DNA from: Lachnospiraceae bacterium
GTDB lineage: Bacteria; Bacillota; Clostridia; Lachnospirales; Lachnospiraceae
Length of the DNA: 58,312 nucleotides
Assembly (NCBI GenBank): GCA_017622795.1
Contig: JAGAQI010000118.1
Location: 1-58,312 of the forward strand
Direction of reading: 5' to 3'
Positions 1 to 58,312 of this stretch are shown here, one piece after another. The notes under the pieces are model-generated. The model ran no database searches, was not told where the DNA came from, and saw nothing but the letters and a program-made list of their open reading frames with translations. Position 1 is the first letter of the stretch; each line of letters starts with the position of its first letter. Made by a program: the position numbers and the translations under genes.

Positions 1-1
1 G

Positions 2-421
2 CAGCAGGTTACCCAGGTGGAGGCAAAGGCTCCGGCGCCACAGCCGTCAGACGGAAGCTTCCAGTTCACCCTGCTTTCCGCCATTGAAGAAACGGCGCTG
101 GCGGAGCGGTTATCCGGACTTCTGACCGACATCGAAAAAGAAGGCAAAAAGATTGCCAAGCATATGGACGTGCGGGATATGAAGTATTACCGGTCCCTCA
201 TTCAGGAGTTTATGAATGAGATTGTGTCCCGCTCCCACAAGTTTACCAGAGAAAACTTTTTGGACCGCCGGGGCAGACACCGTGTGTACGGCATGATTAA
301 GCTGGTGGATGAAAACTTGGACCTTCTGGCAGCAGAGCTGTTAAAGGAGGAAAAGGACCATTTATTTATTTTAAGTAAAATCGACGAGATTCGGGGTCTT
401 TTGCTGGATATTTTAACGTAA
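2..421 (+). CDS. yaaR: YaaR family (DUF327) protein, 5' end outside window
   Basis: The reading frame is open to the window edge, so the GTG at 17 is probably not the true start and the gene is cut at its 5' end. About 139 residues are visible, nearly all charged amphipathic helix, with the family's conserved stretch around [13 protein letters not shown] and a terminal [15 protein letters not shown] helix. The YaaR function is unknown. Identification rests on this pattern and on position: in Bacillus subtilis yaaR lies directly upstream of holB and yaaT, exactly as here. It ends about 55 bases before holB and is probably in the same operon. Confidence 0.85.
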
Positions 422-476
422 GACGCGGCAAAGGGCAGCAGCCGGCCAAACGGCTGGCATAATTTTGAGGAAAACT

Positions 477-1457
477 ATGAAGTTTCAGGACATTATTGGA
501 CAAGAGCATATGACAGGGCATTTGCAGAATGCCATACGGATGGGCAAGGTGTCCCATGCGTATATTATCCAGGGGGAAGCAGGTTCCGGTAAGAAACTGC
601 TGGCAGAAACCTTTGCCACCACCCTGCAGTGTGAAGAAGGCGGCATAGAGCCTTGCGGACACTGTCAGTCCTGCAAACAGGCAGTATCCGGAAATCATCC
701 GGATATCCGGCGGGTAACACATGAGAAGGCAAGCATCAGCGTGGATGACATCCGCCTTCAGTTAAACAATGATATTTTGGTCAAACCCTATAGCAGACCT
801 TACAAGGTCTATATTATAGATGAAGCAGAAAAAATGACGGAGCAGGCTCAGAATGCCATGTTAAAAACCATAGAAGAGCCGCCGGAATATGCGGTTATTA
901 TTTTACTGACGGTTAATGCCAAGCTTCTGCTTCCAACCATTTTGTCCCGGTGCATTTTACTGAATGTGCGGCCGGTGGCAAGAGGACAAATCACAAAGCT
1001 CTTAACGGAGCATCACGGTATTGCAAGCTTTATGGCAGAGGTGGCGGCGGATTTTGCGGACGGAGTGCCGGGGAAGGCCATTGCTTATGCGCAGTCCGGC
1101 GAGTTTGTAGAATTAAAAGATGAGGTCATTAAGGTGCTTCGCCGGTTAAATTCCATGCCGGCAGAGGAGCTTTATAAAAAGGTAAAGGAATGGGCGGGCA
1201 GAAAGACGGAGCTTCCGGATATCCTGTCCCTTATGAACTTGTGGTATCGTGATGTGTTGGTAATGAAATCCACCAATGGTGCGGGGCGCCCGATATTCCG
1301 GGAGGAGGAACGAGAGCTTACCAATCAGGCAGAGCACATGAGCTATGCCCGTATTGAGGAGTGCATAGAGGCGATTGATACGACACGGCAGCGCATGAGC
1401 GCCAATGTAAACCTGGAGGTTTCCTTGGAGATGCTGTTATATACCATGAAGGGCTAA
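477..1457 (+). CDS. holB: DNA polymerase III subunit delta'
   Basis: This is the delta' subunit of the clamp-loader complex that places the sliding clamp on primed DNA. The protein begins MKFQDIIGQ, has a P-loop-like GSGKK near residue 40, a zinc-binding C-x8-C-x2-C-x2-C cluster (CEEGG...CGHCQSC) near residues 55-65, and the sensor segments IIDEAEKMT and SRC typical of DnaX/HolB AAA folds. An in-frame TTG lies at 465, but ATG at 477 has GAGG at 467-470 with good spacing, so I start there (326 aa, normal for the family). It sits between yaaR and ricT, the conserved Firmicutes order. Confidence 0.95.
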   Translation: MKFQDIIGQEHMTGHLQNAIRMGKVSHAYIIQGEAGSGKKLLAETFATTLQCEEGGIEPCGHCQSCKQAVSGNHPDIRRVTHEKASISVDDIRLQLNNDILVKPYSRPYKVYIIDEAEKMTEQAQNAMLKTIEEPPEYAVIILLTVNAKLLLPTILSRCILLNVRPVARGQITKLLTEHHGIASFMAEVAADFADGVPGKAIAYAQSGEFVELKDEVIKVLRRLNSMPAEELYKKVKEWAGRKTELPDILSLMNLWYRDVLVMKSTNGAGRPIFREEERELTNQAEHMSYARIEECIEAIDTTRQRMSANVNLEVSLEMLLYTMKG

Positions 1458-1487
1458 ATCAGAAAAAGAGTAATATGGAGGTTATAG

Positions 1488-2399
1488 ATGATGATAAAGG
1501 TAATTGGTGTCCGCTTTCGTAAAGCGGGAAAGGTATATTATTTTGACCCGCTTGATTTTGATATCAAGCAGGGAAGCAATGTTATCGTAGAAACTGCCAG
1601 AGGCGTAGAATACGGTTTTGTAGTACTGGCGCCAAAGGAAGTGGAGGAAGATAAGGTAATCCAGCCGTTAAAGCCTGTTATCCGTCCGGCCACACCGGAG
1701 GACGATGAAATCGAACGTGCCAATAAGGAAAAAGAAAAGGAAGCGTTCAAGGTTTGTCTGGAAAAAATCAGAAAGCATGAGCTGGAAATGAAGCTCATTG
1801 ACTGTGAGTATACGTTTGACAATAACAAGGTGCTGTTTTACTTTACTGCGGACGGACGTATCGACTTCCGTGAGCTGGTAAAGGACCTGGCAGCAGTGTT
1901 TAAAACAAGAATCGAACTGCGTCAGATTGGTGTCCGTGATGAGACCAAAATCCTTGGCGGTATCGGTGTGTGCGGCAGACCGCTTTGCTGCCATTCCTAC
2001 TTAACCGACTTCGTACCGGTTTCTATTAAAATGGCAAAGGAACAGAATCTGTCCTTAAACCCAACGAAGATTTCCGGCGTGTGCGGCAGACTGATGTGCT
2101 GCTTAAAGAACGAGGAAGAGGCATATGAAGACTTAAACAGCAAGCTTCCGAATGTGGGGGATTTTGTTACCACAAAGGATGGTTTCAAGGGTGAAGTACA
2201 GAGTGTCAGCGTATTAAAGCAGCGGGTGAAGGTGGTTATCACCAAGGAGAACGATGAAAAAGAGGTAAAGGATTATCATACCTCCGAGCTTTCCTTTAAG
2301 CCGCGTCGTAAAAAAGAGCGAAATACTACCGATGATGCAGAATTAAAGGCATTGGAGATGCTGGAAAAGAGAGAAGGCAAATCCAATTTAGGAGACTAA
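1488..2399 (+). CDS. ricT: PSP1 domain protein RicT (YaaT)
   Basis: RicT (YaaT) is a member of the Fe-S-containing RicAFT/Y-complex that adjusts RNase Y processing and influences sporulation in B. subtilis. The 303-aa protein has the PSP1 C-terminal domain and the invariant cysteines GVCGRPLCCHSYL and GVCGRLMCCLKNE (about residues 160-205), the ligands expected for the cluster. A GGAGG element precedes the ATG pair at 1488/1491; either could be the start. It overlaps nothing and ends two bases before trmN6, suggesting coupled translation. Confidence 0.95.
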   Translation: MMIKVIGVRFRKAGKVYYFDPLDFDIKQGSNVIVETARGVEYGFVVLAPKEVEEDKVIQPLKPVIRPATPEDDEIERANKEKEKEAFKVCLEKIRKHELEMKLIDCEYTFDNNKVLFYFTADGRIDFRELVKDLAAVFKTRIELRQIGVRDETKILGGIGVCGRPLCCHSYLTDFVPVSIKMAKEQNLSLNPTKISGVCGRLMCCLKNEEEAYEDLNSKLPNVGDFVTTKDGFKGEVQSVSVLKQRVKVVITKENDEKEVKDYHTSELSFKPRRKKERNTTDDAELKALEMLEKREGKSNLGD

Positions 2400-2401
2400 G
2401 C

Positions 2402-3145
2402 ATGGAAGAAAAGGCAAACCTTCTGCCCGGCGAACGTATCGACGATTTGCAGAGGAATAACCTGAAAATTATCCAGAATGAAGAAAAGTTCTGCTTTGGC
2501 ATGGATGCAGTGCTGTTATCCGGATTTGCCAAAGTAAAGCCGGGAGAACGGGTACTGGATATGGGCACCGGTACCGGAATTATTCCGATACTGTTGTCTG
2601 CAAAAACCGAAGCAAAACAGTTCACTGCTTTGGAAATCCAGGAAGAAAGTGCGGACATGGCACGTCGCAGCGTGGCAATGAACGGTTTAGAAGAAAAAAT
2701 AAACGTGGTTACCGGCGACATCAAAGAAGCTTCTTCTGTTTTCGGAAAGGCTGTCTTTGATGTGGTAACCTGCAATCCGCCCTACATGAATGATATGCAC
2801 GGGTTAAAAAATCCCGACCTGCCAAAGGCTATTGCCCGCCATGAAGTGCTTTGCTCCCTGGAGGATGTAATCAGGGAGGCTTCTGCGGTATTAAAACCAA
2901 ACGGCAGATTTTATATGGTACACCGGCCCTTCCGTCTGGCGGAAATTTTTGCAGTGTGTCAGAAGTATAAATTAGAGCCAAAAGCCATGCGTCTGGTTCA
3001 TCCGTATTTGGACAAGGAACCGAACATGGTGCTGTTAGAGTGTTTAAAAGGCGGAAAATCCATGATAAAGATTGCCCCGCCGTTAGTTGTTTATAAAGAG
3101 CCCGGAGTATATACCGAAGAAATTTATGAGGTATATGGGTATTAG
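2402..3145 (+). CDS. trmN6: tRNA1(Val) A37 N6-methyltransferase-like (TrmN6/YabB)
   Basis: SAM-dependent methyltransferase of the YabB/TrmN6 family, which methylates N6 of adenine 37 in a tRNA-Val in E. coli. The 247-aa sequence shows the SAM-binding VLDMGTGTGIIPILL (about residues 54-68), an acidic strand LEIQEE, and the N6-adenine catalytic tetrapeptide NPPY near residue 127. N-terminal FCFGMDAVLLSGF is the family hallmark. It starts two bases after ricT. In B. subtilis yabA lies between ricT and yabB and a GIY-YIG gene follows; both are missing here. Confidence 0.9.
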   Translation: MEEKANLLPGERIDDLQRNNLKIIQNEEKFCFGMDAVLLSGFAKVKPGERVLDMGTGTGIIPILLSAKTEAKQFTALEIQEESADMARRSVAMNGLEEKINVVTGDIKEASSVFGKAVFDVVTCNPPYMNDMHGLKNPDLPKAIARHEVLCSLEDVIREASAVLKPNGRFYMVHRPFRLAEIFAVCQKYKLEPKAMRLVHPYLDKEPNMVLLECLKGGKSMIKIAPPLVVYKEPGVYTEEIYEVYGY

Positions 3146-3196
3146 GGTAAAGATAGTAACAAAGAAGTTTGTATGAAACAGGAAAGGTGAAGCAAT

Positions 3197-4039
3197 ATGC
3201 CGGGAACCTTATATTTATGTGCTACGCCAATCGGAAATCTGGAGGATATCACCTTCCGCGTAATCCGCACCTTAAAAGAGGTGGATGTGATTGCGGCGGA
3301 GGATACCAGAAACAGTATCAAACTGCTGAATCATTTTGAAATTAAAACTCCGATGACGAGCTACCATGAATACAATAAAATTGAAAAAGGAAAAGAACTG
3401 GTGCAGCAGATGCTTTCCGGAACCAATGTTGCATTGATTACGGATGCAGGAACTCCGGGAATTTCCGACCCGGGAGAAGAACTGGTGCGCATGGCAAGAG
3501 AAGCCGGGATTACCGTAACAAGTCTTCCGGGAGCATGTGCCTGTGTAACTGCACTGACGATTTCCGGACTGCCAACCAGACGCTTTGCATTTGAAGCCTT
3601 TCTTCCTTCCGATAAAAAAGAGTGCCGTCAGGTGCTTGCTGATTTGCAGGAGGAGACCAGAACCATTATTTTGTATGAGGCACCCCATCGGTTAAAAAAG
3701 ACACTGGCGCTTTTGCTGGAAACCTTGGGTGACCGTGAAATGACGGTGTGCCGGGAACTTACCAAAAAACACGAAACCACGATGTCCGGCCTGATTTCCG
3801 CGGTGCTTGCCCATTTTGAAGCGGAAGAACCAAGAGGGGAATGTGTTTTGGTTGTTCACGGAAAAGACTTTGCAGAATTTGAAAAAGAAGAGCAGGCCAA
3901 GTGGCAGGAAATGTCTATTGCGGAGCATGTGGAATATTATATTTCCGGCGGAATGGATAAAAAAGAAGCCATGAAAGCGGCAGCAAATGACAGAGGAATA
4001 TCCAAACGGGATATTTACCAGGCCCTGTTAGAAAAATAG
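3197..4039 (+). CDS. rsmI: 16S rRNA (cytidine1402-2'-O)-methyltransferase
   Basis: RsmI methylates the 2'-OH of C1402 in the 16S rRNA decoding centre. The protein opens with the tetrapyrrole-methylase fold motif LYLCATPIGNLEDITFR, followed by AAEDTRNS, ALITDAGTPGISDPG and LPGACACVTAL, all diagnostic. At 280 aa it is of usual length. ATG at 3197 follows AGGAAAGG with correct spacing. The gene closes the co-directional housekeeping block and is followed by a hairpin shared with the convergent abrB. Confidence 0.96.
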   Translation: MPGTLYLCATPIGNLEDITFRVIRTLKEVDVIAAEDTRNSIKLLNHFEIKTPMTSYHEYNKIEKGKELVQQMLSGTNVALITDAGTPGISDPGEELVRMAREAGITVTSLPGACACVTALTISGLPTRRFAFEAFLPSDKKECRQVLADLQEETRTIILYEAPHRLKKTLALLLETLGDREMTVCRELTKKHETTMSGLISAVLAHFEAEEPRGECVLVVHGKDFAEFEKEEQAKWQEMSIAEHVEYYISGGMDKKEAMKAAANDRGISKRDIYQALLEK

Positions 4040-4053
4040 AAGGATAAAAAATA

Positions 4054-4084
4054 AAGCCCATGGAAGAACTTCTTCCGTGGGCTT
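4054..4084. terminator. Bidirectional terminator between rsmI and abrB
   Basis: Arms AAGCCCATGGAAG and its near-exact complement (one G-T wobble at 4061/4077) form a stem of about 13-15 bp. A-rich sequence lies on the left and T-rich on the right, so it can terminate both convergent genes. Confidence 0.85.
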
Positions 4085-4109
4085 GTTTATCTTTAGGTAT
4101 GTAATGGTA

Positions 4110-4379
4110 TTATTTGATAATACCGGCAAGTTTAGCCAATTCTTTGATGGAATCTTTGGAAACCATTTTGCCGTGGTATTCCACAAGGTCTTCTGTGCTG
4201 CCTGTGAAGGTGTCAACCGGAGCGAACTTCTTTAAGATAATCATATCATCCGAAACATAGATTTCTACAGGATCTTTTTCACCGATATCCAAATTTCTGC
4301 GCAATTCGATTGGTAAAGTAATTCTGCCCAGCTCGTCCAAACGGCGGACAATGCCTGTATTTTTAATAATCTGACCCAT
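4110..4379 (-). CDS. abrB: AbrB/SpoVT-type transition-state regulator
   Basis: An 89-aa regulator whose N-terminal half is a swapped-hairpin AbrB DNA-binding domain (GIVRRLDELGRITLPIELRRNL). In Bacilli AbrB represses post-exponential genes. The C-terminal half (about residues 50-89) is family-typical in size for full AbrB rather than a MazE antitoxin, and no toxin gene adjoins it. Location next to rsmI copies the B. subtilis arrangement. A strong promoter lies upstream on the minus strand. Confidence 0.93.
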   Translation of the reverse strand: MGQIIKNTGIVRRLDELGRITLPIELRRNLDIGEKDPVEIYVSDDMIILKKFAPVDTFTGSTEDLVEYHGKMVSKDSIKELAKLAGIIK

Positions 4380-4439
4380 GTTGCATTCTCCTTATTCCTT
4401 GGTTTTTTAGAAACTTTCCTGTTCAAGCCTCTTGACAGC

Positions 4440-4468
4440 ATTATACATGAAAAGGAAGAATTTGTAAA
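4440..4468 (-). promoter_or_regulatory. SigA-type promoter of abrB
   Basis: On the minus strand TTTACA (4463-4468) and a perfect TATAAT (4440-4445) are separated by 17 bases, about 60 bases before the abrB ATG. Confidence 0.8.
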
Positions 4469-4566
4469 GTCTTTTTGACAAATATTAACAATTTAAAGAA
4501 ATTCTAGGAATAAAAACGAAACTGGAGGAATAGGATAGGGATAATTGCGGAAAGAAGGTTTTCTAC

Positions 4567-5253
4567 ATGTTAAACGTAATCTGGGCACTGATGATATTGA
4601 TTGGAGTGGCAGTAGGAATGCTGACCGGAACTATGGAGGCAGTTGGAAACGGAGCTTTGGAATCAGCAGGAAGTGCGGTAACCTTGTGCATTACCATGAT
4701 GGGGATACTGTCTATGTGGACCGGCCTTATGCAGGTGGCAAGGGCCAGCGGACTACTGGAAAAAATGGCGAAGGGGCTATCTCCGGTCATCCGCTTTTTG
4801 TTTCCAAGATTGAAACCGGAATCCAAGGCGGCGGAATACATTGCCACCAATATGGTTGCTAATGTGCTGGGACTTGGCTGGGCAGCCACACCGGCGGGAA
4901 TTAAGGCGATGGAAGAGCTGGCAGATTTGGAAGAAGAACGAAAAACGCCGGGGTATACTGCAGGAACGAAAGATATTCCCCGGGCAGCAAGTACGGAAAT
5001 GTGCACTCTTTTGGTAATGAATATGTCCTCGTTACAGCTGATTCCTATTAATATGATAGCCTACCGCAGCCAGTATCAAAGTGCATCTCCGGCGGCTATT
5101 GTGGCACCGGTAATTCTGGCTACCATAATCAGCACGATAGTTGCGGTGATTTACTGCCGGAGTAAGGCGGGGCGGGAGGAACGCGCGTGGAAAGCGAAGA
5201 ATAAAAGAATTGTAAATACAAATGTAATAACAGATTTAAAACAGAATTACTAG
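4567..5253 (+). CDS. spmA: Spore maturation protein A
   Basis: SpmA, with SpmB, is needed for normal dehydration of the spore core in Bacillus and Clostridium. The 228-aa protein is strongly hydrophobic, with membrane segments near residues 1-20, 33-55, 90-105 and 175-200, and the nucleoside-recognition (Gate) core with NMVANVLGLGWAATPAG and STEMCTLLVMNMSSLQLIP. ATG at 4567 has a modest AGAAGG ribosome site. spmB normally follows directly, but here galE has come between them. Confidence 0.93.
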   Translation: MLNVIWALMILIGVAVGMLTGTMEAVGNGALESAGSAVTLCITMMGILSMWTGLMQVARASGLLEKMAKGLSPVIRFLFPRLKPESKAAEYIATNMVANVLGLGWAATPAGIKAMEELADLEEERKTPGYTAGTKDIPRAASTEMCTLLVMNMSSLQLIPINMIAYRSQYQSASPAAIVAPVILATIISTIVAVIYCRSKAGREERAWKAKNKRIVNTNVITDLKQNY

Positions 5254-5280
5254 AATAAAACAGAAAATATAAAAAATATG

Positions 5281-5309
5281 TTGCATTTTGCAAAAGGTTT
5301 TGATATACT
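5281..5309 (+). promoter_or_regulatory. Promoter of galE
   Basis: TTGCAT (5281-5286), 17-base spacer, TATACT (5304-5309) with an extended minus-10 TG at 5301-5302. It gives galE its own transcript, separate from spmA. Confidence 0.8.
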
Positions 5310-5366
5310 ATGTAGGAAAAGAAGAAATCCGGCGTAAAGCCGAAAAAGAAAACGGAGGATATTGTT

Positions 5367-6383
5367 ATGAGAATACTGGTAACCGGCGGTGCAGGCTATA
5401 TCGGCAGCCACACTTGTGTAGAATTATTAAATGCAGGACATGAAGTTGTTGTTGTGGACAATCTGTGCAATTCCAGCGAAAAATCCCTGGAGCGTGTGGA
5501 AAAAATCACAGGAAAGCCGGTGGTGTTTTATCAGGCAGATCTTTTAGATAGAGAAGCATTGGAAACTATTTTTGCAAAAGAAAAAGTAGATGCGGTAATT
5601 CACTTTGCAGGCTTAAAAGCAGTTGGTGAGTCTGTGGCAAAGCCATTGGAATATTATCACAACAACATCACAGGTACTTTAATTCTTTGCGATGTTATGA
5701 GAAAACACGGCGTAAAGAACATTATCTTCAGCTCTTCTGCTACGGTGTACGGAAGTCCGGCGTTTATTCCGATTACCGAGGCTTGTCCAAAGGGCGACAT
5801 TACCAATCCTTACGGCAGAACTAAGGGCATGTTAGAGCAGATTTTAACTGACTTAAATACCGCAGACCCGGAATGGAACGTGGTACTCCTTCGTTACTTC
5901 AACCCAATCGGTGCCCATAAGAGCGGTATCATCGGCGAGGATCCGAAGGGTATTCCAAACAACCTTGTACCATACATCTCCCAGGTTGCGGTGGGCAAGC
6001 TGGAAAAGCTCAATGTATTCGGTAACGACTACGATACCCACGACGGCACCGGTGTCAGAGACTACATCCATGTAGTAGACCTGGCAATCGGTCACGTAAA
6101 GGCATTAAAGAAAATTGAAGATAAGAGCGGAGTTTCCATTTATAACCTGGGTACCGGCAACGGCTACAGCGTATTAGATATTGTCAAGGCATTTGAAAAG
6201 GCCTGCGGCAAGGAAATTCCTTATATTATCAGAGAACGTCGTCCGGGCGACATTTCCACCTGCTATGCAGACCCGGCTAAGGCAAAAGAAGAACTTGGCT
6301 GGACCGCAGAACGCGGCATTGAAGAGATGTGCGAAGACACCTGGAGATGGCAGAGCAATAATCCAAACGGCTACGAAGCATAA
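5367..6383 (+). CDS. galE: UDP-glucose 4-epimerase
   Basis: GalE interconverts UDP-glucose and UDP-galactose using bound NAD+. The 338-aa sequence shows the Rossmann GGAGYIG at residues 7-13, the catalytic S-T-Y-K elements (SSSATVYG; Y149-x3-K153), and the C-terminal [12 protein letters not shown] typical of SDR epimerases. GGAGG precedes the ATG. It has its own promoter and terminator although it interrupts the spmA-spmB pair. It could supply UDP-galactose to the glycan island downstream and feed galactose from the GH36 galactosidase into metabolism; both are inference. Confidence 0.96.
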
Positions 6384-6389
6384 AAACGG

Positions 6390-6436
6390 CATCGCCGCAA
6401 TACAATATACTAATTGTGTTGCGGCGGTGTTTTTTT
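6390..6436 (+). terminator. galE terminator overlapping the spmB start
   Basis: A 17-bp stem with G-U wobbles (arms 6390-6406 and 6413-6429) followed by seven T's (6430-6436). The T tract ends directly against the likely GTG start of spmB at 6437. Confidence 0.85.
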
Positions 6437-6961
6437 GTGGATTTTTTAGTATATCTTTCTTATTATATGATTCCGTTACTTATTTTTTATATTGTGGGAT
6501 TTGGATTGCTTCAAAAAGTAGATGTCTATCAGGAATTTGTGAAAGGCGCCAAAGATGGCATGAAAACCGTGGTAGAGCTGCTGCCTACCTTAATAGGGCT
6601 TTTAATGAGTGTGGGGATTTTACGTGCCTCCGGTGCGCTGGATATTCTGGCAGCATGGCTAAGTCCTGTAGCAAAGCTGTTGCACTTTGATGCAGCTTTG
6701 CTGCCGGTTTCGTTTATTAAGTTATTTTCCTCCTCGGCAGCGACGGGGCTGGTGCTGGACATTTTTGAAACCTATGGCCCTGATTCGCTGCTTGGTAAAA
6801 CCGTATCCATCCTTTGTTCCAGTACAGAGACTGTGTTTTATACTATGAGTGTGTATTTTGTGGCTGCCAAGGTGAAAAAAACAAGATGGACCCTGACAGG
6901 GGGATTACTTTCTACCCTGGCGGGCATTGTGGCCAGTATCTGGGTGGCGCAGTGGGTGTGA
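6437..6961 (+). CDS. spmB: Spore maturation protein B
   Basis: SpmB is the membrane partner of SpmA. The visible protein has hydrophobic segments near the N-terminus (YYMIPLLIFYIVGFGL), then VELLPTLIGLLMSVGILRASG, FIKLFSSSAATGLVLDIFE and a C-terminal segment, all matching SpmB. An upstream TTG at 6416 would place the galE hairpin inside the coding region. GTG at 6437 gives 174 aa, and an ATG at 6467 is a third option. No clear Shine-Dalgarno sequence precedes any of them. Translation may therefore depend on readthrough of the galE terminator. Confidence 0.88.
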   Translation: MDFLVYLSYYMIPLLIFYIVGFGLLQKVDVYQEFVKGAKDGMKTVVELLPTLIGLLMSVGILRASGALDILAAWLSPVAKLLHFDAALLPVSFIKLFSSSAATGLVLDIFETYGPDSLLGKTVSILCSSTETVFYTMSVYFVAAKVKKTRWTLTGGLLSTLAGIVASIWVAQWV

Positions 6962-7004
6962 GAATATGATAAAGACAATGGCAGACTTCGGACGTGGCGC
7001 AGAA

Positions 7005-7538
7005 TTACTTTAATAAATATGGTTTGGTGATTTTATTAAGTTCTTCGCTATGACCGGTAACGGTAAGCTTAATAATATCGATATCACACTGCATTTCATC
7101 TAATTTATCAATACCGCTTTGATACCGTTCGTAGGTATCAAGATAGCATTGTTCGATGTGGGAAAGTCTAGGAACGACATCGTTTTCCAGAGTAATCTCT
7201 ATATTCTTGACTCTGCTGTCCAGGCCGTCGAAGCGTTCTTCCAAACCGTCGAAGCGTTCTTCCAGACCATCGAAGCGTTCTTCCAAACCGTCGAAGCGTT
7301 CTTCTAAGCCATCAAAGCGTTCTTCCAAGCCGTTAAAGCGTTCTTCCAGACCATCGAAGCGTTCTTCTAAGCCATCGAAGCGTTCTTCCAAGCCGTTAAA
7401 GCGTTCTTCCAGACCATCGAAGCGTTCTTCCAAACCGTCGAAGCGTTCTTCCAGATGATCGATTCGTGGCAGTACTTTTTCATCTAATTTTTGATCCATC
7501 ATATCAGAGATGGCAAGTAATAGTTCATTATTATTCAA
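7005..7538 (-). CDS. Heptad-repeat coiled-coil protein, unknown function
   Basis: A 177-aa soluble protein built around eleven near-perfect copies of the heptad GLEERF(D/N), residues 28-104. The L/F spacing (3 and 4 residues) is that of a left-handed coiled coil that should oligomerise as a long rod. A short N-terminal helix precedes it, and a C-terminal segment (about residues 105-177: RVKNIE, LSHIEQCYLDTYERY, VTGHSEELNKI) is also helical. It has no signal peptide or membrane segment. The start is a TTG at 7538 preceded by AAGGAG about 10 bases upstream; the nearby ATG is out of frame. It is convergent with spmB. The plus-strand open frames over the repeat are its shadow. Confidence 0.8.
   Translation of the reverse strand: MNNNELLLAISDMMDQKLDEKVLPRIDHLEERFDGLEERFDGLEERFNGLEERFDGLEERFDGLEERFNGLEERFDGLEERFDGLEERFDGLEERFDGLEERFDGLDSRVKNIEITLENDVVPRLSHIEQCYLDTYERYQSGIDKLDEMQCDIDIIKLTVTGHSEELNKITKPYLLK
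7227..7457 (-). repeat. 11 x 21-bp tandem repeat inside the coiled-coil gene
   Basis: Eleven in-frame 21-bp units encode (G/H)LEERF(D/N). Asn replaces Asp in units 3 and 6, and synonymous changes suggest duplication of blocks larger than one unit. Such an array can change copy number by slippage without breaking the frame. Confidence 0.95.
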
Positions 7539-7609
7539 AGTTGTATATCTCCTTTATATGTTGGCGGGAATAATTTTTGATTTATGATATTTTATGGTTA
7601 CTAAGAAAG

Positions 7610-7625
7610 TACAAAACGTTTTGTA
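7610..7625. promoter_or_regulatory. Perfect 16-bp palindrome, candidate operator
   Basis: TACAAAACGTTTTGTA is its own reverse complement. It sits just downstream of the minus-10 of the coiled-coil gene promoter, over the expected transcription start, where a repressor would block initiation. Confidence 0.65.
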
Positions 7626-7630
7626 GCCAT

Positions 7631-7659
7631 AGTATACTTCAAAAAAAGACAGATGACAA
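7631..7659 (-). promoter_or_regulatory. SigA-type promoter of the coiled-coil gene
   Basis: Minus strand: TTGTCA (7654-7659), 17-base spacer, TATACT (7631-7636), giving a leader of roughly 85 bases before the TTG start. Confidence 0.7.
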
Positions 7660-7935
7660 TCTCGGAAAAGCTTACGAAAAATATAGCTGTTTTTTGGTGG
7701 GTTTGCACGAAAAAAATTAAAAAAATCAGGATCAAAAATGCGGGGAAATCCGCATAAATAAAGGATATTTCGATAAAATTCTGATTAGAACAGCCGGAAT
7801 AGGACCCGTTCAAGAGAGAAAAAGAAAATATCTGACGGGTGTCCCCTAAATATGGGAAGAAGAAATGGACTGAATACCACTTCTTGTGCCTGTTCTACAT
7901 CTTTAGAAAAAAGTCAAAAAATTTTAAAAAAGGGC

Positions 7936-7962
7936 TAAAGTCCCAGAAAATAATACCGATAT
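7936..7962 (+). promoter_or_regulatory. SigD (sigma-28) promoter of flagellin 1
   Basis: TAAA (7936-7939), exactly 15 bases, ACCGATAT (7955-7962). The Firmicutes SigD consensus is TAAA-N15-GCCGATAT, so only one position differs. Transcription should start near 7969. Confidence 0.92.
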
Positions 7963-7973
7963 AATTAGTGTAA

Positions 7974-8130
7974 GCAAGAGGATAACCTCTTGCGGAAGAA
8001 TTACTCTACTGACAAATCCTAGGTTGTTCGAAAGAGGAAGTCTTCCAAAAACTATTAAACCAAAAAGTGATTCCCGAAAGGACTCGGGAACCGGACGGGC
8101 GAACCCGTACCGGACACAATTCAAGGAGGT
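7974..8130 (+). promoter_or_regulatory. Structured flagellin 1 leader with GGA-loop hairpin and strong RBS
   Basis: Three hairpins lie in the leader. The 5'-proximal one is GCAAGAGG/CCTCTTGC (7974-7993) with an ATAA loop. The second is TTCCCGA/TCGGGAA (8071-8090) with loop AAGGAC, an exposed GGA as in CsrA sites. The third spans 8091-8113 with a CGAA loop. AAGGAGGT (8123-8130) precedes the ATG at 8138. In B. subtilis CsrA represses hag by binding one upstream hairpin and the Shine-Dalgarno; the layout here matches, but CsrA binding is inference. Confidence 0.6.
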
Positions 8131-8137
8131 AAATATT

Positions 8138-9763
8138 ATGGCAATGGTAGTACAGCACAACATGACAGCGATGAACACTAACAGACAGTTAGGCATCAGC
8201 ACAGGCGCACTCGCAAAGAGTACTGAAAAGTTATCTTCCGGTTACAGAATTAACCGTGCAGCAGATGATGCAGCAGGTCTTGCTATTTCTGAAAAGATGA
8301 GAAGCCAGATCCGTGGTTTAAACCAGGCTTCCACAAACGCTCAGGATGGTATCTCCATGATCCAGACTGCAGAAGGTGCATTACAGGAATCCCACAGCAT
8401 TCTTCAGAGAATGCGTGAATTAACTATTCAGGCAGCTAACGGTACTGAAACTGATGAAGATCGTGGTAACATCCAGGATGAAATCAAGCAGTTACAGGAC
8501 GAACTTGACAGAATCTCTGATACAACAGAATTCAACACAATGAAGCTGTTAGACGGTTCCTTAGCAGGTGGCGGCACATCCGTTACTTCCGCTGGTCCTA
8601 AGTTTGGTGTTTATGACACTAAGTTAGAAGGTTTCGTAACTTCTGACGTTGCAGGCGTTAAGATTGCAACAACAGTTAGTGCTTCCCAGGGTGGTGAATC
8701 CGCAGTTTGGTCTAAGGACGGCAAGACTTTAACATTAAATCTTGCTAAGAACAAGACCTATACTGAAGCTGAATTAGATAACTTAATCGCAAATGCTAAG
8801 CAGGAAGACAGCTACAATGCAGCTGATTACAAGGCTCCGGCTAAGGTTGAATTAAATCTTAAGAACGGTACTTACACTGCTTCTGCAGCTACAACAGGTT
8901 CTGCAACCGTAGCAGGCGTTAAGTCCAGCGTAAAGACTCAGTTAGTAACCAGTACAGACCAGAAGTTCGTTGGTATGACCGGTATCTCCATTACTGCTAA
9001 CAAGTATGGTGCAGATAACGACGTTAAGATTACTATCGACTTCAAGGCTACTGCAGGTGCAGAAGAAGCTAAGATTCAGACTGCAGCTACATATAAGGCA
9101 GACGGTTCTCTTGATAAGCAGGGTTCCTATACCTTAAGCCTTGCTACAGGTAAGGAATATACCGAAGCTGATATCGAGAAGTTACTTGCTGAAGCAGGTT
9201 TCTCCGCAGATGTTGAATTCAACGGTCCAAACCCTGATATGGCAGATACTCTGTTTGTAACGGATAACACAACTAAGGTTACTGCACAGCTTGCAGGTGG
9301 TAAGGGTCTTGGTGATACAAACGCATACCTTGGCGAAAAGAACTACGATGTTCAGGCTAACGGCGAAGGCGTTACTCTTCAGGTAGGTGCTAACTATGGT
9401 CAGACTATCAGCTTTGGTATCAGCGACATGAGCGCTCAGGCTCTTGGTGTAGACGGAACTAAGGTTGACTGTTCCACACAGACAAGTGCTCAAAATTCCA
9501 TCGAAAACATCGATGCTGGTATCGCAAAGGTATCCAAGCAGAGATCCTTACTCGGTGCTATTCAGAACAGACTTGAGCACACCATCTCTAACCTGGACAA
9601 CACAGCTGAGAACTTACAGGCAGCTGAATCCGGCATCCGTGACGTTGATATGGCTTCTGAAATGGTTCAGTTCTCCAAGAACAACATCCTTCAGCAGGCA
9701 GCTCAGTCCATGCTGGCTCAGGCTAACCAGGCTAACCAGGGCGTTCTCTCCCTGTTAGGCTAA
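8138..9763 (+). CDS. fliC/hag: Flagellin 1
   Basis: A 541-aa flagellar filament subunit. The N-terminal D0/D1 region ([19 protein letters not shown], through about residue 145) and the C-terminal D1/D0 helices (about residues 445-541, ending [13 protein letters not shown]) are strongly conserved. The central 300 residues are variable, rich in Ser/Thr/Ala and surface-exposed, the usual place for O-linked glycans. There is no signal peptide, as expected for type III export. An upstream in-frame ATG at 8024 lies in the leader; MAMVVQHN at 8138 with AAGGAGGT is the real start. Its paralogue at 11591 is almost identical at both ends. Confidence 0.97.
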
Positions 9764-9858
9764 TCGCTTAGTCGAATTATTTAAAAATTTCTGACTTTCT
9801 TTAAGAAACCTAGGAGGCTTAAAGGAAATAGAAATAGAGTGCGAAAGCATTCCATAAT

Positions 9859-9890
9859 AAAGGACCCGGTCTTTTGGCCGGGTCCTTTCG
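9859..9890 (+). terminator. Terminator of flagellin 1
   Basis: An 11-bp perfect stem AAAGGACCCGG/CCGGGTCCTTT (9859-9869, 9878-9888) with an 8-base loop. The T run is short (TTTCGTTTG). Confidence 0.85.
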
Positions 9891-9902
9891 TTTGTTTGTG
9901 CG

Positions 9903-9944
9903 CTAAAAGATATTTTAGTTAAAATTAACCGTAATATCTTTTAG
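9903..9944. repeat. Nested inverted repeat downstream of flagellin 1
   Basis: A perfect 12-bp inverted repeat CTAAAAGATATT/AATATCTTTTAG with an 18-base spacer that itself contains GTTAA-AA-TTAAC. It follows the flagellin terminator, so it is probably a protein-binding site, or a mobile-element remnant, on the way into the ATPase gene. Confidence 0.6.
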
Positions 9945-9959
9945 AACCTGTTTTTATAC

Positions 9960-10037
9960 AAAACGGGGCAAAATTACCATGATATCCTGTAAAAAACGGG
10001 GCAAAATATAGGTAATGCGTCTTGAAAAACGGGGCAA
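9960..10037 (+). repeat. Three direct repeats AAAACGGGGCAA at 33-bp spacing
   Basis: Copies at 9960-9971, 9993-10004 and 10026-10037 are identical over 12 bases and separated by exactly 33 bp, while the intervening sequence is not conserved. The last copy ends about 37 bases before the ATPase start. The 310-base gap between flagellin 1 and the ATPase holds these repeats and the inverted repeat, and no gene. Confidence 0.8.
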
Positions 10038-10073
10038 GGTGTTGTATTGTATAAGGTGTGGAGGTGAATGTTC

Positions 10074-11423
10074 ATGTATAGAAAGCAATCGGAAAAGATA
10101 AAGGAATGGATAAAAGGCTCCGACAAAGCGCTTTTAGTGACAGGTGCCAGACAAATCGGAAAAACCTGGTTAATCAGGGATGAAATTGAAAAAAGTGAAT
10201 ATACAAAGTTTGAAATAAACTTTATTGACCAGCCGGACATGGTAAAACATTTAAATGCACAGATGAGCGCAGAGGAATTCTTGGTTAAGCTTAAAATGAT
10301 TATGCCGGAAGAATGCAAGCCTCATAAAACAATCGTGTTTTTTGACGAGATTCAAAAATGTCCGGAAATAGTAACCAAAATTAAATTTTTAGTTGATGAG
10401 GGAAGCTTTAAGTATGTAATGAGCGGGTCTCTGCTGGGGGTAGAATTAAAGGGTATTGCATCTGCGCCGGTTGGCTATTTATCTGTTCTTCGAATGTATC
10501 CTATGGATTTTGAAGAGTTCATGATTGCAAACAGCATATCACAAACTACATTGGATATGTTGAAAGAAAAATATGGAACATTGCAGACGGTGGATGAATT
10601 AATTCATGAAAAATTGCTATCCTTGTTTTTCGTATATTTAATTGTTGGTGGTATGCCGGATGCGGTTAAAAAATATACAGAAACAAAAGACATCAGAGAG
10701 GTTGACAAAGTACAGCGTGATATAACCACTTTATATAAGGCGGATTTTACGCAATACGAGGCGGCAGATAAAAAGCTCAAACTAATATCTATCTATAATA
10801 TAGTTCCGGCAGAATTGAATAAACAGAATAAAAAATTTGTTTTTACAATGTTAGATAAGGAGCTTAAATTTGACAGATACGAGAACAGTTTCCTATGGCT
10901 TAAGGATGCGGGCGTTGTGTTACCGGTATATAACACCGATGCACCAATTGTTCCTCTTCTGGCAAGTAAGAGCAGTAATGTCTTTCGCTTGTTTTCAAAT
11001 GACATAGGATTGCTTACAAGTGCGTATCCTGTGGAAACAAAAATAGAACTAATCAATAAGAATGGTGAAGTAAACAACGGTGCGCATTTTGAGAACGCAG
11101 TGGCACAGCAGTTGACTACGAATGGGTTTGAACCATATTTTTGTAAGAAGAAAAACCTTGGAGAACTGGATTTTGTTATAGAGTTTGGGGGAAAGGTGGT
11201 TCCAATTGAAGTAAAATCCGGAAAGAATTATAAAACACATAAATCGTTGGAACATTTTATGGGTGTTCCTGATTACCATATGGAAAAGGCATACGTGTTC
11301 TCCGTAGGAAATGTTGAGCAAATCGATAATATAGTATATCTTCCGATATATATGAGCTACTTATTGAAAGAACAGACATTAGATGAGGCAATGATAGTGG
11401 ATGTAGATATCAGGGGACTATAA
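10074..11423 (+). CDS. AAA+ ATPase with DUF4143 C-terminal region
   Basis: A 449-aa protein of the common archaeal/bacterial ATPase family with an AAA domain followed by DUF4143. Walker A is GARQIGKT (residues 24-31); Walker B is IVFFDEIQKCP near residue 90. The C-terminal ELDFVIEF...VPIEVKSG motif resembles a PD-(D/E)xK nuclease core. The cellular role of the family is unknown; members are often mobile and scattered, and this one lies between two flagellin paralogues. ATG at 10074 sits about 7 bases after GGAGGTG and is preferred to ATG at 10068. Its promoter is unclear. Confidence 0.9.
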   Translation: MYRKQSEKIKEWIKGSDKALLVTGARQIGKTWLIRDEIEKSEYTKFEINFIDQPDMVKHLNAQMSAEEFLVKLKMIMPEECKPHKTIVFFDEIQKCPEIVTKIKFLVDEGSFKYVMSGSLLGVELKGIASAPVGYLSVLRMYPMDFEEFMIANSISQTTLDMLKEKYGTLQTVDELIHEKLLSLFFVYLIVGGMPDAVKKYTETKDIREVDKVQRDITTLYKADFTQYEAADKKLKLISIYNIVPAELNKQNKKFVFTMLDKELKFDRYENSFLWLKDAGVVLPVYNTDAPIVPLLASKSSNVFRLFSNDIGLLTSAYPVETKIELINKNGEVNNGAHFENAVAQQLTTNGFEPYFCKKKNLGELDFVIEFGGKVVPIEVKSGKNYKTHKSLEHFMGVPDYHMEKAYVFSVGNVEQIDNIVYLPIYMSYLLKEQTLDEAMIVDVDIRGL

Positions 11424-11464
11424 TCCAATATTTTAATTTTTGCGAAAAAAAATAAAATAAGGGT

Positions 11465-11491
11465 TAATATTCCCGTAAACCCTTCCGATAT
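11465..11491 (+). promoter_or_regulatory. SigD promoter of flagellin 2
   Basis: TAAT (11465-11468), 15 bases, TCCGATAT (11484-11491): one mismatch to the SigD consensus in each box, so probably weaker than the flagellin 1 promoter. Confidence 0.8.
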
Positions 11492-11508
11492 ACAAAGTGA
11501 AACCGTAA

Positions 11509-11581
11509 CTTACATGGATGTAAGCCGACAAGGACGTAACTACAAGGAAGTAGATAAAAAAGAGATTTTACACCAAGGAGG
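11509..11581 (+). promoter_or_regulatory. Flagellin 2 leader with repeated CsrA-like sites
   Basis: Three ACAxGGAxGT sequences follow one another: ACATGGATGT in hairpin CTTAC/GTAAG (11509-11524), ACAAGGACGT (11528-11537), and ACAAGGAAGT in hairpin CTAC/GTAG (11540-11553). The Shine-Dalgarno CCAAGGAGG (11573-11581) is a fourth GGA site. The SELEX consensus for CsrA is RUACARGGAUGU. Repression of flagellin 2 translation by a CsrA homologue is the inferred role. Confidence 0.65.
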
Positions 11582-11590
11582 ATTTATCTT

Positions 11591-13204
11591 ATGGCAATGA
11601 TCGTACAGCACAATTTGACAGCTATGAACGCCAACAGACAGCTTGGCATTTCTACTTCCGCATTAGCAAAGAGCACAGAAAAGCTCTCTTCCGGTTACAG
11701 AATTAACCGCGCGGCAGATGACGCAGCAGGCTTAGCAATTTCCGAAAAAATGAGAAGCCAGATTCGTGGTCTTGACCAGGCTTCCACCAACGCATCCGAT
11801 GGTATCTCCATGATTCAGACTGCAGAAGGTGCATTAAACGAATCCCATTCCATTTTACAGAGAATGAGAGAGCTGGCAGTACAGGCAGCCAACGGTACCG
11901 AAACAGATTCCGACCGTGGCAACATTCAGGACGAAATCGAACAGTTACAGGAAGAATTAGACAGAATCGCTTCCGATACTGAATTCAATACAATGAAGTT
12001 ATTAGACGGTTCCCTTAGCGCAAGCAGCGCAAGCGGTTCCAATGCAGGTCCAAAGTTTGGTACCTATGACACAAATTTAAAGGCATTTGTTACATCTGAC
12101 GTTGCCGGTGTTTCCGTTGACGTGGCAAAGGATGCTTCTGTTGGCGGTGAGTCCGCAATCTGGGATGCAGAAGGTAAGAAGCTTACTCTTCACCTGGCAG
12201 AAAACATGACATATATGCAGTCTGAAATTGATGAGTTAATTTCCAATGCAAAGCAGGAAGACTCTACTGCAAAAGCAACTCCTGCAAAGGTAGAAGTAAA
12301 CTTAAAGTTCGGTTCCTTAACTGCAGCTTCCAATGTAACAGGTTCCGCAACTGTAGCAGGTAAGAAATCCGCATCTGCAGAAGTTCAGGTTGCAAGCGCT
12401 AATTATGTCGGATGTACCGGCATTAAGATTACTGCTAACCGCTATGGTGCAGATAATGATATTACTGTAAAAATTAACTTTAAGGCAAAGGCCGGTGAAG
12501 ACGAATGTTGCATTACAACAGCAGCTTCCTATAAGCCGGATGGAAGTATTGATACAAAGGGTACTTATACATTAAGTCTTCAGTCCGGTAAGGAATATAC
12601 AGAAGAAGATATCGAAGCACTTCTTGCAGAAGCAGGTCTTGATATGGATGTTACTCTTTACAGCCCGGACCCTGACGAAGCAAAGTCCTTATTTGTAACA
12701 GACGGTACAACCGTTGCAACCGCAGTTTTAGCAGGCGGTGCAGGTCTTGGTGATGAAGACGCTTACCTTGGCGAAGCAAAGTACGGCGTACAGGCTGGCG
12801 GCAGAGGTGTTATCCTTCAGGTAGGTGCTAACGAAGGTCAGACCATGAGCTTCTCCATCGAAAATATGAGCGCAACTGCTCTTGGTGTAAATGATTCCAA
12901 CGTAGATGTATCCACACAGACAGGTGCATCCGCTTGTATCGGTAAGATTGATGAAGCAATCCAGAAGGTATCCAAGCAGAGATCCTTACTCGGTGCGGTA
13001 CAGAACAGATTGGAGCACACCATTGCTAACTTAGATAACACTGCAGAAAATCTGCAGGCCGCTGAATCCGGCATCCGTGACGTAGATATGGCATCTGAAA
13101 TGGTAACCATGTCTAAGTACAACATCTTACAGCAGGCTGGTCAGTCCATGTTAGCACAGGCTAATCAGGCTACTCAGGGTGTATTATCCTTACTTCAGGG
13201 CTAA
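11591..13204 (+). CDS. fliC/hag: Flagellin 2
   Basis: A 537-aa paralogue of flagellin 1. The first 140 and last 95 residues are nearly identical to it, while the Ser/Thr/Ala-rich central domain has diverged by many substitutions, several of them charge changes. It contains a few cysteines (for example EDECCITT and GASACIG), uncommon in filament proteins, whereas flagellin 1 has one (KVDCSTQ). The ATG follows AAGGAGG by 9 bases. Co-expression with flagellin 1 under SigD suggests a mixed filament, and the divergent core suggests antigenic or glycan-acceptor differences. Confidence 0.97.
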   Translation: MAMIVQHNLTAMNANRQLGISTSALAKSTEKLSSGYRINRAADDAAGLAISEKMRSQIRGLDQASTNASDGISMIQTAEGALNESHSILQRMRELAVQAANGTETDSDRGNIQDEIEQLQEELDRIASDTEFNTMKLLDGSLSASSASGSNAGPKFGTYDTNLKAFVTSDVAGVSVDVAKDASVGGESAIWDAEGKKLTLHLAENMTYMQSEIDELISNAKQEDSTAKATPAKVEVNLKFGSLTAASNVTGSATVAGKKSASAEVQVASANYVGCTGIKITANRYGADNDITVKINFKAKAGEDECCITTAASYKPDGSIDTKGTYTLSLQSGKEYTEEDIEALLAEAGLDMDVTLYSPDPDEAKSLFVTDGTTVATAVLAGGAGLGDEDAYLGEAKYGVQAGGRGVILQVGANEGQTMSFSIENMSATALGVNDSNVDVSTQTGASACIGKIDEAIQKVSKQRSLLGAVQNRLEHTIANLDNTAENLQAAESGIRDVDMASEMVTMSKYNILQQAGQSMLAQANQATQGVLSLLQG

Positions 13205-13231
13205 TAGAAAAATAATATACATGGTTTTCTT

Positions 13232-13262
13232 AAAGAGCGTTCCGCAAGGAGCGCTCTTTTTT
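13232..13262 (+). terminator. Terminator of flagellin 2
   Basis: AAAGAGCG...CGCTCTTT with inner pairs closing on a GCAA tetraloop (13232-13259), followed by T's. Confidence 0.9.
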
Positions 13263-13298
13263 GCTCTAAGGTAAAAGCAAGGAATTTATACCGTTTTA

Positions 13299-13326
13299 TA
13301 ATAAATACAAGTTTTTTGGCCGATAT
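13299..13326 (+). promoter_or_regulatory. SigD-like promoter of the tandem glycosyltransferase
   Basis: An exact SigD minus-10 GCCGATAT lies at 13319-13326. The minus-35 is less clear: TAAT at 16-base spacing (13299-13302) or TAAA at 13-base spacing (13302-13305). Start codon GTG lies 42 bases downstream. Confidence 0.65.
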
Positions 13327-13367
13327 AAACTATAAGGTGTTTACTATACTTTTTTAGGAGAAGAAGC

Positions 13368-16028
13368 GTGAAAAATAAAGGCGACAACTTAGTAAAAAGT
13401 GAAATTAAACTGACTATCGGCATGCTGGTTTCCAATCACATTCCGTATATCCGCAAGGCGATGGAGGCGCTGAAGCCTTTGCTGGAGGCGGTTCCGAGCG
13501 AGCTGATTGTAGTGGATACCAAGGGTGTGGAAACCGATGGTTCCATTGCGGTGGTCAGGGAATATACCGACAAAATTTATCCTTTTACCTGGTGCAATGA
13601 CTTTTCAGCAGCCAGAAATGTGTGTATGGAGCATGCCCGGGGTGAGTGGTTTTTATATGCAGATGATGATGAATGGTTTGACGATGTCACCGAATTTATT
13701 GAATTTTTTCAGAGCGGTGAGTGTGAGAACTACCAAAGCGGTTTTTACTACACCAGGGATTATGCTGCAGACGGAAGCTATTCTACGGGAATTGCCGGCC
13801 GGATGATACGCAGAAGAGAGAATACACATTTTGTGGGAAAAGTGCATGAAACTTTTAATATGGTGTACGAACCGAATAAACAATTCAATTGTTTTACTCA
13901 TCATTACGGGTATGCATTTCAGACACGTGAAGATAAGGTAAAGCATTGTGAGAGAAATATTTCTATTTTGAAGGGTGAGCTGGTGCGATGGGGAATTGTG
14001 CCTCGTCTCTGCGCGCAGATGATGCAGGAGCTTATGTGCCTGGATGAAACGATAGATGCGGCCCTGTCTTTTGGTAATGATGCCCTGGAACGGATCCGGG
14101 CGGTAAATCAGTTGGATGACTCCTGCTCCCAGTGGGTGATGGTAGGCACCGTGCGTTGCTATTCCAGAAAGCAGGATTTGGAAGGGGCAAAACGGCAGGC
14201 GGTTTATATAAAAGAAAATTATGAATTAAATGAGATTTCCAAGCTTGTCATCGCAGGAACTCTGGCCAATCTGGCAGCGGCCACTTGGGCTCTTGAGGAC
14301 ATGATTGAATACGGCAAAGAATATTTGTACTGGTGGAATTGGAAAGAAGAGCATCCGGATTTGATTTTACAGATGATGAATCTGGATATACCGAAGTTTT
14401 TAGAGGAATCTTATTATCAGCGCATGGTTTTGATTAAAGAAACCGCAGAGAAAAGACAAAAGGAGCAAACCATGTATCCAAAGAAGATTGAGAGTGAAAT
14501 TAAATTAACCATTGGTATGCTGGTATCGAACCATATTCAATACATCCGTAAGGCAATGGAGGCATTAAAGCCGCTTTTGGACGCAGTTTCGAGCGAACTG
14601 GTGGTGTTGGATACCATGGGGGATAAAACCGATGGCTCCATCCAAATTGTGCGGGAATACACCGATAGAATTTATCCGTTTACCTGGTGTAATGATTTTT
14701 CTGCGGCACGGAATGCACTGCTTGACCATGCCCGGGGCGAATGGTTCTTGTATGTGGATGATGACGAGTGGTTTGATGATGTTACCGAATTCATCGAGTT
14801 TTTCAAAAGCGGAGAATGTGATGAATATTTCTCCGGCTATTACTATACCAGAGACTATCTGCCAAACGGAGGCTATTCCATGGGTATTGCAGGTCGGATG
14901 ATCCGCCGGATGGAGAATACCCGGTTTGTGGGCAGGGTACATGAAACTTTTAATGAGGTGTTTTCGCCGAATAAGCAGTTCAATTGCTTTACCCATCATT
15001 ACGGCTATGCTTACGAAACGGAAGAGGACAGAAAACGTAAGCAGAGAAGAAACCTTGATATTTTAGAAGCAGAAATAAAAGAAGAAGGTCTGACACCAAA
15101 GCGGGGAGCGCAGCATGTGCAGGAGCTGCTCAGTAACGCAGATACAATGGAGGAAGGCTACCAAAAATGTATGGAATATATTCCTCAGCTGGTGCAGCGG
15201 GGTGAACTGGAAAATTCCTGTACACAATGGCTGTTGGCGGCAAGAGTCCGCAGCTTTGCAGACAGAAACATGCATGAGGCTCTGGCAGCAGAAGCTGTGA
15301 AAGTAAGAAAGGAATACACCTTAAGCCAAACGGCAGATTTGGCAGTTTCCGTAGCAGTCATTTTTTCTGCAACGGAAGTAAATGATTTCGATTTGATTTT
15401 ATCGGAAGCGGACCGCTACTTCGCAAATTATGATTGGCGGGAAGCCAATCCGGAGGAAGCTCTGCTTCAGACACAGCTGGATTTCCCGAGATTTTACGCT
15501 GATAATTATTACCACCGTATTGTTCATCTGGCAGCCATTGTGGCAAATTACAAGGAAGAATATGAACGGGCAAATAATTATTGGAAGCGGATTCCATGGA
15601 AAAAAGAAGGCTTTGATACAACGGAATACCAGGGCGACTTAAGTGTTACTGTACAAGGCTTGAAGGCTCTTCAGGACCGCAAAATTATGGCGTTGCAGAT
15701 TGCAGAGCAGCAGCGCAAAGAGGAAAAGAAAAAAGAATTCAAGGTAATGCTACAGACCCTTCTGGAGGCCGGCGAATACACTAAGGCGAGTGTGCTTTCC
15801 GGCAAATTTGAAGAACTGGGCGACCTGCTTTCCGGCATGCAGGAAATGGCGATTACCATCGGTCAGGCCATGGATGAAACCTTCGGAGAAGGCACCGAAG
15901 AGGTTTCCAAGCTGGAGGAATACTGCGAATGTGTATGGCAGTGCAGTCAGGCGGAGGAAGTGGAGCCATTACTGATGTATCTGGATAAGGGAAATTATTT
16001 GGTGAAGGAAATTTTAGAGAAAGAGTAA
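13368..16028 (+). CDS. Tandem GT2 glycosyltransferase, probable flagellin glycosyltransferase
   Basis: An 886-aa cytosolic protein with two copies of the same GT-A domain, about residues 11-240 and 376-610. Each has SEIKLTIGMLVSNH, the metal-binding acidic motif (A/V)DDDEWFDD (about 98-105 and 463-470) and ENT(H/R)FVG(K/R)VHETFN, so both look catalytically competent. Helical, TPR-like sequence follows each domain. The last 100 residues resemble the N-terminus of the next gene product. GTG start at 13368 has AGGAGA upstream. Position after flagellin 2 and a SigD-like promoter suggest flagellin as acceptor; sugar specificity cannot be read. Confidence 0.85.
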   Translation: MKNKGDNLVKSEIKLTIGMLVSNHIPYIRKAMEALKPLLEAVPSELIVVDTKGVETDGSIAVVREYTDKIYPFTWCNDFSAARNVCMEHARGEWFLYADDDEWFDDVTEFIEFFQSGECENYQSGFYYTRDYAADGSYSTGIAGRMIRRRENTHFVGKVHETFNMVYEPNKQFNCFTHHYGYAFQTREDKVKHCERNISILKGELVRWGIVPRLCAQMMQELMCLDETIDAALSFGNDALERIRAVNQLDDSCSQWVMVGTVRCYSRKQDLEGAKRQAVYIKENYELNEISKLVIAGTLANLAAATWALEDMIEYGKEYLYWWNWKEEHPDLILQMMNLDIPKFLEESYYQRMVLIKETAEKRQKEQTMYPKKIESEIKLTIGMLVSNHIQYIRKAMEALKPLLDAVSSELVVLDTMGDKTDGSIQIVREYTDRIYPFTWCNDFSAARNALLDHARGEWFLYVDDDEWFDDVTEFIEFFKSGECDEYFSGYYYTRDYLPNGGYSMGIAGRMIRRMENTRFVGRVHETFNEVFSPNKQFNCFTHHYGYAYETEEDRKRKQRRNLDILEAEIKEEGLTPKRGAQHVQELLSNADTMEEGYQKCMEYIPQLVQRGELENSCTQWLLAARVRSFADRNMHEALAAEAVKVRKEYTLSQTADLAVSVAVIFSATEVNDFDLILSEADRYFANYDWREANPEEALLQTQLDFPRFYADNYYHRIVHLAAIVANYKEEYERANNYWKRIPWKKEGFDTTEYQGDLSVTVQGLKALQDRKIMALQIAEQQRKEEKKKEFKVMLQTLLEAGEYTKASVLSGKFEELGDLLSGMQEMAITIGQAMDETFGEGTEEVSKLEEYCECVWQCSQAEEVEPLLMYLDKGNYLVKEILEKE

Positions 16029-16033
16029 AAGAT

Positions 16034-16080
16034 AAGGGGCTTTTTGTGCTGTCAACATGCACAAAGGAGCCCCTTGGTTT
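16034..16080 (+). terminator. Terminator after the tandem glycosyltransferase
   Basis: Stem AAGGGGCT/AGCCCCTT with inner TTTGTGC/GCACAAA (16034-16075), then a short T-rich tail. Confidence 0.75.
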
Positions 16081-16123
16081 TTGGTATTGTATAACGGCTT
16101 ATTTTCTAATTTGGTTGCAGGGT

Positions 16124-16150
16124 TATATTTCAAGGAGAAACAGCCGATAT
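16124..16150 (+). promoter_or_regulatory. SigD-like promoter of the glycan island
   Basis: TATA (16124-16127), 15 bases, exact GCCGATAT (16143-16150), 56 bases before the ATG of the first island gene. It is the only recognisable promoter before the 22-kb co-directional cluster and ties that cluster to flagellar regulation. Confidence 0.75.
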
Positions 16151-16205
16151 AGTCAATAAGGTATTTTATAATCAGATGGAAGATTAATTACATTGGAGGC
16201 ACCAA

Positions 16206-17597
16206 ATGCGAAAGGCACAAAAGAAGCAAATTGAAGAACTGATTACATTGATGGCAGAAGCCCAGGAGGAGATAAAAAATGCCATCCGGAAAAAGAATAT
16301 TTCACTTGCGCTTGACCTTTTAGAGCAGTGCCAGCAGGCGGCCATTCAGGTGGGAACCTCCATTGATGCGCTGGAAGGGGAAGGCCATCCGGCAGTAACA
16401 CTGTTGGAGCAATACTGCGAGCTGGTGTATAAGCTTCATGAAGAACTGGCAAGCGGTGCGCTCAAGGCAGGGGCGGATGCGGCAGCCTATGCAGAGCAAA
16501 AGCTTACCGGTCTGTGGAAGCAGATTAACAAGAGCGTGGAAGAAGATATTCCGGGACGCTTGGAAGTGGTGTTCTGCCCGTATAAGGCTTCTATGTGGGA
16601 CTCTTTAGAGAGTGTATGGAAGGCTGCAGACGAGGACCCGAACTGTGACGCATACGTAATTCCGATTCCTTACTTTGATAAGAAACCGGACGGCAGCTTT
16701 GGCGAAGAGCATTATGAGGGCTTAGAATATCCGGAGTATGTGCCAATCACCTATTATAAAAGCTATAATTTTGAGGAGCGCCGCCCGGATATTGTATTTA
16801 TCCACAATCCGTACGATGAGTATAATTTTGTTACCAGCGTGCATCCGTTTTTTTACGCTAGTAACTTGAATAAATACACCGACAAGCTGGTGTACATTCC
16901 GTACTTTGTGCTGGGTGAGCCGGACTGGGCAACCATGTCGGAAAAAAGCAAAGAAAAGATGCGTATGTTCTGCATTCAGCAGGGCGTATTGCAGTCTCAC
17001 AATACTATTGTGCAGTCGGAGACAATGAAAAAAGTATATGTGGAAACTCTTTGTGAGGAATTTGGCAAGCATCTCCGCCCAATGTGGGAGGATAAAATAC
17101 TGCCATTAGGTTCTCCGAAATTTGATAAAGTAACCGGTACCGCAGAGGATGAGTTAAAGGTTCCGGAAGAATGGAAGCCGGTAATCTACAGAGCAGATGG
17201 CAGCAGAAAGCAAATTATCCTTTACAATACCGGAGTGTCAGCCTTGCTGGACTATAGCGAAACAATGCTGGAGAAAATGAAGGATGTGTTCCGGGTTTTT
17301 TACGAGAAACGGGAAGAAGCAGCACTGTTGTGGCGCCCGCATCCGCTGGTTAAGGCTACCATTGAATCGATGCGTCCGAAATTATGGAAAGCGTACGAAA
17401 AGCTCGTGAAGGAGTACAGGGAAGCAGCCTGGGGTATTTACGATGATACACCGGATTTGAACAGGGCCATTGCACTGGCGGATGCATATTATGGGGATCC
17501 GAGCTCCCTGACACGCTTGTGCAGGGAAAAAGGAATTCCGGTGATGGTGCAGAATGTGGATGTGTTACATGAATGGAAGAAGGAAACGGATCTATGA
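16206..17597 (+). CDS. CDP-glycerol/ribitol phosphotransferase-like GT-B protein
   Basis: A 463-aa protein with an N-terminal helical region (about residues 1-115, containing GEGHPAVTLLEQYCELVY) and a C-terminal GT-B-like region resembling CDP-glycerol glycerophosphotransferases (TagB/TagF, TarL). Visible marks are VVFCPYKASMWDSLESVW, the mid-chain LPLGSPKFD, and the donor-side LLWRPHPL with a late YGDPSSL. No membrane segment is seen. With TarI/TarJ homologues downstream, a CDP-polyol is the likely donor. The stop codon overlaps the next start (ATGA). GGAGG precedes the ATG. Specificity is inference. Confidence 0.75.
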   Translation: MRKAQKKQIEELITLMAEAQEEIKNAIRKKNISLALDLLEQCQQAAIQVGTSIDALEGEGHPAVTLLEQYCELVYKLHEELASGALKAGADAAAYAEQKLTGLWKQINKSVEEDIPGRLEVVFCPYKASMWDSLESVWKAADEDPNCDAYVIPIPYFDKKPDGSFGEEHYEGLEYPEYVPITYYKSYNFEERRPDIVFIHNPYDEYNFVTSVHPFFYASNLNKYTDKLVYIPYFVLGEPDWATMSEKSKEKMRMFCIQQGVLQSHNTIVQSETMKKVYVETLCEEFGKHLRPMWEDKILPLGSPKFDKVTGTAEDELKVPEEWKPVIYRADGSRKQIILYNTGVSALLDYSETMLEKMKDVFRVFYEKREEAALLWRPHPLVKATIESMRPKLWKAYEKLVKEYREAAWGIYDDTPDLNRAIALADAYYGDPSSLTRLCREKGIPVMVQNVDVLHEWKKETDL

Positions 17598-18769
17598 TAA
17601 AGGACGGAAGATGTTTTTTTGAAACATTTGTACAAAAGGATGATAAGATTTATACTACCAGCATGGAATCCAATGGCTTATTTGTTTTGGGACCGGATGC
17701 ACAGGCAAGACTTATTGCACTTTTTCCTTTGGAAGAGCTTTGCAAACATTATCTTTTTACAGACAGCAAATGTTATGAAAATCAAATTATTTTTGCCCCG
17801 GGTTCTGCAGAACATATCCACATTTATGATACGGAAACCGGGCAGTTTGAAACAATAGAGTTTGATTTGGAAACAAATCAAAAGAGTTATAATCCGCTAT
17901 TTAAATGTTCGCGGATTATTGAGACGAAAGAGTATTTTTTCTTTATGCCGAATACATATCCATATATTTTAAGACTGGATAAAGAATTAAAACAGCTAAA
18001 ATACATTGAATTTGAGTTGCCGGAACAGAAAGTTTTATTTGGAAATCAATATGTAAAGCATGGTAATGATATATATATGGTTTCTAGGCGTTCGCCGGAT
18101 ATTCTTAAATTTAATGTACAAAATGAAACCGCAGAAATATTGACGTTTTCGCAGGATAAAACCGGTGGAATGAGTATACATATGGTGGGGGAGCGTTTAT
18201 GGGTAACTTCTTCTACGAAATCGGAAGTGTATGAGATAAATCCTTTCGAAGTGTCTCAGGTACAGATTCACAAGGAAGTGCCGGAAGCTTTTGCGGTAAG
18301 GGAAGGAGAACTCCCTTTTGCATGCAGTTTTATAAGAGACGAAAAGTTGGTTTTAGTCCCTATGGGAGGAAATTTATTCCTGGAGTTTGACTGTGAAAAA
18401 AAGGAATTTGCAATCAACCGGGATTTAGAATTTGATTTGCAGGATATGAATTTAGCATGTATGTACCAAAACGAAGAGACCGTAGCTCTTTGCAGACGCC
18501 CGGAAGACTTGTGGAAAAGCTTTCGGAATCAGGTGTTTTTGGATATAAAGAAAATGACGGCAACAGAAGTTGTTTTTAAAATCCAGGAACCGGAGAAATA
18601 CGGCAGAACATTACTTGCCGGTAAACTGGAAAGTGATGAGATAATAAAAGAAACCATGCTGACAGATATCAGGGACTTTATGGAATCAGCCGGTAACAGA
18701 CCGGCTTTTGCAAAGAAAAACGATATGGGTAGTTCAGGAGAAACGATATACAGATATTTATGCAACTAA
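17594..18769 (+). CDS. Predicted beta-propeller-like protein, unknown function
   Basis: A 391-aa soluble protein with no signal peptide. It is dominated by repeated short beta segments of the form (D/N)xIYxxS...NGLFxLxP, HIHIYDTETGQFETIEFD, YILRLDKELKQLKYIEFELP and SEVYEINPFEVSQVQIH, as in six- or seven-bladed propellers. It has no enzymatic motif that I recognise. Translation starts at ATG 17594, overlapping the upstream stop, so the two proteins are likely coupled and may interact. A longer frame from 17573 lies inside the upstream gene. A 77-base gap follows before the licD gene. Confidence 0.65.
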   Translation: MIKDGRCFFETFVQKDDKIYTTSMESNGLFVLGPDAQARLIALFPLEELCKHYLFTDSKCYENQIIFAPGSAEHIHIYDTETGQFETIEFDLETNQKSYNPLFKCSRIIETKEYFFFMPNTYPYILRLDKELKQLKYIEFELPEQKVLFGNQYVKHGNDIYMVSRRSPDILKFNVQNETAEILTFSQDKTGGMSIHMVGERLWVTSSTKSEVYEINPFEVSQVQIHKEVPEAFAVREGELPFACSFIRDEKLVLVPMGGNLFLEFDCEKKEFAINRDLEFDLQDMNLACMYQNEETVALCRRPEDLWKSFRNQVFLDIKKMTATEVVFKIQEPEKYGRTLLAGKLESDEIIKETMLTDIRDFMESAGNRPAFAKKNDMGSSGETIYRYLCN

Positions 18770-18846
18770 CAGTAAACACAGAAATGTAATTCGATACTCA
18801 TCGAGAGTGATACCATTGGATTAGTGTAGACAGAAGGAGATTTATA

Positions 18847-19740
18847 ATGGCAAAAACAGAAATAATTCTTTCAGCAGAACAACTTAGAAAGCTTCAGCTG
18901 GAACAGCTGGAACTATTAAAAGAAGTGGACAGAATCTGCCGGAAAAACAATATTCCGTATTACATCACCGGAGGCACCATGCTGGGGGCTGTCAGACATA
19001 AAGGATTTATTCCGTGGGATGATGATATTGATGTCAGCATGCTCCGGAAAGATTATCACAGATTTTGTGTGGCATGCGGAAAGGATCTTGATACAAACCG
19101 GTTTTTCCTTCAGACCTGGGACACGGACAAGCACTACCGGTACCAGTACGGAAGACTGAGAAGGAATAACACGCTTTATATCCGTTCGGGTCATGAAGAT
19201 GCAAAGCATCATAACGGAATCAATATAGATTTATTCCCGGTGGATAATGTGCCGGACAACAGAATTCTTTGCAGAATCTATAAAACCGGTTGCGAAGTAT
19301 TCAGAAAAACCTTGTATTCACCGGTAGGAGCGGTCAGAACCACGGCACCGGTTCCAAAGCTGATGTATCGGTTTTTAAGCAGCTTTGACGGAGAAAAGGT
19401 TAAAGTTTGGTTCAAAAACTGGATTAAGTTTTTTGGTAAATTTCCTTCTTCCAGAGTGGACGCAGTTGGTTTTGCCTACAGACTTTCTACGGCAGATAAA
19501 GAAAAACTGGGAAAAGAAAATTACTATGAAATGTATCATGGAATGAAACGGGAGCTTGTTACAGAGCTTACGGAATATTCCTTTGAAGGTTTGAAGTTTT
19601 ACGGTGTTAAGGATTATGACTATTATCTCAGAACGCTTTATGGAGACTATATGACACCGCCTCCTGCAGATAAACGTACCGGAGAGCATAAAGCGGTTGC
19701 AATTAAATTTTCTGACGAAGGGGAAAATAAAAATGAGTAA
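18847..19740 (+). CDS. licD: LicD family phosphotransferase
   Basis: LicD proteins move a phosphorylated group from a CDP-activated donor to a glycan (phosphocholine in Haemophilus and pneumococcus; ribitol-phosphate in the related human fukutin and FKRP). This 297-aa protein has the signature GGTMLGAVRHKGFIPWDDD at about residues 40-58 and the late LYGDYMTPPP. GGAGA precedes the ATG. The 3' end overlaps the next start. With CDP-ribitol and phosphonate-activating enzymes in the operon, no choline-specific gene (licA/licB) is present, so phosphocholine is unlikely as the donor group. Confidence 0.9.
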   Translation: MAKTEIILSAEQLRKLQLEQLELLKEVDRICRKNNIPYYITGGTMLGAVRHKGFIPWDDDIDVSMLRKDYHRFCVACGKDLDTNRFFLQTWDTDKHYRYQYGRLRRNNTLYIRSGHEDAKHHNGINIDLFPVDNVPDNRILCRIYKTGCEVFRKTLYSPVGAVRTTAPVPKLMYRFLSSFDGEKVKVWFKNWIKFFGKFPSSRVDAVGFAYRLSTADKEKLGKENYYEMYHGMKRELVTELTEYSFEGLKFYGVKDYDYYLRTLYGDYMTPPPADKRTGEHKAVAIKFSDEGENKNE

Positions 19741-20389
19741 TATCCGTAATGTGGGTGTAATTCTATCCGGCGGAAGAGGTGTCCGCGCCGGACATGGTCT
19801 CCCGAAACAATATCATAAAGTATGCGGAAAAATGATTATAGAATATGTGATAGAGGCATTTAAGCAATCTGCGCAAACAGATGTAATTCTTGTTGCGGCA
19901 GAGCCGGGTTACTTTGAGGAATTAAAAGCGATTGGATGTATTTGCGTGGAAGGCGGAAGGGAAAGAAATGAAACGGTCCGTAATGTAATCAATTATGTGA
20001 AAGAAAACCTTTCGGAGTGTGAAAAAATTCTGTTTCACGATTCTGCAAGACCACAGATTACTCCACAGTATATCGATGAGTGCTTTGAACTTTTAGAAAA
20101 TCATGACAGCGTGATTACAACGGCACATATTACGGACAGCCTGAGTCACAGAGAATTTGGCCCGGTGGAACGCAGTGAGTACTATCTGATTCAGACACCG
20201 GAAGCATTTCAGTTTGGAATTTTGGAGAAGCATTTTACAAAAGAATCTGAGTGGACGGCTATAGTACAGCAGCTGCCTTCCGGAGCAGATGTTTATCTGA
20301 ACTATAACCTGGCAAAGAACATGAAAATAACTTATCCGGAGGATTTCGGATATTTTCAAATGCTTGTGGAAGGAGGGTATCTTAAATGA
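19733..20389 (+). CDS. IspD/TarI-like cytidylyltransferase A
   Basis: A 218-aa nucleotidyltransferase with SGGRGVRAGHGLPKQY (residues about 10-25, nucleotide-binding loop) and FHDSARP, both hallmarks of the IspD/TarI fold. It may activate a polyol phosphate with CTP. The frame opens at 19697, but ATG at 19733, overlapping the licD stop with an AAGGGG ribosome site, is the logical start. It overlaps the next gene by ATGA. It is less TarI-like than cytidylyltransferase B and could act on another alcohol phosphate. A MEP-pathway role is unlikely from the context. Confidence 0.8.
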   Translation: MSNIRNVGVILSGGRGVRAGHGLPKQYHKVCGKMIIEYVIEAFKQSAQTDVILVAAEPGYFEELKAIGCICVEGGRERNETVRNVINYVKENLSECEKILFHDSARPQITPQYIDECFELLENHDSVITTAHITDSLSHREFGPVERSEYYLIQTPEAFQFGILEKHFTKESEWTAIVQQLPSGADVYLNYNLAKNMKITYPEDFGYFQMLVEGGYLK

Positions 20390-21102
20390 TATATGCAAGT
20401 ATTCTTGCGGCTGGAGCAGCAGAGAAAGATGATAAACGGACGTTACCACGGCCGTATACCCTTCTGGGAAACAAACCGATTCTTATCCATACCCTGGAGC
20501 AGTTTGCCATATCATCAAAGATTGATAAAATCATTATTGTGGCAAACAGTGACTGGGTGGTTTATACACAGGAGCTGGTTAAAAAAAGCATTCCATTTGC
20601 AAAGGAAATACATGTAATCCGTGGTGGCGAAAATAAAAACCGGTCTATTTCCATGGCAGCGAAATATATTGAAGAAACCTGGGGGGTAACGGAAGAGGAT
20701 ATTCTTCTGAACCATGACGCAATCCGTCCGTTCATTTCCCAAAGGATTATTGAAGATAACATTGAGGCAGGGAAACGATATTCGGTTGCAAATACGGTGA
20801 TGCCTACGGTAGATACCATTGTGATATCGGAGGATAAACAGACCGCAGACAGTATTCCGCCAAAGAGCAGAATGTATTCTGAACAGACTCCGCAAACATT
20901 TCAGCTGAAACAATTTTTGGATACCTATTACTCTCTTCCGGAAGAGGTGTTTGAGAAAGAAAACGATTCGGTCCGTTTTATGCTGAATCACGGACATGAG
21001 GTTTATCTGGTTGCCGGAGATTATTCCAATATAAAAATTGTTACTGCATTTGATGTGGAAGTGGCAAATGCTTTTCTTAGGAGAATGGAGCATGATAAAT
21101 AA
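20386..21102 (+). CDS. tarI: IspD/TarI-like cytidylyltransferase B (probable ribitol-5-phosphate cytidylyltransferase)
   Basis: A 238-aa second member of the IspD/TarI family. The loop is altered (LAAGAAEKDDKRTLPRPY in place of the usual GxGxRMGxxxPKQ), while LNHDAIRPF and YSEQTPQTFQLKQF are kept. Its gene overlaps the TarJ-like gene, the order found in tarIJL operons, so production of CDP-ribitol is the best guess. The missing Gly/Arg in the CTP loop is a caution: A and B might function as a heteromer or one may be a pseudo-enzyme. Confidence 0.72.
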   Translation: MIYASILAAGAAEKDDKRTLPRPYTLLGNKPILIHTLEQFAISSKIDKIIIVANSDWVVYTQELVKKSIPFAKEIHVIRGGENKNRSISMAAKYIEETWGVTEEDILLNHDAIRPFISQRIIEDNIEAGKRYSVANTVMPTVDTIVISEDKQTADSIPPKSRMYSEQTPQTFQLKQFLDTYYSLPEEVFEKENDSVRFMLNHGHEVYLVAGDYSNIKIVTAFDVEVANAFLRRMEHDK

Positions 21103-22114
21103 AATTGTAAGACTGGTCGGGGTAAAACAGTTTGATGTGTATTATGAAGAATTACCGCTCTCTTCCGATAAGCTGGTAATACGACCGGAGTATCTGTCTA
21201 TCTGCGCGGCGGATCTCCGATATTATACCGGACAGCGGAACCGGGAGGCGTTAAAGAAAAAACTGCCGCTTTCCCTGATTCATGAAGCGACCGGAACCGT
21301 ACTTTATGATCCGCTTGGGCGGCTCGAAGCAGGAAGCAAGGTTGTTATGATACCAAATACATATTCCTCCGAATCGGATTTCATCAAAGGTAATTATCAA
21401 AAAAACAGCTGTTTCCGTTCCAGTGATATCGACGGTTTTATGCAGGATTATGTGCTTTGCGATTATGACCGGGTAATACCACTCCGCAAAGGGGAAGTTG
21501 ATGAAATTTATGTTTTGAGTGAACTTATCAGTACTTCCGTCAATGCCGTTTCAAACAGTATTCTTCATATGCAGGGAGCTTGCCGCCGGATAGGAATCTG
21601 GGGAGACGGAAATTTAGGATTTACCACAATGATTACGGTAAGAAGCCTTTTGCCGGATGCGGAAATCATTATATTTGGTCATAATGTCAGAAAATCACTC
21701 AATTTTATTATGGCAGATAAAGTTTACAATACGGAAAATATTCCTTCTGATATGGAATTGGATTGTGCATTTGAATGTGTTGGTGGTGTAAACAGTGTAC
21801 ATGCCATCCGACAGAGTATTGAGCTTGTACGTCCGCAGGGTTGTATTTCCCTTTTGGGAGTATCGGAAGAGCCGGTACCGATTGATACAAGGCAAGTACT
21901 TTCGAAGGGACTGAGTCTTCTTGGGAACAGCAGAAGTGAACGCTGTGACTTTGAAACAGCAATTGGTATTATCAGGGAGCATGATGAGTTCAAAACATAT
22001 CTTGGAACCATTATTTCCGAACGAAAAAAGGTAAAAATGATTTCTGATATTTATTATGCGTTTGAACATGCGCAGATTAATGACTTTAAAACAATAATGA
22101 AGTGGGAGATGTAA
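21092..22114 (+). CDS. tarJ: TarJ-like ribulose-5-phosphate reductase
   Basis: A 340-aa MDR-superfamily dehydrogenase close to TarJ, which reduces D-ribulose 5-phosphate to D-ribitol 5-phosphate with NADPH. Shared blocks are VIRPEYLSICAADLRYYTG, LPLSLIHEATGTVLYDP, GSKVVMIPNTY, FRSSDIDGFMQDYV and the cofactor loop GIWGDGNLGF. The frame extends upstream, but MINKIVRLV at 21092 has GGAG in front and matches the family start. It overlaps the preceding gene by 11 bases. Together with gene B it supplies CDP-ribitol. Confidence 0.88.
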   Translation: MINKIVRLVGVKQFDVYYEELPLSSDKLVIRPEYLSICAADLRYYTGQRNREALKKKLPLSLIHEATGTVLYDPLGRLEAGSKVVMIPNTYSSESDFIKGNYQKNSCFRSSDIDGFMQDYVLCDYDRVIPLRKGEVDEIYVLSELISTSVNAVSNSILHMQGACRRIGIWGDGNLGFTTMITVRSLLPDAEIIIFGHNVRKSLNFIMADKVYNTENIPSDMELDCAFECVGGVNSVHAIRQSIELVRPQGCISLLGVSEEPVPIDTRQVLSKGLSLLGNSRSERCDFETAIGIIREHDEFKTYLGTIISERKKVKMISDIYYAFEHAQINDFKTIMKWEM

Positions 22115-22117
22115 AGG

Positions 22118-23329
22118 ATGTATGATGTGAAGGTAAAAAGTCTGCTCCCGGGTCTTTACAGTGACCTCGATGCATTGATGGAACAAGGAGCTCTTTTAAA
22201 GAAAAACATTTATGTATTCGGAAAAGGAATCTGGGGCTTTGCGGTTACACAGTATCTTCACACAAAGGGATACGATGTCACAGGTGTTTTGGATAATAAT
22301 CTGCAAATACCCAATTGGGGATTGTTGTCTTCTATATCTGTTATTTCGGATCCGGAGTATAAGGTAAAATTTTATTATCCGGAAGATGCATTGAAAGAGT
22401 TTGATGATAATGCATTGGTGTTAATCAGTTCAAAATTTTATGATGCACAATCAGCGCAACTGATGGAATTAGGTTATGAAGAGGGTAAGCACTTTATTAA
22501 GCTTGACAGAATAAACCGTATTCCGGAAGAGAAAAAACCGGAAAATATTACAGAACTCGATTCGGAAAGTATAAAAGAATATTTATTTGATTTGCTGAAG
22601 TTTTTGAAAAAAATATGTGAAGAAAACGGATTAACCTATTATCTGGTAGGAGGCACATTGCTTGGTGCCGTGCGTCACAAAGGAATTATTCCGTGGGATG
22701 ATGATATTGATATTTCCATGCCGCTAAAAGACTATATGAAACTTCACGAGATTTTTAGGGAGCATGATTATTCGTTTGGCAAGTATTCCCTGTACAGCAT
22801 GGTAGACGATGAGAATTGTATGTACGCTTATGCCAAGCTTTTAAATACCAATACACTTCTGCATTTGGAAAAGTATCCGATGGATGTAATAACCCATGTA
22901 TGTATCGATATATTTCCTCTTTCCGGTGCACCGCTTCCGGAGGAAAGTGAAAGCAAATGTTTTATAGAAGACCTGAACAAATTTAATTCCGCATGGATGA
23001 AATACCGGTCTTATATCGGGATGGATGTGTATCCGTTTGAGGAACGGAGAGAAAAATGGTGGGAGCTCCTGAACCGGTATGATTATGATACCAGTTCCGG
23101 AATCAGTTATATTTTTGCGGAAGGAAGAAACTTCCGTGTACTTGACAGACGGTTATACGACCATGTTGTTGAGGTGGAATATGAGGGAGAGTTCTTTCCG
23201 ACGATGTCCGGATATAAGGAATATTTGGAAACAGCTTATGGCGATTATATGACACTTCCTGCAAACTGGCAGCGGTTTGGAAAGCACTCTTATATGGATT
23301 GCTGGGTAGACAATTCTTTGGAAAAATAA
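22118..23329 (+). CDS. licD: LicD family phosphotransferase with N-terminal Rossmann-like module
   Basis: A 403-aa protein. Residues about 25-130 form a Rossmann-like module (NIYVFGKGIWGFAVTQYL, VTGVLDNNLQ, ALVLISSKFYDAQSAQL). The LicD domain follows from about 150, with GAVRHKGIIPWDDDID near 190-205 and LETAYGDYMTLP near the end. It is the second LicD of the operon and differs from the first by carrying this module, which recurs in eight other proteins of the island. It lies three bases after tarJ. Two LicDs fit transfer of two different or two successive phospho-groups. Confidence 0.88.
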   Translation: MYDVKVKSLLPGLYSDLDALMEQGALLKKNIYVFGKGIWGFAVTQYLHTKGYDVTGVLDNNLQIPNWGLLSSISVISDPEYKVKFYYPEDALKEFDDNALVLISSKFYDAQSAQLMELGYEEGKHFIKLDRINRIPEEKKPENITELDSESIKEYLFDLLKFLKKICEENGLTYYLVGGTLLGAVRHKGIIPWDDDIDISMPLKDYMKLHEIFREHDYSFGKYSLYSMVDDENCMYAYAKLLNTNTLLHLEKYPMDVITHVCIDIFPLSGAPLPEESESKCFIEDLNKFNSAWMKYRSYIGMDVYPFEERREKWWELLNRYDYDTSSGISYIFAEGRNFRVLDRRLYDHVVEVEYEGEFFPTMSGYKEYLETAYGDYMTLPANWQRFGKHSYMDCWVDNSLEK

Positions 23330-23344
23330 AAAAGGGATGATAAA

Positions 23345-25351
23345 ATGAAAGCATTGATTTTAAATTCAGGTATGGGTACAAGAATGGGGCTCTTAACATC
23401 GGAGCAGCCAAAGTGTATGACCAAAATAAGTGAAACCGATACTATTTTAAGCAGACAGTTACGGCAGCTCGCAGAATATGGTGTTAGTGAAGTCGTAATG
23501 ACAACCGGATATTTTGACGAGATTCTTGTCAGATATTGTATGTCCATTGCTCTTCCGTTGAAGTATACTTTTGTGAAAAACGAAAAATACAGTGAAACAA
23601 ATTACATATACTCTATGTATTGTGCCAAGGAGCATCTGGAGGATGACATTATCCTGATGCATGGAGACCTTGTATTTGATAACAGGGTACTGGAGCTGTT
23701 GCTGGCCAATGAAAAGAGCTGCATGGCAGTAAGCTCTACGCAGCCTCTTCCTGCAAAAGATTTTAAAGCGGTTATTGAAGGCGGAAAAATTACCGGCGTG
23801 GGTATTAACTTCTTTCAAAATGCGCTTGCGGCGCAGCCGATTTACAAGCTCCGGTTAGCGGATTGGAAAATATGGCTGGATGAAATTATACATTTTTGCG
23901 AAAACGGCGATGTAAAATGCTATGCGGAGAACGCGTATAATACGGTTTCTGATAAGTGTGATGTTGTTCCGTTGGATGTTAAGAATCTTCTTTGCAATGA
24001 AATAGATTGTGAAGAGGATTTGACAGCGGTTTCCGTTAAGGTGAAAGAACTGGAAAATAAAACAGTGTATATGTGTTTCTCCACAGACATTATCCACAGC
24101 GGGCATATTGAGATTATCAAAAAGGCCAAGCGTTTAGGCAAACTGGTGATAGGCGTTCTGTCGGATGAAGCGGTCATCAGTTATAAACGTTTTCCGCTGC
24201 TTCCGTATTCCGAACGAAAGACCATGTTCGAAAATATTAATGGGGTAAGCTCTGTTGTGGAGCAGAAAACCTTAAGCTATAAAGAAAATATAGTAAAGTA
24301 TCGCCCAGATTATGTGGTGCATGGCGATGACTGGTGTACCGGTTTCCAGAAACCTATCCGTGATGAAGTAGTGGATACCCTTGCCGGATACGGCGGGACT
24401 TTGGTGGAATACCCATATTCCGATGATGCAAAATTTAAGGACCTGGAAAAGAGAGCCAGAGCGGAGCTTTCTATTCCGGACATGAGAAGAAAACGTCTGA
24501 AAACAGCCCTTGAAATGAAGGGAACCATAACCGCGATGGAAGCGCATAGCGGTCTTACCGGACTGATTGTTGAAAATACAGTAGTTCATTCCAATGGGGA
24601 ATCCCGACAGTTTGATGCCATGTGGATTAGTTCCTTGTGTGACTCTACTGCAAAGGGAAAACCGGATATTGAATTGGTGGATATGACTTCGCGCTTCAGA
24701 ACGATTGATGATATTATGGAAGTTACCACAAAACCGATTATTTTTGACGGAGATACCGGCGGTTTGGTGGAACATTTCGTATATACCGTAAGAACACTGG
24801 AACGTATCGGTGTATCCATGGTTATCATAGAAGATAAGGTTGGCTTGAAGAAAAATTCCCTCTTTGGTACGGAGGTGAAGCAAACCCAGGATACCATTGA
24901 AAACTTTTCCGCAAAAATACGGGCAGGTAAAAAGGCTCAGAAAACCGCAGATTTTATGATTTGTGCCAGAATTGAAAGCCTGATTTTGGAGCAGGGAATG
25001 GAAGATGCCCTGGCAAGAGCATTTGCTTTTGTGGACGTGGGTGCAGATGCGATTATGATTCACAGCAGAAAGAAAGATCCAGCGGAAATCTTTGAGTTTG
25101 TAGAAAAATTCAGAGAAAAGAATGCAACCACACCGTTGGTGGTTGTTCCTACTTCCTTTAACACAGTTACGGAAGAAGAGTTTAAAGAGAGAGGCGTAAA
25201 TATTGTTATTTATGCAAATCAGTTAACCAGAACCGGATTTCCGGCCATGCAGAATGCCGCAAAGCTGATTTTGGAAAACCACAGAGCAAAGGAATGTGAT
25301 GATATCTGTATGCCGTTTAAGGAGATTATCCGTTTAATTCCGGAGGAGTAA
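23345..25351 (+). CDS. aepX: Trifunctional fusion: NTP-transferase, CTP-transferase, phosphoenolpyruvate mutase
   Basis: A 668-aa fusion. Residues about 1-225 are a LicC/MobA-like nucleotidyltransferase (NSGMGTRMGLLTSEQPKCM). Residues about 240-370 are a glycerol-3-phosphate-cytidylyltransferase-like domain with the HxGH-type motif HSGH (about 251-254). Residues about 385-668 are PEP mutase, with the diagnostic EDKVGLKKNS near 496-505 (family EDKx3KxNS). PEP mutase makes the C-P bond in phosphonopyruvate, the first step of nearly all phosphonate pathways. Fused nucleotidyltransferases suggest that the phosphonate is later CMP-activated. The next two genes complete the pathway to a phosphono-alcohol. 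Confidence 0.9.
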   Translation: MKALILNSGMGTRMGLLTSEQPKCMTKISETDTILSRQLRQLAEYGVSEVVMTTGYFDEILVRYCMSIALPLKYTFVKNEKYSETNYIYSMYCAKEHLEDDIILMHGDLVFDNRVLELLLANEKSCMAVSSTQPLPAKDFKAVIEGGKITGVGINFFQNALAAQPIYKLRLADWKIWLDEIIHFCENGDVKCYAENAYNTVSDKCDVVPLDVKNLLCNEIDCEEDLTAVSVKVKELENKTVYMCFSTDIIHSGHIEIIKKAKRLGKLVIGVLSDEAVISYKRFPLLPYSERKTMFENINGVSSVVEQKTLSYKENIVKYRPDYVVHGDDWCTGFQKPIRDEVVDTLAGYGGTLVEYPYSDDAKFKDLEKRARAELSIPDMRRKRLKTALEMKGTITAMEAHSGLTGLIVENTVVHSNGESRQFDAMWISSLCDSTAKGKPDIELVDMTSRFRTIDDIMEVTTKPIIFDGDTGGLVEHFVYTVRTLERIGVSMVIIEDKVGLKKNSLFGTEVKQTQDTIENFSAKIRAGKKAQKTADFMICARIESLILEQGMEDALARAFAFVDVGADAIMIHSRKKDPAEIFEFVEKFREKNATTPLVVVPTSFNTVTEEEFKERGVNIVIYANQLTRTGFPAMQNAAKLILENHRAKECDDICMPFKEIIRLIPEE

Positions 25352-25352
25352 A

Positions 25353-26474
25353 ATGTCAGAGCAAAGAATTGGCAGTGCAAAGCAGGAATATGGTTTTTTG
25401 TATGAGTGGCTGAAAAAGTATGAGAATGAGCCGGTCATGCTGGTCTGCGGAACATCCTTTGATGGTCTGGATATTTCGCACTATTTAAAGAAATATGCTT
25501 CCGAATGGAACATTCCAATAACCCGGTTTGGTGAATTTGCACCGAATCCGGACTATGCCTCCGTAGAAAAAGGAGTTGCTGTATTTAACGAAAATCATTG
25601 CAGCGCACTGATAGCAGTGGGTGGCGGCAGTGCCATGGATGTTGCGAAGTGTATTAAGCTATATCATACCATGGATAGGGAAACCTGCTTTTTAGAGCAG
25701 ACAATAATTCCAAACACTACGGAGCTGTTTGCAGTGCCAACTACGGCAGGAACCGGCAGTGAGGCAACAAGGTATGCAGTTATTTATTATAAAGGGGAAA
25801 AACAATCGGTAGCTCATGAGAGTTGTATTCCGGGATTTGTTTTGTTTGATCCATCGGTTCTTACCACATTAAACGATTATCACAGAAAGGCATCCATGCT
25901 GGATGCACTGTGCCATGCGATAGAATCTTTCTGGTCCGTAAATTCCACGGCGGAAAGTATGGACTATTCTGCTAAGGCTATCCGGATGATTTATGAAAAT
26001 GCCGAAGGGTATCTGAAGAACCGGCCGGAAGAAAATGAAAACATGTTGCAGGCGGCTTATCTGGCTGGAAAAGCAATTAATATTACGCAGACCACAGCGG
26101 GACATGCCATGTGTTATAAGCTGACCTCTTTGTATCAGCTGGCGCATGGTTTTGCAGCCGCAGTATGTACGTCAAGACTTTGGCTGTATATGCTGGAGAA
26201 CATGGATAACTGTGTGGATTCCAGAGGAAAACAACATTTAACGGAGGTGTTCCGGGGGCTTGCAAAGGCTTCGGGATGCAGGGATGAAAAAGAGGCGGCT
26301 CAAAAATTCTTTTGCTTAGTAACCGGACTTACCGGTGATTTACATTTTGATGCAAAGGACATGGATTGCCTGGTTGATTCGGTGAATCCGGTCAGATTAA
26401 AAAACCATCCGGTGAAATTGGAGAAAGAAGACATAAAGTATCTGTATGGGGAGATATTTAAAGGAGAGGGATAA
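25353..26474 (+). CDS. Phosphonoacetaldehyde reductase (iron-containing alcohol dehydrogenase)
   Basis: A 373-aa group III Fe-dependent alcohol dehydrogenase. The nucleotide-binding GGGSAMDVAK lies near residues 89-98, TTAGTGSEATRYAV near 130, and metal ligands in MLDALCHAIES and LAHGFAAAV. Homologues next to PEP mutase and phosphonopyruvate decarboxylase (PhpC, FomC) reduce phosphonoacetaldehyde to 2-hydroxyethylphosphonate. It starts immediately after aepX and four bases before the decarboxylase. No aminotransferase is present, so the alcohol rather than 2-aminoethylphosphonate is the expected product. Confidence 0.85.
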   Translation: MSEQRIGSAKQEYGFLYEWLKKYENEPVMLVCGTSFDGLDISHYLKKYASEWNIPITRFGEFAPNPDYASVEKGVAVFNENHCSALIAVGGGSAMDVAKCIKLYHTMDRETCFLEQTIIPNTTELFAVPTTAGTGSEATRYAVIYYKGEKQSVAHESCIPGFVLFDPSVLTTLNDYHRKASMLDALCHAIESFWSVNSTAESMDYSAKAIRMIYENAEGYLKNRPEENENMLQAAYLAGKAINITQTTAGHAMCYKLTSLYQLAHGFAAAVCTSRLWLYMLENMDNCVDSRGKQHLTEVFRGLAKASGCRDEKEAAQKFFCLVTGLTGDLHFDAKDMDCLVDSVNPVRLKNHPVKLEKEDIKYLYGEIFKGEG

Positions 26475-26477
26475 AAC

Positions 26478-27599
26478 ATGAAAGTAGAAGATTTTGTAAA
26501 AATCATTAATTCAGAATTTTATACCGGTGTTCCGGATTCCCAGCTGAAAGCGTTGTGCGATTATTTAATGAATGTGTACGGTATTGACGCGAAACATCAC
26601 ATGATTGCGGCAAACGAAGGAAATTGTGTTGGCCTGGCAGCAGGCTATCATCTGGCTACGGGAAAGGTTCCTGTGGTATATATGCAGAACAGTGGCGAAG
26701 GAAATATCATTAATCCGGTTGCGTCTCTTCTGAATGATAAGGTTTATGCCATTCCTGTCATATTTGTTGTAGGCTGGAGAGGAGAACCGGGGGTTCACGA
26801 TGAACCACAGCATATTTATCAGGGAGAAGTTACGGTTAAGCTTCTGGATGATATGGGAATAGAATCCTTTGTAATCGGAACGGAAACCACGACAGAGGAA
26901 GCAGAGGGTGTTATGGAGCGCTTCCGTGGCATTCTTTCCAAAGGAAAAAGCGTGGCTTTTGTAATAAGAAAAAATGCGCTTTCCTATGAGGAAAAAGTAA
27001 AGTATAACAATGCAAACAGCATGAAGAGGGAAGAAATTATTCAGCATATTGTGGCTGTAACCGGTGAGGATGTGATTGTTTCCACTACGGGAAAAGCCAG
27101 CCGAGAGCTTTTTGAAATCAGGGAAGCACTTGGCATGGAGCATAAGTATGATTTCCTTACCGTGGGTTCCATGGGTCACAGCTCTTCCATTGCACTTGGA
27201 ATTGCGCTTAATAAGCCGGACAGCAAGCTTTGGTGTCTGGACGGGGACGGTGCAGCATTGATGCACATGGGAGCCATGGCAGTTATCGGACATAATACAC
27301 CGAGCAACATGGTTCATATTGTAATTAACAATTGCGCTCATGAAACGGTTGGAGGAATGCCTACGGTTGCTGATACCGTAGACTTTGTAAAGTTGGCAGA
27401 AGCCTGCGGATATAAGAAAGTGATTACGGTGGATTCTTTCGAGACACTGGACGCCGCTTTGAAAGAAGCAAAGAATGCAAAAGAACTTACATTTATTGAA
27501 GTAAAATGTGCGGTGGGTGCCCGCAAGGATTTAGGCAGACCTACCACTACAGCAATTGAGAATAAAGAAAATTTTATGAACTATCTTGGGTTAAAATAG
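26478..27599 (+). CDS. aepY: Phosphonopyruvate decarboxylase
   Basis: A 373-aa ThDP enzyme converting phosphonopyruvate to phosphonoacetaldehyde, the step that pulls the unfavourable mutase reaction forward. Family blocks are clear: YTGVPDSQLKALCDYL, ANEGNCVGLAAGYHLATGK, VYMQNSGEGNIINP, GWRGEPGVHDEPQH, and the ThDP/Mg motif LDGDGAALMHMGAM...NN. The length is normal. AAGGAGAGGG precedes the ATG. It is tightly linked to the reductase and followed by glycosyltransferases. Confidence 0.95.
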   Translation: MKVEDFVKIINSEFYTGVPDSQLKALCDYLMNVYGIDAKHHMIAANEGNCVGLAAGYHLATGKVPVVYMQNSGEGNIINPVASLLNDKVYAIPVIFVVGWRGEPGVHDEPQHIYQGEVTVKLLDDMGIESFVIGTETTTEEAEGVMERFRGILSKGKSVAFVIRKNALSYEEKVKYNNANSMKREEIIQHIVAVTGEDVIVSTTGKASRELFEIREALGMEHKYDFLTVGSMGHSSSIALGIALNKPDSKLWCLDGDGAALMHMGAMAVIGHNTPSNMVHIVINNCAHETVGGMPTVADTVDFVKLAEACGYKKVITVDSFETLDAALKEAKNAKELTFIEVKCAVGARKDLGRPTTTAIENKENFMNYLGLK

Positions 27600-27613
27600 G
27601 AGACGAAAGAGCC

Positions 27614-28771
27614 ATGCCAAAATTGTCTATTGTAATACCGATATATAATACAGAGAAGTATCTTAGGGAATGCCTGGACAGTGTAGTAAGCCAGACCCTT
27701 CGGGATATAGAAATTATTTTGGTGGATGATGGCTCTACGGATGGTTCTGTCGATATCTGCAGGGAATATGCCGCAACGGATTCCAGAATACACGTAATTA
27801 CCCAGGAAAATGCCGGCGCGGCAGCCGCACGCAGAACCGGTGCAAATGCGGCAACCGGAGAATATATAGGTTTTGTGGATTCCGATGATTTTATTGAACC
27901 GGATATGTATGAAACCCTGCTTTCTTATATGGGAGATTATGATTTGGTGACTTCGGCTGCCGGATATGCAGACGGAAGGGTATGGAAAGATCATTTGCCT
28001 GCCGGTACCTATCGGTCACAGAGCGAAATGCAGGATATTATTGATAATATGATTGTTATTGGGAACAGCTTTAAGCGAGGCATTTCCAGTTCCATGGTAT
28101 GCAAATTGTTTCGAACGGGTTTGGTGAGAAAGGTATTTAACGAAGTGGATACCAGAATATATTGCAGTGAGGATGTAGAATTTATTTGTAGGTATGTGTT
28201 GCAATGTAAAGCAGTATGTATTACCCATATATGTAAGTATCATTACCGCGACAGAACCGGTTCCTTGGTTCATTCCGTACATCCTGATTATTTAGAGAAT
28301 TTAAATTATCTGTATTTAAGCCTGCGAAATGCTGTTAAAGGGCATTGCCGTGAAAAAAGATTGCTGGAACAGTTACAGATGTTGATTGCACAATATTGGA
28401 CCCGTAATTTATGTGCAGACCGGATGGGATTTTCATCGAAAGCAAGAATGGTAAAGTATATCAGTCCATTATATAATGCGTTTGCGGGGAAAAAAGTTGC
28501 GCTTTATGGGGCGGGACTGATTGGAAAAGATTTTTATTTACATATGGCAAGAATAGGAAGCGAGCCTGTAATCTGGGTGGATAAGCAATACGAAGCTTAT
28601 TGCGAGGAGTATCCCGTGTGTCCGGTGGAAGCATTAAAATATGCGGAATATGATGTGTTACTTGTTGCAGTTAAAAAGCAGGTGGTAGCGGAGGAAATTA
28701 CGCAGGAATTAATAGGGATGGGAATTAAGGAAGATAAAATCTTTTGGGAGGAACCAATTCTTATTGTATAA
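27614..28771 (+). CDS. GT2 glycosyltransferase with C-terminal Rossmann-like module (copy 1)
   Basis: A 385-aa protein. The N-terminal GT-A domain (about 1-230) has LSIVIPIYNTEKYLRECLDS, DDGSTDGS and GFVDSDDFIEPDMYE (DxD-type metal site). Residues about 290-385 are the recurrent module (KKVALYGAGLIGKDF, VIWVDKQYEAY, DVLLVAVKK). No membrane segment is seen, so it works in the cytosol, consistent with building a glycan on a precursor or on flagellin before export. The next gene is a close paralogue. Confidence 0.9.
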   Translation: MPKLSIVIPIYNTEKYLRECLDSVVSQTLRDIEIILVDDGSTDGSVDICREYAATDSRIHVITQENAGAAAARRTGANAATGEYIGFVDSDDFIEPDMYETLLSYMGDYDLVTSAAGYADGRVWKDHLPAGTYRSQSEMQDIIDNMIVIGNSFKRGISSSMVCKLFRTGLVRKVFNEVDTRIYCSEDVEFICRYVLQCKAVCITHICKYHYRDRTGSLVHSVHPDYLENLNYLYLSLRNAVKGHCREKRLLEQLQMLIAQYWTRNLCADRMGFSSKARMVKYISPLYNAFAGKKVALYGAGLIGKDFYLHMARIGSEPVIWVDKQYEAYCEEYPVCPVEALKYAEYDVLLVAVKKQVVAEEITQELIGMGIKEDKIFWEEPILIV

Positions 28772-28784
28772 AGGAGATGTAAAA

Positions 28785-29939
28785 ATGCCGAAAGTATCCA
28801 TTGTAATACCGATATATAATACAGAGGAATATCTTAGAGGGTGCTTGGATAGTGTGGTAAATCAGACGCTTAGGGATATTGAAATTATTTTAGTGGATGA
28901 TGGTTCTACGGACGGTTCTGCTGATATTTGTCGAGAATATGCAGCAAAAGATTCCAGGATTATATTTTTTACACAGGAAAATGCAGGGGCAGCATCGGCA
29001 CGTCGGGCGGGCACCAAGGTAGCTACCGGAAAATATATTGGTTTTGTGGATTCGGATGATTTTATTGAGGAAGATATGTACGAAACGCTGCTTTCTTATT
29101 TAAATGATTGTGACTTAGTGACGTCTGCAATACAGAAAGAAGATGGAGCGGTTTGGAAGGATAATTTAGCGCCGGGGCAGTATCGATCATTAGATGAAAT
29201 GCAGTATATAATAGATAATATGCTTGTTATAGGAAATAGTATAAAACGTGGCATTACCTGTTCTATGGTTTCTAAAGTGTTTTTAACAGACCTGGCAAGA
29301 CTTGCATTTGAAAATGTAAATTTGCAATTACATTCCGGGGAAGATTTTGATTTTATTTTCCGATATGTTTTACTGTGTAAATCGATTTGTATTACAAACA
29401 TATGTAAATATCATTATCGTAAGAGGGAGAATTCGAGATCTCATTATGTAAACCATGCTTATATGGCAAATGTGAGTGACTTGTATTTAAGTTTGCGCAA
29501 AGTGTTTATCGGACATAATTGTGAAAAAAGGTTGTTGGAACAATTACAAATGCTGATGACAAGGACGATGATAGAAACCATACCGGTACGAATGGAATTT
29601 GCATGGAAAGCAAAAATGATTCAATATATCAGTCCTTTATTTAACAAATTGAAAGAAAAAAAGGTTGCATTATATGGAGCAGGATTGATAGGAAAAGATT
29701 TCTACCTGCATATGGTAAGAATGGGACAAGAGCCGGTTATGTGGGTAGATAAGCAATATGAAAGCTATCAGGAAGAGTATCCGGTGTTTCCGGTAGAAGC
29801 ATTACAGAGGACAGAATATGAAGTGTTGTTGATTGCAGTAAAAAAACAGGAGCTGGCAGAGAAAATCAAACAGGAGCTAATGGCAATAGGTATTGAGCAG
29901 GAAAAAATTCAATGGGAAGAACCAATTAAAGTAATGTAA
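28785..29939 (+). CDS. GT2 glycosyltransferase with C-terminal Rossmann-like module (copy 2)
   Basis: A 384-aa tandem paralogue of the preceding gene; the N-terminal domain, linker and C-terminal module are all recognisably duplicated. DDGSTDGS and DSDDFIEED are intact, so it is probably active. The frame opens at 28764 inside the upstream gene, but ATG at 28785 follows AAAGGAGATG. Its base composition is more AT-rich than copy 1. The pair probably adds two related sugars in sequence. Confidence 0.9.
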   Translation: MPKVSIVIPIYNTEEYLRGCLDSVVNQTLRDIEIILVDDGSTDGSADICREYAAKDSRIIFFTQENAGAASARRAGTKVATGKYIGFVDSDDFIEEDMYETLLSYLNDCDLVTSAIQKEDGAVWKDNLAPGQYRSLDEMQYIIDNMLVIGNSIKRGITCSMVSKVFLTDLARLAFENVNLQLHSGEDFDFIFRYVLLCKSICITNICKYHYRKRENSRSHYVNHAYMANVSDLYLSLRKVFIGHNCEKRLLEQLQMLMTRTMIETIPVRMEFAWKAKMIQYISPLFNKLKEKKVALYGAGLIGKDFYLHMVRMGQEPVMWVDKQYESYQEEYPVFPVEALQRTEYEVLLIAVKKQELAEKIKQELMAIGIEQEKIQWEEPIKVM

Positions 29940-29956
29940 GTCAGGAGGAATCGATA

Positions 29957-31132
29957 GTGAATCAAATCATCGGATATAGTCAACAAGAACTGGAAAAGGC
30001 GGTATTAAACTATAAACAGGTTTATGTTTATGGAGCGGGTGTTGAAGGAAAACGAGTTCTTGAGGAACTGATGCAGTATCAGATTCCCGTTACCGCAATA
30101 GTGGTTACTAGTAAGCAGAATAATCCGGATACAGTGATGGGTGTAAAGGTAATAGAATTAAAGAATGTTGTTCCGGATGATAAAACAATGTTTATTATTG
30201 GTGTATCCAGAAAATATGAACAACAGGTTGCCGAAACACTTTGGGAAAGCGGGCATTGTCATGTGGTGAGTTTATTAAATAAAAAGTGGAAAAAGAATCG
30301 TATAGTTCCAAAGTTAGAGATTACAGTGAAAATGGGCTGTGGTGTTCAGTGTAAATATTGCCCGCAGCAAGAACTGCTTCATACATATTTTGGGCAGGAA
30401 AAATCTCGGGAGAGTTGGTTGTCATTAGAGAACTATAAAAAGGCAATAGATCATATGCCTAAAGAAACTATTATTACTTTTTCCGGATTTGCAGAACCTT
30501 TTTTGCATCCTCAGGCAATAGAAATGATAGAGTATGCTAATCAGACAGGACATCCGGTAGAATTGTATACAACTTTTGTGAACTTGTCGGAAAAGGACTT
30601 TGACAGAATAAAAGACATACCATTTCGGACGGTGGTACTGCATACTCCGGATAAAATGAATTATGCTATTATTCCGATAACAGACAATTATAAGAAAATT
30701 ATGGATAAGGCATTGAGCCATAAGAAACCAAACGGAGAAACATTTATTGATTCTGCCAATTGTCAGAGTGAACCATCAGAGGAATTCCTGGAGCTTGCAA
30801 AGGGCCGGATAGAAGTGAAGTCTACTTTGATAGATCGTGCCGGTTTACTGGAAGGAGAGGACCTAAAGAAAAGCATACATAAAACAGGAAAACTGGTTTG
30901 TAAGCGCTCGTATTTGCAAAATCATTGGGTGTTATTACCGGATGGAACGACCGTTTTATGTTGTATGGACTTTGCGTTAAGACATGTATTAGGAAATCTC
31001 TTTTATGAAAGTTATGAGCAAATATGTGAAAATTCCGTATATCAGGGCATCCGCAAACAAATGGATTGTCCGAGCCCGAATCGGGAATTGTTGTGTTGTG
31101 ATTGTACGGCATCATTGGAAATAGCGGAATAA
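29957..31132 (+). CDS. Radical SAM enzyme with N-terminal Rossmann-like module
   Basis: A 391-aa protein. Residues about 20-110 are the module (QVYVYGAGVEGKRVL, VTAIVVTSKQ). The radical SAM motif CGVQCKYC (C-x3-C-x2-C, about 127-134) binds the 4Fe-4S cluster that cleaves S-adenosylmethionine. A cysteine-rich C-terminus (TVLCCMDFAL near 335; LLCCDCTAS at the end) resembles a SPASM-type auxiliary cluster site. The start is a GTG after CAGGAGG. The substrate is unknown; SPASM-type enzymes modify peptides or sugars. In this operon a sugar or flagellin modification is plausible. Confidence 0.82.
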   Translation: MNQIIGYSQQELEKAVLNYKQVYVYGAGVEGKRVLEELMQYQIPVTAIVVTSKQNNPDTVMGVKVIELKNVVPDDKTMFIIGVSRKYEQQVAETLWESGHCHVVSLLNKKWKKNRIVPKLEITVKMGCGVQCKYCPQQELLHTYFGQEKSRESWLSLENYKKAIDHMPKETIITFSGFAEPFLHPQAIEMIEYANQTGHPVELYTTFVNLSEKDFDRIKDIPFRTVVLHTPDKMNYAIIPITDNYKKIMDKALSHKKPNGETFIDSANCQSEPSEEFLELAKGRIEVKSTLIDRAGLLEGEDLKKSIHKTGKLVCKRSYLQNHWVLLPDGTTVLCCMDFALRHVLGNLFYESYEQICENSVYQGIRKQMDCPSPNRELLCCDCTASLEIAE

Positions 31133-31165
31133 GGATGTACAGAGTTTGACAGGGGGAATGTGAGG

Positions 31166-32635
31166 ATGAAAGAAAAAAATACAGTGGGTGTTGTTGGAAT
31201 ATGGAGTGGGATGAACTATGGAACGCAATTGACTTTTTATGCGTTGTATCAGGTTTTGACAGAAGAAAACTTTCAGGTTACTTTACTAGAGGAATCTTCG
31301 AAAATAACAGTTCCGGAAGAAACACCAGCACCGGGATTATTTCGTGAAAATCCTTATCCTGCACAGTCTTTTGTGAAAGCAAATCTGGTTCAGATGAAGG
31401 AATTTAATGAAAAATGTGATTCTTTTGTGGTGGGCTCGGATCAGCTATGGCGGTATCGTTTTTTTAAAAAACTGATAGATGTAAATATATTATCGTTTGT
31501 TTCTGCAGATAAAAGAAAAATAGCTTATGCCACATCCTTTGGAGAAAAGGAATTCCGGGCGCCAATAGAGCGGACTGAAAAAATGCGGTTTTTTTTAAAA
31601 AGATTTCATAAAATTTCGGTGAGGGAACAATCCGGTGTGGAACTGTGTAGAAATACTTTTGATGTGGAGGCAGAATGGGTGTTGGATCCGGTTTTTCTTT
31701 GTAATATCCGACATTATAGTGCATTTGCAGAAAAGTCCAGGTCAATTGTTGATGAGCCGTTTGTATTTGTATATATTGTTCATCCTTCGGAAGAAAAAAG
31801 AATATTTGTAGAAAAAATTGTTTCTTGTATGGGGAAGAAAGCGGTTTTTGTGCGAAATTTACATGCAGTGGATACCTATGACGGCTGGACTGTTCCGTTT
31901 GAACCGGATTGTAAGATAGAAGAGTGGTTGTATTACATTAAAAATTGCGACAGAGTTATAACCGATTCCTTTCATGCATTTTGCTTTTCTGTTATTTTTA
32001 ATAAGCAGATATTGCCGTTATTTCAAACGGTAGATGGTTCGGACAGCGCAGAACGGATATTTTCTCTGACAGGTCTTTTAGGAATTGAAGCCCCGGAAAC
32101 TATGGAACATTTGGATGTTGAAGCGTATTGCAGGGGAGAAAAAGACATTAATTATGATGAGCCTAATAAGAGATTAGATGCGGAACGAATCCGATGCAGG
32201 AAATGGTTGTTAGATGCTTTAAAAACTGAAGTTACATACGATAAAACTGATTTGCTGTGGGATGTGTTGCGACCGGAAATTTATAAAGTGCAGGAAATGA
32301 AGCAATTGTTGGAAGAGCAGCAAAAAGAAATAAATCGTTTAAAATATGCCAATCGGAATATTGTGTTATTTGGTGCGGGCAATATATTGCAAAAGCATGG
32401 TCGGACCATACTTGATAATATAAATGTGTGTGCTGTTGTGGACAATAATCCGGAAAAATGGGGTGCATCTTATGAAGGAATAATTTGTACAAAACCGGAA
32501 ACTTTACGGACGTTGGACAATCCGTATGTTCTGATAACGGTAAAGAATGAAGCACTAATAAAATCAATTTGTACGCAGCTGGAAAATATGGGAATAAAAG
32601 ATGTAGCGCTTCTTTCTGAATGGCTGACGGTGTAA
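31166..32635 (+). CDS. Polysaccharide pyruvyl transferase family protein with C-terminal Rossmann-like module
   Basis: A 489-aa protein. Residues about 1-330 match the pyruvyl transferase fold: VGVVGIWSGMNYGTQLTFYALY, SFVVGSDQLWRYRF, IAYATSFGE, WVLDPVFL and ITDSFHAFCFSVIF. The family adds pyruvate ketals to sugars using PEP. A helical linker (EEQQKEINRLKYANRN) leads to the module (NIVLFGAGNILQKHG...VVDNNPEKWG). The same linker-module tail occurs in the next gene. ATG at 31166 with AGGGGG is preferred to the GTG at 31160. It contains a T8 run at 31589-31596. Confidence 0.82.
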   Translation: MKEKNTVGVVGIWSGMNYGTQLTFYALYQVLTEENFQVTLLEESSKITVPEETPAPGLFRENPYPAQSFVKANLVQMKEFNEKCDSFVVGSDQLWRYRFFKKLIDVNILSFVSADKRKIAYATSFGEKEFRAPIERTEKMRFFLKRFHKISVREQSGVELCRNTFDVEAEWVLDPVFLCNIRHYSAFAEKSRSIVDEPFVFVYIVHPSEEKRIFVEKIVSCMGKKAVFVRNLHAVDTYDGWTVPFEPDCKIEEWLYYIKNCDRVITDSFHAFCFSVIFNKQILPLFQTVDGSDSAERIFSLTGLLGIEAPETMEHLDVEAYCRGEKDINYDEPNKRLDAERIRCRKWLLDALKTEVTYDKTDLLWDVLRPEIYKVQEMKQLLEEQQKEINRLKYANRNIVLFGAGNILQKHGRTILDNINVCAVVDNNPEKWGASYEGIICTKPETLRTLDNPYVLITVKNEALIKSICTQLENMGIKDVALLSEWLTV

Positions 32636-32666
32636 AAAGTAAGTGTAAAGACAAGGAGAGGAAAGA

Positions 32667-34163
32667 ATGTTTAAGTTAAGTAATTTACGAAAAGAAAGTA
32701 AAGCAGGATGGACCTATCTTTGCTGTGACTTTGAGGTAACCGGCATGGACAATCCATTTAAGGAAAATACTATGTGGGTTGCAGTAGAAGATATAAATGA
32801 AGACATGCTTTCTGAAAAAGTATTTGATCCGTTTGTGTTGATTCCGGTATATTTGGGAATGCATTATGGACAGGATGTGCATATTGAGGGAAATGTTTCT
32901 GCGCGGTTGTATCATAATGTAACGCATTATTTGATGAGTATTTTTGATAATTTTTCTGTTCATACAAGAATGGTTAAATTTACGGTAAATGGTTTTGATA
33001 CCGTGGAAGAAAGTAATGTTAAATTAATTGGTACTGGTATTTCTTGTGGAGTAGATTCACTTACAACAATTTATGATAATTATATTTTAGAGGAACACTC
33101 TGACTATAAGATTAATAGTTTGTTTTTTGCAAATTGTGGAACACATGGGAACTATAATAAAGAATCGAGACAGTTATGGCTGGATAGGGCAACAATGAAT
33201 CGTAAGGCGGCAGAGGAATTAAATCTGCCGATGTATCTGATAGATTCTAATTTGCATGCGTATTCTCACGTGTTTGGTACAGATCAAAAGATTGGATATT
33301 TAGCAATTTATTCCTGTGCATTGGCAATGCAAAAATATGTGAAACGGTATTTGACATCGGGAAATTTTAGTTATGAAGAAGTGGCTGAATTTGCGACAAA
33401 CTCCAAAGATTATGATATTGCAGAATATTGTGAAACATATATGCCGCATTTGATTTCTACAGAGCGTTTTGAGTTGGTAATTGATGGTTGTCAGTATACA
33501 AGAGGAGAGAAAACAGAAAGAATTAGTAATTGGGAAATTGCACAAAAATATTTAAATATATGTGTAAATCCGATTAATCATGGAAAAAATTGTTCTAAGT
33601 GCCATAAGTGTATGTGGACGTTAATTCCATTGGAAGCAATGGGAAAACTAGAGGAATTTAACCAGGTGTTTGATATAGATACTTACAATAAAAATGCTCG
33701 GCGCTGGAAACTCTCTTTTTTATCTCACGAAGGAAAAGATGCTATGGAAACCTCCGTTGTACGATATGCAAGAAATCATAATCTGAAGTTTCCATCTCTG
33801 GATGAGGCAAATGAAATTTTGTTGCTGAAAGAGGAAATCGCACAACAACGGCGTGAAATAAATCACTTAAAATACAATAATAACAATATTGTAATATTTG
33901 GCGCGGGAGAGGTTTTGAAAAAGAATATACGAGATATAAGCGATAAGATGAAAATCAGAGCAATTGTCGATAGCGATTCTAAAAAATGGGGAAGGTGTTA
34001 TGGCGATTTTGTATGCGAAAGTCCTGAACGGCTGCAAGAGATTGAAAATCCACTAATTCTGGTATCTGTTGCAAATAAACGAATCGTTAGAGAAATAGAA
34101 GAAAATTTAGTAGATAAAGGATTTCAAAATATTCTTCGTCTTACAGAATGGATAGATATATAA
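32667..34163 (+). CDS. PP-loop-like protein with Cys motif and C-terminal Rossmann-like module
   Basis: A 498-aa protein. Near residue 115-122 is GISCGVDSLT, resembling the pyrophosphatase loop SxGxDS of ATP-dependent adenylating enzymes (asparagine synthase, QueC, ThiI types). Near 305-315 is CSKCHKC, probably a zinc site. The C-terminal linker (QQRREINHLKY) and module (NIVIFGAGEVLKKN, AIVDSDSKKWG) mirror the preceding protein. Activation of a carboxylate or thio-group transfer is possible, but no function is assigned. It overlaps the next open frame and is AT-rich. Confidence 0.7.
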   Translation: MFKLSNLRKESKAGWTYLCCDFEVTGMDNPFKENTMWVAVEDINEDMLSEKVFDPFVLIPVYLGMHYGQDVHIEGNVSARLYHNVTHYLMSIFDNFSVHTRMVKFTVNGFDTVEESNVKLIGTGISCGVDSLTTIYDNYILEEHSDYKINSLFFANCGTHGNYNKESRQLWLDRATMNRKAAEELNLPMYLIDSNLHAYSHVFGTDQKIGYLAIYSCALAMQKYVKRYLTSGNFSYEEVAEFATNSKDYDIAEYCETYMPHLISTERFELVIDGCQYTRGEKTERISNWEIAQKYLNICVNPINHGKNCSKCHKCMWTLIPLEAMGKLEEFNQVFDIDTYNKNARRWKLSFLSHEGKDAMETSVVRYARNHNLKFPSLDEANEILLLKEEIAQQRREINHLKYNNNNIVIFGAGEVLKKNIRDISDKMKIRAIVDSDSKKWGRCYGDFVCESPERLQEIENPLILVSVANKRIVREIEENLVDKGFQNILRLTEWIDI

Positions 34164-34186
34164 AAACTGTTTTGGGAGGAATGGAG

Positions 34187-35695
34187 ATGAACTATTTATC
34201 TGAATTTCCGCAATTGGGTTTCGGAGTGATGAGACTTCCTTATTTGGATGATAAAATTGACATGGAAAAAGCGCAGGCGATTGTAGATGAATACATGAAA
34301 GGCGATTTTTGCTATTTTGATATGCATCCTTCGTACATGGGAAAGCAAGCAGAGGAATTGGTGAGAGAATTCGTGGTAAAAAGATACCCTAGGGATTCTT
34401 ATCTGCTAGCGGATAAAATGCCGCTTAACATAAAAGAATTTGCTGATTACGGAAAATATTTTAATGCTTCACAGACCGTCTGTGGTGTTTCTTATTTTGA
34501 TTTTTATTTATTACATGCAATCACAAGAGATGTTTATGAAAGGCATGAACGGCTTGGTGGTTTTAGATATATGCAAGACCTGAAAGAGCAGGGAGTAGTC
34601 CGTTATATTGGATTTTCGTTTCATGATAAACCGGAATTATTGGATGAGATATTAACGAAGCATCCGGAAATGGATTTTGTACAATTGCAGATTAACTATT
34701 TGGATTGGGAAAGTCCGGTAATTTGTTCTAAGAAATGTTATGAAATTGCACGAAAGCATAGCAAACCTATTTTTGTAATGGAACCAATTAAAGGAGGAAG
34801 CCTGGCAAACAAAACGGATTCCTTGCAAGAGGATGAAAAACTTGGTGCATCGGATTTGGCAGAGCTTGCTTTAAAATTTGTTGCATCGCTTCCGGGAATA
34901 ACTGTTATTTTAAGTGGGATGTCAGAAGTGGGACATGTAATAGACAATCGTAAAACCCTTTTAAAAGTTGGAGAGTTGAATGAAAGAGAGCGTCAGCTAA
35001 TTCAAAACCTTAGAGAAAAGATAACAAAAGTAAATAAAATCCAATGTACTGCTTGTGGATACTGTATGGAGGATTGTCCACAAAGAATTCCAATACCGAG
35101 TATTCTCGCGTTGCTGAATGCGTGTGGAAAGAACGGTGAAACGCTGCAGGTATATCCGTACCAAAAACGTATTTACAGCGGTTATGTGTTTAACAAAGGA
35201 ACTGCAGGAAGCTGTATTAAATGTGGGAAATGCGAGAATCGTTGTCCGCAAAAATTACCGATTCGCGAGTATTTAGCACAAGCTGCTTCCTTGTTTGAGA
35301 AAAGCCCGACGGAAGTTAAGCTGCAACGTGCTACATACAAGTATCGTACTTTACGGGATTGGATGAAGGTGCTTCAATCCGGAAATTCGCTGGAACCCTA
35401 TTTTAAATATAAAGGTTTTGGTGTAATGGCAGTGTACGGAATTGGAGAAATCGGAGAATTGCTGATACAGGAAATTAAGAACTATAAAACAGTTCGTATA
35501 GAATATGGTATCGATAAAAAGGCAAAAATACTAGTGAAAGATATTCCACTAGTTGAACCGGATGACGTTTTGCAAGAGGTTGATGTTGTTGTAGTTACTC
35601 CGACCTTTGATTTTGAAAATATTGAAAGGCAGTTACGTAGTAAAATAAATTGTCCGATAGTATCCTTAGATGAGATTATAAAGTGGTGCTTATAA
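34187..35695 (+). CDS. Aldo/keto reductase with ferredoxin domain and C-terminal Rossmann-like module
   Basis: A 502-aa three-part protein. Residues about 1-270 are an aldo/keto reductase barrel (LGFGVMRLPYLDD, DFYLLHAI, RYIGFSFHDKPE, VMEPIKGGSLA). Two 4Fe-4S motifs follow, CTACGYCMEDCPQ near 287-299 and CIKCGKCENRCPQ near 343-355. The module closes the protein (VMAVYGIGEIGELLI, EYGIDKKAK, VDVVVVTPTFD). ATG at 34187 lies 8 bases after GGGAGGA; ATG at 34181 is too close. Reduction of a sugar or keto-acid intermediate with ferredoxin-linked electrons is a reasonable guess. Confidence 0.85.
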   Translation: MNYLSEFPQLGFGVMRLPYLDDKIDMEKAQAIVDEYMKGDFCYFDMHPSYMGKQAEELVREFVVKRYPRDSYLLADKMPLNIKEFADYGKYFNASQTVCGVSYFDFYLLHAITRDVYERHERLGGFRYMQDLKEQGVVRYIGFSFHDKPELLDEILTKHPEMDFVQLQINYLDWESPVICSKKCYEIARKHSKPIFVMEPIKGGSLANKTDSLQEDEKLGASDLAELALKFVASLPGITVILSGMSEVGHVIDNRKTLLKVGELNERERQLIQNLREKITKVNKIQCTACGYCMEDCPQRIPIPSILALLNACGKNGETLQVYPYQKRIYSGYVFNKGTAGSCIKCGKCENRCPQKLPIREYLAQAASLFEKSPTEVKLQRATYKYRTLRDWMKVLQSGNSLEPYFKYKGFGVMAVYGIGEIGELLIQEIKNYKTVRIEYGIDKKAKILVKDIPLVEPDDVLQEVDVVVVTPTFDFENIERQLRSKINCPIVSLDEIIKWCL

Positions 35696-35733
35696 CAGGA
35701 GTAAGAACAACAAGCGAATGGGGGAAATTGAAG

Positions 35734-37689
35734 ATGCAGGTAGTATTGTATGGTTCCGGGGAAAAAGGACAGGAAATGTGTCGGAACTTTTCTCAATATT
35801 TTAATGAAGAAGAATATAAGCTTTTGGGATTTTTGGATAGTAATCCGGAAAAACTGGGTCAGCTTATTCTTGGAAAACCGGTACTGCCACTGGAAAAAAT
35901 CAAGGGAATAGAAGACATATTAATCGTTATTACCATTGCTTCTAAAAAAGCAAAGGAAGAAGTAAAGGAACGATTAGAGAGAGAAGGTCTGGCTGATAAA
36001 GTATTTTCCTTTCATGGTCCTGCAAACGGTTTTTATTCCAACGAGAAAAACGTTCAGATTTTACTTGCTCTTTTGAAAGCACATGGAATCAGAAAAATTA
36101 TTGCAAGTCCGGGAACTACCAATATGTGTTTCGTAGCCAGTATGCAAAGAGATTCGTTCTTCCATATTATTTCTGCACCGGATGAGCGTTCTGCGGCTTA
36201 TATGGCATGCGGTCTGGCAAAAGAAAGCGGAGAGCCGGTAGTTCTCAGCTGTACCGGAGCTACCGCATCGCGTAATTATTTGCCCGGATTGACAGAAGCT
36301 TATTACAGCAAACTTCCGGTATTGGCGGTTACTTCCTGCCAGCATCTTGGCAGAGTGGGACAGCTTTCTCCTCAGGTAATTGATCGTTCTGCTCCGCCTG
36401 CAGACACAGTAAAATATAGCGCTATCCTTGACTGCGTACATAGTGAAGAAGATGCGTGGGATTGCGAAACAAAGATAAACACAGCCTTGTTAGAACTGAA
36501 AAGGAACGGCGGCGGACCGGTACATCTTAATTTAGCAACAACGTACAGCAGATATTTTACACAGAAAAATTTACCGGCTGTGCAATGTATGGAACGATAT
36601 ACCTTGGGTATAGGTGAGACATTGCCCGATTTAACACCCGGCAGAGTTGGTATTTTTGTTGGCGCACATAAAAAGTGGAGTGCGTCATTAACAGAGGCAG
36701 TGGATCTTTTTTGCGAAAAATATGACGCAGTTGTATTTTGTGACCATACCAGTAATTATTGGGGGAAATACCGTGTGCTTCCTGCGCTTGTTTGCCATCA
36801 GGAAGGATGTTCTTCGTCTGCTCGTAAAATGGATGTAATGCTTCATATCGGAGAGGTAAGTGGTTCTTATACTACAATGAAGCCAAAGGAGATTTGGCGT
36901 ATCAGTCCGGATGGAGAAATAAGAGATGCTTTTAAAAAGCTCCGCTATGTTTTTGAAATGGAAGAACAATCTTTTTTTACAACATATCTGAAAAAAGAAA
37001 CATTAAAGACAACAAAAAATACATATTATGAGGAATGGATAAAGGAACAGGAAGATATGTTGAAACATATTCCGGAACTTCCTTTTTCAAACCTTTGGGT
37101 GGCACAGCAGACAAGTGGTAAATTGCCACAAAACAGTATATTGCATTTGGGAATTTTGAATACACTCCGTTCCTGGAATTTTTTTGAAGTAACAAAGGGA
37201 CTTCATAGTCATGCTAATACTGGTGGCTTTGGTATTGATGGATGTGTATCTACTGCCATAGGGGCATCTTTGGCATGTCCGGAAAAATTAGTGTTTTGCT
37301 TTGTGGGTGACCTGGCATTTTTTTACGATATGAATGTTTTAGGAAATCGTCATATAGGTAGAAACCTCAGATTGCTTTTGATTAACAATGGTTGTGGCAC
37401 GGAATTTCATAATTATAATCATCCGGCAGCGGTTTTGAACTTAAATGAGCAGCCGTATTTGGCCGCGGATGGACATTATGGAAACAAATCTTCTGACCTG
37501 GTGCGTCACTATGCGCAGGACCTTGGCTTTGAGTATATGAGTGCAGGTAATAAAGAGGAATATTTGTCCTGTTTAGAAAGATTTGTTTCAGCTGAGTTAT
37601 TGGAAAAGCCACTGATATTTGAGGTGTTTACAGACGAAGAAACGGAAAGCGAGGCACTTTATAGGATGAAGCACTTGATAAAGAAATAA
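35734..37689 (+). CDS. ThDP-dependent enzyme with N-terminal Rossmann-like module
   Basis: A 651-aa protein. Residues 1 to about 95 are the module (QVVLYGSGEKGQEMCRNF, LGFLDSNPEKLG). The rest is a MenD/acetolactate-synthase-like ThDP enzyme: GIRKIIASPGTTN, APDERSAAYMACGLA (containing the conserved Glu), SCTGATASRNYLPGLTEAYY, and a C-terminal cofactor half with LVFCFVGDLAFFYDMNVLG...INNGCG. A frame from 35683 overlaps the previous gene; GGGGGA before 35734 supports the later start. It could make or ligate a keto-intermediate for the glycan; the substrate is unknown. It is clearly distinct from the phosphonopyruvate decarboxylase. Confidence 0.82.
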   Translation: MQVVLYGSGEKGQEMCRNFSQYFNEEEYKLLGFLDSNPEKLGQLILGKPVLPLEKIKGIEDILIVITIASKKAKEEVKERLEREGLADKVFSFHGPANGFYSNEKNVQILLALLKAHGIRKIIASPGTTNMCFVASMQRDSFFHIISAPDERSAAYMACGLAKESGEPVVLSCTGATASRNYLPGLTEAYYSKLPVLAVTSCQHLGRVGQLSPQVIDRSAPPADTVKYSAILDCVHSEEDAWDCETKINTALLELKRNGGGPVHLNLATTYSRYFTQKNLPAVQCMERYTLGIGETLPDLTPGRVGIFVGAHKKWSASLTEAVDLFCEKYDAVVFCDHTSNYWGKYRVLPALVCHQEGCSSSARKMDVMLHIGEVSGSYTTMKPKEIWRISPDGEIRDAFKKLRYVFEMEEQSFFTTYLKKETLKTTKNTYYEEWIKEQEDMLKHIPELPFSNLWVAQQTSGKLPQNSILHLGILNTLRSWNFFEVTKGLHSHANTGGFGIDGCVSTAIGASLACPEKLVFCFVGDLAFFYDMNVLGNRHIGRNLRLLLINNGCGTEFHNYNHPAAVLNLNEQPYLAADGHYGNKSSDLVRHYAQDLGFEYMSAGNKEEYLSCLERFVSAELLEKPLIFEVFTDEETESEALYRMKHLIKK

Positions 37690-37708
37690 GTAGGTGTGAG
37701 AGGTAGAC

Positions 37709-38707
37709 ATGAAAGTTGATAATTTTGTATCTCTGGGTTCAGCTTGTCCGGTTGCAGCATCGATGAGCAAATATGGTTTTCGTGGTTTTTCCGGTGTTTT
37801 TGATTGGCTGGTTACAGAGAGCTTACAAGGAGTTCTTTATTATTTGGAACATGATTTTGCAGGATTTCTGGAAAAGGATAATCTGGAGCTTTATGAAGGT
37901 AATCCGAAAAAATTTTCAGATAAAAGTAACGGATTTATTTTCTTGCACGAACAGGTTTCCTTTCAGGAAGAATACGAATTGTTGAGGGATAATTATCAGA
38001 GAAAGATAGATCGCTTTTTGTGGGAAATTTGTAAGCCAACCTGCTTTTTGCGTGCCGTGAGTTCGAAGGAAGAAATAGAGTATATAGTTAATAATCAGAA
38101 GTATATTGATAAGGTAATAAAAAAGAATAATGTCAATAATCAGATAGTATTTTTAATCAAAGAAGGAATAGAAGTTAAAGCACTGCCATTTCCGTTTTTT
38201 ATTATGAGCAACCCGTGGGTTGGGCAACCTCATTCTTTGTTACGTGGTTGGTTTGACGAACAAAAAGAGTTTTTAGAATTTTGTGCAGAACGTTATGATT
38301 CAGTAAGAATGATTCAGAATATGATGTTTGATAATCAGGCAGAGAAGAAAAAATATCAAACTTTGGAAATGAATGATAAGCGTTATAAACTTCTATTAAA
38401 GTTACTAAACACAGACATAAATAAAATTCGACTGCCACGTAAGGTTATCCTATATGGAGCAGGAAATATCGGAAAACAGTGTTATGAAATGATAAAGAAT
38501 AACTGTGAAGTAATAGCATTTGTGGATAAAAGTAAAGCGGGAACGGTAATTGATGCGGTTCCGGTTTTGGATATTTCGGAAGCTGTGCTTTATAGAGACA
38601 TACCATATATTATAACAGTGGTCTATGATTATGATAACATTTGTAAGGAGATTCTGGAGGGGGATGAAACGGCGCAGATAATTTCCTTACAAGAGATTAT
38701 CAAATAA
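37709..38707 (+). CDS. DUF1796 family protein with C-terminal Rossmann-like module
   Basis: A 332-aa protein. The N-terminal half starts VSLGSACPVAASMSKYGFR and FSGVFDWLVTESL, the hallmark of DUF1796, a family described as putative cysteine peptidases and often encoded with glycosyltransferases. Residues about 240-332 are the module (RKVILYGAGNIGKQCYEMI, VIAFVDKSKAG, ISLQEIIK). It is the last gene of the operon and ends before a strong bidirectional terminator. Its role in glycan assembly is unknown. Confidence 0.78.
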   Translation: MKVDNFVSLGSACPVAASMSKYGFRGFSGVFDWLVTESLQGVLYYLEHDFAGFLEKDNLELYEGNPKKFSDKSNGFIFLHEQVSFQEEYELLRDNYQRKIDRFLWEICKPTCFLRAVSSKEEIEYIVNNQKYIDKVIKKNNVNNQIVFLIKEGIEVKALPFPFFIMSNPWVGQPHSLLRGWFDEQKEFLEFCAERYDSVRMIQNMMFDNQAEKKKYQTLEMNDKRYKLLLKLLNTDINKIRLPRKVILYGAGNIGKQCYEMIKNNCEVIAFVDKSKAGTVIDAVPVLDISEAVLYRDIPYIITVVYDYDNICKEILEGDETAQIISLQEIIK

Positions 38708-38718
38708 GGAATGATAAG

Positions 38719-38767
38719 AAAAGCCATGGTTTAGGATAATAAAACTATCCTAAACCATGGCTTTTTT
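38719..38767. terminator. Bidirectional terminator closing the glycan island
   Basis: A 20-bp perfect stem (38719-38738 with 38746-38765), 7-base loop, T tract to the right and A-rich flank to the left, serving the operon and the convergent 1080-aa gene. Confidence 0.95.
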
Positions 38768-38776
38768 GATAGGATT

Positions 38777-41700
38777 CTATTGAAATTTATCCAAAAGGTA
38801 TTGGAAGGTAGAGTCCGGTACAAGGGCGCGTATTGCTTCGAAATCTTTTTTCTCTAACAGTGCCCGTACGCGGGATGCACTTATGACTTCTTCTTTAACG
38901 CTTTTTCTTGGTATTTCTACAAATTCAATACCGTATTCCGGTAGAATCTTTTTCATGGATTCATTATATTGCCGGGTGACTGCATCGAAAGGTTCTTCGC
39001 CGGCAAACCGTTTTTGAATATGCAGACAAGGTGCAATTTCACGGGCAAAAAGTAACAAATCCTTGGAGGTGTCTATTTCAACTTCCTGTAACTCTGATTT
39101 GTTGAAATATTCAGAGAAGGTCAGGGAAGAAATAATAAAACGTCCGCTTGGAATTACAATAACATTTGGTAAATCTGCGGTACCTTCCACCACGAGCTGG
39201 AAACGGTCTTCAAACGGAAAGACCGATTTGTCCTCTTCTACAACAAAAAGAACCAGGTAGTCACACTGCTCCAGAGCCTTGTCAATAACATAGCGATGTC
39301 CTAAGGTAAAAGGATTACAGTTCATGACGATAGAACCAAATACTGCAGCTGTACTGTTTCCTTCCGTTGCAATGCTTAAATCCTGATAAAAATCCAGCAG
39401 GGACTTTTTATATAGGGTTAATTCGCTGGTATCATTTTCATCCAGGGAGTAGTTGGAGCCTTCCGGGGCAGGAGGTACGATGTTTTCTGCTTCTTTCGCT
39501 TTGGTAAGCATATCATGCTCCATAAATTCGGAAAATATCTTTTCTGCCCATAATCTTTGCCCATCCGGTGTATAGTGAGCCCGGTCAAAAAAGGTTTCCA
39601 CTGCCCGGTTTTCCTGGGCAACCGTATGAACCTGAAAGTGCGGAATATCCGGTGAAACACGTTGGTCTAAAAGAACAATGTCTCCGCTTTTTACAGGTAA
39701 TGATTCTAAAATCTTCAGACGCTCATCATCTTGTGTATCTTCCGCGCCTAACAGAAAGTAGCCATAATTCTGTACAATGATTTTTTCTTCCGGACAGTGT
39801 TGGTTTAACAATGCTTGCAGATTGGAAGCCAGGGTGTGTTCGTCGCGATTTCCGACACCATATGACATGCATCCGCCCACCAGATAGAGTGTCCGCGTTG
39901 GATTTTCCGGCTGGAAGAAGGTTACACGGTGTCCGCCGATAATAGTTACTCCGTTTTTTTGTACATCATAAAAATGCCGCACACCGTTGCTGTCGTGATA
40001 AGAAGCAGGTATACTTAATACTTCCGATATTTCTTCGTTGCTATAATAGGAATGTAAGATAAATTCCGGATCATTTAAAAGGCTGGATATTTGTGTCATA
40101 TCAGGCGTATTCTTTAAAATATATTCCTCGTTTTGTGTTAGAGTTTTATCTGGAAAAATGATGGATCTATATGCGGCGAGAACAACATTTGGGTGTTGTT
40201 TGCGCCAGTGCTTTACCCAATCGTTTGTGGAGGAAGAACGGTAACAGGAAAAGCTTTTTGTAAAAAGGTTGAAGTTGACGGAATCTAATACCAGCTGGTG
40301 TTCTTTGTCGTAAAGAACGAAATATAATGCGGGTCCAAATCCCAGAGATGCGGTTTGTTTTCCGTTTAATTTAATGTATCGGGCATCCTTTCCGTTTTCT
40401 CTGCATGCAGAGCTGCGTAATTCGATTTGATTTCCCCCTAGTATTCCGGTTATTTCTATTGGCTGGGATGGAGCATCGGACAATTTTTCAAAAACAGGAA
40501 TTCCGGCGTCTAAAATAGCGGCATAGGAATAGTTGTCTTTTTGGAATAAATCAATTTTTAGCCCAAGGTCTAACAGCAATTGGGAATCTTCTTTAGTAAA
40601 CCATTTACCACAAGGGGTTCTATAGGAGACAATACAAATGGTGTATTTTTCTGCAAAAGATTTCAGTTTCTTCATGTAGTTTTGGAAATTTTTTTCTTCC
40701 CGTAAAGCGCTGACAGAAAGCCTTTGTTCTTTTACAGACGGAAAATGATTATACCGTTCATTTCCTTGCAAATATGTAACAGGAAGCAGCTCCAGTTCGA
40801 TTAATCCTTGATAGAGGCGGTCTGCAATCAGCTTATGCCCATGTGGTGTATAATGTTTCTTGTCTAAGAAAATGTCGTTGCGTCGAGGAACCACAGAGGC
40901 TGCGCTTATATCAATAAATGGAAGATCTGCCGTTTTGTCTGTATTCCAAAGAATAATGTCCCCCCCCCACGGACAAACAGGAAGCCGGTATAAAATTCTT
41001 TTGAGTTCTTGTATGGTTAATTCCTCTTCAAAATATTGGCCATAATTTTCTACGGCAAATTCTTCTTCCGGAAGGTGCTGGGCAAACAGTGCCTGCAAAA
41101 AGGAAGCCATGGTATGTTTGTCGCTTACACCTGCACCAAATACATTTTCTTTACCGATAAGAAAAATGGTATGTTTTCTTTTTGATGGTTGAAATTTTGT
41201 GACACGATGGGCATCTATAATATTAACCCAATCGCTTTGGTGTTCTGCTAAAGAGCGGTGGCTGTTTTCGTCAGGACCGGTTTTAGGAGCTTGTAATACT
41301 TCGGTTGCTCCGGCTGTATCATAATAACGGTTAATGGAAAAAACATTTTTATCCAGATTTGCCAGAATCAATGGTAAGTCAGGATTATTTTGCTGAATCA
41401 TACATTCGTATTGTGTAAGGTTATGTGTCGGAAATGCGGGAAGATTAAAGCAGGCAAATAAGGTTCCCGGATGTTCGGACAGGTAATCTTTAATGAGATG
41501 TTCTCGAACTAGCATATGATTTCCGATAAATTCCGGAGCGAACATATCAAAATTTACAGCATCCAGTACCGTCTTCTCTTCTTTGTTGTAAACCACAAAA
41601 TTTAAACCACGTTTTGTGGTGGAAACGGTCTTTCCGTTAAGCTTGATGTATGCTTCCGTGCGTTGCGGGGCATCATAGCCGACACTGCGCAGCTTGATTT

Positions 41701-42019
41701 CATCATCACCAAGAACAATGGTCTGTTCTATAATTTCTGTTGTAGAGGGAGAAAGCTTTTCATACAGCAGAGTTCCGGAATCAATGATGGCAACATAGCT
41801 TTGCCGGAATTTTCCCTGCAAATCTTCTTTAAAGCCAATGCTTTGTAGGGCATAGGTCATTGTTTGGTTCATAACAGGACCCCAAGGGGTATCACTGGCA
41901 GAAACCATGACAACATATTTTTTTGCGGCTATATATAGCAGGTTGATATACTTTAGAAAGTTTTCTTCTGTTTCTAACAGTTCAATCAGTCTGTTATCCG
42001 GCATACGGTATTCTTCCAT
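38777..42019 (-). CDS. Modular protein: (ILEI-like + SGNH-like) x2 + citrate-lyase-ligase-type nucleotidyltransferase
   Basis: A 1080-aa cytosolic protein in five parts. ILEI/FAM3-like beta domains lie at about 35-162 and 457-590 (each with GLNFVVYNKEEKTVLDAVNF-type strands). SGNH-hydrolase-like domains lie at about 283-410 and 708-833, each ending Dxx-HYTP-x-G. The last 190 residues match the CitC adenylyltransferase fold (NPFTLGHRY, residues 902-908 for the NPFTLGH core; ISASRVR at 1046-1052). In the SGNH block I the nucleophile serine appears replaced (FLIGKENVFG; YLVGGCMSYG), so catalysis is doubtful. AAGGAG precedes the ATG. A run of nine G's encodes W351-G352-G353. Function unknown; carbohydrate binding or O-acyl chemistry linked to the neighbouring island is inference. 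Confidence 0.78.
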   Translation of the reverse strand: MEEYRMPDNRLIELLETEENFLKYINLLYIAAKKYVVMVSASDTPWGPVMNQTMTYALQSIGFKEDLQGKFRQSYVAIIDSGTLLYEKLSPSTTEIIEQTIVLGDDEIKLRSVGYDAPQRTEAYIKLNGKTVSTTKRGLNFVVYNKEEKTVLDAVNFDMFAPEFIGNHMLVREHLIKDYLSEHPGTLFACFNLPAFPTHNLTQYECMIQQNNPDLPLILANLDKNVFSINRYYDTAGATEVLQAPKTGPDENSHRSLAEHQSDWVNIIDAHRVTKFQPSKRKHTIFLIGKENVFGAGVSDKHTMASFLQALFAQHLPEEEFAVENYGQYFEEELTIQELKRILYRLPVCPWGGDIILWNTDKTADLPFIDISAASVVPRRNDIFLDKKHYTPHGHKLIADRLYQGLIELELLPVTYLQGNERYNHFPSVKEQRLSVSALREEKNFQNYMKKLKSFAEKYTICIVSYRTPCGKWFTKEDSQLLLDLGLKIDLFQKDNYSYAAILDAGIPVFEKLSDAPSQPIEITGILGGNQIELRSSACRENGKDARYIKLNGKQTASLGFGPALYFVLYDKEHQLVLDSVNFNLFTKSFSCYRSSSTNDWVKHWRKQHPNVVLAAYRSIIFPDKTLTQNEEYILKNTPDMTQISSLLNDPEFILHSYYSNEEISEVLSIPASYHDSNGVRHFYDVQKNGVTIIGGHRVTFFQPENPTRTLYLVGGCMSYGVGNRDEHTLASNLQALLNQHCPEEKIIVQNYGYFLLGAEDTQDDERLKILESLPVKSGDIVLLDQRVSPDIPHFQVHTVAQENRAVETFFDRAHYTPDGQRLWAEKIFSEFMEHDMLTKAKEAENIVPPAPEGSNYSLDENDTSELTLYKKSLLDFYQDLSIATEGNSTAAVFGSIVMNCNPFTLGHRYVIDKALEQCDYLVLFVVEEDKSVFPFEDRFQLVVEGTADLPNVIVIPSGRFIISSLTFSEYFNKSELQEVEIDTSKDLLLFAREIAPCLHIQKRFAGEEPFDAVTRQYNESMKKILPEYGIEFVEIPRKSVKEEVISASRVRALLEKKDFEAIRALVPDSTFQYLLDKFQ
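40960..40968 (-). repeat. Poly-G (9) tract inside the 1080-aa gene
   Basis: Nine consecutive C's on the plus strand, read as nine G's in the coding strand at codons 351-354 (TGG GGG GGG GAC). Tracts of this length are prone to slipped-strand errors. Loss or gain of one G would stop the protein after its first SGNH-like domain. Confidence 0.9.
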
Positions 42020-42057
42020 GGATATTTCTCCTTCTTTGGTAATTGATTTATAAAACT

Positions 42058-42086
42058 ATAATATCAATTTAGAGAGAGTTTATCAA
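42058..42086 (-). promoter_or_regulatory. SigA-type promoter of the 1080-aa gene
   Basis: Minus strand TTGATA (42081-42086), 17 bases, TATTAT (42058-42063), about 40 bases before the ATG. Confidence 0.75.
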
Positions 42087-42201
42087 TAGCAAAACGGCAT
42101 GAGGATTATTTAATGTCATAATCCGCCACTGCGGGTTTCATCACCCTGCACAACTGAAATATATAATTTTTGTATATTATGCCGAATTTGTTTTGCACAT
42201 A

Positions 42202-42230
42202 TTGTGTAAGAACAGATGTTATGCTACACT
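42202..42230 (+). promoter_or_regulatory. Duplicated promoter, copy 1 (JAMM gene)
   Basis: TTGTGT (42202-42207), 17 bases, TACACT (42225-42230). The surrounding 60 bases, starting GCCGAATTT and including CATATTGTGTAAGA and GCTACACTA, recur exactly 1700 bp downstream before the ORF6N gene. Confidence 0.65.
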
Positions 42231-42326
42231 ATTTTTAAAGCAGGTTTCTATTTTCATTTTCCGTCAAACCAGGCAAATCTTGTCTGTCTCTTGTCTGAAA
42301 AATTCTTACTTTAAATCCCATAAAAG

Positions 42327-42370
42327 CAGGAGTTTTACAAAAAATCTCCTGTGTAAAATTGCATAGGAGG
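42327..42370 (+). promoter_or_regulatory. Leader hairpin with potential anti-Shine-Dalgarno arm
   Basis: CAGGAG (42327-42332) pairs with CTCCTG (42346-42351). The TCTCCT arm (42345-42350) can instead pair with AGGAGG (42365-42370), the ribosome site of the JAMM gene. TTTTAC/GTAAAA (42333-42338, 42353-42358) offers a competing stem. Confidence 0.4.
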
Positions 42371-42376
42371 TATGGA

Positions 42377-42751
42377 ATGGAACAGGATGAAAGGATGCTT
42401 CTGTCGTCAGGAGATTGGTCAAGGTTTCCCAGGGAAAGTATATCTCTTAAGGATATAGCCTATTTATCTGCAGCAGAACGTCATGAATTTGCATTGCTTC
42501 GTGGAAAAGAAAATGATATATTATTTCATGGTGTTGCATTACACTGTTATTTAGATGAGGAATTACTTGATCTTCTAAAAGCGCATAAATTAGAATTAGT
42601 GGCCCATACGCATCCTGACTGGGGGATGATAACTCCTTCACAAAATGATCGTAGTTTTTTGAAGGGTATAGGGCAGAAAAAAAGCACGATTATATCATCA
42701 ATAACCGGACAGGAATTGATTTTTGGAAGCAGTTTGTTCGAAGATATTTGA
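42377..42751 (+). CDS. JAMM/MPN-type putative metalloprotease, small
   Basis: A 124-aa protein with the JAMM zinc signature HTHPDWGMITPSQND (H-x-H-P-x6-P-S-x2-D) at about residues 78-92 and an upstream acidic helix. Bacterial JAMM proteins remove ubiquitin-like or pro-peptide tails (for example in cysteine or molybdopterin pathways) or act in RadC-like roles; neither partner is encoded nearby. ATG at 42377 lies 6 bases after GGAGG. It is transcribed with the polysaccharide deacetylase 12 bases downstream. The substrate is unknown. Confidence 0.72.
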   Translation: MEQDERMLLSSGDWSRFPRESISLKDIAYLSAAERHEFALLRGKENDILFHGVALHCYLDEELLDLLKAHKLELVAHTHPDWGMITPSQNDRSFLKGIGQKKSTIISSITGQELIFGSSLFEDI

Positions 42752-42763
42752 GGAGGTGACAGC

Positions 42764-43723
42764 ATGTTATCAACAGAAGAAGCAAAGAAAATTGGTTTAC
42801 GGGCGTGTATAGACAAATTGGGTTATTCGTTCTGCAAAAAATATGAGGAGACCACGGTGTATGGCTATAGAGAAGAAGATGGTCTGGTGGAGTGCTATGT
42901 TGGCATTGATAATAGGCAAAACGATAATGATAAAAAGAGTAGTCCGCTATTTTTGGATGACACAAAAATGTCTCCGTATTATGCAAGATGCAGCGTATCC
43001 CGCGCAGATGGAACAATAACATTTTTAGAGGAGCATATCCCCATGAACTGGACAAAACACTACAAAAAAGCAGTAACTTTCAGCTACGACGATGGTGTCA
43101 CACCGGACGTAAAGCTGCTTGAAATTTTCAACAAATATGGCATCAAATGTACCTTTAACTTAAACTACGGCCTTGGCCCGACTAACGGCGGCTGGGAGTA
43201 TATGGGCAAGCCGGTAAACCGTCTGGATTTGGCGGAAAATGTGGAAAAGTATGCCGGTCATGAAATTGCGGCCCATGCCCTGACCCATCCGGATTTAACC
43301 AAGCTTCCGCTGGAGGAAGCCCGCCGCGAAATGGCAGAGGATAAAGAAGGTCTTACAAAGCTGTTTGGCAAGAGCCCGGTGGGCATGGCATATCCGTTTG
43401 GTACCTTCAATGATGAGGTGGTAAACATGCTTGATGAGCTTGGCTTTCAGTATGCACGTACAGTTTGGTCTTCTCACAATTTTGATGTGCAGACTGACTT
43501 GTTGCGATTCCGTCCTACCTGCCATCATGATGATGAAAAGCTATTTGAGCTGGCAGAGGAATTCCTCGCCATGGAAACTGACGAACCAAAGATTTTCTAT
43601 GTCTGGGGTCATAGCTATGAGTTTGAAGGCAATGAGAACTGGGACCGTATCGAGAAGCTTTGTCAGATGCTTTCCGGCAGAGACGATATTTTCTACGGAA
43701 CAAATGAAGAGGTGCTGTTGTAA
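42764..43723 (+). CDS. Polysaccharide deacetylase with unusual N-terminal extension
   Basis: A 319-aa protein. Residues about 93-319 are a NodB-type (CE4) deacetylase: KAVTFSYDDGVTPD (catalytic DD pair), GHEIAAHALTHPDL (metal-binding H-x3-H) and VGMAYPFG. Residues 1-90 (EEAKKIGLRACIDKLGYSFCKKYEE ... as a short alpha/beta region) are not part of the family. An internal ATG at 43043 (MNWTKHYKK) with a weak GGAG upstream looks like the usual start of such enzymes. Base composition changes from AT-rich to more GC-rich near 43060, so the gene may be a fusion, or two overlapping starts. There is no signal peptide, so it is intracellular as seen. Confidence 0.8.
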   Translation: MLSTEEAKKIGLRACIDKLGYSFCKKYEETTVYGYREEDGLVECYVGIDNRQNDNDKKSSPLFLDDTKMSPYYARCSVSRADGTITFLEEHIPMNWTKHYKKAVTFSYDDGVTPDVKLLEIFNKYGIKCTFNLNYGLGPTNGGWEYMGKPVNRLDLAENVEKYAGHEIAAHALTHPDLTKLPLEEARREMAEDKEGLTKLFGKSPVGMAYPFGTFNDEVVNMLDELGFQYARTVWSSHNFDVQTDLLRFRPTCHHDDEKLFELAEEFLAMETDEPKIFYVWGHSYEFEGNENWDRIEKLCQMLSGRDDIFYGTNEEVLL

Positions 43724-43755
43724 GAGACGGTATAATTGGTACTAAATATAAGAAA

Positions 43756-43781
43756 GACTTTAAAGTCGCAATTTGCGACTT
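43756..43781. repeat. Overlapping palindromes
   Basis: GACTTTAAAGTC (43756-43767) is a perfect palindrome and shares its right half with AAGTCGCAA-T-TTGCGACTT (43763-43781), a 9-bp inverted repeat with one central base. They lie between the deacetylase gene and its terminator. Confidence 0.7.
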
Positions 43782-43800
43782 CAAAAAATATGAAAACACG

Positions 43801-43839
43801 AAACCCGTGAAGTAACTTATTGTGACTTCACGGGTTTTT
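43801..43839 (+). terminator. Terminator after the deacetylase gene
   Basis: A 13-bp perfect stem AAACCCGTGAAGT/ACTTCACGGGTTT with an 11-base loop and five T's. Confidence 0.9.
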
Positions 43840-43901
43840 GACACATTGCACAAAGAAATGACTTGGGTTTTGGCTACATTGCCGAATTTAAAACATACAT
43901 A

Positions 43902-43930
43902 TTGTGTAAGATTGGTGGCTGTGCTACACT
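43902..43930 (+). promoter_or_regulatory. Duplicated promoter, copy 2 (ORF6N gene)
   Basis: TTGTGT (43902-43907), 17 bases, TACACT (43925-43930), with flanks matching copy 1. The following leader has CAGG...CCTG and ATTC...GAAT arms (43940-43964), echoing the copy 1 hairpin. Confidence 0.65.
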
Positions 43931-43991
43931 ACTAGCAAGCAGGCATTCTTAAAGGAATCTCCTGTACATCATTACGTGAGAGGTACAAAGC

Positions 43992-44698
43992 ATGGAAGAA
44001 AAAACAGACGTTTTGTTAGTAGACAGCATCCGCAACAAGGTTTACACTATCCGCGGTCAGCAGGTGATGTTGGATGCGGATTTGGCGGCAATTTATGGGT
44101 ATGAAGTGAAACGGCTAAATGAACAGGTGAAAAATAATGTTTCAAGATTTCCGGAAGATTTTATGTTTCAATTAACAAAGTTAGAAGTAGATAATTTGCG
44201 GTCGATTTTTTCGACCGCAAATATAAATTCGAAGAGCAGAACACTCCCTTATGCCTTCACCGAACAAGGCATCTACATGCTTGCAACGGTTCTTCGTGGT
44301 GAACTGGCGGAACAACAAAGTATCTTTATCATGCGTACCTTCCGTGAAATGCGCCACTACATCATGCAAAATCCTTACAGCTATTGTCACAAAAGAATCC
44401 CGGTGTAGAAGTGATTCTCTTTACAGAAAACGGTCACGGGAAGAAAGGTTTTTTAACGCAATCTGTAGTTGATGATTTTACTAACCGATATCCCTCACTT
44501 TGCATCAAGCCGAATCCGGATTGCCACGACCGATGGATTGTTTTAGACTACAATTTGCCGACAGAACAGGCATATCATTGTGGAGCCTCCAGTAAAGATG
44601 CAGGTAAAAAGGTGTGTGCAATTAATAAATTGGAAAACAGCGAGGTAATTCATCCGGTGATTGATAGGTTACTTGGCGGAAAAGAAAAGAGAATATAG
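43992..44698 (+). pseudogene. Broken ORF6N-domain gene
   Basis: The first 138 codons encode an ORF6N domain (DSIRNKVYTIRGQQVMLDADLAAIYG, RFPEDFMFQLT, YAFTEQGIYMLATVLRG), a DNA-binding-type domain common in phage and mobile elements, then run into a stop at 44408. A second frame (about 44384-44698) continues as GVEVILFTENG, HDRWIVLDYN and YHCGASSKDAGKK. This is the C-terminal region usually joined to ORF6N in longer proteins, with a phospholipase-D-like HDR/GAS pattern. The middle part is missing and the frame has shifted, so an internal deletion near 44370-44390 inactivated a once-longer gene. Confidence 0.8.
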
Positions 44699-44716
44699 AA
44701 GATTATAAAATAACAA

Positions 44717-44745
44717 AAGGCAGCTCCCTTGCGGAACGCTGCCTT
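44717..44745. terminator. Bidirectional terminator
   Basis: AAGGCAGC/GCTGCCTT stem (44717-44724, 44738-44745) between the ORF6N remnant and the convergent 71-aa gene. The left flank is A-rich; there is only a short T run on the right. Confidence 0.65.
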
Positions 44746-44773
44746 AAATTTACTTACATAATATAATCCAATT

Positions 44774-44989
44774 TTACTTCCAATTCTTTAACACGCCCAG
44801 TGCGGTATTACCGTAAAGCTCTTTTTTTAAGCATTCTTCCAGGTCGTACTTCCAGGTTGGAATATCCACGATAAAAGCGGCCTCAAATTCCTTAAGAACC
44901 TGACTGATTTTTACCACGTCACGTTCGCCGGAGAGACGGTTGCTGAGTAACTGCAGGATCATTTTAGATTGTTTTACGGATAATGACAT
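44774..44989 (-). CDS. Small protein, 71 aa, unknown
   Basis: A 71-aa helical, charged protein (MSLSVKQSKMILQLLSNRLSG, then a hydrophobic mid-segment AAFIVDIPTWKYDLEECL) with no recognised domain. Support for its being real: a good AAAGGGG ribosome site, a consensus-like promoter, a perfect inverted repeat at the transcription start and its own terminator. Confidence 0.65.
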   Translation of the reverse strand: MSLSVKQSKMILQLLSNRLSGERDVVKISQVLKEFEAAFIVDIPTWKYDLEECLKKELYGNTALGVLKNWK

Positions 44990-45012
44990 AATAAAAAACC
45001 CCTTTAACTATT

Positions 45013-45043
45013 GTACCTTGTAAAGCGCTGCCCTACAAGGTAC
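45013..45043. promoter_or_regulatory. 10-bp inverted repeat, candidate operator or leader hairpin
   Basis: GTACCTTGTA (45013-45022) and TACAAGGTAC (45034-45043) are perfect complements with an 11-base spacer containing AGCGCT. The element begins 4 bases downstream of the minus-10 of the 71-aa gene. Confidence 0.65.
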
Positions 45044-45047
45044 TTTC

Positions 45048-45076
45048 ATTGTACCCCATTTCGACAAAAAGCACAA
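45048..45076 (-). promoter_or_regulatory. SigA-type promoter of the 71-aa gene
   Basis: Minus strand TTGTGC (45071-45076), 17 bases, TACAAT (45048-45053). Confidence 0.75.
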
Positions 45077-45210
45077 GTAAAAAAACAGTAGAATTTCTAA
45101 AGATTCTGTGATACCATGAGGGGGAAATACGAAAATCTTTGGGTGACGGACAAGTGTCATCCCTCGAAATAAGTTGCAGAAAATAAGGAGCAAAATAAAG
45201 GAGGAGTACC

Positions 45211-47403
45211 ATGGGAATTACCTATTTTGAGAACGAGAGAGTTTTTAAGCTGGACACCAAAAACACCAGCTATGTTATCGGTATTGTAGACAAGGAAGGC
45301 TTTGTGGGTCATGCTTACTACGGCAAAAAGCTGGGTGAGGATGCGTTGTCTTATCTGATGCGTATTTATGAGAGTGCCGGTACACCGGAAACCAATGCAA
45401 GAGACCGGTTAAGCTTTTATGATGCGTTTCCGATGGAGTATCCGACCCACGGCATCGGCGATTTCCGCGAGAGTGCCATCCGGGTGGAGGACGCAAACGG
45501 CCACTTCGCGAATAAATTAACCTACCGCAGCCATGAAATTTTCAAGGGGAAAAAGAAGCTGGCAGGCCTTCCTGCTACCTGGTGCGAAAAGGACGAGGAT
45601 TGTGAAACCTTAGAGCTTACCTTGGAAGATAAAGAAGCAAAGCTGGCGGTGGTACTTTCTTACAGTGTATTTAGTGATGTGGATGCAGTGGTACGTCATG
45701 CCCGTGTTATCAACGAGTCCGACAATACGGTTTATGTTACGAAGGCAATGTCTGCGTCCTTTGATATTGACAACAACGAGTTTGATAAAATTGTATTGTA
45801 CGGCAGCTGGGCAAGAGAGCGCTATATCGACCGCACGCCGGTAAGCTATGGCATCCAGATGTCCCGTTCCATGCGTGGTGAGGGCGGTCATCAGGAGCAT
45901 GCGTTTACTGCGCTGCTTGAAAAAAATGCTGACCAGAATAAAGGCGAAGTATATGGTATGGATTTAATCTACTCCGGTAACTTCCGGACGTTACAGGAGC
46001 GCAATCAGTTTGACAACATCCGCATGATGACCGGTATCAATCCGGACGATTTTAAATGGGAGCTTGTTCCGGGTGCAGAGTTTCAGACGCCGGAAGCGGT
46101 TCTGGTGTATTCCGATGAAGGTATCGGCGGCATGTCCCGTTGTTTCCACGACTTGTACAGAAACCACTTAATCCGCGGATACTACCGCGATAAAAAGCGC
46201 CCGATTCTCATCAACAACTGGGAAGCAACCTACTTCAATTTTGACACAGAGAAGCTTCTTGCCATTGCCCGTCAGGCAGCGCCTCTTGGCATTGAAATGC
46301 TGGTTATGGACGACGGCTGGTTCGGCAACCGCTTCGATGATAACCGTGCCCTGGGTGACTGGGAAGTAAACGAAGAAAAGCTGCAGGGTGGCTTGAAGCA
46401 CCTGGTGGATGAAGTAAATAAGCTGGGTATGAAGTTTGGTATCTGGTTTGAGCCGGAAATGATTTCTCCGGAATCCAAGTTGTATGAAGAGCATCCGGAC
46501 TGGGCATTTACCGTGCCGGGAAGAGTTCCGGGTCTGGCAAGAAACCAGCTGGTACTGGATATTTCCAGGGAAGAAGTGGCAGATTACATCTTTGAAAAAA
46601 TGGCAAAGGTATTACACTCTGCCAACATTGAATATGTAAAGTGGGATATGAACCGTCCGCTGGCTGACATTGCAAGTGCAGGTCTTCCAAAGGAGCGTCA
46701 GGGAGAAATTTTCCATCGCTATGTGCTTGGCGTTTACCGTATGCAGGAGCGTCTTATTGCGGAGTTCCCGAACCTGCTCCTGGAAAACTGTTCCGGTGGC
46801 GGTGCACGTTTTGATGCGGGTATGTTATATTACAGTCCGCAGATTTGGTGTTCCGATGATACCGATGCCATCGAGCGTTTAACCATTCAGGAAGGTACCG
46901 CTTTGATTTATCCACTGTCCGCTATGGGTGCCCATGTCAGTGACTGTCCAAACCACACCGTTGGCAGAACTACTCCGTTTGCTACCCGCGGTGCCGTAGC
47001 ATTGGCAGGAACCTTCGGCTATGAGCTGGATATTACCAAAATCAGCGAGGATGACAGAAACCAGATTCCGGAGCAGACCAAGATGTATCATAAATACAAT
47101 GATTTAGTCCGCACCGGTGATTATTACCGTATGGCATCCTACCGTGAAAACCATTATTATGATGCGTACATGGTAGTTTCCAAAGACAAGAAGGAAGCGC
47201 TGGCAACTTACGTATGTGTAAAGCGTCGTCCAAATCCTCGCAGCCGCGGCTTAAAGTTCTTAGGCTTAGATCCGGAAAAGACCTACCGTATCGAAGGGCA
47301 GGACAGAACTTACCTTGGCAGCACTTTAATGAATGCAGGCATTTACATTGAAGAGCCTTGGGGAGATTTCCAGGCAAAGTTATTCCATATCGTAGAAGTA
47401 TAG
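45211..47403 (+). CDS. Alpha-galactosidase, GH36
   Basis: A 730-aa GH36 alpha-galactosidase that removes alpha-1,6-galactose from galactomannan or raffinose-type oligosaccharides. The nucleophile region is VKWDMNRPLAD (Asp479) and the acid/base region is WCSDDTDA (Asp549), about 70 residues apart as in the tetrameric subgroup I enzymes. PILINNWEATYFNF and MLVMDDGWFG are also family marks. There is no signal peptide, so it is cytosolic and acts on imported oligosaccharides. AAGGAGG precedes the ATG. It lies upstream of a LacI regulator and the mannan genes, fitting galactomannan breakdown. Confidence 0.96.
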   Translation: MGITYFENERVFKLDTKNTSYVIGIVDKEGFVGHAYYGKKLGEDALSYLMRIYESAGTPETNARDRLSFYDAFPMEYPTHGIGDFRESAIRVEDANGHFANKLTYRSHEIFKGKKKLAGLPATWCEKDEDCETLELTLEDKEAKLAVVLSYSVFSDVDAVVRHARVINESDNTVYVTKAMSASFDIDNNEFDKIVLYGSWARERYIDRTPVSYGIQMSRSMRGEGGHQEHAFTALLEKNADQNKGEVYGMDLIYSGNFRTLQERNQFDNIRMMTGINPDDFKWELVPGAEFQTPEAVLVYSDEGIGGMSRCFHDLYRNHLIRGYYRDKKRPILINNWEATYFNFDTEKLLAIARQAAPLGIEMLVMDDGWFGNRFDDNRALGDWEVNEEKLQGGLKHLVDEVNKLGMKFGIWFEPEMISPESKLYEEHPDWAFTVPGRVPGLARNQLVLDISREEVADYIFEKMAKVLHSANIEYVKWDMNRPLADIASAGLPKERQGEIFHRYVLGVYRMQERLIAEFPNLLLENCSGGGARFDAGMLYYSPQIWCSDDTDAIERLTIQEGTALIYPLSAMGAHVSDCPNHTVGRTTPFATRGAVALAGTFGYELDITKISEDDRNQIPEQTKMYHKYNDLVRTGDYYRMASYRENHYYDAYMVVSKDKKEALATYVCVKRRPNPRSRGLKFLGLDPEKTYRIEGQDRTYLGSTLMNAGIYIEEPWGDFQAKLFHIVEV

Positions 47404-47441
47404 TAGAAGTATAAAATTTATTTAGTGCGTAAGCACCGCAG

Positions 47442-47504
47442 AAAATAATTACTTTCCGGCGCAGTGACTCTCATCGAAACTGCAAGGAAAGTAATTATTT
47501 TTTT
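47442..47504 (+). terminator. Terminator of the GH36 gene
   Basis: A 16-bp stem (47442-47457 with 47486-47501) enclosing a second small stem (GCAGT/ACTGC) and followed by T's. Confidence 0.88.
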
Positions 47505-47529
47505 GCTTAAACGATTAAGGTAAAAATTG

Positions 47530-47570
47530 TTGACAATTTACTCTGCTTAGACTAAGATTTACTTAATAAG
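47530..47570 (+). promoter_or_regulatory. Promoter of lacI-type gene with overlapping inverted repeats
   Basis: TTGACA (47530-47535), 17 bases, TAAGAT (47553-47558). CTTAG-A-CTAAG (47546-47556) overlaps the minus-10, and CTTA-A-TAAG (47562-47570) follows it, as expected for an autorepressed regulator. Confidence 0.7.
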
Positions 47571-47634
47571 ACTAACAAAGTGAAAAAATTAGCTTAAATA
47601 AATAAGAGTGAATTATTAGGGGAGGTTTGTTAAC

Positions 47635-48642
47635 ATGGCAAAAACAGTGAAGATGTCCGATATCGCGGAACGGCTAAATGTCAGCACCGTTACAGTTTCT
47701 AAGGCGCTTTCCGACCAAAAGGGTGTCAGCGATGAAATGCGTAATAAAATCAAAAAATTAGCTTTAGAAATGGGTTATCAAAAACCGATTTCCAAACCGG
47801 AAGACCGGGTTCGCAGCTATAATGTAGGAGTTATTGTTCCGGATGATTATATAGAAAAATATCAGACCTTTTATTGGGAAATGTATCAGGAGATTAACAT
47901 GGCAGCGGTAAAAAACAACAGCTTTGTCATGTTGGAGGTATTAAATGCCGCAGATGAAAAAGCAGGAATTCCGCCAAAGCTTCTGAAAGAAAATAAAATT
48001 GACGGCTTGATTGTCTTGGGGGGCTTAAAAAGTGCTTATTTAAAAATGATAAAAGAGCATTACGCCACTCCGACGGTATATTTAGATTTTTATGATCAGA
48101 CCATCAAAGAGGATTGTGTCATTTCTAACAGTTTTTACGGCACCTATACCTTAACAAACCATTTGTTTGACAAAGGACATACCAATATTGGCTTTGTGGG
48201 AACCGTGTTGGCAACAAAGAGTATTACCGACCGTTATCTTGGGTATATGAAATCTTTGCTGGAGCATGACAAAACGGTCCGCGAAGACTGGGTACTGGAT
48301 GACCGTGACCGTGACCGTCATAATTTTCATAAATTTGAGTTGCCGGAAGAAATGCCAACAGCGTTTGTCTGCAACTGTGATTCCATTGCCAGCTGGTTCA
48401 TCCGGGAGCTGGAGCAGAATGGTTACCGGGTGCCGGAGGACATCTCCATTGTGGGATTCGACGATTTCTTATATCCGGGACTTTGCAATGTTCCGATGAC
48501 TACCTATGCGGTTAACATGACGGAAATGGCAGAAACCGGAGTGAAGCTTTTGATTACGAAAATGACCGGCGGAGAAACCAGTGAAGGGATGCATTTAATT
48601 GAAGGCAGATTTATCGAAAGAAAAAGTGTAAGGGCAATTTAG
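47635..48642 (+). CDS. LacI family transcriptional regulator
   Basis: A 335-aa regulator. The N-terminal helix-turn-helix (KMSDIAERLNVSTVTVSKALS, positions about 6-26) and hinge are followed by a periplasmic-binding-protein-like effector domain with DGLIVLGG, YDQTIKEDCVISNSFYGTY and SIVGFDDFLYP. It probably senses a galacto- or manno-oligosaccharide and controls GH36 and/or the mannan genes. GGGGAGG precedes the ATG. Palindromes in its own promoter suggest autoregulation. Confidence 0.93.
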   Translation: MAKTVKMSDIAERLNVSTVTVSKALSDQKGVSDEMRNKIKKLALEMGYQKPISKPEDRVRSYNVGVIVPDDYIEKYQTFYWEMYQEINMAAVKNNSFVMLEVLNAADEKAGIPPKLLKENKIDGLIVLGGLKSAYLKMIKEHYATPTVYLDFYDQTIKEDCVISNSFYGTYTLTNHLFDKGHTNIGFVGTVLATKSITDRYLGYMKSLLEHDKTVREDWVLDDRDRDRHNFHKFELPEEMPTAFVCNCDSIASWFIRELEQNGYRVPEDISIVGFDDFLYPGLCNVPMTTYAVNMTEMAETGVKLLITKMTGGETSEGMHLIEGRFIERKSVRAI

Positions 48643-48685
48643 TGTAGCACACGAACCGGGTTTGCGGAAGAAAAATGGGGCGTAT

Positions 48686-50104
48686 ATGAGAAGGAAAAAA
48701 TTAGGGATGATTCAAATCCGCTTTAAGGCGATTGACCGTGTCCTTTTGGCGGGTATGCTGCTTTTGGTGATTGTTACCATGGTGGTATTTAATGCCTATA
48801 CCAGTAATGCGGAGCAGAGCCAGATTGATTTTGTACAAATGGTATTGGAAGAAAACACCATGAGCCAAAAGGAGCAGTTTGAAACTTTTGTCGATGACAA
48901 AATCAGAGTACTAAAATCCATGGCAACCTATCCCGAAATTTATCAAATGGATAAGGATTTGCAATCCGCTTTTATAAAAAATCACTCTGCCAAGTGGGGA
49001 TTCCGTCATATTTTTATTATGGATACGGGAGGAACCGGGTTTTATCCGGAGGAAGCTCTGACCAGAAACCAGGGTGGAGAGATGTTTTTCACGAATGTGA
49101 TGAACAACGATACTTATATTACAGAGCCGTTTTATGCCGAAGACGGAACTGCCATTATGACTGCTTGCGTTTCTGTTTATGATGGCATGAATCGGAAGGT
49201 GGGCGCGTTGTGCGGTGCCATTAACTTAAGTGCCATACAGGAAGTGATTTCCGACAGTGAAATGATGCTGGATGGCGACTGTTTTATAGTAGACCGTACC
49301 GGAACCTTTGTGACGGCACCGAAAAGCGATCATATAAAGAGTACAGGTTCTTTATACGATTTGAAAAAATCAGATGTGTCTTTGGTAAAGCAGGCGATTT
49401 TGTGGGAAGACCACCGGGGCGGAACGCTTCTTCTGGAGGAGCAGGAATATCTGGCGTATGTGTGTTATCTTCCGGATTATACCTGGGCAATTATTCAGTG
49501 TACTCCTATGGACGAGGTCGTAAAGCAGTTTGAAAACCTGACTATGTTGCAATCGGTATTATTACTGGCCATTGTGGCGTTGGTGTTCTGCATTATCCGT
49601 ATTATTTACTGTTGGAACAAGAGCTTGAACGAAACCTACCGCGATCCGCTGACCGGATGTAATAACCGCGCGGCATGTACTAAAATGCTGTCTTATTTAG
49701 AAAGGCAGAAATCCGCAGATATCGCTCTCGTGTTTATGGACCTGAACAGGTTTAAGTATGTAAACGACACCTTCGGCCATGATAAGGGGGATGTGCTGTT
49801 GAAGATTTTCAGCAGGGAACTGGGAGAGACTTTCGGTAAAATCGGATTTTCCTGCCGTGTGGGTGGCGATGAGTTTGTAACGATTATAAGGAACATTCCG
49901 GAAGAAGTAATTGCTGAAGTGTGGGTAAAGCTTTGCAAACGGCTGCAGGAAGAAAGCGCTAATCTGGAATTTGAATATGAAATTACCTGTTCTTACGGTG
50001 TGGCTGTCAGAAAGAAGGGAGAAAGTGGTTCCCTGGAAGCATTAATGCAGCTGGCGGATGAGCGGATGTATCAATATAAAGCAAAACAAAAAGAGGTGGG
50101 CTGA
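48686..50104 (+). CDS. Membrane diguanylate cyclase with extracytoplasmic sensor
   Basis: A 472-aa protein with membrane segments near residues 13-36 and 283-306 bracketing an extracytoplasmic dCache-like sensor (FVDDKIRVLKSMATYPEIYQ; RNQGGEMFFTNVM; YITEPFYAEDGT). The C-terminal GGDEF domain keeps the active-site motif at residues 393-397 and so should make cyclic di-GMP. The RxxD inhibitory site expected just upstream is absent. The frame opens at 48662; ATG at 48686 after GGGGCG fits better. It is co-directional with the LacI gene and convergent with the AraC gene. Sensing a small ligand such as a sugar or amino acid is possible. Confidence 0.9.
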   Translation: MRRKKLGMIQIRFKAIDRVLLAGMLLLVIVTMVVFNAYTSNAEQSQIDFVQMVLEENTMSQKEQFETFVDDKIRVLKSMATYPEIYQMDKDLQSAFIKNHSAKWGFRHIFIMDTGGTGFYPEEALTRNQGGEMFFTNVMNNDTYITEPFYAEDGTAIMTACVSVYDGMNRKVGALCGAINLSAIQEVISDSEMMLDGDCFIVDRTGTFVTAPKSDHIKSTGSLYDLKKSDVSLVKQAILWEDHRGGTLLLEEQEYLAYVCYLPDYTWAIIQCTPMDEVVKQFENLTMLQSVLLLAIVALVFCIIRIIYCWNKSLNETYRDPLTGCNNRAACTKMLSYLERQKSADIALVFMDLNRFKYVNDTFGHDKGDVLLKIFSRELGETFGKIGFSCRVGGDEFVTIIRNIPEEVIAEVWVKLCKRLQEESANLEFEYEITCSYGVAVRKKGESGSLEALMQLADERMYQYKAKQKEVG

Positions 50105-50107
50105 TGC

Positions 50108-50989
50108 CTACCTCTTTCTTTCTCTGTATGCAGCCGGTGTCCAGCCGGTTATTTTTTTGAAGTGGTGAATGAACTGATTGGTGTTTTCGTAACCAACCTG
50201 ATAACTGATTTCATGGATTTTTAGATTGGTTTCTGCCAAAAGGACTTTTGCCTTGGTGATGCGTGCGCCGTGAAGATATTGTAGTGGCGGCTGGTCGAAA
50301 TTTTCGCGGAATTCCCGGCAAATCCGGTAACGGTTAACACCAAACAGGGATTCCAATCCTTCCAAGGTAATGTCCTTAAAGAAGTTATCGTCCAAGTATT
50401 CCCTGAGCTGCCGCAGGTAATCCGGTACAGAAGTTCCCGGTTCTGTTGCAGTGGAGTAATCGATAAGCTCGGATAAAAAGTCGGTTAACAGCCGGTGGAA
50501 GGCGAATGGTGATACATAGGCGGTTCCGGAAGGCAGCAACGGACGCAGGTAAGAGTTTAAGCCGGAGGAGGACAGGGACGAAATATAGATTCCGCCGATG
50601 CGGACCAGCTCGTCATAATAGCATTGTGCCGGGGAACCGTTGAAATAAAGCAGGTCATATTCCAAATGGTTACCTGCGGTGAAGGTAAAACCGTCTCTTC
50701 CGTCAAAGAAAACAAAGGAGTTGCCGGTTAATGCATACTGACGGCCGCCAAAGGAGATTTGGCCGGCTCCCTGGGTAACATACAGGATACCGTAGGTAGG
50801 TAACGGATGAAAGCTTAAGGTAAGACCGGCAGGCATAATAATGTGTCCGGAAGCCTGCGGATAGAATAAGAAAGGAGTTAAGCTACCATCCATAGTGGTA
50901 TTTTTAGGTAAATAATAAGTTATAGGCATAGATGTAGTAGTTTTCGGGATTTCAATCAGTGCATGCATAAGTAAATGTACAAAGTCCAT
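50108..50989 (-). CDS. AraC family transcriptional regulator
   Basis: A 293-aa regulator with an N-terminal cupin-type sensing domain (LTLSFHPLPTYGILYVTQGAGQISF, about 55-120) and a C-terminal pair of helix-turn-helix motifs (DITLEGLESLFGVNRYRICREF; IHEISYQVGYENTNQFIHHFKKITGWTPAAYR). AAGGAGG precedes the ATG. It is divergent from the mannan genes, the usual arrangement for a local activator. It ends 3 bases from the cyclase gene on the opposite strand. Confidence 0.93.
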   Translation of the reverse strand: MDFVHLLMHALIEIPKTTTSMPITYYLPKNTTMDGSLTPFLFYPQASGHIIMPAGLTLSFHPLPTYGILYVTQGAGQISFGGRQYALTGNSFVFFDGRDGFTFTAGNHLEYDLLYFNGSPAQCYYDELVRIGGIYISSLSSSGLNSYLRPLLPSGTAYVSPFAFHRLLTDFLSELIDYSTATEPGTSVPDYLRQLREYLDDNFFKDITLEGLESLFGVNRYRICREFRENFDQPPLQYLHGARITKAKVLLAETNLKIHEISYQVGYENTNQFIHHFKKITGWTPAAYRERKR

Positions 50990-51371
50990 ATTTGCCTCCT
51001 TGTTACAAAACTAAAAGGGTATTTTGTGGTAAAATTGTATAAAATGCATCAACAAGAAAATTGATACATGCATCAAGAATCATGGTTATTATACCATGTT
51101 AACTTAATATAATCAAGTTAAATTTACTTAAAATTAGGTTTTTCTTAACCTAAGAGGTTAACCAATAACAAAAAAACAGCCTTGATTTTGTGTAATTTGC
51201 ACAAAAGGATGGCGCTTTTTTTGTTAAAAACAAAGAAACAAACAATAAAGTCAATAAAAATGTATTAAAATCAAGAATCAGTGATGATTAAATGTGAAAA
51301 AGTAGTAAAATTAAATTACTTAAGAACGGGTTGGGCAAGGTGTGCCCCGGGAAACCGGATGGGAGGAAATT
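50990..51371. promoter_or_regulatory. Divergent control region of the mannan locus
   Basis: This 382-bp stretch has no gene but is dense in symmetry. ATGCATCAA occurs twice 24 bp apart (51044, 51068), a spacing suited to AraC-type direct-repeat binding. TTAACTT-N9-AAGTTAA lies at 51099-51121, and TTAACCT-AAG-AGGTTAA at 51146-51162. The latter overlaps CTTAACCTAAG (51145-51155), like the CTTA-N3-TAAG in the lacI promoter. GGGAGG (51360-51365) is the ribosome site of the epimerase gene. Confidence 0.6.
51168..51226. terminator. Terminator-like hairpin inside the divergent control region
   Basis: Arms AACAAAAAAA/TTTTTTTGTT (51168-51177, 51217-51226) enclose GCC/GGC and TTTTGTG/CACAAAA. A run of seven T's follows on the plus strand and A's on the left. 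It could terminate in either direction or act as an attenuator. Confidence 0.5.
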
Positions 51372-52547
51372 ATGAAAGCGGCTATGAGAGTAGAAATGGA
51401 ACAGCATTTAAGAGAAGCGCTGTTGCCATTCTGGAAAAATTTAAAAGATGATGTTTACGGTGGATTTTACGGATTTATGGGAACTGACCTGAAGGTGGTA
51501 AAAGACTCCGAAAAAGGATGCATTTTAAATAGCCGTATTCTCTGGTTCTTCTCCAATGCTTATCTGACATTAAAGGATGAGAGTATTAAACCGTATGCAG
51601 ACCATGCATTCCGTTTCCTGATGGACCGCTGTCTGGACAGGAAAGAAGGCGGCGTGTTCTGGTCTCTGGACTATAAGGGCCAGCCGTTAGATACAACCAA
51701 GCATACATACAATCAGGCGTTTGCTATTTATGCCCTGTCTTCGTATTATGATGCGTTTCGCGTAGAGGAAGCGCTGCAGGCTGCAACCGACCTGTTCCGT
51801 TTAATCGAACTAAAGTGCCGGGATGAATACGGTTACAAGGAAGCACAGAGCCGGGAGTTTTATAAAGTAAGTAACGATAAACTTTCCGAAAACGGCGTTA
51901 TGGCCGACCGTACCATGAATACACTGCTTCACGTGTTTGAGGCATATACCGAATTATACAGAGTAACAAAACGTCCGGAAACAGCCGAGCGTTTAAAATG
52001 GATTTTGGATACTATCGCAACAAAAATATACAATCCGAAGCTGAAGCGCCAGGAAGTATTTTTCGACAATAACATGAACAGTCTTATTGACCTTCATTCC
52101 TACGGTCATGATATTGAAACTGCATGGCTGGTAGACAGAGGCCTGCAGGTTCTCAGTGATGAAACTTACAAACGCAAACTGGCGCCAATCAATGAAGCGC
52201 TGGAAGATAAAATTTACGAAATCGCCTACAACCATCACTCCCTGGCAAATGAGTGCGAGCGTGGTGTGGTAGATGAAAAGAGAATCTGGTGGGTTCAGGC
52301 AGAAGCTGTGGTAGGCTTCTACAACGCCTGGGAGAAGCGCCGGTCCGAAACCCGCTTTAAAGAAGCGGCAGAGGATATCTGGGGCTTCATAAAAGAATAT
52401 GTGGTGGATGCAAGAATGGGTAGTGAATGGTTCTGGTGCACCGATAAATTCGGAAATCCGGCCATGGAAAAGCCGATTGTAGAACCATGGAAGTGTCCTT
52501 ACCATAACGGAAGAATGTGTATGGAAATCATCAACAGAACAAAATAA
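51372..52547 (+). CDS. Cellobiose 2-epimerase-type (AGE family) epimerase
   Basis: A 391-aa (alpha/alpha)6-barrel epimerase. Landmarks are the N-terminal LPFWKNLKDDVYGGFYGFM, TYNQAFAIYALSSYY, SLIDLHSYGHDIETAWLV (catalytic His region) and RIWWVQAEAVVGFYNAW. It converts a beta-1,4-mannobiose-type disaccharide to mannosyl-glucose by inverting C2 at the reducing end. The frame opens at 51342; ATG at 51372 after GGGAGG is the start. It is paired with the GH130 phosphorylase directly downstream, the established two-step mannobiose pathway. Confidence 0.93.
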   Translation: MKAAMRVEMEQHLREALLPFWKNLKDDVYGGFYGFMGTDLKVVKDSEKGCILNSRILWFFSNAYLTLKDESIKPYADHAFRFLMDRCLDRKEGGVFWSLDYKGQPLDTTKHTYNQAFAIYALSSYYDAFRVEEALQAATDLFRLIELKCRDEYGYKEAQSREFYKVSNDKLSENGVMADRTMNTLLHVFEAYTELYRVTKRPETAERLKWILDTIATKIYNPKLKRQEVFFDNNMNSLIDLHSYGHDIETAWLVDRGLQVLSDETYKRKLAPINEALEDKIYEIAYNHHSLANECERGVVDEKRIWWVQAEAVVGFYNAWEKRRSETRFKEAAEDIWGFIKEYVVDARMGSEWFWCTDKFGNPAMEKPIVEPWKCPYHNGRMCMEIINRTK

Positions 52548-52609
52548 AGAAGATATGTAATGGGATTTACAAAATAAATCGAAACGGAAAGACATGAGGA
52601 ACGAAGAAC

Positions 52610-53782
52610 ATGATTCATGCAAAGTATTATGAAGAAGTAAAAAAGCAGGAAGAGCTGCTGAACAAGAAGAATAACGTAGACGCAAGCTTCTACAACGGCA
52701 TTTTCGACCGTTACGAAAATCCGGTATTAACAAGAGACCATGCCCCGGTTATCTGGAGATACGACATCGACGAAGAAACCAATCCTTTCTTTGAAGAGCG
52801 TCTCGGAATCAATGCGGTAATGAACTCCGGTGCCATCGAATTAAACGGAAAGTATTATCTGGTAGCCAGAGTAGAAGGCGCCGACAGAAAATCCTTTTTT
52901 GCAGTAGCAGAGAGCGACAAGCCAACCGAAGGTTTCCGTTTCTGGGACTATCCGGTGGTGCTTCCTGATACCTGTCCGGAAGAAACCAACGTATACGACA
53001 TGCGACTTACCAAGCATGAAGACGGCTGGATTTACGGTGTGTTCTGTTCCGAAAGCAAAGATAAAGAAAACAAGGATTTATCCGCAGCAGTAGCGGCGGC
53101 AGGAATCGTAAGAACCAAAGATTTAAAAACATGGGAAAGACTTCCGAATCTGGTTACACTCCGTTCTCCTCAGCAGAGAAACGTAGTGCTTCATCCGGAA
53201 TTTGTAAACGGAAAGTATGCTTTCTATACAAGACCGATGGATGACTTCATTGATACCGGTTCCGGCGGCGGCGTAGGCTTCGGTCTTTGCGACGACATCA
53301 CCAATGCCGTGGTAGACGAAGAGGTTATGACAAGTAAGCGTAAGTACCACACCATCACCGAGGCAAAGAACGGTGCGGGTGCAGTGCCTATTAAAACCGA
53401 AAAGGGCTGGATTCACATTGCCCATGGTGTAAGAAATACCGCAGCGGGCTTACGTTATGTTATATATGCATTTGCAACAGATTTAAAAGACCCGTCCAAG
53501 GTGATTGCAGAGCCTGCGGGCCTGCTTATCGGACCAAGGGGCCCGGAAAGAGTCGGCGATGTTTCCAACGTAGTATTTACCAATGGTGCCATTGCAACAG
53601 ACAATGGAGAGGTTTATATCTACTATGCATCCAGCGATACACGTCTCCACGTAGCGGGAACTACCATGGAACGTCTTATTGATTACGTATTCAACACACC
53701 GGAAGACCCAATGAGAAGTCCGGACTGCGTAAGACAAAGATGCGAACTGATTGAGAAAAACAAAGCATTACTGATGAAGTAA
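52610..53782 (+). CDS. 4-O-beta-D-mannosyl-D-glucose phosphorylase, GH130
   Basis: A 390-aa GH130 phosphorylase that splits mannosyl-glucose with phosphate to mannose 1-phosphate and glucose. The catalytic Asp lies in [10 protein letters not shown] (Asp92). [28 protein letters not shown] and the C-terminal [18 protein letters not shown] match the mannosylglucose-specific subgroup. There is no signal peptide. It follows the epimerase by 62 bases and precedes the secreted mannanase. Confidence 0.95.
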
Positions 53783-53812
53783 AAATCTTTCCGTAAGAGA
53801 AGTGAGGAAATC

Positions 53813-55339
53813 ATGAAAAAGACGTGGGTTTACACAGTGCTTGCCCTGGGGCTTTTGGCTCTGGCGGGCTGTAACAATAAACAGGGGGATGACGGAGCTA
53901 TGGCGACGTCAACACCGATTCCGACAGAAACGCCGACACCAACACCGTTTGTTCCGGTGGTTCTCGGTGAGTATGAGGCAGAAGAGGCTAAGCTTGCCGG
54001 AAACGTAACCGCAAAAAACGGATACGTAGACGGGTTTCAAAAAGTAGACGCCGACAGCTGTACTTTTACGGTTAATGTCGAAAAAGAAGGATTTTACGAT
54101 TTGATTTTCCGTATTGCCAGCAATGGCGGCGAAAAATTAAATCCGGTTTCCGTAGACGGAGAACCTGTTGGTGACATTTTCACAGACCAGACCTTTTATC
54201 AGGATTCTGTTATTAAAAGAGTGTGGCTATCCGCGGGAGAGCATACCGTATCGGTGGGCGTGTCCTGGGGCTGGATTATGTTAGATAAGATGACGGTACA
54301 GACTGCCGCTCCGATACCGGATGATTTATATCAGGTAGAGGCAAAGCTGATTAACCCAAATGCAACAGACGAAGCAAAACGTTTAATGAGCTTTTTGGTT
54401 GATATGTACGGGAAAAAGGTTCTGTCCGGTCAGTACTGTGATGATGGTGCCTTCGGCAAGGAAATGCAGGTCATCCAGAACGTTACCGGCAAGCAACCGG
54501 TGATTCTTGGTATGGATTTGATGGATTATAACGGTGTCAACCAGGCTCACGGGTCTTCCTTAAGACTTCCTACAAAAGTGCAGGCTTATTGGGATAAGGG
54601 TGGTATCGTAACCCTTTGCTGGCATTGGAATACTGCAGAAACCTACGCCAGAAATGAGTGGTGGGGAACCTTCTATACCGACAGTACCACCTTCAATTTA
54701 AAGAAAGCATTAAACGGTCAGGACCAGGCAGGGTATGACATGTTGATGAAGGATATCGACAACATTGCACAGCCTCTTTTAGAGATACAGGCGGCAGGCA
54801 TTCCGATTCTGTTCCGTCCGCTTCACGAGGCCAGCGGCGGCTGGTTCTGGTGGGGAGCATCCGGACCGGAGGCGTATAAGGAGTTATGGGTTCTTCTTTA
54901 CGACAAGCTGACAAATGAGTATGGACTGAATAATTTAATCTGGGTATGGAACGGTCAGGCGGCCGATTGGTATCCGGGTGATGAATATGTAGATATTGTG
55001 GGTGAGGATATTTATCCGGGCGAAAAGGTATATACCTCCCAGGCGACAAAGTTTTTTGAAGTGGCCGAGTATTCAACCGAGCGCAAGCTGGTTTACTTAA
55101 CCGAAAACGGATGTATTCCGGATCCGGAGCTTTTGGTTCGTGACGGTGCCATGTGGGGCATGTGGGCAACCTGGTCCGGCGAGTTTGTCAGAAAGACCGT
55201 CGGCATCAAAGCCCAGCTTTCCGAACAGTATACGGAAGAATATATGATGAAGAAAGCATATGATCATGAAGCGGTAATTACGCTGGATGAAATGCCGGAT
55301 TTAAAAACATATCCGATCAGCGAATCGTTCAACAAATAA
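53813..55339 (+). CDS. GH26 endo-beta-mannanase, lipoprotein
   Basis: A 508-aa secreted enzyme. A lipoprotein signal (hydrophobic residues 6-18, lipobox LALAGC with Cys at about 20) is followed by a Thr/Pro-rich linker. A CBM35-like beta domain comes next (about 45-165: YEAEEAKLAGN, GFYDLIFRIASNG, GEHTVSVGVSWGW). The GH26 barrel follows, with acid/base Glu339 in FRPLHEASGGWFWWG and nucleophile Glu431 in YLTENG. It is anchored on the cell surface and cuts mannan into oligosaccharides for uptake by the transporter that starts downstream. Confidence 0.94.
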   Translation: MKKTWVYTVLALGLLALAGCNNKQGDDGAMATSTPIPTETPTPTPFVPVVLGEYEAEEAKLAGNVTAKNGYVDGFQKVDADSCTFTVNVEKEGFYDLIFRIASNGGEKLNPVSVDGEPVGDIFTDQTFYQDSVIKRVWLSAGEHTVSVGVSWGWIMLDKMTVQTAAPIPDDLYQVEAKLINPNATDEAKRLMSFLVDMYGKKVLSGQYCDDGAFGKEMQVIQNVTGKQPVILGMDLMDYNGVNQAHGSSLRLPTKVQAYWDKGGIVTLCWHWNTAETYARNEWWGTFYTDSTTFNLKKALNGQDQAGYDMLMKDIDNIAQPLLEIQAAGIPILFRPLHEASGGWFWWGASGPEAYKELWVLLYDKLTNEYGLNNLIWVWNGQAADWYPGDEYVDIVGEDIYPGEKVYTSQATKFFEVAEYSTERKLVYLTENGCIPDPELLVRDGAMWGMWATWSGEFVRKTVGIKAQLSEQYTEEYMMKKAYDHEAVITLDEMPDLKTYPISESFNK

Positions 55340-55352
55340 AGGAGGATAAAAA

Positions 55353-58312
55353 ATGAAAGGCGTGTGGAAAAAAGCATTGGTTCTACTGCTGGTTGCCGTA
55401 CTTCTGGTAACCATTTATCCGGGCTTTTACAGAGAATCCGGTGCACAGACCGACCTTAGCATGGATGAATTCGAAGAGATTATCGGAACTTATAATATCG
55501 ACGATTCCATCTTAAGCTACAAAGACTATGTAAAACAATACAGCGGTGCGGCATATCCGACGGCAGTGGTAGAGGTAGGAGCAGATTCCTATGTCCGCTA
55601 TGAGGAAGCAGGAGCTGCGGCACAGCCTGAAGTTTACACCGACTATGAGGGAATGGCAGGAAATAGTGTCCTGACCACAGAAGATTCCTTAATTGAATTT
55701 GAAGTTACTGTTCCGGAAGACGGACTGTACAATATGTCCTTCGTATATTATCCGGTACCGGGCAAGAACTCCGATATTGAAAGAAGTATTTTTGTAGACG
55801 GTAATCTTCCTTTCAAGGAATTTTCCATGACTACCTTTTCCCGTGTATGGACCAGTGAAGTTAACGAAACAATCGTGGATGAGAACGGTGTTACTACAAA
55901 GCTTTGGGAAAAAGACAACCAGGGTAACGATGTTAAGCCGGGCATGAAAGAGATTCCGGAATGGCAGACCAGATATGTATACGACAGTGACGGTTATATT
56001 ACCACACCGTTGTCTGTATATTTCACCAAGGGTATCCACACAATCAGCGTAGTTTCCATCAAGGAACCGATGCTTATCAACAAGCTGGTATTAGACCATG
56101 CCGAAGAAACCCCTGCTTATACAGAGGTTAAGGCAGCCTGGGATGCACAGGGCGCCAAGGATTCCACCGGCAAGGTAGTTACCATTGAAGCAGAATACGC
56201 AAGCAAGACGTCCTCCCAGATGTTATATCCTACTCAGGATCAGGCTTCCGTGGATGTAGTTCCGGCAAGTGCCAAGGAACTTCTTAACAACACCATCGGC
56301 GGCAACTCCTGGAGATTAGTCGGACAGTGGATTGAATGGGATTTCAACGTGGCAGAAAGCGGCTACTACGAAATCGCCCTGAATGCAAAGCAGAACTTCA
56401 GCCGAGGCGTTGCGGTATCCCGCCGTATCACCATCGACGGCAAGGTTCCGTTTGCGGAATTAAACAACTACGAATTTAACTACGAACAGAACTGGAGAAC
56501 CGAGGTTCTTGCAGGCGAAGACGGTGAGGTATTTAAGTTCTATTTAGAGGCAGGAAAGCACACCATCCGTATGGAAAACGTACTGGGTGACTTCTCCGAA
56601 ATCGTTGGTCTGGTAGAAGAAGCGGTTCAGCAGTTAAACGATATTTACAGAAGTATCATTAAGGTAACCGGTGTTGCTCCGGATACCTACCGTGACTATC
56701 AGTTGGAAGCTACCTTACCGGAATTAACCGGCAAGCTGGTTTCTGCAAGAGAAATCATCAACCTGGCACTGGAAAAGCTGGAAGTGGTAGCAGGTAAGAA
56801 CTCCGACAAGAAGACCGTTCTTCTTACCATGAGAGACCAATTAGACGAAGTTATTGAGGATAATGAATATGTGGTTCGTGTCCTTGGTTCCTTCAAGGCG
56901 AATGTCCGTGCCTGCGGTAACTGGATTACCCAGGTTATCAGCCAGCCTTTGGCACTGGACTGCATTACCGTTTATTCTCCGGACGCACAGCCGGAAGACA
57001 GAGATGCAGGCTTCTTTGCAGGCTTATCTCACGAAATTAAGAGATTATATTACTCTTTCGTTATTGATTACAACAACATCGGTAGCGTTTCTGATGACGA
57101 AAATACAGCGGCATTAACTCTTTGGGTTGGTTCCGGCCGTGACCAGGCAAACGTAATCAAAGCTTTAATCGATGAAACCTTCACCAACAAGACCGGCATC
57201 AGCGTAAACGTACAGCTGGTAGATATGAACACCTTACTTAAGGCAAAGCTGGTAGGCGAAGGTCCTGACGTGGCTATCCAGGTAGCAAATACCAACGGTG
57301 CAGCCGGTGCGGTATTGTTCACCGGTAACGATACTCCGGTTAACTACGGTATCCGTGGTGCGGTACTTGACCTGACACAGTTCCCGGACTATCAGGAAAT
57401 GTTAGAGCGTTTCCCTGAAGCGGCATATACACAGTTCCAGTACGGCGGAAGCCTGTATGCTCTTCCGGAAACCATTACCTTCCCGGTAATGTTCTACCGT
57501 AAAGACATCCTGGCGGAAATCGGTTTAGAGGTTCCGCAGACCTGGGATGATGTAAAGGTTGCCATGACCGTGCTTGCAAAGAACCAGATGGAATTCGGTA
57601 TGCTGCCGAATGAGCAGTTATTTGCTTCTCTGTTATATCAGAACGGCGGACAGTACTATAACGAAGACGGCACCGCATCCGCATTGGATTCCGATATCGC
57701 AGTAAACGTATTCAAGATGTTCTGTAATTACTATACAGACTATAAGTTAGACCGTGCAACCAGCGTGGAAGAAAGATTCCGTACCGGTGAATCTCCAATC
57801 ATCATCGCTGACTACACAACCTATAACAACTTCGCCGTATCCGCTCCGGATATCGCAGGTTTATGGAGTTTCACTCAGATTCCTGGTACCGTAAAGGAAG
57901 ACGGAACCATCGACCGTACCGTAGCATGTACCGGTCTCGCTTCCATGATTATGTCCGACACCGAGTATCCGGAAGAATCCTGGGAGTTCTTAAAGTGGTG
58001 GACCGATGCTCAAACACAGACCATGTACGGCCGTGAAATGGAATCCCTGATGGGTTCCGCAGCCCGTGTTCCTACCGCAAACTATGAAGCCTTCACCAAC
58101 ATGGCTTGGCCGGTAAACGACTTCCAGGCACTGGAAAAGTCTATGGACTGGGTAATGGGTATTCCTCAGGTTCCGGGTGGTTATTACTCCTGGAGAAACG
58201 TAAACAACGCATTCTATTCGGTAGTTACAACACCGGATACCTCCTTCCCTCGAGAAGAGCTGATGGACCAGGTAATTTACATCAATGCCGAAATCAACTA
58301 CAAGAGAGAAGA
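55353..58312 (+). CDS. Large extracellular solute-binding protein, 3' end outside window
   Basis: The frame runs open from ATG 55353 (after AAAGGAGGAT) to the window edge, about 986 codons. A hydrophobic segment at residues 7-23 is a signal/anchor; no lipobox Cys is apparent. Two beta-rich carbohydrate-binding-like regions follow (about 40-250, and 265-420 with FNVAESGYYEIALNAKQNF), then a helical linker. From about residue 585 a classical sugar ABC solute-binding protein begins (LWVGSGRDQANVIKALIDETF, VAIQVANTNGA, RFRTGESPIIIADYTTYNNF, LASMIMSDTEYPEESWEFLKWW). Transporter permeases are expected beyond the window. It probably binds manno-oligosaccharides. Confidence 0.88.
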   Translation, partial: MKGVWKKALVLLLVAVLLVTIYPGFYRESGAQTDLSMDEFEEIIGTYNIDDSILSYKDYVKQYSGAAYPTAVVEVGADSYVRYEEAGAAAQPEVYTDYEGMAGNSVLTTEDSLIEFEVTVPEDGLYNMSFVYYPVPGKNSDIERSIFVDGNLPFKEFSMTTFSRVWTSEVNETIVDENGVTTKLWEKDNQGNDVKPGMKEIPEWQTRYVYDSDGYITTPLSVYFTKGIHTISVVSIKEPMLINKLVLDHAEETPAYTEVKAAWDAQGAKDSTGKVVTIEAEYASKTSSQMLYPTQDQASVDVVPASAKELLNNTIGGNSWRLVGQWIEWDFNVAESGYYEIALNAKQNFSRGVAVSRRITIDGKVPFAELNNYEFNYEQNWRTEVLAGEDGEVFKFYLEAGKHTIRMENVLGDFSEIVGLVEEAVQQLNDIYRSIIKVTGVAPDTYRDYQLEATLPELTGKLVSAREIINLALEKLEVVAGKNSDKKTVLLTMRDQLDEVIEDNEYVVRVLGSFKANVRACGNWITQVISQPLALDCITVYSPDAQPEDRDAGFFAGLSHEIKRLYYSFVIDYNNIGSVSDDENTAALTLWVGSGRDQANVIKALIDETFTNKTGISVNVQLVDMNTLLKAKLVGEGPDVAIQVANTNGAAGAVLFTGNDTPVNYGIRGAVLDLTQFPDYQEMLERFPEAAYTQFQYGGSLYALPETITFPVMFYRKDILAEIGLEVPQTWDDVKVAMTVLAKNQMEFGMLPNEQLFASLLYQNGGQYYNEDGTASALDSDIAVNVFKMFCNYYTDYKLDRATSVEERFRTGESPIIIADYTTYNNFAVSAPDIAGLWSFTQIPGTVKEDGTIDRTVACTGLASMIMSDTEYPEESWEFLKWWTDAQTQTMYGREMESLMGSAARVPTANYEAFTNMAWPVNDFQALEKSMDWVMGIPQVPGGYYSWRNVNNAFYSVVTTPDTSFPREELMDQVIYINAEINYKRE

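What the first reader, a model, noticed from the sequence alone, without database searches (positions are those of the whole stretch)
16206..38707. Candidate flagellin/surface decoration island combining CDP-ribitol and a phosphonate
One co-directional set of tightly spaced genes encodes TarI/TarJ-like enzymes (CDP-ribitol), PEP mutase, phosphonopyruvate decarboxylase and phosphonoacetaldehyde reductase (2-hydroxyethylphosphonate), domains able to CMP-activate a phosphonate, two LicD transferases, a CDP-polyol-transferase-like protein and GT2 enzymes. The pathway families are established. Their joint use on one glycan, and flagellin as the acceptor, are inferred from position and from a SigD-like promoter. 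Phosphonate-bearing flagellin would be unusual.
Basis: partly seen in the sequence, partly recalled or inferred. Interest (0 to 1): 0.9.

Follow-up and report, generated by a model that had tools for sequence, protein, structure and literature searches.

The report
Flagellin island with phosphonate-making genes
Next to its flagellin genes this gut bacterium carries a gene set predicted to make, activate and attach an unusual carbon-phosphorus compound, probably to its own flagella, and several related bacteria carry such genes beside their flagellins too.

Summary
A co-directional run (13368-38707), directly downstream of two flagellin genes, encodes TarI, TarJ, two LicD proteins, a LicC-Fom1-PEP mutase triple fusion, phosphonopyruvate decarboxylase, an Fe-alcohol dehydrogenase and glycosyltransferases: a predicted route to CMP-2-hydroxyethylphosphonate (HEP) plus CDP-ribitol. 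The triple fusion is a known kind, and most copies lie in other surface-polymer loci. Three comparative results favour flagellin as acceptor here. (1) PEP mutase lies within 35 kb of a flagellin in 10 of 40 flagellated carriers (about 1.6 expected), scattered over the tree. (2) These ten loci lack multi-pass membrane proteins (0 of 10), against 42 of 54 other triple-fusion loci, as expected for modification in the cytoplasm. (3) A same-genus genome has the same flagellin/GT2/TagF-like locus without PEP mutase. TarJ was found only here in this draft genome. Phosphonate on flagellin is not new in itself: 2-aminoethylphosphonate was reported on C. difficile FliC in 2022, source unknown. What appears new is a dedicated pathway inside flagellin islands. 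That HEP and ribitol share one glycan, and which enzyme transfers each, remains inferred.

The parts
8138..9763 (+). Flagellin 1 (ATG at 8138; the listed ORF opens at TTG 8024)
   Evidence: PF00669 E 2.5e-47, PF00700 E 1.4e-28; start read from the sequence
11591..13204 (+). Flagellin 2
   Evidence: PF00669 E 1.9e-47, PF00700 E 9.2e-31
13302..13326 (+). SigD-like element before the GT2 gene (TAAA, GCCGATAT); consensus recalled
   Evidence: consensus match only
13368..16028 (+). Double GT2 protein with C-terminal helical module; candidate flagellin glycosyltransferase
   Evidence: PF00535; SunS peptide S-glycosyltransferase model E 2.3e-24, below cut-off; relative beside flagellins in same-genus G288
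16143..16150 (+). SigD-like -10 GCCGATAT before the TagF-like gene
   Evidence: consensus match only
16206..17597 (+). TagF/TarL-like CDP-polyol transferase with N-terminal four-helix module
17573..18769 (+). ORF2, unknown
   Evidence: no Pfam or NCBIfam hit
18847..19740 (+). LicD1, candidate phosphonate or polyol-phosphate transferase
   Evidence: PF04991 E 1e-44
19697..20389 (+). IspD-like cytidylyltransferase, substrate unknown
   Evidence: PF01128 E 3.8e-28; a stronger IspD is elsewhere, C91, 208 bits
20386..21102 (+). TarI, ribitol-5-phosphate cytidylyltransferase
   Evidence: NF001183 255.4 bits, cut-off 166
21038..22114 (+). TarJ, ribulose-5-phosphate reductase (homology starts near 21092)
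   Evidence: 6xh9 E 2.9e-85; only match in the draft genome at E 1e-15
22118..23329 (+). LicD2 with an N-terminal Rossmann-like stretch
   Evidence: PF04991 E 8e-38; translation
23345..25351 (+). LicC/PntC-like domain + Fom1-like HEP cytidylyltransferase + PEP mutase triple fusion
   Evidence: PF12804, PF01467, PF13714; TIGR02320 398 bits; 5x3d E 3.2e-38; EDKVGLKKNS and HSGH; motif residues invariant in 13 aligned proteins
25353..26474 (+). Fe-alcohol dehydrogenase, probable phosphonoacetaldehyde reductase
   Evidence: PF00465; such a gene in 78 of 84 triple-fusion loci
26478..27599 (+). Phosphonopyruvate decarboxylase
   Evidence: TIGR03297 473.9 bits, cut-off 312.5
27614..28771 (+). GT2
   Evidence: PF00535 E 9.3e-40
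28764..29939 (+). GT2, 67% identical to the previous one
   Evidence: PF00535
29957..31132 (+). Radical SAM/SPASM protein
   Evidence: PF04055, PF13186
31160..32635 (+). Polysaccharide pyruvyl transferase family
   Evidence: PF04230
32667..34163 (+). Unknown protein; C-terminal third shared with the pyruvyl transferase
   Evidence: no Pfam hit
34148..35695 (+). Aldo/keto reductase with 4Fe-4S domain
   Evidence: PF00248 and Fer4 families
35683..37689 (+). MenD-like ThDP enzyme with N-terminal CoA-binding-type Rossmann domain
   Evidence: PF02776; TIGR00173 168 bits, below its cut-off of 244
37709..38707 (+). DUF1796 protein with a weak PglD-like end; last gene of the run
   Evidence: PF08795; PF17836 below cut-off

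Best explanation
This is a flagellin-modification island that works in the cytoplasm. PEP mutase, decarboxylase and Fe-dehydrogenase turn phosphoenolpyruvate into 2-hydroxyethylphosphonate (HEP), and the Fom1-like domain of the fusion activates it with CTP to CMP-HEP. TarJ and TarI make CDP-ribitol. The double GT2 protein starts a glycan on flagellin, the other GT2 enzymes extend it, and LicD1, LicD2 and the TagF-like protein add HEP and ribitol phosphate to it. The flagellar secretion system then exports the decorated flagellin. Supported here: gene content, domain integrity, the HEP-type cassette, and recurrent placement beside flagellin without multi-pass membrane genes. Inferred: enzyme specificities, the acceptor, which transferase uses which donor, and joint use on one glycan.
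For: Domain and model matches. Catalytic motif residues of all three domains invariant in 13 of 13 aligned full-length fusions. Triple-fusion loci carry FeADH in 78 of 84 and an AEP transaminase in 2 of 84 (one contig counted twice, as G022 and L124), whereas double-fusion loci carry the transaminase in 11 of 21 and FeADH in 3 of 21 (three transaminases confirmed by NCBIfam). PEP mutase within 35 kb of flagellin in 10 of 40 flagellated carriers, about 1.6 expected, 9 of 39 without the window. The six flagellin-linked triple fusions need 5 state changes on the PEP mutase tree, 4 forced by starred branches (quick tree, gains and losses not told apart). No ORF with 7 or more membrane segments in 10 of 10 flagellin-linked loci against 12 of 54 other triple-fusion loci, Fisher p 4e-6. 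Independent islands with flagellin-glycosylation markers (MptE-like/Maf, NeuB): G188, G139, G443, G157, and MptE-like in G022. Same-genus G288 has the same flagellin/GT2/TagF-like/IspD locus without PEP mutase. TarJ found only here in this genome; the TagF-rich locus C102 has its own TagD-like protein. GCCGATAT before both leading genes.
Against: 30 of 40 flagellated carriers show no flagellin within 35 kb on the same contig (contig breaks and a truncated list may hide some), and 40 of 49 named Bacillota genomes with the triple fusion have no flagellin match at all (many are incomplete MAGs; Bacteroidales were not examined). LicD was not found in the examined ORFs of six other flagellin-linked loci (G188, G443, G427, G157, G135, G315), so LicD as the universal phosphonate transferase is doubtful. 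In G188 and G135 the PEP mutase is on the strand opposite to the flagellin. The window island has no MptE-like/Maf gene among the ORFs scanned. FeADH is below the phosphonate equivalog cut-off. TarJ beside a phosphonate cassette was seen only in this window, so joint use has no comparative support. The genome also has another LicD pair (C106) and five TagF-type proteins (C102). The same-genus GT2 and TagF-like genes lack the SigD-like element.
Confidence: 0.6

Rival explanations
1. The HEP cassette (and CDP-ribitol) serves another surface polymer, such as teichoic acid, capsule or glycolipid, and only happens to sit beside flagellin.
For: Most triple-fusion loci are not known to be flagellin-linked: 42 of 54 have multi-pass membrane ORFs, LicD is within about 10 kb in 33 of 80 and PF04464-type proteins in 12 of 80. 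This genome has a TagF-rich locus (C102) and a second LicD pair (C106). 30 of 40 flagellated carriers show no flagellin within 35 kb of the gene.
Against: Flagellin linkage is about six times the rough random expectation; no multi-pass membrane protein in the island; flagellin linkage is scattered on the tree; SigD-like elements at the head of the run.
Confidence: 0.22
2. Flagellin is modified, but HEP and ribitol phosphate go to different places, or CDP-ribitol serves another polymer.
For: TarJ was found in no other of the 80 named loci or the unnamed neighbourhoods scanned and in none of five other genomes searched, four of them with a flagellin-linked HEP cassette. Two LicD genes plus a TagF-like protein leave room for two acceptors.
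Against: TarI and TarJ lie between the two LicD genes and upstream of the fusion in one tightly packed run; no other TarJ in the draft genome; the C102 locus carries its own TagD-like protein.
Confidence: 0.35
3. The phosphonate is not HEP: it is AEP or a product further processed by the radical SAM, ThDP or aldo/keto reductase enzymes of the island.
For: FeADH is below the phosphonate equivalog cut-off; six unexplained genes follow; the LicC-like first domain resembles AEP-activating PntC enzymes (Rice et al.).
Against: No aminotransferase hit among the scanned island genes; FeADH and triple fusion go together in 78 of 84 loci; the CyTase domain matches Fom1, a HEP enzyme.
Confidence: 0.2
4. 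A secreted small-molecule phosphonate (antibiotic-like) is made.
For: Fom1 belongs to fosfomycin biosynthesis (Rice et al.).
Against: No multi-pass membrane protein in the island; LicD, TagF-like and GT2 enzymes instead, and the radical SAM protein has a SPASM domain and no B12-binding Pfam hit.
Confidence: 0.04

Closest known systems
2-AEP on the type A glycan of C. difficile flagellin (Hensbergen et al. 2022, PMC8861647; abstract and passages seen)
   Same: A phosphonate on a flagellin glycan
   Different: There the phosphonate is AEP, a small part of the glycan carries it, and the authors note that a survey found no pepM in C. difficile, so its source is open; here a whole predicted HEP pathway lies in the island, with CDP-ribitol genes
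PntC/AepX nucleotidyl activation and Ppm fusions (Rice et al. 2019, PMC6697681; abstract and passages seen)
   Same: PEP mutase fused to LicC-like and/or Fom1-like cytidylyltransferases; 42 of 1485 Ppm proteins were triple fusions; LicD-like proteins or glycosyltransferases near the characterised PntCs
   Different: 'flagell' does not occur in that paper's main text; here part of the family sits in flagellin islands
Fom1 of fosfomycin biosynthesis
   Same: CyTase + PEP mutase order, HEP activation
   Different: Extra N-terminal LicC-like domain; LicD and glycosyltransferases as neighbours
S. aureus TarI/TarJ/TarL ribitol teichoic acid enzymes
   Same: TarI and TarJ homologues; TagF-like protein with a TarL-like fold
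   Different: Located at flagellin; the TagF-like family is remote, with a four-helix N-terminal module
MptE-like(Maf)/NeuB flagellin glycosylation islands (the name Maf is recalled)
   Same: Glycan genes after flagellin; HEP cassette found in loci with flagellin and MptE-like genes in G022, G188, G139 and G443
   Different: No MptE-like/Maf gene was found in the window island; a double GT2 and a TagF-like protein instead

Membership tests
PEP mutase | EDKX5NS motif and curated model | tested here: met
   EDKVGLKKNS; TIGR02320 398 bits, cut-off 319.6
Phosphonopyruvate decarboxylase | TIGR03297 above cut-off | tested here: met
   473.9 bits, cut-off 312.5
Phosphonoacetaldehyde reductase (Fe-ADH) | TIGR03405 above cut-off | tested here: not met
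   128.3 bits, cut-off 423.7; role inferred from the conserved cassette
Fom1-type HEP cytidylyltransferase | HxGH motif and close similarity to the Fom1 domain | tested here: met
   HSGH; 5x3d E 3.2e-38 over 125 residues
Fom1-type HEP cytidylyltransferase | HEP specificity | not testable with these tools
   needs an enzyme assay
PntC (LicC-like) domain | PF12804 domain with conserved nucleotidyltransferase residues | tested here: met
   PF12804 E 2.8e-10; K23, D108, D221 invariant in 13 sequences; that these are the catalytic ones is recalled
PntC (LicC-like) domain | AEP specificity | not testable with these tools
   needs an enzyme assay
TarI | NF001183 above cut-off | tested here: met
   255.4 bits, cut-off 166
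TarJ | full-length similarity to solved TarJ | tested here: met
   6xh9 E 2.9e-85, residues 19-358
LicD | PF04991 above cut-off | tested here: met
   153.8 and 131.2 bits, cut-off 22.6
TagF/TarL (PF04464) | Pfam model match | tested here: inconclusive
   no Pfam hit, but HHalign 97.2% and TagF/TarL among fold matches (UDP-GlcNAc 2-epimerases score slightly higher)
Flagellin glycosylation island | glycan genes next to flagellin in one direction, conserved in relatives | tested here: met
Flagellin glycosylation island | MptE-like/Maf transferase | tested here: not met
   no PF01973 in the 30 window ORFs scanned; other islands have it
Flagellin glycosylation island | modified flagellin | not testable with these tools
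   needs mass spectrometry
Polysaccharide (Wzx/Wzy-type) locus | multi-pass flippase or polymerase nearby | tested here: not met
   0 of 17 ORFs (150 aa or longer) within about 10 kb of PEP mutase, 0 of 19 in the island

The most novel reading that the evidence does not exclude
Gut Clostridia have several times recruited phosphonate pathways (HEP-type, and again AEP-type genes) into flagellin islands, so that their flagella carry phosphonate esters; in this species the flagellin glycan is teichoic-acid-like, with both ribitol phosphate and HEP. Such bacteria could also be a source of the phosphonate seen on C. difficile flagellin.
Probability: 0.4. Interest if true: 0.82.

Novelty: new variant of a known kind. 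Interest (0 to 1): 0.66.

Why it matters
Phosphonate on a flagellin has been reported in C. difficile, without a known biosynthetic source (PMC8861647). Here is a predicted genetic source inside flagellin loci of Lachnospiraceae, which makes the question testable: delete the PEP mutase and look at flagellin mass. It would also extend phosphonate tailoring from polysaccharides and lipids to a surface protein of gut commensals; flagellin is a major immune ligand (general knowledge). A named genome with the cassette between two flagellins exists (Lachnospiraceae bacterium 3-1, L198).

Tried and rejected
Rejected or weakened ideas. (1) That the cassette is specific to flagella: no, most copies are not known to be flagellin-linked. 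(2) That the four-helix module shared by the TagF-like N-terminus and the GT2 C-terminus is FliS-like: no sequence-profile similarity, 0.4% against a 5-sequence FliS profile; the module alone was not folded. Its structural matches are designed four-helix bundles, which says little. (3) That the island IspD-like gene is the housekeeping IspD: another at C91 scores 208 bits. (4) That the genome's TagF-rich locus needs the island's TarI/TarJ: C102 has its own TagD-like protein (128 aa, hit by my CyTase HMM and named TagD by eye). (5) That Pelobacter carbinolicus had already been given a phosphonate flagellin pathway: the passages seen mention the two topics separately. (6) A PDB profile search with the TagF-like family found nothing. 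(7) TAAA-N13-17-CGATAT is not significant in the window (3 matches, mean 1.0, 8 of 100 shuffles as high), and CCGATAT is common (21 matches); only the exact GCCGATAT is rare (3). CCGATA was absent upstream of G288's third flagellin, GT2 and TagF-like genes and within 400 bp of the G000:C83 flagellin. (8) EDK and HxGH motifs in 13 other fusions were partly selected by that motif, so I rest on the alignment, which was not.

Limits. The flagellin list was truncated, so the 29 of 76 TagF-like genomes within 25 kb of a flagellin (76 of the 84 were compared) and the random expectation are rough; observed and expected are both probably low, and genomes without a listed flagellin added nothing to the expectation. 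Some of the 8 named genomes may be close kin of family genomes; only the G022/L124 identity was noticed and removed. ORFs in fetched loci were called by a simple longest-first rule, so HMM counts are lower bounds. The membrane count is plain Kyte-Doolittle. In one search six of the ten flagellin-linked loci are HEP-type and four are double fusions, while the 54 controls are triple fusions; of 80 named loci 3 flagellin-linked ones and 23 with under 12 ORFs were left out, a rule not applied to G427 (11 ORFs, cut by the contig end). Among 12 non-flagellar double-fusion loci 9 have a multi-pass ORF. For one search, 50 of the 80 named loci were sent. For one search, 79 of the 84 TagF-carrying genomes plus G188 were sent. 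In one search the flanks of 31 of the other 45 PEP-mutase genomes were used. Alignment A2 holds 18 of 29 fetched TagF-like relatives. The window's genome is a draft, 86.6% complete, so absence of a second TarJ is not certain.

Full report
What is there. From 13368 to 38707 the genes run in one direction, with small gaps or overlaps after 16206, directly downstream of two flagellin genes (8138-9763 and 11591-13204). In order: a double GT2 protein, a TagF-like protein, an unknown ORF, LicD1, an IspD-like protein, TarI, TarJ, LicD2, the PEP mutase fusion, an Fe-alcohol dehydrogenase, phosphonopyruvate decarboxylase, two GT2 proteins (67% identical to each other), a radical SAM/SPASM protein, a pyruvyl-transferase-family protein, an unknown protein, an aldo/keto reductase with iron-sulphur domain, a MenD-like ThDP protein and a DUF1796 protein. 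Curated cut-offs are passed by TarI, PEP mutase, phosphonopyruvate decarboxylase and both LicD proteins. TarJ matches the solved S. aureus enzyme at E 2.9e-85. The Fe-dehydrogenase is well below the phosphonate-specific model.

The fusion protein. It has a LicC/PntC-like domain (residues 1 to about 230), a Fom1-like cytidylyltransferase (237-361; solved domain 5x3d, E 3.2e-38) and PEP mutase (385-667). The EDKX5NS and HxGH motifs are present, and the motif residues of all three domains are invariant in 13 of 13 aligned full-length fusions. Such triple fusions are already described: 42 of 1485 PEP mutases in Rice et al. 2019 (PMC6697681, abstract and passages).

HEP rather than AEP. In the loci collected here, triple fusions come with an Fe-dehydrogenase in 78 of 84 loci and with an AEP transaminase in 2; loci with only double fusions (no LicC-like domain in the same ORF) have the transaminase in 11 of 21 and the dehydrogenase in 3 (own HMMs, one contig counted twice). 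Three of the transaminases were confirmed with NCBIfam models. The window has the dehydrogenase and no aminotransferase hit. This supports 2-hydroxyethylphosphonate as the product without proving it. In 16 of 21 double-fusion loci a LicC-like ORF lies nearby, so two cytidylyltransferases per PEP mutase are usual; why two is unknown.

How common the cassette is. In 397 family genomes the fusion or a part of it was found in 46. A scan of named genomes returned the best 80 loci, from Clostridia, Erysipelotrichaceae and Bacteroidales. LicD lies within about 10 kb in 33 of 80 loci and PF04464-type proteins in 12 of 80. Of 49 named Bacillota genomes searched, only 9 have a flagellin match. So the cassette is mainly a surface-polymer cassette, not a flagellar one.

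Why flagellin here. First, placement: among 40 genomes with both a PEP mutase of this family and flagellin, PEP mutase lies within 35 kb of a flagellin in 10, against about 1.6 expected by random placement (0 of 200,000 simulations as high), and within 20 kb in 9 against 1.0 (positions). Within 10 kb it is 3 against 0.5 (P 0.016). Without the window it is 9 of 39. Flagellin lists were partly truncated, so the expectation is rough. Second, islands: in G443 (Lachnospiraceae bacterium 3-1) the HEP cassette lies inside one co-directional run between two flagellins, with MptE-like and NeuB genes (further members). In G139 it follows FliD, two flagellins, two MptE-like genes, NeuA- and NeuB-like genes and LicD, all in one direction. 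In G022 flagellin, GT2, TagF-like, LicD, PF04464-type, IspD and two MptE-like genes precede it over about 33 kb. In G188 it is beside FliD, FliS, flagellin and two MptE-like genes, but on the opposite strand. In G427 a flagellin and one unknown ORF precede it in the same direction. Double-fusion relatives show the same: G157 (FliD, FliS, flagellin, MptE-like, NeuB, AEP transaminase, PEP mutase, decarboxylase) and G135 (transaminase and decarboxylase, opposite strand to its flagellin); in G177 (two flagellins, PEP mutase, two LicD) and G315 no transaminase, FeADH or decarboxylase was detected. MptE-like proteins are, from memory, the Maf flagellin glycosyltransferases. Third, on a FastTree tree of 83 triple fusions the six flagellin-linked ones need 5 changes of state, 4 forced by starred branches; this fits repeated recruitment, though gains and losses are not told apart and 57 of 500 label shuffles needed as few. 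Fourth, export genes: within about 10 kb of PEP mutase none of the 10 flagellin-linked loci has an ORF with 7 or more predicted membrane segments, against 42 of 54 other named loci (Fisher p 4e-6); in eight flagellar islands none of 153 ORFs has 4 or more, while 9 of 12 non-flagellar double-fusion loci have a multi-pass ORF. Lack of flippase or polymerase genes fits glycan transfer to flagellin in the cytoplasm. Fifth, the same-genus genome G288 has the same locus (three flagellins, GT2, TagF-like, IspD-like) but no PEP mutase match: a variable cassette at a conserved flagellin locus.

CDP-ribitol. TarJ was found once in this draft genome and in none of five other genomes searched. The genome's TagF-rich locus (C102) carries a TagD-like protein and sits beside FliD and FliS homologues and proteins that look like FlgK and FlgL (TagD and FlgK named by eye). 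So the CDP-ribitol of this island is most simply used here, but no relative with TarJ beside a phosphonate cassette was found, so joint use has no comparative support.

Promoters. GCCGATAT, which I recall as the -10 of SigD promoters, occurs three times in the window on both strands (5398, 13319, 16143), twice just upstream of the GT2 and TagF-like genes; the two flagellins have ACCGATAT and TCCGATAT, and two of three G288 flagellins CCGATA. Against this, G288's third flagellin, GT2 and TagF-like genes and the G000:C83 flagellin lack it, and the looser patterns are not informative.

Against. Thirty of 40 flagellated carriers show no flagellin within 35 kb; LicD was not found in the examined ORFs of six flagellin-linked loci; there is no MptE-like gene among the 30 window ORFs scanned; six genes of the run are unexplained; nothing here measures a modified flagellin.

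Prior work. Hensbergen et al. 2022 (PMC8861647; abstract and passages) found 2-AEP on the type A glycan of C. difficile flagellin and noted that a genome survey found no pepM there. A marine study proposed phosphonylated cell-surface glycoproteins (PMC8931226, passages). Searches for phosphonate or phosphonopyruvate with flagellin, AEP with flagella and glycan, HEP with exopolysaccharide, Lachnospiraceae with flagellin glycosylation, flagellin glycosylation with ribitol or teichoic acid, LicD with PntC, and phosphonoglycan with HEP listed no title or abstract start reporting a phosphonate pathway inside a flagellin island; the library lacks most subscription papers, only the top rows of each list were shown, and five papers were opened (abstracts or passages).

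Verdict. The new element is a complete predicted pathway placed, more than once and without multi-pass membrane genes, in flagellin islands. I rate flagellin-linked HEP at 0.6 and HEP plus ribitol on one glycan lower.

Noticed in passing
window 22118-38707: A Rossmann-like module recurs as an appended domain: BLAST links stretches of both GT2 proteins, the pyruvyl transferase, the 498-aa unknown, the aldo/keto reductase, the ThDP protein and the DUF1796 protein; LicD2 has a similar-looking N-terminus by eye.
   Followed up: partly
G000:C102:13840-41499 (L211, L212): A TagD-like gene and five TagF-type genes lie beside FliD and FliS homologues and FlgK/FlgL-like proteins, on the same strand; a second candidate link between polyol phosphate and flagella.
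   Followed up: partly
L071/L215 (G157), L067/L113 (G135), L213 (G177), L111/L112 (G315): Double-fusion PEP mutases also lie in flagellin loci, with the AEP transaminase in G157 and G135; G177 has PEP mutase shortly after two flagellins, followed by LicD genes.
   Followed up: partly
loci: PEP mutase is usually accompanied by two kinds of cytidylyltransferase (LicC-like and Fom1-like): fused in the triple fusions, nearby in 16 of 21 double-fusion loci; G163 and G391 instead have a second CyTase-like ORF.
   Followed up: partly
window 29957-38707: Radical SAM/SPASM, MenD-like ThDP enzyme, Fe-S aldo/keto reductase and two poorly characterised proteins at the end of the run suggest an unknown sugar or acyl building block.
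   Followed up: no
window 38777-42019 (-): A 1080-aa protein with a citrate-lyase-ligase-type nucleotidyltransferase end (PF08218) and a weak ILEI match closes the island on the opposite strand.
   Followed up: no
L175 (Lachnospiraceae MAG): A HEP locus with two LicD, IspD, radical SAM, two Fe-S aldo/keto reductase-like ORFs and a relative of the 498-aa unknown: accessory genes like the window's; no flagellin match on its contig.
   Followed up: partly
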